Assembly: GCA_947589125.1 (NCBI GenBank)
Contig: CANPZZ010000009.1
Coordinates: forward strand, 1 to 36,390
Reading direction: 5' to 3'
Origin: an uncultured Lachnospiraceae bacterium
Lineage (GTDB): Bacteria > Bacillota > Clostridia > Lachnospirales > Lachnospiraceae
DNA: 36,390 nucleotides
The notes under the pieces are model-generated. The model had not been told where the DNA came from. It did not search any database and worked only from the letters and a program-made list of their open reading frames with translations. This document shows positions 1 through 36,390 of the stretch, in pieces; within the stretch, counting starts at the first letter, position 1; each line of letters begins with the position of its first letter. Both the position numbers and the translations under genes were made by a program.

Positions 1-918
1 ACCAGGCAGGCGCCGGACAACGACAACATTTCCACCCTGTTCGTGGTGGATGAGAATGGATATTACTACGGCGCGGTGGACCTGAAGGAGCTGATCATTG
101 CCCGCTACGACGCCAGCTTCGCCGATCTGATCATGACGTCGTATCCGTATGTGTACGGGCATGAGGATATCGACGACTGTATCGAGAAACTGAAGGATTA
201 TTCCGAGGATCTGATCCCGGTGCTGGACAATGAAAACCATCTGCTGGGCGTGATCACATCCCAGAGCGTGATCCAGGTAGTGGACGACGCGATGAGCGAG
301 GACTACGCGAAACTGGCCGGTCTGGCCGCGGAGGAGGACTTAACGGAGCCGCTTAAAGAGAGCATGAAGAAGCGTCTGCCGTGGCTGTTCATCCTGCTGG
401 GGCTGGGCATGGTCGTGTCCACGGTCGTGGGAATGTTCGAGCCGGTGGTGTCGAAGCTGACGCTGATCATGGCGTTCCAGTCGCTGATCCTGGATATGGC
501 CGGCAATGTGGGTACGCAGTCCCTGGCCGTGACGATCCGCGTACTGATGGACGAGTCCCTGACCGGTTCCCAGAAGCTGGGGCTGGTGTGGAAGGAGATT
601 CGGGTAGGATTTTCCAACGGATTGCTTCTGGGGATCGCGTCGTTTGCGGCGCTGGGCGTCTATATCGTGGCCTTCAAGGGATACGGCGGAGCGACGGCGT
701 TCGCGATCTCTGCCTGTATCGGTGTCGCGCTTCTGGCCGCCATGGTGATCTCCAGCGCGGTCGGAACCCTGGTTCCGCTGTTCTTCCATCGGATCAACGT
801 GGACCCGGCGGTGGCATCCGGACCGCTGATTACCACGATGAACGACTTGGTGGCGGTGGTGACGTATTACGGGCTCAGCTGGCTTCTGCTTCTTAAGGTG
901 ATGCATCTGGCGGGATAG
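1..918 (+). CDS. mgtE: MgtE-type magnesium transporter, 3' part
   Basis: The open frame runs in from the left edge, so the N-terminal part lies outside the window. What is visible is a second CBS-type domain (roughly the first 100 residues) followed by about five hydrophobic segments starting at the stretch around LPWLFILLG. The segment with MAGNVGTQSLAVTIR and the late PLITTMNDLVAVVTYYG stretch are hallmarks of the MgtE pore, which forms a Mg2+-selective homodimeric channel gated by Mg2+ binding to its cytoplasmic N and CBS domains. The frame is intact to a TAG stop. A GTG at 43 is internal, since residues TRQAPDNDNISTLF read in frame before it. No terminator was recognised after the stop. 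The identity is firm; regulation cannot be seen because the promoter is outside. Confidence 0.93.
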   Translation, partial: TRQAPDNDNISTLFVVDENGYYYGAVDLKELIIARYDASFADLIMTSYPYVYGHEDIDDCIEKLKDYSEDLIPVLDNENHLLGVITSQSVIQVVDDAMSEDYAKLAGLAAEEDLTEPLKESMKKRLPWLFILLGLGMVVSTVVGMFEPVVSKLTLIMAFQSLILDMAGNVGTQSLAVTIRVLMDESLTGSQKLGLVWKEIRVGFSNGLLLGIASFAALGVYIVAFKGYGGATAFAISACIGVALLAAMVISSAVGTLVPLFFHRINVDPAVASGPLITTMNDLVAVVTYYGLSWLLLLKVMHLAG

Positions 919-950
919 AGGGGCGGAAGATGGCCATGGGCTTCAGTTTT

Positions 951-1028
951 TCATGTAAGCAGAGCGTCAGTGTTGTCCTGTTTGTATTTCCATGTGAGCA
1001 GGTCGCCAGTGACGCCCTGCTCGTATTT
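951..1028. repeat. Two adjacent copies of an intergenic hairpin-forming repeat
   Basis: The gap between mgtE and the infC promoter holds two imperfect direct copies of about 38 bp (951-988 and 990-1028). The second copy folds as a near-perfect palindrome: GAGCAGG at its left pairs with CCTGCTC at its right around a CAGTG centre. A related element with the same core CAGTGACGC-N-CTGCTCGTATTT recurs at 2558-2582. No gene is visible in 919-1109. Confidence 0.55.
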
Positions 1029-1109
1029 AGTTTCCGGGTAGGTTTTTCACGTTTTGAAATTCTGCGTCGATTTCCTGCAAATTTCCTGTTGATTTTTCGG
1101 AAAAAACAG

Positions 1110-1138
1110 TTGACATTTCTTTCCGGACATAGTATAGT
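1110..1138 (+). promoter_or_regulatory. Promoter of the infC-rpmI-rplT operon
   Basis: TTGACA (1110-1115), a 17-bp spacer and TATAGT (1133-1138) form a near-consensus sigma-A promoter. It predicts transcription from about 1145 and a leader of about 190 nt before infC. Confidence 0.85.
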
Positions 1139-1144
1139 TGTGTA

Positions 1145-1334
1145 GGTTATGAAGATAACCAAACAGGAAAGCAGGTATCCACCTCACCTCGGCACGAGCA
1201 AGTGACCCTGGTTTATAGCGATGAAGCATGATCTATGTTCATGTGATTCATTTGTCGGGCGGATAGTGTGTGCTATCTGCTTTTTGTTTTGCAAGATGCG
1301 TGATTCCCGAGAACATTTTTGGAGGTGAACAACA
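1145..1334 (+). promoter_or_regulatory. Long leader of infC operon with attenuator (L20-leader type)
   Basis: About 190 untranslated nucleotides separate the promoter from infC. Near the 3' end GCGGATAG (1259-1266) pairs with CTATCTGC (1273-1280) and is followed at once by TTTTTGTTTT (1281-1290), an intrinsic terminator located before the first gene. In Bacillus and relatives the same operon is controlled by ribosomal protein L20, which binds the leader and favours termination. Position and layout fit that model. I did not reconstruct the L20-binding fold, so the ligand assignment rests on context. Confidence 0.75.
1259..1290 (+). terminator. Attenuator hairpin in the infC leader
   Basis: An eight-pair stem (one G-U) with a six-base loop is followed by a T-rich tract. 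It lies 45 bases before the infC start, inside the leader, and so would act as a conditional terminator. Confidence 0.75.
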
Positions 1335-1841
1335 ATTAGCGAGTTAATGATTAACGAACAGATCAGAGACAGGGAGATCCGTCTGATCGGTGAGAACGGG
1401 GAGCAGCTGGGTATCATGTCGCCCAGGGAAGCGCTGCAGCTGGCCCATGAGGCAGAGCTGGATCTGGTGAAGATCGCCCCCGGTGCGAAGCCGCCGGTCT
1501 GCAAGATCATCGACTACGGCAAGTACCGTTACGAGCAGGCCCGCAAGGAAAAAGAAGCGAAGAAGAAGCAGCATGTTATTGAAGTGAAAGAAGTGCGTCT
1601 GTCGCCGAATATTGATACCAACGATCTGAACACGAAGGTCGGCGCCGCCAGGAAGTTTTTGGAGAAGGGCGATAAGGTGAAGGTGACGCTGCGTTTCCGC
1701 GGCCGTGAGATGGCCCACATGGCGCAGTCCAAGCATATTCTGGATGATTTTGCTCAGGCTCTTTCCGATATCGCGATCATTGACAAGCCGTCCAAAGTGG
1801 AAGGAAGAAGCATGGTGATGTTTTTAACTGCAAAACGTTAG
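1335..1841 (+). CDS. infC: Translation initiation factor IF-3, probable AUU start
   Basis: IF-3 binds the 30S subunit, checks start codons and initiator tRNA, and blocks premature 50S joining. The protein (168 aa from the ATT) has the usual N-domain (INEQIRDREIRLIGENGEQLG), a lysine-rich linker around KEKEAKKKQHVIEVKEVRLSP, and the C-domain ending KVEGRSMVMFLTAKR. The start is the notable point. The ribosome site GGAGGTG (1321-1327) is 7 nt from an in-frame ATT at 1335, giving the N-terminus fSELMINEQ. The first ATG (1347) is 19 nt away, too far. IF-3 in many bacteria uses AUU and so represses its own translation when abundant. First gene of the infC-rpmI-rplT operon. Confidence 0.93.
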   Translation: MSELMINEQIRDREIRLIGENGEQLGIMSPREALQLAHEAELDLVKIAPGAKPPVCKIIDYGKYRYEQARKEKEAKKKQHVIEVKEVRLSPNIDTNDLNTKVGAARKFLEKGDKVKVTLRFRGREMAHMAQSKHILDDFAQALSDIAIIDKPSKVEGRSMVMFLTAKR

Positions 1842-1868
1842 AATAGACAATACAAGGAGGAATCAGTT

Positions 1869-2066
1869 ATGCCTAAAATGAAAACCAGCAGAGCAGCTGC
1901 AAAGCGTTTCAAAGTGACCGGAACCGGTAAGTTAGTCAGGAACAAGGCTTACAAGTCCCATATCTTGACCAAGAAGTCCCCCAAGAGAAAGAGAAATCTT
2001 AGAAAAGATATCGTGACGGATGAGACGAACGCAAAAGTAATGAAGAAGATTTTACCGTATTTATAA
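1869..2066 (+). CDS. rpmI: Large-subunit ribosomal protein bL35
   Basis: A 65-residue, very basic protein starting [21 protein letters not shown] and ending [10 protein letters not shown], which is the standard length and sequence pattern of bL35. It sits 27 bp after infC with an AAGGAGG ribosome site a few bases before the ATG. In Bacillus-type operons its expression is coupled to infC and rplT through the shared leader. Identification is certain. Confidence 0.98.
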
Positions 2067-2097
2067 GATTTCTTGAATTCAGAAGGAGGGAATATCG

Positions 2098-2454
2098 ATG
2101 GCAAGAGTAAAAGGCGGATTAAACGCTAAGAAGAAACATAATAGAGTATTGAAGCTGGCCAAGGGCTACAGGGGCGCCCGCTCCAAGCAGTACCGCGTGG
2201 CCAAGCAGTCTGTGATGCGCGCTCTGGCGGCGTCCTATGTGGGCCGCAAGCAGCGCAAGAGAGAGTTCAGGAGCCTGTGGATTGCCCGTATCAACGCGGC
2301 GGCGAGACTGAACGGTCTGTCCTACAGCAAGTTCATTTACGGTCTGAAGCAGGCCGGCGTCGAGATGAACCGTAAGGTTCTGGCCGACATGGCTGTCAGC
2401 GACGCGGAGGGCTTCGCGAAGCTGGCTGAGCTGGCGAAGAGCAAGCTGGCGTAA
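2098..2454 (+). CDS. rplT: Large-subunit ribosomal protein bL20
   Basis: A 118-residue basic protein with the long N-terminal helix region ([30 protein letters not shown]) and the family-typical [19 protein letters not shown] segment. bL20 is an early assembly protein of the 50S subunit and, in Firmicutes, the autogenous repressor acting on the leader of this operon. It is the last gene of the infC operon, preceded by AGAAGGAGGG and followed 50 bp later by an intrinsic terminator. Confidence 0.98.
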
Positions 2455-2501
2455 GGCGGATCAGCCGGAAGATCGGATCGCAGAGAGAATATGAAAATAT
2501 G

Positions 2502-2535
2502 TCCCCGGGAATATATGGTTCCCGGGGATTTTTCT
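2502..2535 (+). terminator. Terminator of the infC-rpmI-rplT operon
   Basis: TCCCCGGGAA (2502-2511) pairs perfectly with TTCCCGGGGA (2519-2528) around a 7-base loop, followed by TTTTTCTT. This is a strong Rho-independent terminator. Confidence 0.92.
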
Positions 2536-2557
2536 TGTGTGCAGGATGCGGAAAGCG

Positions 2558-2582
2558 TGTCAGTGACGCGCTGCTCGTATTT
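2558..2582. repeat. Third copy of the intergenic CAGTGACGC/CTGCTCGTATTT repeat
   Basis: The stretch CAGTGACGCGCTGCTCGTATTT matches the core of the copy at 1007-1028 at all but one position. It lies in the gap between the operon terminator and the converging tRNA gene. Confidence 0.5.
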
Positions 2583-2639
2583 GCTGGCGCACTGGATTAA
2601 AGAAAGCCCGCTATTGGGAAATGTTTCTCGTCTTAGCGC

Positions 2640-2675
2640 AAAAAAAACGGTGCGGAACCCGAAAGCTCCGCACCG
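2640..2675 (-). terminator. Terminator of the tRNA-Leu gene
   Basis: Read on the minus strand, CGGTGCGGA (from 2675) pairs with TCCGCACCG (to 2648) around a 10-base loop and is followed by a run of at least seven T (2640-2647). It lies 5 bp beyond the tRNA 3' end. Confidence 0.9.
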
Positions 2676-2680
2676 CCATC

Positions 2681-2764
2681 TGCGGGAAATGGGACTTGAA
2701 CCCACACGATCATACAATCACTAGATCCTTAGTCTAGCCTGTCTGCCAATTCCAGCATTCCCGC
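2681..2764 (-). tRNA. tRNA-Leu (anticodon AAG)
   Basis: On the minus strand the 84-nt sequence starts GCGGGAA and ends TTCCCGC plus discriminator A, giving a perfect seven-pair acceptor stem. The anticodon arm is CTAGA-CTAAGGA-TCTAG, placing AAG at positions 34-36, which reads CUU/CUC leucine codons. A long variable arm (class II, as expected for Leu) precedes the T arm GTGGG-TTCAAGT-CCCAT. The 3' CCA is not encoded, so it must be added by the CCA-adding enzyme. It is a single gene with its own promoter and terminator. Confidence 0.96.
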
Positions 2765-2774
2765 AAGCCTTGAC

Positions 2775-2803
2775 AGTATAGCACATTTTTGGGGGAATGG
2801 CAA
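2775..2803 (-). promoter_or_regulatory. Promoter of the tRNA-Leu gene
   Basis: On the minus strand TTGCCA (2803-2798), 17 bp and TATACT (2780-2775) lie 10 bp upstream of the mature tRNA 5' end. Confidence 0.8.
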
Positions 2804-2848
2804 CTGATTTTTTGAAATTTTTTTGTCTTGCGGGAAACTTTCGCGGGA

Positions 2849-2877
2849 TTGAAGAGAACTTGATTTCGTGATATACT
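2849..2877 (+). promoter_or_regulatory. Promoter of the sortase gene
   Basis: TTGAAG (2849-2854), a 17-bp spacer and TATACT (2872-2877) lie about 70 bp upstream of the sortase ATG. Confidence 0.7.
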
Positions 2878-2948
2878 TTTATATGTACTCAAATGCGTTT
2901 CGAAAATGAAGGCGCCGGTGCGGACAGCCTCTGAGGGAGGGAGAATTC

Positions 2949-3791
2949 ATGAAGCGGACAGGGAAGCTTCTGATCGGAATCGCGGTGATACTTCTGCTTG
3001 TGGCGGGTACCGCGGCGGTTGTGGGGCAGTTTGCGCTGAACAGGAATTCTGCAGAATCTTCGGAAACGCAGACAGAGTCTCAGACGGCGCCGACGACGGC
3101 GCAGGTGACGGCGGACCTGACGGAGCCGGAGACTACAACGGAAGCGGAGACAGAGCCGGAGCCGGAGACGGAACCTTACGTCTCGCCGATCGATTTCGAG
3201 TCGCTTTGGGAGAAGAATCCGGATGTGATCGGCTGGATCACGATCGAGGGGACGCGTATCGACTATCCGATCCTGTATTCCGGGGACAATGACTATTATC
3301 TGCATCACGATATCGACGGCAATGAGACGGTGGCTGGTTCTATTCTCCTGGATATGGAAGATAAGACAGACATGACAAGCCGTCATAACGTGATCTACGG
3401 GCACCGGATGAAGGACGGCAGCATGTTCAAGGATGTGATCCGGTTCCGGGAGGAGCAGTTCTTTAAGGAGCATCCTTACTATACGATCTATCTGCCGGAT
3501 CGGGAGATCAGGCTGAAGGTGATATCGTGCTATTATGCGGCCAACAGCTACCAGCTGCGGCGGATGTATTTCCCGACTCAGCGCGCCTTTGATAAATTTG
3601 TGGAGCGGAGTCTGGAGAAATGCCCATACGCGGCGGAAGTGGAGTATCCGGTAAAGTCTCTGTTTACACTGATCACCTGCAGCTATGAGGTGGACGACGC
3701 CCGGACCGTGCTGCTGGCGGTGGAGGTAGACGAGGACGGGAACCAGATCCTGGCGGAGACCGCCGCGGGCGGGCAGACAGAGACGCGCTGA
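2949..3791 (+). CDS. Class B sortase (membrane-anchored transpeptidase)
   Basis: A 280-residue protein with one N-terminal membrane anchor (about residues 7-27), a Thr/Glu-rich spacer (about 35-76) and a sortase domain. The catalytic triad can be placed: His152 in IYGHRMKDGSMF, Cys244 in TLITCSYE, and Arg252 in DDARTVLL. The YGHxMKxGxMF wording and the insert before the Cys segment are typical of class B enzymes, which cut sorting signals of the NPxTN type and attach proteins to peptidoglycan, or in some clostridia build pili. Start chosen at ATG 2949 after GGGAGGGAG. It stands alone with its own promoter, and I found no LPxTG- or NPxTG-like tail on any protein in the window, so its substrate must be elsewhere. 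Confidence 0.92.
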   Translation: MKRTGKLLIGIAVILLLVAGTAAVVGQFALNRNSAESSETQTESQTAPTTAQVTADLTEPETTTEAETEPEPETEPYVSPIDFESLWEKNPDVIGWITIEGTRIDYPILYSGDNDYYLHHDIDGNETVAGSILLDMEDKTDMTSRHNVIYGHRMKDGSMFKDVIRFREEQFFKEHPYYTIYLPDREIRLKVISCYYAANSYQLRRMYFPTQRAFDKFVERSLEKCPYAAEVEYPVKSLFTLITCSYEVDDARTVLLAVEVDEDGNQILAETAAGGQTETR

Positions 3792-3876
3792 CGGGTGGCG
3801 ACCGGCCGGATGGAATGATCCTATGGCGCTGTCCTTTGCCTTCGGCAATGAATTTGCAAAAAATGTGAAATAGCAC

Positions 3877-3905
3877 TTGCATTACAGTCCGATATCCATT
3901 ATGAT
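3877..3905 (+). promoter_or_regulatory. Promoter of the ZTP-riboswitch/purine operon
   Basis: TTGCAT (3877-3882), 17 bp and TATGAT (3900-3905) predict a start near 3912, just upstream of the riboswitch aptamer. Confidence 0.8.
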
Positions 3906-3916
3906 AACGGCAGAAG

Positions 3917-3986
3917 CGTGCGACTGGCGGAGTCAGTGGGCAACCACGGGGGAGCACGCATTTTTGAAAAGCCGACCGCCTGGGCA
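3917..3986 (+). promoter_or_regulatory. ZTP (pfl) riboswitch aptamer
   Basis: The segment has the characteristic parts of the pfl motif in order: CGACTGGCGG, the GTGGGCAACCAC hairpin followed by GGGGGAGC, a variable linker (3957-3970), and the 3' domain GCCGACCGCCTGGGC (3971-3985), whose CCGCC can pseudoknot with the upstream GGCGG. ZTP riboswitches sense AICAR triphosphate/ZMP, signals of 10-formyl-tetrahydrofolate shortage. The downstream genes consume AICAR and FAICAR, exactly the expected targets. The last aptamer helix is also the 5' arm of the terminator, implying a transcriptional ON switch. Confidence 0.92.
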
Positions 3987-4018
3987 TTATATTTGTGGTG
4001 CCCGGGCGGCCGGCTTTT
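3971..4018 (+). terminator. Riboswitch-controlled terminator
   Basis: GCCGACCGCCTGGGCA (3971-3986) pairs with TGCCCGGGCGGCCGGC (3999-4014), with one mismatch and one G-U, followed by TTTT. The 5' arm is the 3' domain of the ZTP aptamer, so ligand binding and termination are mutually exclusive. Between 4019 and the ribosome site at 4123 nothing else is recognised. Confidence 0.85.
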
Positions 4019-4137
4019 CGCGAAGCGTTTTCGAGGAGGCGCATTTCTGGAACGGCGCGTTTCCTGGCAGCGCGTTCGCGGAAAACAATCTGCAGAGGCA
4101 CACACTATCATCACACCATATAAAGGAGGACAAAACT

Positions 4138-4851
4138 ATGCAGAAACTGGATTTGGCAGCGGAACTCAGGAACAATGCGTATCCGGGCCGCGGGATCGTC
4201 ATCGGGAAGTCGGCGGACGGCACGAAAGCGGTGGCGGCGTATTTCATCATGGGACGCAGCGAGAACAGCCGGAACCGGGTGTTCGTGGAGGACGGCGAGG
4301 GAATCCGCACCCAGGCGTATGACCCGGCGAAGCTTAAGGATCCCAGTCTGATCATCTACGCGCCGGTGCGGGTGCTGGGGAATAAGACGATCGTGACCAA
4401 TGGGGATCAGACGGATACGATCTATGAGGGGATGGATAAGCAGCTTACGTTTGAGCAGTGTCTGCGGAGCAGGGAGTTTGAGCCGGACGGGCCGAATTAT
4501 ACGCCGCGGATCTCGGGGATTATGCATATTGAACGGGGCGGGTATAATTATGCGATGTCGATCCTTAAGAGCGCGGATGGGGATCCGGAGTCGTGCCAGA
4601 GGTATACGTTTGCGTATGAGAGTCCGCTTAAGGGGGAGGGACATTTTATTCATACGTATATGCATGATGGGGAGCCATTGCCCAGCTTTGAGGGGGAACC
4701 GAAGCGCGTTGGGATTGAAGGGGATATCGACGCGTTTACGGAGATGGTGTGGGAGAGTTTGAATGAGGAGAATAAGGTGGCTCTGTTCGTGAGGTTTATT
4801 GATATTCGGACTGGGGAGTATGAGAGCAGGATTGTGAATAAGAATTCGTGA
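4138..4851 (+). CDS. purO: IMP cyclohydrolase, PurO-like
   Basis: This 237-residue protein resembles the archaeal-type IMP cyclohydrolase PurO, not the cyclohydrolase half of PurH. Diagnostic stretches are YPGRGIVIGKSADG near the N-terminus, IVTNGDQTDTIYEG in the middle and NYTPRISGIMH. The enzyme closes FAICAR to IMP, the last step of de novo purine synthesis, in the cytoplasm. The start at ATG 4138 has AAGGAGG 8 nt upstream; the frame is open further up to a TTG at 3877, but that lies in the promoter. Its neighbour 24 bp downstream supplies the preceding step. The unit is controlled by the ZTP riboswitch. From about codon 80 on, glycine codons are almost all GGG, unlike the first third of the gene. 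Confidence 0.88.
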   Translation: MQKLDLAAELRNNAYPGRGIVIGKSADGTKAVAAYFIMGRSENSRNRVFVEDGEGIRTQAYDPAKLKDPSLIIYAPVRVLGNKTIVTNGDQTDTIYEGMDKQLTFEQCLRSREFEPDGPNYTPRISGIMHIERGGYNYAMSILKSADGDPESCQRYTFAYESPLKGEGHFIHTYMHDGEPLPSFEGEPKRVGIEGDIDAFTEMVWESLNEENKVALFVRFIDIRTGEYESRIVNKNS

Positions 4852-4875
4852 GAGGACGAAAGGAGATTATAAACG

Positions 4876-6054
4876 ATGAAAGAACTGGAATTGAAGTATG
4901 GGTGTAATCCGAATCAGAAGCCGTCGAGGATATTTATGGAGAATGGGGAGGAACTGCCGATTACGGTGTTGGCGGGGAGACCGGGGTATATTAATTTTCT
5001 GGATGCGTTTAATGGGTGGCAGCTGGTGAGGGAGCTTAAGAAGGTGACGGGACTGCCGGCGGCGACCTCGTTTAAGCATGTGTCGCCGGCGGGAGCGGCG
5101 GTGGGACTGCCGCTGGATGAGACGCTGAGAAAGATTTACTGGGTGGATGATATGGGGGAGCTGTCGCCGCTGGCTTGTGCTTACGCGCGGGCGCGGGGAG
5201 CGGATCGGATGTCTTCGTTCGGGGATTTTATTTCTTTGTCGGATGTGTGCGATGTGGATACGGCGCGGATCATTAAGAGAGAGGTGTCGGATGGGGTGAT
5301 CGCTCCGGGGTATGAGCCGGAGGCGCTTGAGATACTTAAGAGCAAGAAGAATGGGAATTACTGCGTGATCCAGATCGATGAGAGTTATGTGCCGGAGCCG
5401 GTTGAGAGGAAGCAGGTGTTCGGGATCACGTTTGAGCAGGGGCGCAATGAGCTTAAGATCGACGATGAGCTGCTGTCCAATGTAGTGACGGCCAATAAGG
5501 AGATTCCGGAGGCGGCGAAGATGGATCTGGCGATCTCGCTGATCACATTGAAATATACACAGTCGAATTCGGTCTGCTATGTGAAGGGCGGACAGGCGAT
5601 CGGTATCGGAGCGGGGCAGCAGTCGCGGGTGCATTGTACGAGGCTGGCGGGGCAGAAGGCGGATAACTGGTTCCTGCGCCAGGCGCCGCAGGTGCTGTCG
5701 CTGCAGTTCGTGGATGGAATCAAACGGGCGGACCGTGACAACGCGATCGACGTGTATATCGGCGAGGAGTACATGGATGTGCTGGCGGACGGCGTGTGGG
5801 AGAAGACGTTCAAGGTAAAGCCTCCGGTATTTACCCGGGAAGAGAAGCGGGCATGGCTTGATCGGATGACGGATGTGGCTCTGGGCAGCGACGCGTTCTT
5901 CCCGTTCGGCGACAACATCGAGCGGGCGAAGAAGAGCGGTGTAAAGTATATCGCCGAGCCGGGCGGTTCTGTGAGGGATGATCAGGTGATCGAGACCTGC
6001 GATAAGTATGGGATGGCGATGGTGTTTACAGGGATCAGGCTGTTCCATCATTAA
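4876..6054 (+). CDS. AICAR formyltransferase, stand-alone PurH transformylase domain
   Basis: 392 residues that resemble only the AICAR transformylase half of PurH. Stretches such as LKYGCNPNQKPSR at the start, FKHVSPAGAAVG (around residue 65) and QSNSVCYVKGGQAIGIGAGQQSRVHCTRLA (around 230-255) carry the family's catalytic Lys-His signature and nucleotide/folate-binding residues. It transfers formyl from 10-formyl-THF to AICAR, making FAICAR for the PurO-like enzyme upstream. AAGGAGA lies 10 nt before ATG. No cyclohydrolase domain is fused, consistent with the separate PurO. Codon use changes inside the gene: before about 5560 no GGC glycine codon was noticed by eye, whereas GGC is common afterwards. 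An intrinsic terminator follows 16 bp after the stop. Confidence 0.92.
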   Translation: MKELELKYGCNPNQKPSRIFMENGEELPITVLAGRPGYINFLDAFNGWQLVRELKKVTGLPAATSFKHVSPAGAAVGLPLDETLRKIYWVDDMGELSPLACAYARARGADRMSSFGDFISLSDVCDVDTARIIKREVSDGVIAPGYEPEALEILKSKKNGNYCVIQIDESYVPEPVERKQVFGITFEQGRNELKIDDELLSNVVTANKEIPEAAKMDLAISLITLKYTQSNSVCYVKGGQAIGIGAGQQSRVHCTRLAGQKADNWFLRQAPQVLSLQFVDGIKRADRDNAIDVYIGEEYMDVLADGVWEKTFKVKPPVFTREEKRAWLDRMTDVALGSDAFFPFGDNIERAKKSGVKYIAEPGGSVRDDQVIETCDKYGMAMVFTGIRLFHH

Positions 6055-6070
6055 TAGCATAAAGATCAGA

Positions 6071-6110
6071 AAACCGGCTCTGCTGTCTGGGACAGACGGA
6101 GCCGGTTTTT
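6071..6110. terminator. Bidirectional terminator between purine operon and XRE gene
   Basis: AAACCGGCTC (6071-6080) pairs perfectly with GAGCCGGTTT (6099-6108); TT extends it on the plus strand and TTTTC on the minus strand. It lies just after the plus-strand stop (6054) and just below the minus-strand stop (6109), so it can end both converging units. Confidence 0.88.
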
Positions 6111-6444
6111 ATAATTCACCCGCAATTTTGGCCAGAGCCTTAATGAGCGAAAGGTATTTCTTATATTGCGTTTCGCCGGTTTTCTTAACTTCGCAGATGA
6201 TATTGAATACGATCGGATCGGAATCCGGCAGATTGTCCTGGAGAAGATAATCCGGAGATAAATTCAGTTTATCACAGATCACTACAAACGTATCCAGAGA
6301 CATCTTTTTGGTGCCGCGTTCAATATTGCCATAGAAAGACGCAGATATGTCGCAAAGTTCCGCGGCCTGCTCCTGGGATATTCCGTGATCTATGCGGCAG
6401 CGCTTGATTTTCTGACCGATCTCGTAGTAATCAAGATATTCCAT
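6109..6444 (-). CDS. XRE-family HTH regulator, divergent from the Tad operon
   Basis: 111 residues. Residues 8-65 form a Cro/C1-type helix-turn-helix: IGQKIKRCRIDHGISQEQAAELCDISASFYGNIERG, with the recognition helix around SASFYGNIERGTKKMS. The C-terminal 40 residues (from about 70) are a short amphipathic tail, probably for dimerisation, without a peptidase or sensor domain that I can recognise. Minus-strand ribosome site AAAGGATGG precedes ATG 6444. It faces the pilus operon across 265 AT-rich bases that contain three copies of one palindromic motif, so it is the obvious candidate to bind them. Direction of control (repressor or activator) cannot be told. Its own -35 is not clear; a TATTAT -10 (6502-6497) overlaps one motif copy. 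Confidence 0.9.
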   Translation of the reverse strand: MEYLDYYEIGQKIKRCRIDHGISQEQAAELCDISASFYGNIERGTKKMSLDTFVVICDKLNLSPDYLLQDNLPDSDPIVFNIICEVKKTGETQYKKYLSLIKALAKIAGEL

Positions 6445-6499
6445 ATTTTTCCATCCTTTCGTAGTTATTTGATTGTATCTGAGTGAATTGTGACAAATA

Positions 6500-6536
6500 A
6501 TATCCCAATAGAATTATTTGATATCTGATAGAATTA
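6500..6536. promoter_or_regulatory. Two tandem operator-like sites near the XRE promoter
   Basis: Two degenerate copies of the palindrome found at 6594-6610 lie at 6500-6516 and 6520-6536, exactly 20 bp apart (two helical turns). The right half, ATAGAATTAT, is identical in both, and each matches the strong site at about 13 of 17 positions. The first overlaps a TATTAT that could be the -10 of the minus-strand XRE gene. Autoregulation is an inference. Confidence 0.55.
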
Positions 6537-6593
6537 TATTATAGAAGTTGAGCCGGGATATAATTTACGGTTTATTATCATGATTCACACGAA

Positions 6594-6610
6594 TAATTCT
6601 AATAGAATTA
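6594..6610. promoter_or_regulatory. 17-bp palindromic operator upstream of the Tad operon promoter
   Basis: TAATTC-TAATA-GAATTA forms an inverted repeat (9-bp arms if flanks 6593-6611 are included) that ends 4 bp before the -35 box at 6615. A 15/17 identical copy has the same distance to the -35 of the gene at 23200. A binding site for the adjacent XRE protein is the simplest reading. Confidence 0.7.
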
Positions 6611-6614
6611 TATA

Positions 6615-6643
6615 TTGACTATTAGGATTATTTAATGTATAAT
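6615..6643 (+). promoter_or_regulatory. Promoter of the Tad pilus operon
   Basis: TTGACT (6615-6620), a 17-bp spacer and a perfect TATAAT (6638-6643). An imperfect inverted repeat ATTAGGATTA/TAATCTAAT (6621-6648) spans the spacer and -10. The predicted start near 6650 leaves a leader of about 60 nt. Confidence 0.85.
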
Positions 6644-6709
6644 CTAATCCGAAATATTTATTAAGTTTTAATAAAGTAAGATAAAATTCGGACTGGTGGG
6701 GGTATAAAA

Positions 6710-7777
6710 ATGAAGATAAAACTTGCCATTCTTGAAAATGATCAGGGATATCTCTCTCGAATCGCAGCCGTTTTCAATACAAGATACGCCGACAAATTTG
6801 AAGTATATTCTTTTACAGACAAGGCGATTGCCTTGTCTACTCTTGAGACGGCTAAAATAGATGTTCTGGTAGCGAGTGACAGCTTTGATATCGATGTAAA
6901 TGTATTGCCGAAGAGGTGCGGATTTGCTTACCTTGTGGACTCTGCCGAGATGACGGAGTTTAATGGACAGAAGGTAATTTGCAAGTTCCAGAAGGCAGAA
7001 TTAATTTATAAAGGCGTTCTTAGTATTTATTCTGAAAAGGCGGAAGCGCTGTATGGAATCGGAGGAGGGAACACGAACTGTCAGGTCCTGATGTTCCAGG
7101 CGGCTGGCGGCGGCGTAGGTGTGTCTTCTATGGCGGCTGCATGTGCGTTACATATTGCCGCGCAGGGGAAGAAGGTTCTGTATTTAAATCTTGAAAGATA
7201 TGGCGCTTCAGACGTGTTCTTTTCTGCGGACGGTTCGTTCTGTTTCAGCGATGTGATTTATGCGTTAAAAAGCAGGAAGACGAATCTGTCGCTGAAGCTT
7301 GAAAGCTGTGTCAAGCGTGATCCCAGAGGCGTCGATTTCTATGAGCAGCCCAGGGTTGCGCTTGATATGCTGGAAATGAACGGCGAAGATACTTTGCGTC
7401 TTATCTCAGAACTGAAAGCGATGGGTAATTATGATTATATCATAATTGACCGTGATTTTGGACTGGATCAGGATTCTCTGGCGCTTTATCGGCAGGCGCA
7501 TACGATTGTGTGGGTAAGCGACGGTTCTGAAACGGCGAATGCAAAAACGCAGAGAGCTTATCATGCGTTGGAAGCTTTGGAGCGAAATGCGGACGTGCCG
7601 GTATTGGGGCGCATAGCACTCGTTTATAACCGTTTCAGCAACAAAACAGGGCATTTGGTAGCAGATCTGGGATTGAGAAGTCTGGGCGGTGCTCCCCGGT
7701 ATGAACATATGGATTCAAGAAGCGTTATGGAGCAGCTGTCCAAATTATCTGTTTTTGATTCTCTGATGCAGGGGTGA
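6710..7777 (+). CDS. TadZ/CpaE-like pilus localisation protein with degenerate P-loop
   Basis: 355 residues in two parts. Residues 1-105 look like an atypical receiver domain: beta-alpha pattern KLAILEND...KIDVLVASDSF, without a clear phosphoacceptor Asp at the usual strand end. Residues 124-355 are a ParA/MinD-type fold: QVLMFQAAGGGVGVSSMAAA (P-loop region 131-140), KKVLYLNLERYG, and YDYIIIDRDFG as Walker-B-like strand. In the P-loop both signature lysines of the KGGxGKS form are replaced (G and V), so ATP hydrolysis is doubtful. TadZ proteins place the Tad apparatus in the cell and recruit TadA. It is the first gene of the operon, preceded by a GGTGGGGGT ribosome site. Confidence 0.85.
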   Translation: MKIKLAILENDQGYLSRIAAVFNTRYADKFEVYSFTDKAIALSTLETAKIDVLVASDSFDIDVNVLPKRCGFAYLVDSAEMTEFNGQKVICKFQKAELIYKGVLSIYSEKAEALYGIGGGNTNCQVLMFQAAGGGVGVSSMAAACALHIAAQGKKVLYLNLERYGASDVFFSADGSFCFSDVIYALKSRKTNLSLKLESCVKRDPRGVDFYEQPRVALDMLEMNGEDTLRLISELKAMGNYDYIIIDRDFGLDQDSLALYRQAHTIVWVSDGSETANAKTQRAYHALEALERNADVPVLGRIALVYNRFSNKTGHLVADLGLRSLGGAPRYEHMDSRSVMEQLSKLSVFDSLMQG

Positions 7778-7781
7778 TTGT

Positions 7782-9020
7782 ATGGATTACGAACAGGAGC
7801 AGCAGCTTGTAGCTGATATAAGGCAGAATGTCAGTGAAACTCTTCCTCTGAGCAAGATGGAGGATGCTGAACTGGAAGAGAAGATTGAGGAAATCGTTCT
7901 GAACAGGCTTGCGAACAGTTATTGTTCAATTGAACAGAAGGTTTCGATTGTACAGCAGGTATATAGTTCTATTCGTGGTTTTGGGCTGCTCGATTCCATT
8001 ATTCGCGATGATACGATCACTGAGGTAATGATAAATGGACCGGATCATATATTTATTGAGCAGAAGGGCCGTTTATTTAAGCTGGATAAGAAATTTGAGA
8101 GCCAGCGCAGGCTGGAGGACGTTATTCAAAGAATTGTGGGACTGGCCGGCCGTGAGGTAAACCAGGCGAATCCAATCTGTGATACCAGGCTTCCGGATGG
8201 CTCGCGTGTGAATGTGGTTCTTCCGCCGATTGCTCTTTGCGGTCCGACGCTTACTATCCGAAAGTTCTCGAAGGAACCTATGACAATTGAGAAATTGATC
8301 TCATATGGTTCGATAACGCGGGAAATTGCCGACAAGCTGGAACTTTTGGTCAGGGCAAAATACAATATTTTTATATGCGGCGGAACGGGATCCGGCAAGA
8401 CTACGTTCCTCAATGCCTTGTCCAACTATATTCCGAAGGACGAGCGCGTTATCACGATAGAAGATTCTGCGGAGCTGCAGATTACGGGCGTCGAAAACCT
8501 GGTAAGCCTTGAAACCAGGAATGCGAACGCTTCCGGCGCAGGGCAGATCACAATACGTGATCTGATTAAATCTTCCCTCCGTATGAGACCGGAGCGCATC
8601 GTGGTCGGAGAAGTCCGCGGCGGCGAGGCTCTGGATATGCTTCAGGCTATGAATACTGGTCATGACGGTTCCCTGTCAACCGGCCATGCTAACTCGACTC
8701 ACGATATGTTAAGCCGATTAGAGACAATGGTGCTGCAGGGAGCGGACGGACTTCCGCTGGAAGCGATTCGTCAGCAGATTGCCTCGGCGCTTGATATCAT
8801 TATCCATTTGTCCAGATTAAGGGATAAATCGAGAAAGACCATGGAAATTACGGAAGTTGTCGGCTATAAGGACGGACAGATCGTCCTGAATCCGCTGTAT
8901 GTGTTTGAGGAAGACGAAAACAGCACGCTGGATAAAGTGTCAGGCAGCCTGAAACGGACGAAGAATCCGATGCAGAATGTTTTTAAGCTTCAGCTGTCAG
9001 GAATCAGAACAGAGATCTGA
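7782..9020 (+). CDS. tadA: TadA/CpaF-like pilus assembly ATPase
   Basis: 412 residues of the VirB11/GspE secretion ATPase superfamily, CpaF branch. Seen are the N-terminal helical domain, TEVMINGPDHIFIEQKGRL (about 80-98), Walker A GGTGSGKT (200-207), the Asp-box-like VITIEDSAELQI (223-234), Walker B RIVVGEVRGGEALDM (272-286), and the His box TGHANSTHDMLSRL (300-313). All catalytic motifs look intact. As a cytoplasmic hexamer it powers polymerisation, and in some systems retraction, of Flp pili through the TadB/TadC platform. It starts 4 bp after the TadZ stop, implying translational coupling. Confidence 0.95.
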   Translation: MDYEQEQQLVADIRQNVSETLPLSKMEDAELEEKIEEIVLNRLANSYCSIEQKVSIVQQVYSSIRGFGLLDSIIRDDTITEVMINGPDHIFIEQKGRLFKLDKKFESQRRLEDVIQRIVGLAGREVNQANPICDTRLPDGSRVNVVLPPIALCGPTLTIRKFSKEPMTIEKLISYGSITREIADKLELLVRAKYNIFICGGTGSGKTTFLNALSNYIPKDERVITIEDSAELQITGVENLVSLETRNANASGAGQITIRDLIKSSLRMRPERIVVGEVRGGEALDMLQAMNTGHDGSLSTGHANSTHDMLSRLETMVLQGADGLPLEAIRQQIASALDIIIHLSRLRDKSRKTMEITEVVGYKDGQIVLNPLYVFEEDENSTLDKVSGSLKRTKNPMQNVFKLQLSGIRTEI

Positions 9021-9033
9021 GGTGAGGAGTAGT

Positions 9034-9879
9034 ATGGCGAAGAAAAATGAACCGAAAGAACCGAAATATTATCCGTCTCCGCTAAACAATGAGATGCTGA
9101 ATTACAAGGTGTACTACATGTCTGTTGGAGAGAAAATACTTTATTTCCTTCTGACATTTGTGCTGGGTGGTCTGGTAGGATACGTTTTCTACGGCGGCCT
9201 GTTCAAATACGATGGCGAGGCGACAACAGCGACATACATAAGCAATGTTGTGGTATTTGCCGCAGTAGGCCTCATAGCGGCGAAAGTCTTTCTTCCTGCG
9301 ATCAATGAAAGTCTGCTGAAAAAAAGGAATAAACAGCTGCAAAAGCAATTTATGGACATGCTGGAAGGTCTTTCGGCTTCTCTGTCTGCAGGCAATACGG
9401 TAAATGATTCTTTTTTGAATGCGAGAAATGATATGCGGAATCAATATACGGATGACGATTATATCATTAAGGAACTGGATGAGATTGTATCCGGGCTGAA
9501 TAACGGAAGAACTTTGGAGGAGATGCTTGCCGATTTCGGTAAAAGGAGCAATAACGAGGATGTTTATAATTTCAGTAATGTTATGAGCAACTGTTACCGT
9601 CTTGGAGGTAATTTTAATGATGTTGTAAGACGTACCCGTGGGATCATTGGAGATAAGATTTCGATCTCGGAAGAGATTGATACCAAGCTGGCGTCCAACA
9701 AATTACAGCATAACGCGATGTGTATTATGCCGATCGCCCTGGTTGCCATGCTGAAGGTTGCCAGCCCGGATTTTGCTGATAATCTTTCTTCAATGCTGGG
9801 TGTGCTTGCGACAACGATCGCTGTTGGCATATTTGTGGCGTCCTATTTCTGGGGAAAAAAGATTATAGATATTGGGTGA
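9034..9879 (+). CDS. tadB: TadB-like inner-membrane platform protein
   Basis: 281 residues with a GspF/T2SSF-type domain. Two membrane segments lie near residues 31-52 and 65-85. A cytoplasmic helical domain (about 95-225) holds LLKKRNKQLQKQFMDMLEGLSASLSAGNTVNDSF and the EIVSGLNNGRTLEEML stretch. Two closely spaced membrane segments follow near the C-terminus. Platform proteins couple TadA to the growing pilus. ATG 9034 is chosen because GAGGTGAGG lies just upstream; the open frame extends back into tadA, but those residues are a shadow. Gap to tadA is 13 bp and to the next gene 6 bp. Confidence 0.9.
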   Translation: MAKKNEPKEPKYYPSPLNNEMLNYKVYYMSVGEKILYFLLTFVLGGLVGYVFYGGLFKYDGEATTATYISNVVVFAAVGLIAAKVFLPAINESLLKKRNKQLQKQFMDMLEGLSASLSAGNTVNDSFLNARNDMRNQYTDDDYIIKELDEIVSGLNNGRTLEEMLADFGKRSNNEDVYNFSNVMSNCYRLGGNFNDVVRRTRGIIGDKISISEEIDTKLASNKLQHNAMCIMPIALVAMLKVASPDFADNLSSMLGVLATTIAVGIFVASYFWGKKIIDIG

Positions 9880-9885
9880 TGAAAA

Positions 9886-10752
9886 ATGAGGATGATCATA
9901 TTAGCGGTAGGAACGGTATTGACGGTAATTTTTATCATATTCCTGTTTAAGGGAGCGGGATACGACTATATGCTGGAGCCTTTGGACGGCGATGATTTTC
10001 CGCTGAAGACTTTGTATTCGGCTGGTCTGGCACTGCAGGATCTGAAGATCGGAAGACTTCGGGGAAAGATTGGAGATAAACTCCGCCAGGACTGTTCGCT
10101 GATTTATACAAGGCAGTTCAGTGAATATTACGCACGCATTATATGGGCGCAGATCCTTTCCTTTGCGTTGTTTTTCCCGGCGGTCGCGTTTGTTGCCGCG
10201 GGTATCCTGTCGGATGATATGACGATGATGTGTGTGCTGGCGGGGATAGGTCTCTGCGTTCTGTCGGCCTATTACTTCTTCAATCATACGGGAGAGAAGG
10301 TAAAAGAACGGCAGAATGAATGTGAAAAAGAATTTCCAAACGCGATATCAAAGCTTGCGCTGATTGTGAATTCCGGCGTGATTCTTCATGAGGCATGGGA
10401 AATGGTTGCTTACGGTAAGGATGCCCTGATTTATGATATGATGAAGAAATCCTGTGAGGCGATGAGCAACGGAAGGTCTGATATCGACGCAATCCATGAT
10501 TTCGGAGTGCAGACAAACTCTGATGATATCAAGAAATTTACGTCGGCGCTGATTCAGAGCATTGAACGAGGCGGCGGAGATCTGCCGCAGTTTCTTATTA
10601 ATCAGTCGGCGGAATTATGGGCGAACCGCAGGCAGGTTATGCTTCAAAAGGGAGAGGCGGCGGCCAGCGCGCTTCTTATACCGATCGCCCTGATGTTCTT
10701 TGGCGTAATGCTCATTGTAATTGCGGCTGCGGTGCAGAGTTTTTCTTTATAA
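9886..10752 (+). CDS. tadC: TadC-like inner-membrane platform protein
   Basis: 288 residues, the second T2SSF-type platform protein. A hydrophobic N-terminal helix (1-22) is followed by a short loop, two membrane helices around residues 85-130, a cytoplasmic domain with CEKEFPNAISKLALIVNSGVILHEAWEM and SALIQSIERGGGDLPQFL, and a last helix SALLIPIALMFFGVMLIVIAAAVQSF. TadB and TadC are thought to act as a pair. It is separated from tadB by only 6 bp, with a weak ribosome site (GGGTGATGA), so expression probably depends on coupling. It ends at the C-terminal helix without a tail. Confidence 0.88.
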   Translation: MRMIILAVGTVLTVIFIIFLFKGAGYDYMLEPLDGDDFPLKTLYSAGLALQDLKIGRLRGKIGDKLRQDCSLIYTRQFSEYYARIIWAQILSFALFFPAVAFVAAGILSDDMTMMCVLAGIGLCVLSAYYFFNHTGEKVKERQNECEKEFPNAISKLALIVNSGVILHEAWEMVAYGKDALIYDMMKKSCEAMSNGRSDIDAIHDFGVQTNSDDIKKFTSALIQSIERGGGDLPQFLINQSAELWANRRQVMLQKGEAAASALLIPIALMFFGVMLIVIAAAVQSFSL

Positions 10753-10807
10753 AGGTATCAACAAAACGGTGTTTTGTGGATATAAAAAAATTAAGGAGGC
10801 AGGAGAA

Positions 10808-11014
10808 ATGCTGGAATCGTTACTGTGGAGGGCAAGGCTGGAAACAACAAGGTTGCTTCGGGATGTGCGGGATGATGAGAGCGGCGATACAAACTTTATC
10901 TCGATCCTCATTATTCTGGGTATAGTTATTCTTTTGGCGGGTACCTTTATGGGGTTCAGAGACCAGATCGTTGGACAGGTTCAGGAAATCATTAACGGCT
11001 TCACGATCCATTAA
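10808..11014 (+). CDS. Flp-type small pilin (major pilin candidate)
   Basis: 68 residues: a charged N-terminal leader of 26 residues ending DDESG, a single hydrophobic helix (about 30-50, ISILIILGIVILLAGTFMGF) and a short polar tail of 18 residues. Size, topology and place between tadC and the prepilin peptidase make it the Flp pilin. If cut after Gly26 the mature protein has only 42 residues. The Glu normally found at position 5 after the cut is Ile here (G-DTNFI), an oddity for a major pilin. ATG 10808 is chosen because the strong site AAGGAGG (10793-10799) lies 8 nt upstream; the frame is open further up but that overlaps tadC. A hairpin follows the stop. Confidence 0.82.
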   Translation: MLESLLWRARLETTRLLRDVRDDESGDTNFISILIILGIVILLAGTFMGFRDQIVGQVQEIINGFTIH

Positions 11015-11023
11015 TGTCTTTAA

Positions 11024-11068
11024 GGCTGCGCTTTTCGAGTGCTTAGAAAAGAGTCGGAGGGCGCAGCC
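11024..11068 (+). other. Intra-operon stem-loop after the pilin gene
   Basis: GGCTGCGC (11024-11031) pairs with GCGCAGCC (11061-11068), with a possible inner CTTTT/AAAAG pairing. It is not followed by a T run, so it is not a classical terminator. Between a pilin gene and low-level assembly genes such a stem can act as an mRNA processing or stability barrier. Confidence 0.6.
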
Positions 11069-11100
11069 GAAGATATGCTGGGTTGATCGAGGAGGAACAT

Positions 11101-11784
11101 ATGTCGGTTATTGTCGCAATGCTGACTGCAATAGCATGTGCGGGGATTTCTTATATTACTCTGGATAAGAATATAACAGATCATGTCCGGATCCTAAAAC
11201 GCAGGGCTGGGACGGAAACGGAGGTCAGCAGGGTTTTGAGCAGGGGTACGATCTATGCCCTCACCCTGGGGATTTTTTTTCTGTCTTTCGCGGCGGCGTT
11301 GAAGATTACGACAAAGTTGTCTGATGTGATCAATATATGTAAGATGCTGACTGCTTTGTTCTGCCTATGCGGCGCGGCCTGTATGGATTACAGGGAGTAT
11401 CGGATCCCGAATATATTTCCGCTTGTTTTAGCCGTGGCGGGTATTCTCTGTCTGGCGGCCGGATATATTACCGGTCAGCCGGGAGGAGTCTCGTATATCG
11501 TCAGCAGCGCGTTTGCTGCCGTGGTTTCAGTCCTCTGCCTGATAGGGGCATCCATATTAACGAATCATGGAATAGGGTTCGGGGATATTAAGCTGGTTGG
11601 TGCGCTGGCGATCAGCGGAGGAGTATATACGATATATGGAACACTGTTGTATGGCGTTTTGTTATGCGCAGCGATGGCAGTCGTACTTTTTGTAACGAAA
11701 AAAAAGAAGCTTCAGGAATCGCTGCCTTTTGGACCGTTTCTGCTGGCGGGATATGCGATAACGATATTTATCTTTAAATTTTAA
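11101..11784 (+). CDS. Prepilin peptidase, A24A type (TadV/CpaA-like)
   Basis: 227 residues, polytopic, with about six hydrophobic segments. The two catalytic aspartates of GXGD aspartic peptidases are visible in CMDYREYRIPN (about residue 98) and GIGFGDIKLVGAL (about 162). This enzyme removes the leader peptide of Flp pilin and TadE/F pseudopilins on the cytoplasmic side of the membrane. The extra N-terminal part before the first motif (about 90 residues with three hydrophobic stretches) is longer than in minimal TadV proteins, which start close to the first Asp. Start ATG 11101 follows GAGGAGG; an upstream in-frame TTG/ATT region was rejected because the ribosome site sits inside it. Confidence 0.9.
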   Translation: MSVIVAMLTAIACAGISYITLDKNITDHVRILKRRAGTETEVSRVLSRGTIYALTLGIFFLSFAAALKITTKLSDVINICKMLTALFCLCGAACMDYREYRIPNIFPLVLAVAGILCLAAGYITGQPGGVSYIVSSAFAAVVSVLCLIGASILTNHGIGFGDIKLVGALAISGGVYTIYGTLLYGVLLCAAMAVVLFVTKKKKLQESLPFGPFLLAGYAITIFIFKF

Positions 11785-11797
11785 GGAAGAGTGGATC

Positions 11798-13111
11798 ATG
11801 AAAAAAATACGGGCAATATTATCGGTAATTCTTGTGATAGCTATTTGTGCGGCCTGGGTTGCACAGATAACCAGCGGTGGGGCCTCAGAATCTGAGTATG
11901 ACAAATATTTGGACAGCGCGGAAAACTATATGGCGCGCTCGTTGTACCAAAAGGCCGCGGACTCGTACAAATCAGCTCTTTTGCTTAAAGAGGATAAGGA
12001 GATCCGTGATAAGTGGATTCAGGCAAATCATATGGCCTACGATGATGAAGTTATATCAAAGAACTCGTTTGCTTCAGCCCTTTCCGAGGCGTGCGGCATT
12101 TATCCTGAAGAAGCTCCTTACTGGGAAACGCTGTTGGAATTATATATTCAGAATTCGGATTATGCGTCCGCGCATTCTTCCTATAACAAGTCCGTAAGAG
12201 CCGGAGCGGAAAGCGAGAAACTGACGGAACTGGGCCTGGAGATCGAATATTCATTTACTTCCTCAAGCAGGACGTATAAAGAGGTCTATGAGAGCCCTGA
12301 CGGATATTACACTTTATACAGTGATCCGCATTGGGGCGTTATGGAGCCGGATTCAGAATGGCTTTATGAATGCGAGTACCAGTATATCAGTCCGGTCAGC
12401 GATGATCGGATAGCGCTGTGTACGTCGGAAAAAGGGCAGCGGGTTATCAGCGACAGCGGCGTTGTACAGGCGATCGTGACGGAACCGGTTCTCAGCGCGA
12501 GAGCAGTTTTCGAGGGGATTCTGCCGGTTCGCGGCGAGGATGGAATGTGGAGATATCTGGATTGTAATGAAAATAAATATCTATCCGGGGAGTATGACGA
12601 CGCGTCGTCATATGTTAATGGGATTTCTGCTGTTCGGAAAGGAAGCGGGTGGAGTCTGATCAATACGGATGGAGACAAGATAACCGAAACCGGTTTTGAA
12701 GATATCAAACTTTACGGAAATGGCGATTATGTATATAAAGACCGTATGATCGCGTCCGTGGGCGGCCGTTATGGTCTGTATGACGGCAAAGGGGAAGAGG
12801 TGACGGCTCTGAACGCTGTAGACGCGGATATTTATCTTGATGATTATATCGCGTATCAGGATGAATCCGGAAAATGGGGTTTTATGGATTCTGAGGGCAA
12901 GGTTGTGATCGAGCCGCAATATGAGGGAGCCAGGAGTTTCTCCAACGGACTAGCCGCGGTGCTGGCAGATGGTTATTGGGGATACATAAATCATGACAGA
13001 CAGATGGCGATTGAGAATCAGTTCCTTGACGCGGGCTACTTCACGAAAGATGGCGTAGCTTTTGTCAGTACGTTCGAAGGATTTTATTATATGATAAAGC
13101 TTCGGTTTTGA
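11798..13111 (+). CDS. Exported TPR and WG-repeat protein in the Tad operon
   Basis: 437 residues. A hydrophobic N-terminus (5-22) acts as signal peptide or anchor. Residues 30-145 carry TPR-like helices (YDKYLDSAENYMARSLYQKAADSYKSALLL and YIQNSDYASAHSSYNKSV). From about 160 to the end there are about six WG-type repeats: HWGVMEPDSEW, GMWRYLDCNENK, GWSLINTDGDK, RYGLYDGKGEE, KWGFMDSEGKVVIEPQYEGARSFSNGLAAV and YWGYINHDRQM. WG repeats are beta-rich modules of unknown binding partner, frequent in surface proteins. The place between the peptidase and TadE suggests an accessory or sensory role on the outside of the membrane. The TPR could stand in for TadD, which is not otherwise present. That is inference. 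Confidence 0.8.
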   Translation: MKKIRAILSVILVIAICAAWVAQITSGGASESEYDKYLDSAENYMARSLYQKAADSYKSALLLKEDKEIRDKWIQANHMAYDDEVISKNSFASALSEACGIYPEEAPYWETLLELYIQNSDYASAHSSYNKSVRAGAESEKLTELGLEIEYSFTSSSRTYKEVYESPDGYYTLYSDPHWGVMEPDSEWLYECEYQYISPVSDDRIALCTSEKGQRVISDSGVVQAIVTEPVLSARAVFEGILPVRGEDGMWRYLDCNENKYLSGEYDDASSYVNGISAVRKGSGWSLINTDGDKITETGFEDIKLYGNGDYVYKDRMIASVGGRYGLYDGKGEEVTALNAVDADIYLDDYIAYQDESGKWGFMDSEGKVVIEPQYEGARSFSNGLAAVLADGYWGYINHDRQMAIENQFLDAGYFTKDGVAFVSTFEGFYYMIKLRF

Positions 13112-13125
13112 GAAAGGAGCGGGTT

Positions 13126-13770
13126 ATGATTAAAAAGTCTGATAGGGAAAATGGAGCGGTCATGCTGGAAGGTATGATTATCATGGTCCTGACCATGCTG
13201 CTTCTGGTATGGATCCTTGCGGTTGGATTCCTGTACTATCAGCGTTTTCTGCTCACGGCTGTAACCAACGACGCTGCGGCAAAAATAGCGGCGACCTTTA
13301 ATAATCCGGAAAGCGATTTAATAATGGGGTATATTGAAACGGAAGACCTTGCTTATCGGGATCTTTACAGGGGGTTCAGCAAATCTTCTCTGGTGGATGC
13401 GAATAGTGGGAAAGCCGATGCCTATATCAAATATATGCTTAAAAGAACCAATTTTACAGGAACGATTGATGAGGATTCTGTAGACGTGAAGGTGGAGTTG
13501 ATTCAGGATTCTACTTTGAGACGCCATGTCAAGGTACATACTACCTGCACGTTCAATACTCCGTTTGGAAGCGGGCTGGAGATATTCGGCATGGACAGTC
13601 AGGTCACCTATGAGGCGACGGCGAGAGCGGACTGCACGGATATTATTGATTATATCACTACGACGGATTTTGCGTCTTATCAGTTGGGGGGCAATGGAGT
13701 ACCATCAAAAGTTGTAAAGATGGTTAACTCGATCATGAAGATATTCAACCATCAATATGCCAAGCATTGA
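13126..13770 (+). CDS. TadE-like pseudopilin
   Basis: 214 residues. The N-terminus MIKKSDRENG-AVMLEG followed by a long hydrophobic helix is a type IV prepilin leader: a short charged leader, Gly10 before the cut, and Glu15 at position 5 of the mature protein. The rest (about 40-214) is a soluble, probably extracellular domain with three cysteines (HTTCTFNTP and RADCTD among others). It is a likely substrate of the peptidase upstream and probably a minor pilin. ATG 13126 is chosen because GAAAGGAG precedes it; the longer frame overlaps the WG gene. Confidence 0.82.
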   Translation: MIKKSDRENGAVMLEGMIIMVLTMLLLVWILAVGFLYYQRFLLTAVTNDAAAKIAATFNNPESDLIMGYIETEDLAYRDLYRGFSKSSLVDANSGKADAYIKYMLKRTNFTGTIDEDSVDVKVELIQDSTLRRHVKVHTTCTFNTPFGSGLEIFGMDSQVTYEATARADCTDIIDYITTTDFASYQLGGNGVPSKVVKMVNSIMKIFNHQYAKH

Positions 13771-13780
13771 GGAGTTGTCT

Positions 13781-16714
13781 ATGAACAGATTAGCTAGAAT
13801 AAAGAGAGCCTTGCGGAACAGTTATTATCACAAATATAAGTATATCAATGGAACCAGAGGCGTTATTTCGCTTTTTCTGGCTATTCTGATGCTTCCTTTT
13901 GTTACGATCGCGGGCAGTCTGATTAATGCAGCCCGCGTGAGCAGTGCTGTGGCCATATTTGACGAGGCCCTCTGCAACGCGTCAAATTCTACTCTGGGAA
14001 CTTACGATTCCTTCCTTCGCAAACGTTTTGGTCTGCTGGCTATGAGCCAGAATCTGTCCGGAACCGGAAAAGCGCTTAATCAGTATACGGTGTCGGATCT
14101 GATATCGGAAACCTTTGAGAAATACATGGAAGAAAATCTGAAAATGTTAAGTAATACTTATATTACGTCTGAAAGTAAGTCAGAGGGTATCTATTCTCTG
14201 TCTGATCCGGATGTCCTGCTGTACCAGACTTTGGAATACAGTAAATATAGCGTGCCTACAAAGCTGGTGGAAGACAGTCTGCCTTTCGACGATATGTTAA
14301 AGGCTTTGGAAGCGATGATTCCCGGAAGTTCCTTTTTTGACCTTATTACGGCTGGTGCCGGGGCGGCTGACAGTTTTGTTACGCTTTCAGAGGATTTGGG
14401 ACTGCTGAAGGATGTTATCAGCGAAGAACAGACGGCATATTCGAATTATTCGACCGCATATAATAAGTTTTCATCGGATGTTACCAATTATCTGAGTAAA
14501 AAGCAGGAGATGGAGACTGCTTTACAGCAGCTGCAGGCTACTGTTGATGAAGAACGAGCAAAAATATCTGATCTGGCTGATCAGATCGAGGGCCTGGAAG
14601 GACAGATCCAAAGTTTGCAGGAGGATCAGAAAAAGACAGGCGCAAACCATTCGGAGCAGATTTCTCAGCTTCAGGAAGAGCTGAATCAGGTCAGGGAAGA
14701 TAATGCGGATGATATAGAGGCGTGGGAAACAGCCAGAAATAACTACAACACTTCGAAAAGTTCTTATGAAACGCAGCTGGCAAATTTGGAAAAAGCTGTG
14801 AAAGAGAGCAAAACCAGTTATTCTTCGTCCATCAGCGGGTTATCTTCCAAGCTGAAGGACGTTCAGACAAAGCTCACCACGGTTCAGGGTGATTTTGTGT
14901 CAATGGAAACGGCTGTAGAGAATACCGTAGTTTCCGCGGGAACAACTGCTCTTAATTCCATGAAATCGGATAATAGCGACCGGATCAAGAAGCTGGAAGA
15001 ACAGATTAAAGAATCCGATGATGAGGACGCAAAGAAGGAACTGACTGAGCTGAAGGACAGTAATGTCGATATTGATAATACTAAGACAGTTCTGGATGCC
15101 TACAAATCCGGCTATACGAACGGCCTCTCTTCGGTAAAGGAAGATGTGGCGCAGTTTAATGTGGAAATATATTCACAGGCGGTCGAGAGTCTTACTTCTC
15201 TGAAAACAAAGGTCGACAAATATGGAACAGTGGATGGAAGCGATGATTTTATTATAACTTCCGTGAGCCGCTCAGAGTATTTCAGAGAGTTTTCCGGCCT
15301 GCTTACGAAAGAAGCGGTGGAAAAAGCGGAATCCGAGTGTGTTGAGCAAATGGTAAGCGCGTCCATCTGGGGTGTAATAAAGGCAATTGTATCCTTTTTC
15401 GAGGCGCTGCTTTCGGTTACCCTTGCCTATGACCAGAAACTCGGAGCCGTGATTGATTCGAATTATTATAATAGTACTTACAATGGATTGCCTTCTGAAA
15501 AAGACAGAACTAAGTTCCCGCTGTACGAGGGATCCGATGTGGCTGGAGACAAGGCGGCGGCGCAAAAGAACAAAGAGCTGTTTGGAGATTATTCAGCTAC
15601 AGACCGGGATCTGTTTGTGGATTTTGACCTGTTTGAGGCGCTGCAGAATATTTTCACGGCATTTTCGACGATTACGGGCGATATCGCCGAACTTGTATCC
15701 GGTATCGGGCTGCTTTTCCTGGCTCAGTTACTGAAGGAAATGTATGATGCCGTCTGTACCATTGTAAATAATATAACTGGCATGGTCACATTTCTGGGGA
15801 ATGTTTTAAAAAATCCCGGAGAATATATTGGGAAAAAGCTGTTATTGACCGGGTATGTTCATTACATGACATCTGACCGTGTCACTTATAAGACCGGAAA
15901 AGCCCTGACCGGAACCGCGTTTAATGAAAGAGGGCAGGAGACCACTTCCCCTTTGCCGTCAAACAAGGTTACTGACATGCTGGCGCTTGTTCGAACGATA
16001 TACAGCGCTATCAACGGCGGAACGGAAAAATGCTTTGTGGGTGCGGAGAAAGAGTATATTATGTTCGGATCCCCATCAGAGCTCGTAAATCAGTGCGCGG
16101 TATTTGGAGGCGTATATCTGGTAAGACTGGTGGCTAACCTGTTTTTGATTCTGACTAATCCAGAAGTGGAAAGTATCGCGGCTTCCGCCACGATCGCTTA
16201 TCCGATCGTGATGCTGGTGTATATACTGGTGGAACCGCTGATAGATACGATCCTGCTGGTTAATGGCGGGGAGGTTCGTCTTGTAAAGACAAAAGTATAC
16301 CTGACTCCTTCGGGAATATTTGATTTGATCACTTCTTTTTCAAAATTAAAATTGAATACAGCACAGGCGGAACAGCTGAAAAAAGACCTGGGAGTAACCG
16401 ATACCAAATCTTCGTCCGGAGGTACGGATGTTGGAAAGTATTTTACCGTGGACTATTCGAAGACATTGTTTATTATAATGCTTTTGTTTACGCCGCGAAA
16501 GAAGATGCTGTCGCGGCTGAGCAATATAATTGAAATGGAGGCGGTGGAATACATGAACAATAATAAAGTGGTCGCTTCAAACGGTTTGTTCGATCTGGAT
16601 TACAGTTATACATATATACGAACGGAAGCGACATTTACAATGAATGAGTTTATTCCGGTTTCCGGAGAGGCCATAGGTTTCAATAAAAAACGCGTTGTCT
16701 ACAAAGGGTATTAA
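13781..16714 (+). CDS. Large TadG-like protein with central coiled coil
   Basis: 977 residues. The N-terminus NGTRGVISLFLAILMLPFVTIAGSLINAARV is a pilin-like helix of TadG type, without Glu at position 5. It is followed by the motif of small residues common in TadE/G (SNSTLGTYDSFLRKRFGLL). A coiled coil spans about 230-445. After it come several hydrophobic stretches (about 528-553, 630-690, 785-800 and 805-835) suggesting a membrane-embedded C-terminal half, and a final region ending YKGY. It resembles proteins I recall as DUF5702 in clostridial Tad loci (not verified). Its size and coiled coil suggest a scaffold spanning membrane and wall. Start ATG 13781, with GAGGAG 6 nt upstream; the frame upstream overlaps tadE. 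Confidence 0.75.
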   Translation: MNRLARIKRALRNSYYHKYKYINGTRGVISLFLAILMLPFVTIAGSLINAARVSSAVAIFDEALCNASNSTLGTYDSFLRKRFGLLAMSQNLSGTGKALNQYTVSDLISETFEKYMEENLKMLSNTYITSESKSEGIYSLSDPDVLLYQTLEYSKYSVPTKLVEDSLPFDDMLKALEAMIPGSSFFDLITAGAGAADSFVTLSEDLGLLKDVISEEQTAYSNYSTAYNKFSSDVTNYLSKKQEMETALQQLQATVDEERAKISDLADQIEGLEGQIQSLQEDQKKTGANHSEQISQLQEELNQVREDNADDIEAWETARNNYNTSKSSYETQLANLEKAVKESKTSYSSSISGLSSKLKDVQTKLTTVQGDFVSMETAVENTVVSAGTTALNSMKSDNSDRIKKLEEQIKESDDEDAKKELTELKDSNVDIDNTKTVLDAYKSGYTNGLSSVKEDVAQFNVEIYSQAVESLTSLKTKVDKYGTVDGSDDFIITSVSRSEYFREFSGLLTKEAVEKAESECVEQMVSASIWGVIKAIVSFFEALLSVTLAYDQKLGAVIDSNYYNSTYNGLPSEKDRTKFPLYEGSDVAGDKAAAQKNKELFGDYSATDRDLFVDFDLFEALQNIFTAFSTITGDIAELVSGIGLLFLAQLLKEMYDAVCTIVNNITGMVTFLGNVLKNPGEYIGKKLLLTGYVHYMTSDRVTYKTGKALTGTAFNERGQETTSPLPSNKVTDMLALVRTIYSAINGGTEKCFVGAEKEYIMFGSPSELVNQCAVFGGVYLVRLVANLFLILTNPEVESIAASATIAYPIVMLVYILVEPLIDTILLVNGGEVRLVKTKVYLTPSGIFDLITSFSKLKLNTAQAEQLKKDLGVTDTKSSSGGTDVGKYFTVDYSKTLFIIMLLFTPRKKMLSRLSNIIEMEAVEYMNNNKVVASNGLFDLDYSYTYIRTEATFTMNEFIPVSGEAIGFNKKRVVYKGY

Positions 16715-16716
16715 AG

Positions 16717-17364
16717 ATGAAGAGATTAAAGTCGGAAAAGGGGCTGCTGTCCCTTGAAGCAAGCATTGCCGTGACGATTTTTCTGTTTCTGATGTTGTTT
16801 ATGTATAGCTATTTTGTTGTTTTTGAAACCAGAAATGAAATTGCTCATGTGCTTCTTGCGACGACCAACAGTTTGTCGCTGGATCCATACGGCAGTGAGA
16901 AGATTAACAGTTCGGGTTTTGTCGCGCAGCTGATCGCGGAACTTTATCAGGCGGCAGTGAATTCTGATGACGGGTTTGTCAGTTCAGAATTGTGGACCAG
17001 GGTTTCAAGTTCAGATGTGGATAATGATACCTGGGATGGCAGCATTTATGTCCCGTCTTCCGGAGATGAGGAGAAAACTCCGGACGAGTACGGAAATGTC
17101 AGCGCCGATTCCACACTGCTGGCATCTGTTGTAAAAGCGCGTTTTGTCGCGTATCTGGCAGACGGGAATGAAAGTGAAGCGGATCGGATCCTGAAACGGT
17201 ATCATGTGGTAAACGGTCTTGATGGCCTGGATTTTTCCGGAACCCATGTCGCTTCTTCCAATATTTACGTGAAGGTCACATACACGTTGGAGCCTGAGTT
17301 TAGGGTATTTAATTGGAGACCATTGCAATTCGAACAGTCGGCATGTTCTAAATTATGGAAATAG
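16717..17364 (+). CDS. Second TadE/TadF-like pseudopilin
   Basis: 215 residues. MKRLKSEKG-LLSLEAS plus a long hydrophobic helix (about 12-34) is a clear prepilin leader: Gly9 before the cut and Glu14 at mature position 5. The remaining domain is acidic and Ser-rich (SSDVDNDTWDG...SSGDEEKTPDEYGN) and ends CSKLWK. It starts 2 bp after the TadG-like gene with AAAGGG 8 nt upstream. Together with the other TadE-like protein it probably forms a minor-pilin complex needed for initiation of the fibre. That role is inferred from TadE/TadF in proteobacterial loci. Confidence 0.78.
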   Translation: MKRLKSEKGLLSLEASIAVTIFLFLMLFMYSYFVVFETRNEIAHVLLATTNSLSLDPYGSEKINSSGFVAQLIAELYQAAVNSDDGFVSSELWTRVSSSDVDNDTWDGSIYVPSSGDEEKTPDEYGNVSADSTLLASVVKARFVAYLADGNESEADRILKRYHVVNGLDGLDFSGTHVASSNIYVKVTYTLEPEFRVFNWRPLQFEQSACSKLWK

Positions 17365-17380
17365 GAAGGAGAGTCTAGTT

Positions 17381-19027
17381 ATGAGTATGTTCAGTTATGA
17401 GAACCAGGGAAGTACTACCTATTTGGTATGCTCTTTTGCTCCCGAGGAGACATTGGATACCATGAGTATTGGAATGCTCACCAATAACAGGATACCGGGG
17501 CTGGCCCAGGCTTTGTTTATGCAGGTCAATACGGACAGATTTATTAAGTATAATGTGTCTTCGCGCGTCCCGGTCAGCCAGCTGTTTTCCGGGATTGTCA
17601 ATAAAAAGAGGCTTCTTGGAGTGTTCAGCGGCATTGTGAACGCGCTTATCTGCGCGGAAGATTATATGATCGATTCAAATTCGATCCTGCTGGACCTGAA
17701 TTACATTTTCGCAGACGTGTCGACCTGCGATACGGTTCTTGTTTGTGTCCCTGTGGTATCCGCGGGGAAAACGCAGACGGATTTAGGCACATTTTTTAAG
17801 AATATTATGTTCAGTACTCAGTTTGATCAGACAGAAAACTGCAGTTACGTTGCAAAGATCCTCAGTTATCTGAACAGCGCGCCGGTGTTTTCTGTATCGG
17901 ATTTCGCCGCAGTGATTAAGGGGATCCTGGCAGAGGGTACGGCTCAGCCGATACGTACAGACGCTTCGCAGCCGGCGTATCAGCGGGTGCCCCAGCCGGC
18001 GCCTCAGCCGGCATATAATCCGGAGATCAAGCCGGTACCGCAGCCAGTTCAGCAGCAGGAGATGCAGCCCCGGATAAATCCTATACAGCAGGTGCCGCCC
18101 GTTGCTCCGCAGCCTGTACCGATGCCTCCAGTGCCCCCGGTGAAACCTCCGACAGAGGCGAAACCGGTAAGACCCGCGGAATCTTCAAAACCGCAGGTCC
18201 AGCCGTCGTTCCAGATCCCCGGTAAGAATCAGCCTGACACCGCCCGGGCACAGCAGGAGACGCAGCCGTCCGGAGATTCGATCAGTCTGTTCTATCTGCT
18301 TCAGCATTACAATAAGGATAACGCCGCGTTATATAAAGCGCAGAAGGAAGCGGCTAAACAGGCCAAACAGACCAAACAGGGTTCAAAATCTGCTTCCAAG
18401 CAGAAAAAGGGGAAGGAGCCGCAGCCTCAGCAGCAGATGCCGGCGGGATATGCAATACCGGGACAGCCCCAGCCGCCGGTGCCGCCGGTTGGGGGATATG
18501 GAACAGCCGGGCAGAATGTACCGCCGATACCGCAGACGTATCAGCCGGGGTATAATGCTCCGGTTCAGATGAACGGTTTCCAGCCGGGTACGCAGGGAAC
18601 CCCTGTATCGGGCATGGGGCTGAAATCTCAGCCTTTAGTTGCGGAGGCTGATTTTGGGGATACCATATACAAAGATTCTGAAGAGGATTCTTCGACTACG
18701 GTTATGCGGTCTGACAGGGAAGGCCAAAGGCTGAGTCCGCAGTTAGTCAGACGCAGTAATAATGAGAAGATTCCTATTGATAAAAGCCTGTTCCATATTG
18801 GGCGTGATGAAAATTATAATGATTACGTAGTTTCGAATAATCGAAGTGTGGGAAGGAGCCATTGCCATATTGTGTTCAGAGATGGCGAATACTTTATTGT
18901 TGATGACAATTCAAAAAACCATACATATGTGGACGGAAAAGAAATAACATCGGGAACAGAAGTGAAACTGACACATGGGACACGGGTCAGCCTGTCTGAT
19001 GAAGAATTTGAGTTTAGACTGTTCTAG
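17381..19027 (+). CDS. FHA-domain phosphothreonine-binding protein with N-terminal conserved domain
   Basis: 548 residues. The first 185 form a folded domain (I recall DUF6382 with this layout, not verified) containing the segment LFSGIVNKKRLLGVFSGIVNALI. Residues about 190-430 are a Pro/Gln-rich, probably disordered linker, with a basic patch of Lys/Gln around 325-350. Residues 445-548 are an FHA domain: FHIGRDENYNDYVVSNNRSVGRSHCHIVF, then DDNSKNHTYVDGKEI, keeping the Gly-Arg, Ser-His and Asn/Thr residues that hold phosphothreonine. FHA proteins are standard readers of Hanks-kinase phosphorylation. The kinase and phosphatase follow in the same operon. No signal peptide, so it is cytoplasmic. 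Confidence 0.9.
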   Translation: MSMFSYENQGSTTYLVCSFAPEETLDTMSIGMLTNNRIPGLAQALFMQVNTDRFIKYNVSSRVPVSQLFSGIVNKKRLLGVFSGIVNALICAEDYMIDSNSILLDLNYIFADVSTCDTVLVCVPVVSAGKTQTDLGTFFKNIMFSTQFDQTENCSYVAKILSYLNSAPVFSVSDFAAVIKGILAEGTAQPIRTDASQPAYQRVPQPAPQPAYNPEIKPVPQPVQQQEMQPRINPIQQVPPVAPQPVPMPPVPPVKPPTEAKPVRPAESSKPQVQPSFQIPGKNQPDTARAQQETQPSGDSISLFYLLQHYNKDNAALYKAQKEAAKQAKQTKQGSKSASKQKKGKEPQPQQQMPAGYAIPGQPQPPVPPVGGYGTAGQNVPPIPQTYQPGYNAPVQMNGFQPGTQGTPVSGMGLKSQPLVAEADFGDTIYKDSEEDSSTTVMRSDREGQRLSPQLVRRSNNEKIPIDKSLFHIGRDENYNDYVVSNNRSVGRSHCHIVFRDGEYFIVDDNSKNHTYVDGKEITSGTEVKLTHGTRVSLSDEEFEFRLF

Positions 19028-19035
19028 GAGGGCAT

Positions 19036-19800
19036 ATGGATTTCTGGGTATCTGCATCTACAGATATAGGAACGAAGAAACAGGTTAATGAGGACAGGGT
19101 GCTGGTTAGAAAGGTTACGACAAAAACGGGACCAATGGTTTTTGCCGTACTTTGCGATGGGATGGGAGGTCTGTCTCATGGGGAACTGGCCAGTTCTGTG
19201 GTGCTTGATGCGTTCTCAGAGTGGATGTATACTGAACTTCCGGGCCTTTCGCAGTATCCCCTGGAAGATCATGTTATCCGGAAACAGTGGAGCAGTCTGA
19301 TCACAAAGAAGAACAACTGGCTGCATGCGTATGGAGAACAGAATCAGTGCAGCCTGGGAACAACGGTTACGGCGCTGTTGTTAACTCAAAACCGATACTA
19401 TCTTCTGAATATCGGTGACTCACGAGCTTATGAGATCGGCAGTCAGGTTATACAACTGACTCAGGATCATACGCTGGTAGCCGAGGAGATACGTTTGGGA
19501 AATCTGACGGAAGAGCAGGCAGAACAGTCGCCCATCCGCAATGTTCTTTCCAGATGTGTAGGCGTTATGGAGTCGGTTTCTCCGGATATGTTTTTTGGCG
19601 ATGTAAAGCATGGTTCTGCATATGTACTTTGTTCAGACGGATTCCGCCACTGTATTTCCAGCTTGGAAATGAAGCAGTATCTGCTGGATTCACAGCAGAG
19701 TGAGCGGGAGATGAAGCAGTGGGAAGAGTATCTGATCGAGCTGAACAAGAGCCGCGGGGAAAAAGATAATATTTCAGTTATTACGATATTAACGAAATAA
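19036..19800 (+). CDS. PP2C-type Ser/Thr protein phosphatase
   Basis: 254 residues with the full set of PPM/PP2C metal-binding motifs: STDIGTKKQVNEDRV (residues 8-22), VLCDGMGGLSHGELAS (38-53), LGTTVTALLL, LLNIGDSRAYEIG, TQDHTLV, YVLCSDGFRHCIS and GEKDNISVITI at the end. It is a soluble catalytic domain only, about the length of clostridial PrpC/Stp enzymes, and should oppose the kinase two genes downstream. The ribosome site AGGAGG overlaps the stop of the FHA gene and is only 4 nt from ATG, an unusually short spacing that suggests coupling. Confidence 0.95.
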   Translation: MDFWVSASTDIGTKKQVNEDRVLVRKVTTKTGPMVFAVLCDGMGGLSHGELASSVVLDAFSEWMYTELPGLSQYPLEDHVIRKQWSSLITKKNNWLHAYGEQNQCSLGTTVTALLLTQNRYYLLNIGDSRAYEIGSQVIQLTQDHTLVAEEIRLGNLTEEQAEQSPIRNVLSRCVGVMESVSPDMFFGDVKHGSAYVLCSDGFRHCISSLEMKQYLLDSQQSEREMKQWEEYLIELNKSRGEKDNISVITILTK

Positions 19801-19834
19801 CAGAGACGATGGCATGTCGTAAAAAGGGGAAAGA

Positions 19835-20023
19835 ATGGAACTGATCGTAACAGATGAATTGTTGTTTTATGGCGGAATGCTGACGGCGGGTGTATCCGCC
19901 GTTCTGGCGATGTTCTTCTTTTTTGTTTCAAAGATAAGGAAGGAAAGGCTGAAAGCGCGGCTCGACGCCGAATACGGATTACCGGAACAGAAAAGAAAAA
20001 AGAAAAAAGGACAGAAGGAGTAA
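19835..20023 (+). CDS. 62-aa single-pass membrane peptide between phosphatase and kinase
   Basis: A short acidic N-terminus, one hydrophobic helix (about residues 8-32, LLFYGGMLTAGVSAVLAMFFFFVSKI) and a strongly basic C-terminal tail (RKERLKARLDAEYGLPEQKRKKKKGQKE). A ribosome site AAAAAGGGGAAAG precedes ATG 19835 and the kinase starts 6 bp after its stop, so it is very probably translated. No family recognised. The basic tail would lie in the cytoplasm. It may tether or modulate the kinase/phosphatase or be an added pilus component; neither can be shown. Confidence 0.72.
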   Translation: MELIVTDELLFYGGMLTAGVSAVLAMFFFFVSKIRKERLKARLDAEYGLPEQKRKKKKGQKE

Positions 20024-20029
20024 GCGTCC

Positions 20030-22981
20030 ATGGGTCAGATCATTGCCTCTACATATGAAATTATAGAAAAGATCGGCGCCGGCGGCGGGGGAAACGTATA
20101 TCTTGCCAATCATCTGCGGCTGAACAAGAAGGTGGTTCTCAAGGCTGATAAGCGTAAGGTCACAACGCGTCAGGAACTGCTGCGGCGTGAAGTAGATGTC
20201 CTGAAGAACCTGACCCATCCCAATATACCGGCGGTATACGATTTCTTTATTGAAGATGATATTGTATACACGGCCATGGATTACATCGAGGGCGAGAGTC
20301 TGGATAAACCGCTTAAGCGGGGCGAAAGATATCCTCAGGCGCAGGTGATCCGATGGGCGATTCAGCTTCTGGGAGCTTTGGATTATCTGCATAGTCCCAC
20401 TCATGGGGATCCCCCAAGAGGATATGTTCATAGCGATATAAAGCCTGCTAACCTGATGCGAAGGCCGAATAACGATATCTGCCTCATTGATTTTAACATT
20501 ACATTGGCATTAGGAGAGGAAAATGTAATCGGCTGCAGCGCCGGATATGCTTCGCCTGAACATTATGGAATTGATTTTTCATCAGACGAAGACGCAACCG
20601 CAACCCGAAGAACCAGAATGGGGGATAAAACTTCGGGTTCAGCCCGAGGGGCTGAAGCGAAAAATACTGCCGGTTCCTCTGATGAGACCCTGACCAGAGA
20701 GGATCCGGAGAAAACAGAGTCCCGCGTTCTTGATCCTCAGGCGGCGCAGGCATTTAATCAGAGAGGGACAACGACTTCCACTTCCGCGAAGAGGATCGTG
20801 GTTCCTGACGTGCGCTCTGATATCTATAGCACCGGGGCTACACTTTATCATCTGTTAAGCGGCCGCCGCCCGGCAAGAGACGCACTGGAAGTAGAGCCGC
20901 TTTCTGAAAAAGAATTCAGTCCTCAGATCGTCCGGATCATAACGAAGGCTATGAATCCTAACCCCAATCTTCGGTATCAGACAGCGGCGGAAATGCTGTA
21001 TGATTTTACTCATCTGAGAGAAAATGATCCGAGAGTAAAACGTATGAGGCGTGTGAACCGTATTATGGCGGGTGTATTCTCGCTGCTGGTTGCCGCGGGA
21101 GCCGCATCAGCGTTCATCGGCCTCAAACGCATGCAGACTACTGAGAACTGGTTAAAACTTGCTGAGTACTCCCGCAACGCTCTGGAGACCGGCGATTCTG
21201 CGCTGGCGATCGATTATGCTCTGCAGGCACTGCCGGAGCAGACAGGAAGCATTCTGGAGCCGCCATATACGGCTCAGGCCCAGAATGCGCTGACGGATGC
21301 GCTGGCAGTTTATGATCTCTACGATGGTTATAAGACCCAGGGGGCTGTGAACCTGCCTGCGGCGCCGCTTGCGATGGAAATATCTCCGGACGGTCGGACG
21401 GCGGTTTGCATCTATGCTTATGAGGCCGCTGTGATCGATACGGAAACAGCGCAGATTCTTAAGACACTGCCGGTGGCGGAATCCGCGCTCAGCGAGGCTC
21501 ATTATCTGGATGCGGATACGATTCTGCTGGCGGGAGCGGATGGGATCACGGCTTATGATATTCCAAACGATCAGGTTCTATGGACTGGCGGGCCAGCGAC
21601 ATCTATCGCCGTATCCGGCGACGGAAAACGGGCGGCGGCGGTATACCGGGATGAGCAGACGGCGGCGGTATATGATACGGCGGACGGAAAGCTGATCAAA
21701 ACAGTCGACTTCGGCGGGCGGAAGCAGAGTGTGACAGTGAATGACATTTTCGCCAATCCGCGGGACAATCTTTTGGCGCTGAATGAGGATGGCACTCTTC
21801 TGGGAGTCAGCTTTGCAGATGGATCCCTTCAGATTTTTGATCTCGAGAATCCGGATGACGACATTATCCTTTTTGATCCGGATTCCGGTTACAGCCATTT
21901 TGAAGGAGGCTTCTATCAGGAGTATTTCGCATTCTCCGCGACGACGCCGGGGGATTCTGTATTCAGCGTTATTGATACGGTGAATATGGAGCAGACAGGC
22001 GGTTTCGATTCTGACCAGGCGTTTGGGGTGGAAACGGATGGGAGCGGTATCTATGTGCAGACGGAGAACCTGCTGGTGAAGATCGATCCGGTGACAGGAG
22101 AGCAGGAGCCGTTGGTGACGACGCCGGATAATATCCTTCGATTCGCCAGGGGCGGCGAGCATACGCTAATTACGTCGGAGGACAAGTTTATGTTCTACGA
22201 CAGCTACGCAAACCTGATGTCTACGCATACGAAAGAGTACGGCGGCGATTTTGTTCAGTTGGCGGAAGGCATCGCTCTGGTTGGCAGCATGGATTCACCG
22301 CTGGTGCGTGTAATGAAATACATCGGCTATCCGGATGCGCAGGTATTTTCCTACGATTCATCCTATTTGCACGATGAGGCGCGGCTGAGTGCAGACGGGA
22401 AGACGGTGATGCTGTTCGCCTACGATCAGTTCCGGCTGTACGGGCTGGACGGCGGGCTGATCGCGGAGGTGGATATTCCGGACGCGGAGCAGGTCTATGA
22501 TCAGCAGTACCGGCGGGACGCGGACGGTTCCCGGCTGGAAGTGATCTATAACGACGGGCTTATCCGCTCCTACAGCGCCGCGGATGGCGCGCTTCTGGAA
22601 GAGCAGAGCGGCGACGCGCCTGATTCCGATATGTATGAGGAATTCTTTACGGACAATTTCCGAATCACCTCGCCGCTTCACGGGACCCCGGCGGCCTATG
22701 ACAGGGAGAGCGGACGGCTGGTGCGGGAACTGGAAAAGGACGCGTATCTGACGTATGTGACACAGACAGGGGATTACATCGTGACGCAGTACACGACAGC
22801 GGACGGATATTATTACGGACAATTGCTGAACGGGCAGTGCGAAGTGCTGGCGGAACTTCCGTATCTTTGCGATGTGTATGACGGAAAGCTGTATTTTGAC
22901 TATCCGACCGGTCATGTGAGCGAGTCCCGCATTTATGATATCGACGAGCTGATCGGGATGGCTCGTGAAAAGAAAGATTAA
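20030..22981 (+). CDS. Hanks-type Ser/Thr kinase with transmembrane helix and extracellular propeller-like sensor
   Basis: 983 residues. The kinase domain (1-335) has the G-loop GAGGGGNV (16-23), VVLK with Lys38, HSDIKPANL (134-142; Asp136 catalytic), IDFN (153-156) in place of DFG, and SPE (175-177). A 75-residue polar, Thr/Ser/Glu-rich insert (about 184-258) sits where the activation segment leads to DIYSTGATLYHLLSG (264-278). One membrane helix spans about 346-366. Outside, a helical stretch (371-425) precedes repeated beta-strand blocks (about 440-975; e.g. AMEISPDGRTAVCIY, SIAVSGDGKRAAAVY, GVSFADGSLQIFDLE), resembling a WD40/PQQ-like propeller. Unlike PrkC kinases it lacks PASTA domains. 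It probably senses an extracytoplasmic cue and phosphorylates pilus or FHA proteins. It is the last gene of the operon. Confidence 0.92.
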   Translation: MGQIIASTYEIIEKIGAGGGGNVYLANHLRLNKKVVLKADKRKVTTRQELLRREVDVLKNLTHPNIPAVYDFFIEDDIVYTAMDYIEGESLDKPLKRGERYPQAQVIRWAIQLLGALDYLHSPTHGDPPRGYVHSDIKPANLMRRPNNDICLIDFNITLALGEENVIGCSAGYASPEHYGIDFSSDEDATATRRTRMGDKTSGSARGAEAKNTAGSSDETLTREDPEKTESRVLDPQAAQAFNQRGTTTSTSAKRIVVPDVRSDIYSTGATLYHLLSGRRPARDALEVEPLSEKEFSPQIVRIITKAMNPNPNLRYQTAAEMLYDFTHLRENDPRVKRMRRVNRIMAGVFSLLVAAGAASAFIGLKRMQTTENWLKLAEYSRNALETGDSALAIDYALQALPEQTGSILEPPYTAQAQNALTDALAVYDLYDGYKTQGAVNLPAAPLAMEISPDGRTAVCIYAYEAAVIDTETAQILKTLPVAESALSEAHYLDADTILLAGADGITAYDIPNDQVLWTGGPATSIAVSGDGKRAAAVYRDEQTAAVYDTADGKLIKTVDFGGRKQSVTVNDIFANPRDNLLALNEDGTLLGVSFADGSLQIFDLENPDDDIILFDPDSGYSHFEGGFYQEYFAFSATTPGDSVFSVIDTVNMEQTGGFDSDQAFGVETDGSGIYVQTENLLVKIDPVTGEQEPLVTTPDNILRFARGGEHTLITSEDKFMFYDSYANLMSTHTKEYGGDFVQLAEGIALVGSMDSPLVRVMKYIGYPDAQVFSYDSSYLHDEARLSADGKTVMLFAYDQFRLYGLDGGLIAEVDIPDAEQVYDQQYRRDADGSRLEVIYNDGLIRSYSAADGALLEEQSGDAPDSDMYEEFFTDNFRITSPLHGTPAAYDRESGRLVRELEKDAYLTYVTQTGDYIVTQYTTADGYYYGQLLNGQCEVLAELPYLCDVYDGKLYFDYPTGHVSESRIYDIDELIGMAREKKD

Positions 22982-23025
22982 AGGAGACGGAGAAAAATAT
23001 ATGCGGTCTCTGCAGTAAACAATTC

Positions 23026-23058
23026 GGCCTTGCAGGCGTCTGTCTGCAGGGCCTTTTT
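23026..23058 (+). terminator. Terminator of the Tad/kinase operon
   Basis: GGCCTTGCAG (23026-23035) pairs with CTGCAGGGCC (23044-23053), one G-U, followed by TTTTT. It closes the 16.3-kb unit that starts at 6710. Confidence 0.9.
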
Positions 23059-23099
23059 CTGCCGGTTTACTGTTTGCTCTGGTCTCTGCTGATTTTGAT

Positions 23100-23116
23100 T
23101 AATTCTGATGGAATTA
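23100..23116. promoter_or_regulatory. Second copy of the Tad-operon palindrome
   Basis: TAATTC-TGATG-GAATTA is an inverted repeat identical at 15 of 17 positions to 6594-6610, and likewise ends 4 bp before a -35 box (23121). A further GAATTAAT half-site starts at 23131, 20 bp further on, inside the promoter spacer. Confidence 0.7.
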
Positions 23117-23120
23117 ATAC

Positions 23121-23149
23121 TTGCCTAAAAGAATTAATGGATATATAAT
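23121..23149 (+). promoter_or_regulatory. Promoter of the wall-binding surface protein gene
   Basis: TTGCCT (23121-23126), 17 bp and TATAAT (23144-23149), about 50 bp upstream of the start codon. A GAATTAAT half-site lies inside the spacer. Confidence 0.82.
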
Positions 23150-23199
23150 GAAAACGGACTGTACAACAGTCTGAACATATAATCAGGAGGAAAAGTGAA

Positions 23200-26100
23200 A
23201 TGAGGAGCTTAAGAAGAAAACTGTCGCTGCTGTTATCGCTGGCGATGGTGATGGCTTCCTGTCTGACCCCGGGGATGACAGCCCGGGCAGTGGAAGGAGG
23301 CGGGCTGCCTGGTCTTGACATCGGCACGCCTGTCGAGCAGGTTATCGGCATACCGGGCGACAGCGCGGAAACTGCCGAGACGGAAGTTAAGAGCGAGGCC
23401 TTGAGCGGGAGTGAAGAAGTGCCGGAAGCGACCGGGTCAAACGCGTCGGATGATCTTCATCTGTCGCAGACGCCGTCGGTGACATCATTGCTGCCGGTGA
23501 GTGAGGTGGAGGCTTATCTGATTTTGAGCCAGATGTCGGATGAAGAACTGAAGTCTGTGAAGATCAGTTATATTCTGAGTCATTTGGTGCGTGATCTTTA
23601 TTCTTCTAATGGCGGGACGCCGATCGAAGTCGATTATGCAGATAAGAAGATTATGGTGAACCTGTATTCGAACAGTGATCCGACCAGTGAAAGGGAATCG
23701 TCGTCGTATCATCTTTCGGATGATTATGTTGCGATGACGGAAGACCAGACGGTAGATCTGTCTGTAATTAGCAGAAATAACTATTCATACTACACATTGG
23801 AGATTATGATCGGCAGCGGCGAACAGCTGGATTATGAAGCCGTCAGGTACCGGATCCGGGTTGTGCAGAATAATGAATTTTATGTGAATAATAGTTATAC
23901 AGTATATGGCGATGCGGATAAGACGGTGCGAATTGCCGAGGAGCGTATCGAGGAGATTAAACTAGACGGAGTGGAAAATGTAGATATTCCCTCTACCTCT
24001 GTGTATTATTATATTCCGGAGGAATCTTACTCTGCGGATAAAGAATATGTTTTTGTTCCCAGATCAAGTGTCAGCAGCAATTCCGGAAACGTGATCCGTT
24101 CGGCGCTGTATAAGATGGATGACGTGCTTAGTTATTATCGCGGGGAAGTGAAGACGCTGGAAACGGAGAAAGCCCTTTCTGAAGTAAAAGGTACATTTGC
24201 CAAACCGGAAGAAAGCGCAAAAGTGACGTCTGCGGATCTGTACTGTATGGTTTATTTCCTCGCATCAGGTGATGGTTCGGAATCTGTAATAGCCTATGAG
24301 GGACTGCAGTTTATCGTCGCTCCATCCGAAGACCGTCATGAACTGCCTGAGGGGGCGATCTATTCCTATAAAGATGGCGGCATGGAGAAAATCTCGCGTG
24401 ATAATCCGAATCTGTATGAAGCCGAATTATCTGCAAACCGTTGGATAAGGCTGTCCGTGGAAAAGAATGCTATGGCGCTGAGCCACTATAGTACTACAGG
24501 AGAGGTTTCGTATAGGATAGAGGACGGACACACTGATAAAGAAGACTATTATTATGTACTGGACAGTTCACTGAAGGATAAGGTGAGTAAAGTCGTAGCG
24601 GGTTACTATTCTACGGAAGCATCGGCGCAAAGAGGAGAAGATATAACGGCGCAGATATTCGCGGACGAAAACGCTGCGGCACCTTATGGATATAAGATAA
24701 GTTTCAGCGATGAAAATAATAGTCGTTATAGATATTTTACGTTGATATATAAGGATGGTACAGTATATCGATATGAAGTATATTTGAGCAGCATATCTTC
24801 TGCGTCTGTAACTACGTATAGCGACGATCCTTTTGTGAATAGCCAAGACCCCTGGTTCCGTGTCAATGGCTGTACAGAGACTTATCGGACATATTACGTG
24901 GAAAATGATAGGGACAGAACACTGGATACCCTGTACGGCTATAAATACCAGACTGTTTTTGTCAATGATGATGTGGATTTAAGCCAGATCAAACCAAGAT
25001 TTTGGACAAATTCTTCTTCCGGCTATGAGGTGAAGGTAGTCAATACCAAGACGCAGGAAGTTCTGAAATCGGGCGAGACAGTACAGGATTTCTCCAACGG
25101 ACCGGTTCAGTACACAGTCTATGTGGGCGACAGTCATCAGAGGAATTATTATGTTCAGTTTGTGAAGAAAGTCAGCGGGGCGGAGTTATTTGTAAACTAT
25201 CCTTCCGATCTGATGGAGGAAGGCAAAACAAAGAGAACCATCTTCCTGACCGAGTATTTTGAGAACAGGCATGATATTCTGATCGCAAATATCGGAGATA
25301 CCGATCTGACAGGACTGAAAGTAGAACTTTCGGATGATGCTCAGCATGTGGCTCTGGATGATTATTGGACGGTGAATGGAGAGGCGCATAGTACGCTGAA
25401 GGGCTTTGATAACTCTACTTATTATGCTAGAAATGACGGCGAACTTCAGAATTTTGCAAAGGTCCGTCTGGTTCCGGACGGCGAGGGCGAGATTACCGGT
25501 ACTTTAACGATTTCGGCAGATAATCAGGATCCTGTGAAGATTGAGCTTACCGGTTATGCCAGCAATCCGACAATTGTTACGGCTACATTAAGCAACGCTG
25601 TCCGCTATGTACCGTTCTCGAATGTAGTAGCTACCAACAATATGCTGGATAATAATGTAGTTACATTTAGTATTGAGGATGGAGAGCTTCCGGAGGGTAT
25701 CGAGCTTCGGCCGCATTCCGGTGAGATCTACGGCGTACCGAAAGAGACCGGCGATTATACATTTACGGTCAAGGCCGACTACAGCCGGGTGGAATTTGTA
25801 CCATCCTATACGGAACTGAAGCTGACGGTTCTGGACAATACCAACGAGAATGTTTATAGCGCGACGGATGAAGGCTACGAAATTCAGGAGCATATCGGTC
25901 AGGACATGGGAGGTTATGATTACTATCTGGCCGAGCCCAGTGATCAGCTGTTTGTCTCTAACGGCGTAATGGATGAGTTTGACCATAAGGTATTCCTAAA
26001 TGGTGAGGAGCTGGAAGAAGGCGTGGATTACACGGCGGAAAGCGGCAGCACCAGGATTACAATCAAGAGTCAGACATTCAGCAGCAAAGCTAAGAGGGAC

Positions 26101-26919
26101 GGCAGCGTGAACACGATCGCGGCCGAGTTCAGAAAGAAAGATTCAGTGGGAACTGTAAGTGCCGGTAAAGGTACGGAGACAACGCAGGAGATGAAAGAGA
26201 CTTCCCAGAACTTCCGTATGGGTTCTGCCTCTGGCGGCAGTACATCCGGCAGCGGCAGTTCCGGCAGTACGTCCGGCAGTACGTCCGGCAGCGGCAGTTC
26301 CGGCGGCAGCAGCACTACAAGTTCTTCTGCGCCTGCGGTAGTCCCGGACAGCAACTGGACGCAGGATGAGACCGGCTGGCGTCATCAGCTTGACGACGGT
26401 TCCTGGGCGACCAGCAGTTGGCAGAAGCTGACCTATAACGGCGTTACCAATTGGTATTATTTCGGCGCTGACGGATACATGATGACCGGATGGTTCACGG
26501 ATGCCGACGGACAGAGATATTATCTGAATCCGGCAACGGACGGTACGCAGGGTGCGATGGCTGTCGGCTGGCTCTTCATTGACGGCGAGTGGTATTATTT
26601 CAATACCGCCGACGAGGGCACGGAAGGTGCGCTTACGAACAGCGGCTGGCACTATCTGGAGTATAACGGCGTCAAAGACTGGTATTATTTTGACAGCAGT
26701 CAGATCATGGCCAGCGGCTGGATCACGGCCGATGGGCGCAGATACTACCTGAATCCGGTATCCGATGGCTTTAAGGGCAGGATGCTGACCGGATGGCAGC
26801 AGATCGACGGACGCTGGTATTACTTCAACGAACAGTCCGACGGAACGAAGGGCGCCATGATGACCGATACGACGATCGGCGAGTACTATGTAGGCCGCGA
26901 CGGTGTCTGGGTGCAGTAA
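23200..26919 (+). CDS. Large secreted protein with C-terminal choline-binding-type wall repeats
   Basis: 1239 residues. A Sec signal peptide (1-30, RRKLSLLLSLAMVMASCLTPGMTARA) is followed by an acidic Ser/Thr-rich stretch and a large region (about 90-790) of repeated beta-rich character without a family I recognise. Residues 797-880 look like a putative-Ig (He_PIG-type) domain: NNVVTFSIEDGELPEGIELRPHSGEIYGVPKETGDYTFTV. A Gly/Ser linker (about 1008-1043) leads to five or so CW_binding_1-type repeats (1048-1239: GWRHQLDDGSW, NWYYFGADGYMMTGW, RYYLNP, EWYYF, GVKDWYYF, GRWYYFN). These aromatic repeats bind wall polymers, often choline-teichoic acid. AGGAGG precedes ATG 23200. The promoter shares an operator with the pilus operon, suggesting joint control. 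There is no sortase signal. Confidence 0.85.
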   Translation: MRSLRRKLSLLLSLAMVMASCLTPGMTARAVEGGGLPGLDIGTPVEQVIGIPGDSAETAETEVKSEALSGSEEVPEATGSNASDDLHLSQTPSVTSLLPVSEVEAYLILSQMSDEELKSVKISYILSHLVRDLYSSNGGTPIEVDYADKKIMVNLYSNSDPTSERESSSYHLSDDYVAMTEDQTVDLSVISRNNYSYYTLEIMIGSGEQLDYEAVRYRIRVVQNNEFYVNNSYTVYGDADKTVRIAEERIEEIKLDGVENVDIPSTSVYYYIPEESYSADKEYVFVPRSSVSSNSGNVIRSALYKMDDVLSYYRGEVKTLETEKALSEVKGTFAKPEESAKVTSADLYCMVYFLASGDGSESVIAYEGLQFIVAPSEDRHELPEGAIYSYKDGGMEKISRDNPNLYEAELSANRWIRLSVEKNAMALSHYSTTGEVSYRIEDGHTDKEDYYYVLDSSLKDKVSKVVAGYYSTEASAQRGEDITAQIFADENAAAPYGYKISFSDENNSRYRYFTLIYKDGTVYRYEVYLSSISSASVTTYSDDPFVNSQDPWFRVNGCTETYRTYYVENDRDRTLDTLYGYKYQTVFVNDDVDLSQIKPRFWTNSSSGYEVKVVNTKTQEVLKSGETVQDFSNGPVQYTVYVGDSHQRNYYVQFVKKVSGAELFVNYPSDLMEEGKTKRTIFLTEYFENRHDILIANIGDTDLTGLKVELSDDAQHVALDDYWTVNGEAHSTLKGFDNSTYYARNDGELQNFAKVRLVPDGEGEITGTLTISADNQDPVKIELTGYASNPTIVTATLSNAVRYVPFSNVVATNNMLDNNVVTFSIEDGELPEGIELRPHSGEIYGVPKETGDYTFTVKADYSRVEFVPSYTELKLTVLDNTNENVYSATDEGYEIQEHIGQDMGGYDYYLAEPSDQLFVSNGVMDEFDHKVFLNGEELEEGVDYTAESGSTRITIKSQTFSSKAKRDGSVNTIAAEFRKKDSVGTVSAGKGTETTQEMKETSQNFRMGSASGGSTSGSGSSGSTSGSTSGSGSSGGSSTTSSSAPAVVPDSNWTQDETGWRHQLDDGSWATSSWQKLTYNGVTNWYYFGADGYMMTGWFTDADGQRYYLNPATDGTQGAMAVGWLFIDGEWYYFNTADEGTEGALTNSGWHYLEYNGVKDWYYFDSSQIMASGWITADGRRYYLNPVSDGFKGRMLTGWQQIDGRWYYFNEQSDGTKGAMMTDTTIGEYYVGRDGVWVQ
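26232..26320 (+). repeat. Gly/Ser-coding short tandem repeats
   Basis: Units of the types TCCGGCAGTACG and TCCGGCAGCGGCAGT repeat in frame to encode the flexible Gly/Ser linker before the wall-binding module. Such repeats are prone to length change by slippage without loss of frame, as the units are multiples of 3. Confidence 0.75.
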
Positions 26920-27006
26920 GAATTCTATGCAGGGCGCGGCTGCGTACGGGTCTGTAAAGATTCTGCGCAGGAAGCGGAAGTTTTAAAGCCGTAAAAGATG
27001 AAATGC

Positions 27007-27052
27007 GAGGGTATCCTTTGGATTTGACGATCCGGAGGATACCCTCTGTTTT
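27007..27052 (+). terminator. Terminator after the surface-protein gene
   Basis: GAGGGTATCC (27007-27016) pairs perfectly with GGATACCCTC (27037-27046), with a further GGAT/ATCC pairing inside, followed by TGTTTT. Together with the next promoter it accounts for the 311-bp gap after 26919; 26920-27006 shows nothing else. Confidence 0.88.
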
Positions 27053-27150
27053 CATATCGGGATGTTGGGAAAGCGCTGGGGATCTTCCTTTTGCAATATG
27101 CCGGAGATTTCTTTTCCCATGCGATTCTGTATTTATCTACGTGGAAATCG

Positions 27151-27179
27151 TTGACATTTTCTGTGGTATTCATTATAAT
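27151..27179 (+). promoter_or_regulatory. Consensus promoter of the degV-family gene
   Basis: A perfect TTGACA (27151-27156), 17 bp and TATAAT (27174-27179). Confidence 0.9.
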
Positions 27180-27184
27180 TAGAT

Positions 27185-27201
27185 GTAGTAAAAAATACTA
27201 C
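27185..27201. promoter_or_regulatory. Palindrome at the degV transcription start
   Basis: GTAGTA-AAAAA-TACTAC, a perfect inverted repeat lying over the predicted +1 of the strong promoter, positioned like a repressor site. The regulator is unknown. Confidence 0.55.
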
Positions 27202-27230
27202 GTTCAATAGTTGCGAATGCGGAGGGGGAT

Positions 27231-28070
27231 ATGAGTTATAAGATTATCGGCGACAGCTGCATGGATATTACGAAGGAGATGAGGAAGGATCCGCATTTTC
27301 AGATCATTCCGCTGACGCTGCAGGTAGATGATGTGCATGTTATTGACGATGAGACGTTTGATCAGCAGGCGTTTCTGAAACTGGTGCGGGAGAGTCCCAA
27401 TTGTCCGAAGACGGCGTGCCCTTCACCGGAGACATTTAAGCAGGCCTATATGTGTCCGGAGGAGAACGTCTATGTGGTCACGCTGTCCAGCCCTTTAAGC
27501 GGCTCCTATAACAGCGCGCTGGTGGGCAAGAAGATGTATGAGGAGGAATTCGGACCGAAGAATATCGCGGTCATCGATTCCTGGTCGGCGTCGCCGGGGG
27601 AGATGCGGCTGGCTATGATGATCCAGGAGTACAGCGAGGCCGGCATGGCGTTTGAGGAGATCGTGGAGAAGATCGAGACGTTTAAGGCGGATAAGATGCG
27701 TACGTATTTCGTGCTGGAGAGTCTGGACGCGCTGAAGAAGAACGGCAGACTGACGGGGCTTACGGCGTTTATTGCCACGGCTCTTAATATAAAGCCGGTC
27801 ATGAGCGCCGAGAAAGGCGTGATCATTAAGCTGGATCAGGCCCGCGGGATCAACAAGGCGCTGGTGAAGATGTGCGCCGCCGCGGTCAGCAGGGCGGATA
27901 AGCCGGAGGAACGGATCCCGGTGATCGCCCACTGCAATAACCGCGAGCGCGCCGAGTTTGTGAAAAAGGAGCTTTTGAAGCTGGTCGATTTTAAAGAGGT
28001 ACTGATCACGGAGACGGCCGGCGTGGCCACGGTTTACGCCAGCGACGGCGGCATCATTTTGTCCATATAA
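27231..28070 (+). CDS. DegV family fatty-acid-binding protein (FakB-like)
   Basis: 279 residues of the DegV fold: KIIGDSCMDITKEM (start), PLTLQVDD, CPKTACPSPETFKQAY, VYVVTLSSPLSGSYNSAL (lipid carboxylate-binding Ser region), IDSWSASPGEMRLAMMI, YFVLESLDALKKNGRLTG and NIKPVMSAEKGVI. Proteins of this family bind a fatty acid and, as FakB, present it to the kinase FakA for phosphorylation so that it enters phospholipid synthesis. No fakA is in the window. Start ATG 27231 after GGAGGGGG. It is a single gene with strong promoter, palindrome and terminator. Confidence 0.94.
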   Translation: MSYKIIGDSCMDITKEMRKDPHFQIIPLTLQVDDVHVIDDETFDQQAFLKLVRESPNCPKTACPSPETFKQAYMCPEENVYVVTLSSPLSGSYNSALVGKKMYEEEFGPKNIAVIDSWSASPGEMRLAMMIQEYSEAGMAFEEIVEKIETFKADKMRTYFVLESLDALKKNGRLTGLTAFIATALNIKPVMSAEKGVIIKLDQARGINKALVKMCAAAVSRADKPEERIPVIAHCNNRERAEFVKKELLKLVDFKEVLITETAGVATVYASDGGIILSI

Positions 28071-28093
28071 TAATGGATATTTCCGACAATGGG

Positions 28094-28132
28094 GCGCTTT
28101 TCGGCGGATTACGGCTGAAGGCGCTCTTTTTT
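28094..28132 (+). terminator. Terminator after the degV-family gene
   Basis: GCGCTTTTC... (from 28094) pairs with ...TGAAGGCGC (to 28124) with some G-U and mismatches, followed by TCTTTTTT. Confidence 0.75.
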
Positions 28133-28144
28133 AAAAGAAATTGT

Positions 28145-28173
28145 TTGATAAATATGCGCCGCAGAGTTATGAT
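28145..28173 (+). promoter_or_regulatory. Promoter of the dual-anchored lipoprotein gene
   Basis: TTGATA (28145-28150), 17 bp and TATGAT (28168-28173), followed by a leader of about 105 nt. Confidence 0.72.
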
Positions 28174-28190
28174 ATACATGATAACTCTGC
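28161..28190. promoter_or_regulatory. Perfect 10-bp inverted repeat covering -10 and +1
   Basis: GCAGAGTTAT (28161-28170) and ATAACTCTGC (28181-28190) are exact reverse complements separated by 10 bp. The left arm runs into the -10 box and the right arm covers the predicted start, so this is more likely a DNA operator than an RNA hairpin. Confidence 0.65.
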
Positions 28191-28287
28191 ACGGTGCGGC
28201 TTGTGAATGTGCGGGATAAAGCTGCGGCATTGGAGCAGGGATGCGCAAATAGATGAATGGCAGATGATACGAAGGAGGCCGAAGAAG

Positions 28288-30627
28288 ATGAATATACGGT
28301 CTTGGAAGGTTCGGCTCCGTTTCCTGGCGGTTATGGCGGCGGTAATGTGGATCTTAGCCGGCTGCAGCATATACGGGGCGCAGATCGATACGCAGCTGAA
28401 AGTGAATGATGATCTGTCCGGCGTCCGTATCATGGACGTGACGATACCGGCCAGTATGGTTTCGGGGAATTCCCCGGTGACAGTCGATATCCTGAATCAG
28501 CTGATCGAGGAGAACTGTCCGCAGGAGCTTACCTGGAGTTACGTAAAGAACGGGAATGCGGATCAGTATCATTTGGAACTGGCTTTTGATTCGCAGCTTG
28601 ATTATATGATGAAAGTGAAGGTGCTCACCGGCAAAAATGTGCAGGTTGAGATGGAGGCGTCGGATTCTGTCTGGAGGAAGGGAATCCGGGTCGCAGAGAA
28701 TTTTACAAGCGCGGATCTGCTGGTATGGTTTAAGGATGCGCTGGTTTCCGGCGGAGTGGTGTCTTCGGACACGGCGGACCGGATCTTCCGGGCCGGTTCC
28801 ACGGTGCTTGTGTATGGGGATCGCAGCTATAAGACAGATCCTGCGATCCAGGTTGATGAGATAGTAAAAGCGCCTCTTGAGAAGATCGATGTGCTGACGG
28901 CCGTCAAAGCCGGAGAGAAGTTTGACAGGGAACTGGTGATCTACGTGCCGCAGGCATCCATGAAGGCCAACGGCGACGAACTGAAGGCATATCTGGATGG
29001 AATGGTTCCGCCGGACGCTGTGTCCGAGTGGGGGCTTTACGGAAATGGAGCGACGCTGACGATCCGGAAGGAGGATTTAAGTCTTTCGGGACTGAATACG
29101 TTTACGAAAGCGGCGACGGCTTCTTCTGACACGGCTGATGGCGGTATTACGGTATCGGAGAAGGCGCCCGGGGCGAATGTATTTGTATTTGCGGATCAGT
29201 GGAAGGAAGAGCTGGATCTGACCGCATACGGATGTGAGGACGACGGGACTATTCATGCCGGTTACTATGTGAAGACGGAAGATGGGATAGAGTTAAACGG
29301 ATTGCCGGAAAGCGGGGATGATCAGGCTGTTGAGACTGGTGTAGGTTACAGTGGTTACCGGTTGGTCAGCGCGGAACGGTCGGACAGGCTGGAGGCGGAA
29401 TTCGAACTTGTCAGGACTTACCGGGCCGGGCATACGGAGATCCGGACGGCAGTAAAGGATGGGAATCATTTCGAAAGGGAGATAAGGCTGACTCTGCAGG
29501 AGATGCCGGAGGGGGCGCACAGGGAACAGATCGCCAGGCGGCTCCGGGAGCGGGCTGCGATAGCGGCGGATGACGGAGAGGAAGCCGGAGCGGATGCGGA
29601 AGCCGGAGTGGATGCGGAAACCGGAGTGGATGCGGGCACAGCGGAAGAAAGCGCTGACGCGGGCACAGCGGAAACGGGGGCCGGAGCGGATGCGGAAGCA
29701 GCGGAAGAAAGCGCTGGCGCGGGCACAGTGGAAGCGGGGGCAGGAGCGGACGGCGGAACCGAAAACGTTGGCGCCTGCGAAATCAGCACTGAAGAGAGCG
29801 AAGCTGGTTTCGCGGTGATCATTTCCATGGAAGGCGAAGCTCTTGAGATAACGGAACTGTCCGGGCGGATCTTTGGGGGCACGACGGAAATATCCTGGAA
29901 GACGGAAGGCGGGCCGTTCAGCATCCGGAGGAAGTTCTCCTATGGGGAGACTGCGGATTACAGCGGGTTCCTGGCGGACGCGGCGGAGGATCATTCCATC
30001 ACATATACGATCGATTTTGCCGGCGTCGGAGGAACCATTGCGGAGCCTGACGAAACAGTGGATAAGTCGCTGGAAACACAGGAGATCACCCGCGAAGTAA
30101 GCGGGCGTACGGTCACTCTGCATATAAAAGGAACAGCTTATGAGGTGGCGGAGTCAGGTTCCTCTGTGAATGTACGGGGGATCATCCTGTGGATCGTGCT
30201 CATTCTTCTGATCGTGATCGCCATTGCTGCCGCCGTAAAATGCGGCGCGGCGCGGAAGGTGAAGGATAAGGCGGATATCCGCCAGCTGCAGGATAAGATG
30301 GATGAGGAAGAGTTGCGGCGCGCGACGGAGGCGGCTGACCAGGCGGAAGCGAAGGTTCGGGAGGCGGCCATGCAGTTAGCCGGGCAGAAGCCGGAGATTC
30401 CGCTTCTGAGAGGACCGGAGCCGGAAGGCGGGGAAGAGACTGAAGATCAGGAAGAAGTGCCGGAGCCGGAAGGCGGGGCAGAGGCTGAGGATCAGGAAGA
30501 AGTGCCGGAACCGGAAGACGGGGAAGAGACTGAGGATCAGGAAGAAGTGCCGAAGCCGGAAGGCGGGGAAGAGACTGAGGATCAGGAAAAGGCGGCGAAT
30601 CGGGAAGACGCCGGACTGCGGCAGTAA
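28288..30627 (+). CDS. Lipoprotein with second C-terminal membrane anchor and repeat-rich cytoplasmic tail
   Basis: 779 residues. The signal peptide ends in a lipobox LAGC (Cys26). The N-terminal ectodomain (IDTQLKVNDDLSGVRIMDVTIPA...) faintly resembles LppM/DUF3153-type lipoproteins, low confidence. Residues about 431-492 are Ala/Glu/Gly low complexity. A second hydrophobic helix lies at about 630-655 (GIILWIVLILLIVIAIAAAVKCG), followed by basic residues, a helical segment and a highly acidic tail built of four 15-residue repeats (711-770). If both anchors are real, both ends of the ectodomain are fixed to the membrane and about 125 residues reach the cytoplasm. Start ATG 28288 has AAGGAGG 9 nt upstream; an earlier ATG (28207) lacks a ribosome site and would break the signal peptide. 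Function unknown. Confidence 0.8.
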   Translation: MNIRSWKVRLRFLAVMAAVMWILAGCSIYGAQIDTQLKVNDDLSGVRIMDVTIPASMVSGNSPVTVDILNQLIEENCPQELTWSYVKNGNADQYHLELAFDSQLDYMMKVKVLTGKNVQVEMEASDSVWRKGIRVAENFTSADLLVWFKDALVSGGVVSSDTADRIFRAGSTVLVYGDRSYKTDPAIQVDEIVKAPLEKIDVLTAVKAGEKFDRELVIYVPQASMKANGDELKAYLDGMVPPDAVSEWGLYGNGATLTIRKEDLSLSGLNTFTKAATASSDTADGGITVSEKAPGANVFVFADQWKEELDLTAYGCEDDGTIHAGYYVKTEDGIELNGLPESGDDQAVETGVGYSGYRLVSAERSDRLEAEFELVRTYRAGHTEIRTAVKDGNHFEREIRLTLQEMPEGAHREQIARRLRERAAIAADDGEEAGADAEAGVDAETGVDAGTAEESADAGTAETGAGADAEAAEESAGAGTVEAGAGADGGTENVGACEISTEESEAGFAVIISMEGEALEITELSGRIFGGTTEISWKTEGGPFSIRRKFSYGETADYSGFLADAAEDHSITYTIDFAGVGGTIAEPDETVDKSLETQEITREVSGRTVTLHIKGTAYEVAESGSSVNVRGIILWIVLILLIVIAIAAAVKCGAARKVKDKADIRQLQDKMDEEELRRATEAADQAEAKVREAAMQLAGQKPEIPLLRGPEPEGGEETEDQEEVPEPEGGAEAEDQEEVPEPEDGEETEDQEEVPKPEGGEETEDQEKAANREDAGLRQ
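29578..29760 (+). repeat. Imperfect Ala/Glu/Gly-coding repeats inside the lipoprotein gene
   Basis: Short units such as GCCGGAGCGGATGCGGAA and GCGGGCACAGCGGAA recur in frame, producing a low-complexity acidic stretch with Gly-Ala-Asp-Ala-Glu character. Confidence 0.75.
30418..30597 (+). repeat. Four tandem 45-bp in-frame repeats (15-aa acidic units)
   Basis: Units at 30418, 30463, 30508 and 30553 each encode a version of EPEGGEETEDQEEVP. The exact 45-bp period keeps the frame, so copy-number change alters only tail length. Confidence 0.92.
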
Positions 30628-30676
30628 GACAGAATAGTATGGCAGGCGGCCGGCAGGGCCGCGGAAAGGAGAATAT

Positions 30677-31963
30677 ATGGAGATCAGCAAAGCATTGACA
30701 TTACTGGAATCGGAGCCGGCGAAGGAATTATTTGGCAGGCTGTACGGAGAGAAGGCCGCGGATAATGTGGCCCGCTATCAGAAACTGGTGCGGGATTTCG
30801 CGGATAAATTCGGCGGGGAGGACATACGGCTGTTCAGCTCACCGGGCCGCACGGAGATCAGCGGCAATCATACGGATCACAATCACGGCAAGGTGCTGGC
30901 CGGCAGCATTAACCTGGACTGCGTCGGCGTGGCGGCTGTCAATCACACGGACCGGGTACATATCGTCAGTCAGACATTTGACCAGGAATTCACGATCGAT
31001 CTGAATGACCTGGCGCCCAGCCCGGCTATGGCGGGCACGGAGGATCTGGTGAAGGGACTTCTGCAGGGCTTTAAGGAGTCCGGCTATGAGGTGGGCGGTT
31101 TCGACGCGGTCATTACCAGCAATGTGATCAGCTCCGCGGGCGTCAGTTCCTCCGCGGCGTTCGAGATGCTTCTCTGTTCCATGCTGAATACATTTTTCAA
31201 TGACGGCCGCATGAATACGGTGGCTTACGCCCACATCGGCAAGTATTCGGAGAACAACTATTGGAACAAGGCTTCCGGCCTGTTGGATCAGATGGCCTGC
31301 GCGGTGGGCGGCCTGATCACCATTGATTTCTTCGAGCCCCAGGCGCCGAAGGTGGAGAAGATCGAATTCGATTTCGCGTCTCAGAATCACAGCCTGATCA
31401 TTGTAAATACCGGCCGCGGCCACGCGGATCTGAGCGCGGATTATTCGTCGGTGCCCAATGAGATGAAGAAGGTAGCGGAGTTTTTCGGGAAAGATGTCTG
31501 CGCCCAGATCTCAGAGGACGACGTTCTGGCGCGGCTGGCGGAAGTACGGGCCTACGCCGGCGACCGCGCCGTGCTGCGGGCGCTGCATTTCTTCGAGGAG
31601 AATAAGCGTGTGGACGCGGAAGTCGCGGCTTTGAAGGATGGACGCTTTGACGATTTCCTGGCGAATATCACCGCTTCCGGCAATTCCTCCTGGAAATGGC
31701 TCCAGAACTGCTACACGGATTCCAACGTGCAGGAGCAGGGGATCACGATCGCGCTGGCCCTGACGGAGCTTTTCATCGCAAAGAAGCAGAGGGGCGCCTG
31801 CCGCGTCCACGGCGGCGGCTTCGCCGGCGTTATCATGGCCATGCTTCCGAATGATATCGTGGACGAATATGTGGAAATGATGGAGAAGGCCTTGGGCGTT
31901 GGAAATGTGTACCGGATGAGCATACGGCCGTATGGGGCGGTGTGCGTGGATGGACTGCTGTAG
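30677..31963 (+). CDS. galK: Galactokinase-family GHMP kinase
   Basis: 428 residues with the three GHMP landmarks: the N-terminal sugar-binding signature SSPGRTEISGNHTDHNHGKVLAG (about 54-76), the ATP loop NVISSAGVSSSAAFEML (about 151-167) and the C-terminal GGGFAG (about 377). LLDQMACAVGG carries the Asp that acts as base in galactokinases. It phosphorylates galactose or a related sugar at C1 using ATP in the cytoplasm. The signature has Thr-Glu-Ile-Ser-Gly-Asn where classical GalK has Asn-Leu-Ile-Gly-Glu, so the sugar may not be galactose. No galT, galE or transporter is adjacent. AAAGGAG lies before ATG 30677, 50 bp after the lipoprotein gene, probably co-transcribed. Its last 13 codons are repeated in tandem downstream. 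Confidence 0.88.
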   Translation: MEISKALTLLESEPAKELFGRLYGEKAADNVARYQKLVRDFADKFGGEDIRLFSSPGRTEISGNHTDHNHGKVLAGSINLDCVGVAAVNHTDRVHIVSQTFDQEFTIDLNDLAPSPAMAGTEDLVKGLLQGFKESGYEVGGFDAVITSNVISSAGVSSSAAFEMLLCSMLNTFFNDGRMNTVAYAHIGKYSENNYWNKASGLLDQMACAVGGLITIDFFEPQAPKVEKIEFDFASQNHSLIIVNTGRGHADLSADYSSVPNEMKKVAEFFGKDVCAQISEDDVLARLAEVRAYAGDRAVLRALHFFEENKRVDAEVAALKDGRFDDFLANITASGNSSWKWLQNCYTDSNVQEQGITIALALTELFIAKKQRGACRVHGGGFAGVIMAMLPNDIVDEYVEMMEKALGVGNVYRMSIRPYGAVCVDGLL

Positions 31964-32055
31964 AAACTATACGGGGCGGTGTGCGTGGATGAACTGCTGT
32001 AGAAACTGTACGGGGCGGTGTGCATGGACGAACTGCCATAGAAACTGTACGGGGC
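31934..32055 (+). repeat. 39-bp tandem repeats spanning the galK stop codon
   Basis: The GGGGC marker recurs at 31934, 31973, 32012 and 32051, an exact 39-bp (13-codon) period. Three full units and one start of a unit are present. The first encodes the C-terminus YGAVCVDGLL plus stop. The next two encode the same peptide with a few changes (GLL to ELL, then ELP), each with an in-frame TAG. Confidence 0.92.
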
Positions 32056-32130
32056 AGAGCAGGCCGTACGTATCTGCGGCCGCGTCAGTGCTGTAAAAAA
32101 GAGTGCCGGTACGCGGTTTTATCCGAATCA

Positions 32131-32164
32131 AAAGGGCGGGAGCGAGTGATTCGCTTCCGCCTTT
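32131..32164. terminator. Hairpin between converging galK and DAHP synthase genes
   Basis: AAAGGGCGGGAGCGA pairs with TCGCTTCCGCCTTT around GTGAT, with a bulge and a G-U. Short T tracts exist on both sides (TTTG on plus, CTTTTG on minus), so a weak bidirectional terminator is likely. The rest of 31964-32256 holds the 39-bp repeats and a weak CCGCGT/ACGCGG-TTTT hairpin (32080-32120). Confidence 0.5.
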
Positions 32165-32256
32165 GATGTCAGAAGTTCCGATTGTGATATGACATAGACC
32201 GGAGCCGTCTATATGGGCGTTCGGTACTGAACTGGCCAGGTGCGGCCGGATCAGGC

Positions 32257-33285
32257 TTACAGCCCTTCCGCGATATCGTAGATAAGCTGCTCGGATTCCT
32301 CCCAGCCCAGGCAGGGGTCGGTGATGGACTTGCCGTAGCAGTGCTCGCCGATCTTCTGGCTGCCGGGTACGATATAGCTTTCCACCATGACGCCTTTCAC
32401 CATCTCGCGGATCTCGGAAGAATGACGGCGGCTGTGGAGCACCTCCTTCACGATCCGGACCTGCTCCTGATACTGCTTCCCGGAATTGGAATGGTTGGCG
32501 TCCACGATGCAGGCCTTGTTCTTCACGTCCCGCTCCTCGTAGAGACGGTGCAGAAGGATCAGGTCCTCGTAGTGGTAGTTGGGCAGGTACTGGCCGTGCT
32601 TATTGACCGCGCCGCGCAGGATCGTGTGGGTCAGCGGATTGCCCGGTGTATGGACCTCGTAGCCCCGGAAAATGAATTCATGGGCCCCCTGGGCAGCTAC
32701 GACGGAATTCAGCATAACCGTCAGATCGCCGCTGGTAGGGTTCTTCATGCCCACGGGGACGTCGCAGCCGCTGGCTACCAGCCGGTGCTGCTGGTTCTCC
32801 ACGGAGCGGGCGCCTACGGCGATGTAGGACATCAGGTCCGACAGATACCTAAGATTCTCCGGATAAAGCATCTCGTCGGCGGTGGTCAGACCGGTCTCCT
32901 GAACCACCCGCATGTGCATCCGCCGGATAGCGATGATGCCCTCGTACATGTTGGGCTTCTTCTCGGGATCCGGCTGGTGCAGAAGGCCCTTATAGCCTTC
33001 GCCGGTGGTTCGCGGTTTATTCGTGTAGACACGGGGAATGAGGATCAGGCGGTCCTTTACTTTCTCCTGAACCGGAACAAGACGGCTTACGTAGTCCAGC
33101 ACAGAATCCTCGTTGTCGGCGGAGCAGGGGCCGATGATCACCAGGAACCGGTTATCTTCGCCGGTCAGTACCTTTCGGATCTCCTCATCGCGCTGCGCCT
33201 TGATCTCTGCCAGGCCGTGGGGCAGCGGAAACTGTTCCCGGATCTCCGCCGGCGTCGGCAGCTTGTTGATAAATTCAAGTCCCAT
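32257..33285 (-). CDS. aroF: 3-deoxy-7-phosphoheptulonate (DAHP) synthase, type I-alpha
   Basis: 342 residues. The first step of the shikimate pathway: PEP plus erythrose-4-phosphate to DAHP, a metal-dependent TIM barrel in the cytoplasm. Motifs seen are FLVIIGPCSADNEDSV (metal Cys), LIPRVYTNKPRTTGEGYKGLLHQP (substrate binding), YIAVGARSVENQQHR, GMKNPTSGD, IVDANHSNSGKQ (metal His) and GVMVESYIVPGSQ. The layout and length are those of the AroF/G/H group, in which feedback by aromatic amino acids is usual. A TAGGAGA ribosome site precedes the ATG at 33285. No clear promoter was found in the 73-bp gap to the upstream PH-domain gene, so the two may be co-transcribed. No other aro gene is nearby. 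Confidence 0.95.
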   Translation of the reverse strand: MGLEFINKLPTPAEIREQFPLPHGLAEIKAQRDEEIRKVLTGEDNRFLVIIGPCSADNEDSVLDYVSRLVPVQEKVKDRLILIPRVYTNKPRTTGEGYKGLLHQPDPEKKPNMYEGIIAIRRMHMRVVQETGLTTADEMLYPENLRYLSDLMSYIAVGARSVENQQHRLVASGCDVPVGMKNPTSGDLTVMLNSVVAAQGAHEFIFRGYEVHTPGNPLTHTILRGAVNKHGQYLPNYHYEDLILLHRLYEERDVKNKACIVDANHSNSGKQYQEQVRIVKEVLHSRRHSSEIREMVKGVMVESYIVPGSQKIGEHCYGKSITDPCLGWEESEQLIYDIAEGL

Positions 33286-33358
33286 TGCAAAATATCTCCT
33301 AATTCGTCAGATTCCCCCGAAAAACTGTGTACACCCAGGATCCGCGATACGCGGCGTC

Positions 33359-33799
33359 TTAATTAAAACGCTCCTCGAAATCCGGAATACCATCCCCGTC
33401 CAGATCGATCATAGGCGGCATACCCGGGCCTCCGTAGAATTCCTTGCCGACTACATTACGGATCTGGCGGGCGGCCTCCACTTCGGAGGAGAGCATGCGG
33501 CGGATCTCCATGGGCCGCGCGATGTTCTTAAGGACGATCTCCGGCGAGCCGTCCACGCGGGTCTTGACAATGATGTCCCCGGTACCGAAGATCTTGCCGG
33601 CCAGGCTCTGCTTATAGGTAACGTCCACGATACGGTAGAGAAGCGTTTCCTCCAGCGTCGTGTTCAGAAAACCGGTTTTCACCATCAGACGTTCGTCTTC
33701 AATGTAATACTTGGTAAAGCTTAACGGAAACCACAGATGGTGCTTCCGGTCCTGCCATTTGATGCCGGGCATATCGTTTACATTGACGGATCCAGCCAT
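33359..33799 (-). CDS. Bacterial PH-domain protein ending in an EF-hand-like loop
   Basis: 146 residues from ATG 33799, chosen because GAAGGGAG lies just upstream on the minus strand. The longer frame (to 33841) lacks a site. Residues 15-110 read as a bPH2/DUF304-type domain: LWFPLSFTKYYIEDERLMVKTGFLNTTLEETLLYRIVDVTYKQSLAGKIFGTGDIIVKT. Such domains bind lipid headgroups or proteins at the membrane. No signal peptide or membrane helix is visible. The last 15 residues contain DLDGDGIPDFEE (132-143), which places Asp, Asp, Asp, Gly, Asp and Glu at positions 1, 3, 5, 6, 9 and 12 of a calcium EF-hand loop, also the wording of TSP3 repeats. Function unknown. Confidence 0.82.
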   Translation of the reverse strand: MAGSVNVNDMPGIKWQDRKHHLWFPLSFTKYYIEDERLMVKTGFLNTTLEETLLYRIVDVTYKQSLAGKIFGTGDIIVKTRVDGSPEIVLKNIARPMEIRRMLSSEVEAARQIRNVVGKEFYGGPGMPPMIDLDGDGIPDFEERFN

Positions 33800-33861
33800 A
33801 ATAACACTCCCTTCACAAATAAGATTCCAGCGTATTTCCATAAAACCATTGAGTCATGGAT

Positions 33862-33889
33862 ATTCTATCACGGGGAAAGAGAGATGTAA
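33862..33889 (-). promoter_or_regulatory. Probable promoter of the PH-domain/DAHP synthase pair
   Basis: On the minus strand TTACAT (33889-33884), 16 bp and TAGAAT (33867-33862) lie about 60 bp upstream of the start codon. Confidence 0.5.
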
Positions 33890-33924
33890 AGAAAGATATT
33901 TTTTAAATATGACTGAAATTCTGC

Positions 33925-33953
33925 TTGAAATCCTTTAGTCCCTGAGATACAAT
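33925..33953 (+). promoter_or_regulatory. Promoter of the carboxyltransferase operon
   Basis: TTGAAA (33925-33930), 17 bp and TACAAT (33948-33953), with a leader of about 80 nt before ATG 34039. Confidence 0.78.
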
Positions 33954-34038
33954 TATAATCGGCAGAGATTGGATTCACTGGATGGATGTTCCTATGGTGC
34001 GTCCGTCTACTAAATATTTTAAAATGGAGGACTGCAAA

Positions 34039-35493
34039 ATGAGTAATTCGGCACAAACTTCAGCAGGCAGCAGGATCGCTAAGCTGCTTGATGAAAACAG
34101 TTTTGTTGAAGTCGGCGCTTATGTGACAGCAAGGGCCACCGATTTTAACATGACAGGCAAGGACACACCGGCTGACGGCGTCGTAACTGGTTACGGCACG
34201 ATCGGCGGCTGCCTTGTGTATGTGTACAGTCAGGACGCTTCCGTGCTGGGCGGCTCCATGGGAGAGATGCACGCGAAGAAGATCGCAGCAATCTACTCGA
34301 TGGCCATGAAGATGGGCGCTCCGGTCATCGGTCTGGTAGACTGTGCGGGTCTCAGACTTCAGGAGGCGACCGATGCGCTGCACGGTTTCGGACAGCTCTA
34401 TATGAGCCAGACCATGGCCAGCGGCGTGATCCCGCAGATCACGGCGATCTTCGGCACCTGCGGCGGCGGTATGGCTGTCTCTGCGGCGATGAGCGATTTT
34501 ACCCTTATGGAGTCGAAGAAGGCGAAGCTGTTCGTCAACGCTCCGAATGCGATCGACGGCAATTACGCAGGCAAGTGCGACACCTCCGCGGCTGATTTCC
34601 AGGGCGAGAAGGCCGGCATGGTCGATTTCGCGGGGACCGAGGATGAGGTCCTGGCGAAGGTTCGTGAGCTGGTCGGCGTTCTTCCGGCTAACAATGAGGA
34701 CGATATGTCCTATGATGTGTGCGAGGATGATCTGAACCGCGTCTGCGAGGGTCTGGAGGGCTTTGTCGGCGATACTGCCGCGGCTCTGGGACAGATTTCC
34801 GATGACGGTTTCTTCCTTGAGACGAAGCCCATGTTTGCTCCCTCCATGGTGACCGGTTTTGCCCGCTTAAACGGCAATACCGTGGGCTGCGTGGCCAACC
34901 GCAGCGAGAGCCTGGATGAGAAGGGCGAGAAGGCGGCGAGCTATGACGCGGTGCTGACGGCTGAAGGCTGCACGAAGGCCGCGGAGTTCGTGGATTTCTG
35001 CGACGCGTTTAATATTCCGGTCCTGACCCTGGTGAACGTGAAGGGCTACAAGGCCGACAAGTGCAGCGAGCGCCATATGGCGAAGGCGGCTGCGAAGCTG
35101 ACCTACGCGTATGCCAACGCCAGCGTGCCGAAGGTGACGGTCATCATCGGACAGGCGTTCGGAACGGCTTACCTGACCATGGCCAGCAAGTCCTGCGGCG
35201 CGGATATCGTTTACGCGTGGCCGACAGCTGCCATCGGCATGATGGACGCCCAGGCGGCTGTGAAGATCATGTACGCCGATGAGATCGCGAAGGCGGACAA
35301 CGCCGTGGCTTTGATTAATGAGAAGGCGGCGGAGTACCAGACCCTTCAGTCCAGCGCCATCGCGGCTGCGAAGCGCGGCTATGTCGATGATATTATCCCC
35401 GCGGAGGACACGAGAAAGCGTGTGATCGCCGCGTTTGAGATGTTATTCACAAAGAGAGAGGATCGTCCGGCCAAGAAGCATGGCACGATCTGA
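34039..35493 (+). CDS. Biotin-dependent acyl-CoA carboxyltransferase subunit
   Basis: 484 residues of the carboxyltransferase (crotonase-fold) family. The two halves carry the usual oxyanion-hole stretches: GTCGGGMAVSAAMSDFTLM (about 137-155) in the N-lobe, and VIIGQAFGTAYLTMASKSCGADIVYAWPTAAIGMMDAQAA (about 370-410) in the C-lobe. This family moves CO2 between carboxybiotin and an acyl-CoA. With OadG and a small biotin carrier following, the likely setting is a Na+-pumping decarboxylase (methylmalonyl-CoA or glutaconyl-CoA type) or a transcarboxylase. The substrate cannot be read from sequence here. Start ATG 34039 has GGAGG 8 nt upstream; the open frame from 33982 lies before the ribosome site. 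Confidence 0.9.
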   Translation: MSNSAQTSAGSRIAKLLDENSFVEVGAYVTARATDFNMTGKDTPADGVVTGYGTIGGCLVYVYSQDASVLGGSMGEMHAKKIAAIYSMAMKMGAPVIGLVDCAGLRLQEATDALHGFGQLYMSQTMASGVIPQITAIFGTCGGGMAVSAAMSDFTLMESKKAKLFVNAPNAIDGNYAGKCDTSAADFQGEKAGMVDFAGTEDEVLAKVRELVGVLPANNEDDMSYDVCEDDLNRVCEGLEGFVGDTAAALGQISDDGFFLETKPMFAPSMVTGFARLNGNTVGCVANRSESLDEKGEKAASYDAVLTAEGCTKAAEFVDFCDAFNIPVLTLVNVKGYKADKCSERHMAKAAAKLTYAYANASVPKVTVIIGQAFGTAYLTMASKSCGADIVYAWPTAAIGMMDAQAAVKIMYADEIAKADNAVALINEKAAEYQTLQSSAIAAAKRGYVDDIIPAEDTRKRVIAAFEMLFTKREDRPAKKHGTI

Positions 35494-35509
35494 GCGAGGT
35501 GACAGGCGT

Positions 35510-36289
35510 ATGAAACAGATTAAGAAGCATTTCGTATGGATACTCTGCACGGTTCTCTGCCTGATGAGCCTGACGGCCTGCGGAAAGACGGTCGAGCTGG
35601 AAAGCAGTCTGGATCCGCAGATGACCGATTATATGGTGCAGACGGCCGGATCGTTTCTGGAGGAAGTTACCTCCATGGCGGAGAGCGAGATCACTATGAT
35701 CATCGATCAGCAGGCGGCCGATCCCGGCGTCATCACCGGTCTTGAGAGCTATATGAGCCTGACCGGCGATCTGGGTGCGCTGGTTTCCGTCTCAGAGCAG
35801 GGGCGCGTGACGGAGGTGGAAGACGGCTATGAGATCGCGATCGACGCACAGTTTGAGAAGAGACAGTGCGAGTTCGTACTGGGAGTCGATGAGGATATCG
35901 CTCAGGTCACTTCCATGGCGTTCAACCCGGTCTACAGCCTGGGCGAGAACATGACCAAGGCGGCGCTCAACACGCTGATGGGCATGGGAACCGTGTTCCT
36001 GGTACTGATCTTTATCAGCCTTTTGATCAGCTGCTTTAAGTATATCAATGTCATCGAGAAGAAGATGAAAGAGAAATCGGCGCCTGCTCCCGCGGCGGCA
36101 CCGGCTCCCGCTCCCGCACCCGCACCGGTTCCTGTGGCTGTGGAAGAGGAGGATGTGACCGATGACCTGGAGCTGGTGGCAGTTATTACCGCGGCGATCG
36201 CGGCGGCTTCGGAGAATACGGTTCCGGCAGACGGACTGGTGGTTCGTTCGATCCGCCGTGTACCGAACAGCAAGTGGAAAAATGCGTAA
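35510..36289 (+). CDS. OadG-like decarboxylase gamma subunit with N-terminal lipoprotein domain
   Basis: 259 residues. A lipoprotein signal peptide ends LTAC (Cys24). An extracytoplasmic domain follows (about 25-160: TVELESSLDPQMTDYMVQTAGSFLEEV...). One membrane helix (about 160-183, LMGMGTVFLVLIFISLLISCF) begins the OadG-like part, with KYINVIEKKMKEK, an Ala/Pro linker (about 192-210), and the family C-terminus ELVAVITAAIAAAS...IRRVPNSKWK. OadG stabilises the membrane decarboxylase complex and in oxaloacetate decarboxylase binds Zn2+. Canonical OadG is under 100 residues and has no ectodomain, so the N-terminal part is an addition. ATG 35510 is preceded by GAGGTGAC; the frame upstream overlaps the carboxyltransferase gene. 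Confidence 0.88.
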   Translation: MKQIKKHFVWILCTVLCLMSLTACGKTVELESSLDPQMTDYMVQTAGSFLEEVTSMAESEITMIIDQQAADPGVITGLESYMSLTGDLGALVSVSEQGRVTEVEDGYEIAIDAQFEKRQCEFVLGVDEDIAQVTSMAFNPVYSLGENMTKAALNTLMGMGTVFLVLIFISLLISCFKYINVIEKKMKEKSAPAPAAAPAPAPAPAPVPVAVEEEDVTDDLELVAVITAAIAAASENTVPADGLVVRSIRRVPNSKWKNA

Positions 36290-36322
36290 ATCATGTAAAT
36301 CATTTTAGGAGGATTCTATATC

Positions 36323-36390
36323 ATGAAGAATTATACGATCACAGTCAATGGCAATGTGTATGAAGTAACCGTAGAAGAAGGCGTTTCCAC
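36323..36390 (+). CDS. Biotin carboxyl carrier protein, 5' end only
   Basis: The first 22 residues, MKNYTITVNGNVYEVTVEEG, match the N-terminal strands of biotinyl-carrier proteins of GcdC/MmdC type. The frame runs off the right edge before the biotinylated Lys. AGGAGG (36307-36312) lies 10 nt upstream, 33 bp after the OadG gene. It is expected to shuttle carboxyl groups between the carboxyltransferase and a membrane beta subunit beyond the window. Confidence 0.82.
   Translation, partial: MKNYTITVNGNVYEVTVEEGVS

Follow-up and report, generated by a model that had tools for sequence, protein, structure and literature searches.

Kinase, phosphatase and FHA-domain genes beside one subfamily of Tad pilus loci in Lachnospiraceae

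By the phylogeny of the TadA motor ATPase, one subfamily of Lachnospiraceae Tad pilus loci, here termed type 2, is accompanied by genes for a membrane Ser/Thr kinase, a PP2C phosphatase and an FHA-domain protein: kinase and FHA were both found in 18 of the 20 type-2 loci that could be assessed on a single contig, and in 0 of 39 type-1 loci. We assign a probability of roughly 60% to the whole explanation, namely that the monoderm Tad pili of type 2 are a distinct subfamily with a dedicated, exchangeable Ser/Thr phospho-switch.

Gene content of the window

The window covers positions 1 to 36,390 of contig CANPZZ010000009.1 (assembly GCA_947589125.1) of an uncultured Lachnospiraceae bacterium. 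Fourteen collinear ORFs on its forward strand span positions 6710-22981, running from monoderm Tad pilus genes through a DUF6382-FHA protein, a PP2C phosphatase and a 62-aa membrane peptide to a membrane kinase; ORFs and Pfam matches bear out this arrangement, which had been proposed in a sequence-only reading. Intergenic gaps, calculated from the coordinates after deducing the TadB and pilin starts from translations, range from -14 to +68 bp and are widest between pilin and peptidase (68 bp) and between TadC and pilin (55 bp).

The monoderm Tad (Flp/type IVc) gene set is complete in this one locus. It begins with TadZ, an atypical receiver joined to a ParA-like ATPase (6710..7777; PF21194, 1.1e-46), the TadA/CpaF motor ATPase, placed in the type-2 clade by the tree (7782..9020; PF00437 (T2SSE), 3e-61), and the platform proteins TadB (9031..9879, start codon inferred within an ORF that opens at 8977; PF00482 (T2SSF), 2e-6) and TadC (9886..10752; PF00482 (T2SSF), 5e-10). 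The 68-aa Flp-like pilin (10808..11014, start inferred, ORF opening at 10721) is assigned solely from a sub-threshold Flp1_like Pfam match (E 0.04) and profile matches in relatives. There follow an A24 prepilin peptidase (11083..11784; PF01478, 7e-10), a WG-repeat protein, hydrophobic over an N-terminal segment (11798..13111; PF14903, 2e-30), that recurs across the gene maps of type-2 loci, a TadE-like pseudopilin (13108..13770), a TadG-like DUF5702 protein with a coiled coil (13757..16714; PF18960, 3e-10) and a second, TadE/F-like pseudopilin (16717..17364). Neither pseudopilin nor the 62-aa peptide had a match in the Pfam scan; the pseudopilins are assigned by position and by profiles from relatives.

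The adaptor (17381..19027) consists of a DUF6382 domain (PF19909, 1e-18), a long linker and an FHA domain (PF00498, 6e-14). The predicted fold of DUF6382 is a kinase fold (structure prediction, Foldseek and VIA) with a reduced C-lobe, the domain being only 170 residues long. In a 29-row alignment P124 is the sole invariant residue and Y57 is nearly invariant, while catalytic residues are not conserved, so that DUF6382 is predicted to adopt a small kinase fold lacking a conserved catalytic apparatus, and what the sequence-only reading had called the reader is therefore a putative pseudokinase-linker-FHA protein. The model matches the pseudokinase of Rv3910 (MviN), and EssB is absent among the fold matches listed, which give no support for a direct EssB link. 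The Rv3910 pseudokinase has an FHA partner, a pairing like that within the adaptor but made between separate proteins and serving another process. In the window's FHA pocket R, H, N and T are kept and Gly replaces the Ser of the canonical SRxH, which we take to be a phosphate contact. The same Gly occurs in 12 of 20 type-2 FHAs, and type-1 FHAs have Lys for the Arg of GR in 23 of 31. An association of the Gly with long-insert kinases (10/10 vs 2/10, P 0.0007) was not kept as proof, the Gly later being found in just 26 of 46 FHAs of named Tad loci with propeller kinases.

The phosphatase (19036..19800; PF13672 (PP2C_2), 4e-10) has the PP2C metal-binding motifs NEDR, DGMGG, GDSR and CSDG, with KDN near the C-terminus, as judged by eye. 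The 62-aa single-span peptide (19835..20023) co-occurs with the propeller kinase. It can be aligned with the membrane-spanning part of longer TseK-like proteins (hhalign probability 91, E 1e-6), although such segments readily match one another and the peptide has only a short tail. The kinase (20030..22981; PF00069, 4e-31; alignment A1, a model and fold matches) comprises a kinase domain bearing an 81-aa disordered Thr-rich insert, a transmembrane helix and a WD40-like propeller region. The Hanks-type catalytic Lys, alpha-C Glu, catalytic-loop Asp/Asn and metal-binding Asp, as we presume to assign them in alignment A1, are invariant in 11 of 11 rows; HRD takes the form HSD or HGD, and DFG the form D-F/Y-N. 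The sequence-only reading had placed the kinase domain outside the cell, but the probable topology puts it in the cytoplasm and the propeller region outside.

Directly upstream of the operon, in divergent orientation, lies a Cro/CI-type HTH regulator (6109..6444, reverse strand; Pfam HTH_3, 2.8e-12); HTH-like ORFs stand in the equivalent place in L079 and L085, judged by eye on gene maps. The best promoter-like site is at 6615-6643 (11/12 match). Such sites are as a class no commoner than in shuffles (24 in the window against a mean of 27.5), for which reason another at 13062-13090 was disregarded. The single terminator proposed after the kinase corresponds to a terminator-like hairpin with a GC-rich stem and T run (23026..23053, forward strand). 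Beyond it, and outside the finding, lies a gene for a large protein of surface type in which Pfam shows Ig-like and choline-binding repeats (23200..26919, forward strand); gene maps show large ORFs downstream of the kinase in many relatives.

Distribution of the cassette among Tad loci

Window-like TadA proteins make up one supported clade, with at least 24 loci in 200 family genomes; in the tree, 24 type-2 rows lie on one side of a branch with 100/99 support, and there are 37 type-1 rows. Type-2 loci were taken from the best 23 TadA matches, and since the search gives best matches only, lower-scoring type-2 loci may be missed. One further locus, G065, was added from the kinase search; when it is left out, having been added for its known kinase, kinase and FHA are present in 17 of 19. 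Four type-2 loci could not be assessed, two lying at contig ends (G051, G012) and two split between contigs (G111, G016). The cassette is absent in type-2 G007 and G157; the kinase is upstream of TadZ in G009 and G067, and 28 kb from TadA in G099. Presence was scored by purpose-built profiles on stretches of at most 20 kb, for some loci two joined stretches, and a kinase fragment on the opposite strand, close to an end of L040, was not scored as adjacent.

Of the 39 type-1 loci, 19 were selected through DUF6382 matches and 20 through TadA matches; L155 (TadA 59%), which has neither FHA nor kinase, does not belong to these 39 but is one of the 37 type-1 tree rows. DUF6382 is nearly universal in Lachnospiraceae, and type-1 Tad loci encode it with no kinase neighbor: it was found in 38 of the 39, and in 19 of the 20 picked by TadA, while profile search found no FHA domain in 8 of 39. 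Separately, the TadA-like ATPase of L038 (own C26) stands alone.

Kinase, phosphatase and FHA genes are thus conserved as a set beside one Tad subfamily, so that non-conservation in relatives, which the sequence-only reading had named as speaking against its proposal, is not what was found; recurrence in relatives' loci likewise rules out a one-off. Several cultured gut isolates have the kinase beside Tad genes, among them Schaedlerella arabinosiphila DSM 106076 and Sporofaciens musculi WCA-9-b2.

Threonine motifs, kinase exchange and competing explanations

The motif Thr-x-(V/I/L)-(L/M), which would suit FHA binding, is enriched within the cassette, where it occurs just before the FHA domain, in the tails of single-span partners or in the kinase insert. 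Candidate phospho-Thr sites in the window's adaptor linker are FGDTIY (Thr 428) and STTVM (Thr 439), which precede the FHA domain by 35 and 24 residues (18653..18706, forward strand, from residue numbers). Only STTVM satisfies the strict motif, and neither the window's kinase insert nor its 62-aa peptide contains one. Linkers have the strict motif in 11 of 21 type-2 and 23 of 31 type-1 adaptors. The motif is far from universal, given 24 of 52 named linkers and, among long kinase inserts, 7 of 18 (10 of 72 distinct kinases not being parsed for insert length) and then 18 of 73 in a recount that omitted L212, L268 and L285 as duplicates of earlier contigs. It was first noticed in loci later included in these counts, and homologues are not independent. 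A hold-out of 16 proteins gave 8 occurrences against 0.93 expected, four of the eight from L192, a near-copy of the previously fetched L191 and L110.

Because the motif is enriched inside the cassette, the pattern suggests a latch like that of GarA/OdhI rather than phosphorylated pilus proteins. The latter, proposed in the sequence-only reading, would have the kinase phosphorylate assembly proteins (TadZ, TadA, TadG-like), to which the FHA protein is then recruited on the T6SS pattern. The cassette is indeed co-conserved with the operon, and over whole proteins the motif excess of the adaptor (2.0-2.5 fold) is no larger than that of TadA (2.4-2.6 fold; 39 segments observed vs 16 expected), one of whose segments, ETMVL, resembles the array repeats of one partner tail; ratios also exceed 1 for TadC (1.4-1.8), TadZ in named loci (2.2) and the pilin in type-2 loci (2.3). 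Against this, the TadA sites TMVL, TEIM and TEVM lie inside the folded ATPase and are conserved alike in both TadA types, for which reason they were set aside as docking sites; ratios for TadB, TadE1, TadE2, TadG and the peptidase are only 0.3-1.15; and the narrower TT motif occurs 0 times in TadA (2.2 expected) but 11 times in the type-2 adaptor (0.8 expected). With the densest candidate motifs in the cassette itself, and most Tad proteins showing no consistent excess, we consider phosphorylated pilus proteins unlikely as the route of recruitment.

Kinases have been exchanged from lineage to lineage, and across the Tad pilus and type VII secretion contexts. The kinase tree, in which 24 of 54 rows are unlabelled, intermixes Tad and EssC contexts; the two do not form separate clades in it, with 7 label changes against a shuffled mean of 8.0, and 158 of 500 shuffles as low. 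Exchange is not universal, since the whole-locus relatives L207 and L208 share every mapped gene with the window. The FHA-PP2C-kinase order recurs in EssC loci, with DUF6382-FHA in L104 and vWA-FHA in L088 and L091. The cassette might then be a type VII regulator that merely adjoins Tad genes or serves both machines, its gene set being like TseJ/F/K/D of T7SSe (PMC11217815, as described there); EssC accompanies 8 of 80 named propeller-kinase loci, and propeller kinases of G111 adjoin EssC on one contig and probably its Tad locus too. We regard that as improbable: Tad genes are present in 54 of the 80, none has both machines in the fetched stretch, FHA and PP2C genes are embedded inside the Tad operon, and in the window's own genome (88% complete) neither WXG100 nor any EssC above the cut-off was found, with none in the mapped locus. 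Equally low odds attach to a hitch-hiking envelope-stress island, co-transcribed with Tad and acting on the cell wall or the downstream large surface protein. FHA domains fused with vWA, trypsin-like or ABC transporter outputs in similar kinase loci and the large ORFs after the kinase would fit it, but the kinase slot is retained in one Tad clade despite differing kinase origin, no type-1 locus examined has it, and DUF6382 is part of type-1 Tad loci too.

The proposed switch and known systems

In the phospho-switch that we favor, the membrane kinase would sense an extracellular cue via its propeller region and phosphorylate the Thr-x-(V/I/L)-(L/M) sites in the adaptor linker and in a docking array, carried either by a single-span partner's tail or by the kinase's own disordered insert. 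The FHA domain would bind these phospho-sites in cis, as a self-latch, or in trans, by capture at the membrane; binding would alter what the pseudokinase half can contact on the pilus motor, control thereby running from kinase to pilus, and the PP2C would reset the switch. Counting against this model are the strict motif's absence from the window's insert and peptide and its patchy occurrence elsewhere, an adaptor motif excess no greater than TadA's, the altered FHA pockets, the type-1 loci without FHA, and the type-2 loci in which the cassette is missing or the kinase stands apart. More tentatively, at somewhat less than even odds, a pseudokinase-FHA cis phospho-latch may be standard, though so far unrecognised, in Lachnospiraceae Tad pili, with a plug-in sensor cassette of kinase, docking array and PP2C driving one subfamily and cassettes of the same kind traded with type VII secretion.

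In T6SS, the threonine phosphorylation pathway of PpkA/PppA/Fha likewise has genes for a membrane kinase, a PP2C and an FHA protein alongside those of an export machine, but the machine and the FHA protein architecture are different. A T6SS case is cited in the account of T7SSe (Garrett et al. 2024, PMC11217815), whose regulatory set of TseD kinase, TseF PPM phosphatase, TseJ DUF6382-FHA and single-span TseK resembles the window cassette in kinds of component: DUF6382-FHA protein, PPM phosphatase and membrane kinase are all at the window locus. The T7SSe set serves type VII secretion rather than a Tad pilus, and the descriptions of TseJ, TseK and DUF6382 in that account name no kinase fold and no Thr motif array. 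GarA/OdhI and Bdellovibrio DgcB are described as self-binding FHA proteins, DgcB with a hydrophobic +3 residue (PMC12321487, PMC6733907). The adaptor shares that +3 feature, and its self-binding is our proposal; unlike them, it has a pseudokinase-fold N-terminal half, and its motif is also found in partner arrays. FHA domains are tied to Tad-type machines in Myxococcus Kil (PMC8460266) and class III CpaF (PMC12019362) as well, but these are diderm systems with the FHA fused to the ATPase or separate, and the accounts cited describe no dedicated kinase/PP2C cassette. Among the open-access papers listed in literature searches, none dealt with such a cassette for a monoderm Tad pilus. The sequence-only reading missed the T7SSe counterpart, along with the DUF6382 kinase fold and the kinase exchange.

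Switching of Tad pili on and off in monoderm gut bacteria is hardly described in the literature found. The model specifies acceptor residues, reader and eraser and, with cultured isolates that carry the kinase beside Tad genes, is directly testable. For DUF6382 it supplies a predicted fold and a putative role, and it would help to explain the accessory genes common to type VII and Tad loci. Because related pili keep the switch, swap the kinase and share parts with an unrelated secretion machine, the cassette may be a plug-in unit by which bacterial surface machines are controlled. If the more tentative reading is true, two unrelated envelope machines would have a single signalling socket in common, in which FHA domains read Thr-x-hydrophobic-Leu arrays.

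A Tad operon with a kinase cassette

The Tad operon of the window comprises fourteen forward-strand genes (6710-22981) in the order TadZ, TadA, TadB, TadC, Flp-like pilin, prepilin peptidase, WG-repeat protein, TadE-like protein, DUF5702 TadG-like protein, second pseudopilin, DUF6382-FHA protein, PP2C phosphatase, 62-aa membrane peptide and membrane kinase. The gaps computed from ORF coordinates run from -14 to +68 bp, and a strong terminator-like hairpin lies 3' of the operon. The window is the entire contig (C9, 36,390 bases) of an 88% complete assembly of 2.5 Mb in 219 contigs. We call the last four genes the cassette and the DUF6382-FHA protein, with its predicted pseudokinase fold, long linker and FHA domain, the adaptor. 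On structural models, fold matching relates the kinase domain to Staphylococcus aureus PknB and the propeller region to double WD40 propellers.

A divergent HTH regulator (6109-6444, minus strand) precedes TadZ, and HTH-like ORFs were seen by eye at the matching position in two relatives' loci (L079 and L085). A ZMP/ZTP riboswitch (3910-3992, plus strand, 67 bits) is followed by purine genes, an IMP cyclohydrolase-like ORF ending at 4851 and an AICAR transformylase-like gene (4876-6054). The gene directly 3' of the kinase (23200-26919, plus strand) encodes a large protein containing both Ig-like and choline-binding repeats, possibly a pilus-associated adhesin or the propeller ligand; large ORFs occupy the post-kinase position in many relatives.

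The window locus belongs to a second kind of Tad locus, type 2. The 23 best hits of its TadA in 200 genomes (at least 493 bits), plus genome G065, added since its kinase locus was known already, all fall in a single clade of 24 against 37 type-1 rows (branch support 100/99). Kinase and FHA protein occur in 18 of the 20 type-2 loci assessable on one contig (17/19 without G065), and PP2C in addition in 17 of those 18, none being seen in the mapped surroundings of G067. The kinase is absent from the mapped surroundings of two assessable loci, G007 and G157. Content agrees but is split over contigs in G111 and G016, while contigs end too early for assessment in G051 and G012. The arrangement is not rigid: the kinase lies upstream of TadZ in G009 and G067, and G099 has an interrupted operon with the kinase 28 kb from TadA.

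Of 397 Lachnospiraceae genomes, 384 encode a DUF6382 domain. Our set of 39 ordinary, type-1 loci (the copy on C42 of the window's own genome and 18 from relatives, found by DUF6382 hits, and 20 from the TadA list) usually follows the order TadZ-A-B-C-TadG-TadE-(peptidase)-TadE-DUF6382. DUF6382 is present in 38 and an FHA domain as well in 31, with an adjacent kinase or PP2C in none of the 39 locus maps, a count that excludes an opposite-strand kinase fragment near one end of L040.

Distribution and exchange of the kinase

Named genomes were scanned with the kinase alignment. Among the best 80 of 340 relatives, mainly Lachnospiraceae but including some members of the Oscillospiraceae and of other Clostridia, the propeller kinase lies with Tad genes in 54, with the type VII secretion marker EssC in 8, with both in none of the fetched stretches and with neither in 18; restricting the count to the 59 where 9 kb or more lies upstream of the kinase gives 45 Tad, 7 EssC and 7 neither. 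The closest named matches among these 80 are uncultured Lachnospiraceae with "Lapin" in their titles, taken to mean rabbit samples. Cultured Tad-linked carriers include Sporofaciens musculi and Schaedlerella arabinosiphila, in which kinase and peptide lie upstream of TadZ, and Anaeromassilibacillus senegalensis and Clostridium sp. D33t1, for which no PP2C was seen within the fetched stretch.

Protein identities show that the kinase has been exchanged between lineages. TadA of G008 and G130 is close to that of the window (87 and 85%), with a different kinase beside the Tad genes (at most 36% to the window kinase, comparing the kinase part only). G114 belongs to the window's genus and has a kinase at 82% and a peptide at 60%, but distant TadZ, TadB, FHA and PP2C proteins (27-33%). 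In these lineages, then, FHA protein and PP2C stay with the pilus, and peptide and kinase behave as a unit. By contrast, loci L207 and L208 have all mapped genes in common with the window (TadG 58-59%, kinase 77-78%). Tad and EssC contexts do not sort into separate parts of the kinase tree, which shows 7 label changes versus a shuffled mean of 8.0 (158 of 500 shuffles as low). In the G114 locus, L077, three extra ORFs, membrane or glycosyltransferase-like by eye, separate PP2C from the peptide-kinase pair.

Among relatives, some EssC loci encode an FHA protein, PP2C and a kinase in this order, together with small genes that look WXG-like by eye; the FHA protein is a DUF6382-FHA protein in L104, and L088 and L091 have a vWA-FHA protein instead. 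These sets recall TseJ, TseF, TseK and TseD, components of the type VII secretion system T7SSe described in PMC11217815. No type VII system was found in the window's own genome (88% complete assembly searched). In G111, the propeller kinase of L082 (contig C29) adjoins an EssC gene, and C29 carries another propeller kinase whose frame is broken; L082 probably neighbours the Tad locus of G111. Four loci (L108, L214, L226, L230) combine a TadZ-like gene with DUF6382-FHA, PP2C and kinase; TadA was not found in the mapped loci, EssC is present in L214 and L226, and the group recalls TsfV of T7SSf in PMC11217815. Other kinase loci fuse FHA to trypsin-like or ABC-transporter domains: L092, L094 and L095 encode an FHA-ABC transporter, a small FHA protein and a kinase (Pfam scan for L092, maps for the others), and L105 a trypsin-like protease-FHA fusion (11581-13128) with PP2C, kinase and a second FHA protein.

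Threonine motifs in tails, inserts and linkers

Just 3' of many kinases, small single-span partner proteins have tails with repeats such as ETTVLN or ATMVLG; the partner tail at the L105 site, read from L204 at the same place, has ATMVLG-type repeats. Spacing from the APE motif to helix F could be parsed in 62 of 72 distinct kinases. It is 6-19 residues in 44, of which 32 are followed by a single-span partner, and in those tails T-x-(V/I/L)-(L/M) is matched 68 times versus 4.5 expected (0/400 shuffles as high), spread over 26 proteins and with Leu at +3 in 68/68. In the other 18, which are the propeller kinases and sister sequences, the insert measures 43-117 residues, and 7 of the 18 inserts account for 10 matches versus 1.2 expected (0/400 shuffles). 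A single-span protein follows two of these 18 kinases and has a match in one case. In recounts on named loci, leaving out three repeats of earlier contigs, 73 inserts gave 26 matches versus 6.3 expected, in 18 (0/300 shuffles), L261 and L284 showing plain repeats. A narrower TT motif gave 8 matches versus 0.93 in 16 partner proteins from loci added after that motif had come into use, but four of the eight lie in L192, which nearly duplicates a locus already in the set. Counts from homologous proteins are not independent of one another. The strict motif is absent from the window's own kinase insert and peptide; that insert is predicted to be disordered (pLDDT below 50 for residues 185-256).

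Adaptor linkers are likewise enriched: 30 matches versus 6.6 expected in 31 type-1 proteins, 17 versus 2.2 in 21 type-2 proteins, 19 versus 3.7 in 11 others, and 33 versus 5.6 in 52 named adaptors (24 with matches; 0/300 shuffles). Sites cluster near the FHA domain, 23/30 type-1 (16 at 22-25 residues) and 15/17 type-2 sites within 80 residues and 32/33 named-locus sites within 60. The window linker carries FGDTIY...STTVM, 35 and 24 residues ahead of the domain. Over whole proteins the adaptor excess (2.0-2.5 fold) is no greater than that of TadA (2.4-2.6 fold). The TadA sites are conserved across type 1 and type 2 alike. TadC, TadZ and the pilin likewise have ratios above 1 in at least one of the two sets.

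A proposed phosphothreonine switch

FHA domains bind phosphothreonine with a preference at the +3 position. For DgcB this is Val (PMC6733907). The FHA pocket of the window protein has Gly instead of Ser. By analogy with self-binding FHA proteins such as GarA/OdhI, an active kinase would cause the adaptor to latch onto either its own linker or the arrays at the membrane, and PP2C would release it.

Kinase-phosphatase-FHA sets are known in type VI secretion and in T7SSe. FHA proteins occur in Tad-like systems, namely Kil (PMC8460266) and class III CpaF (PMC12019362). The open-access literature searched yielded no such set dedicated to a subfamily of monoderm Tad pili, no kinase fold for DUF6382 and no threonine motif arrays.
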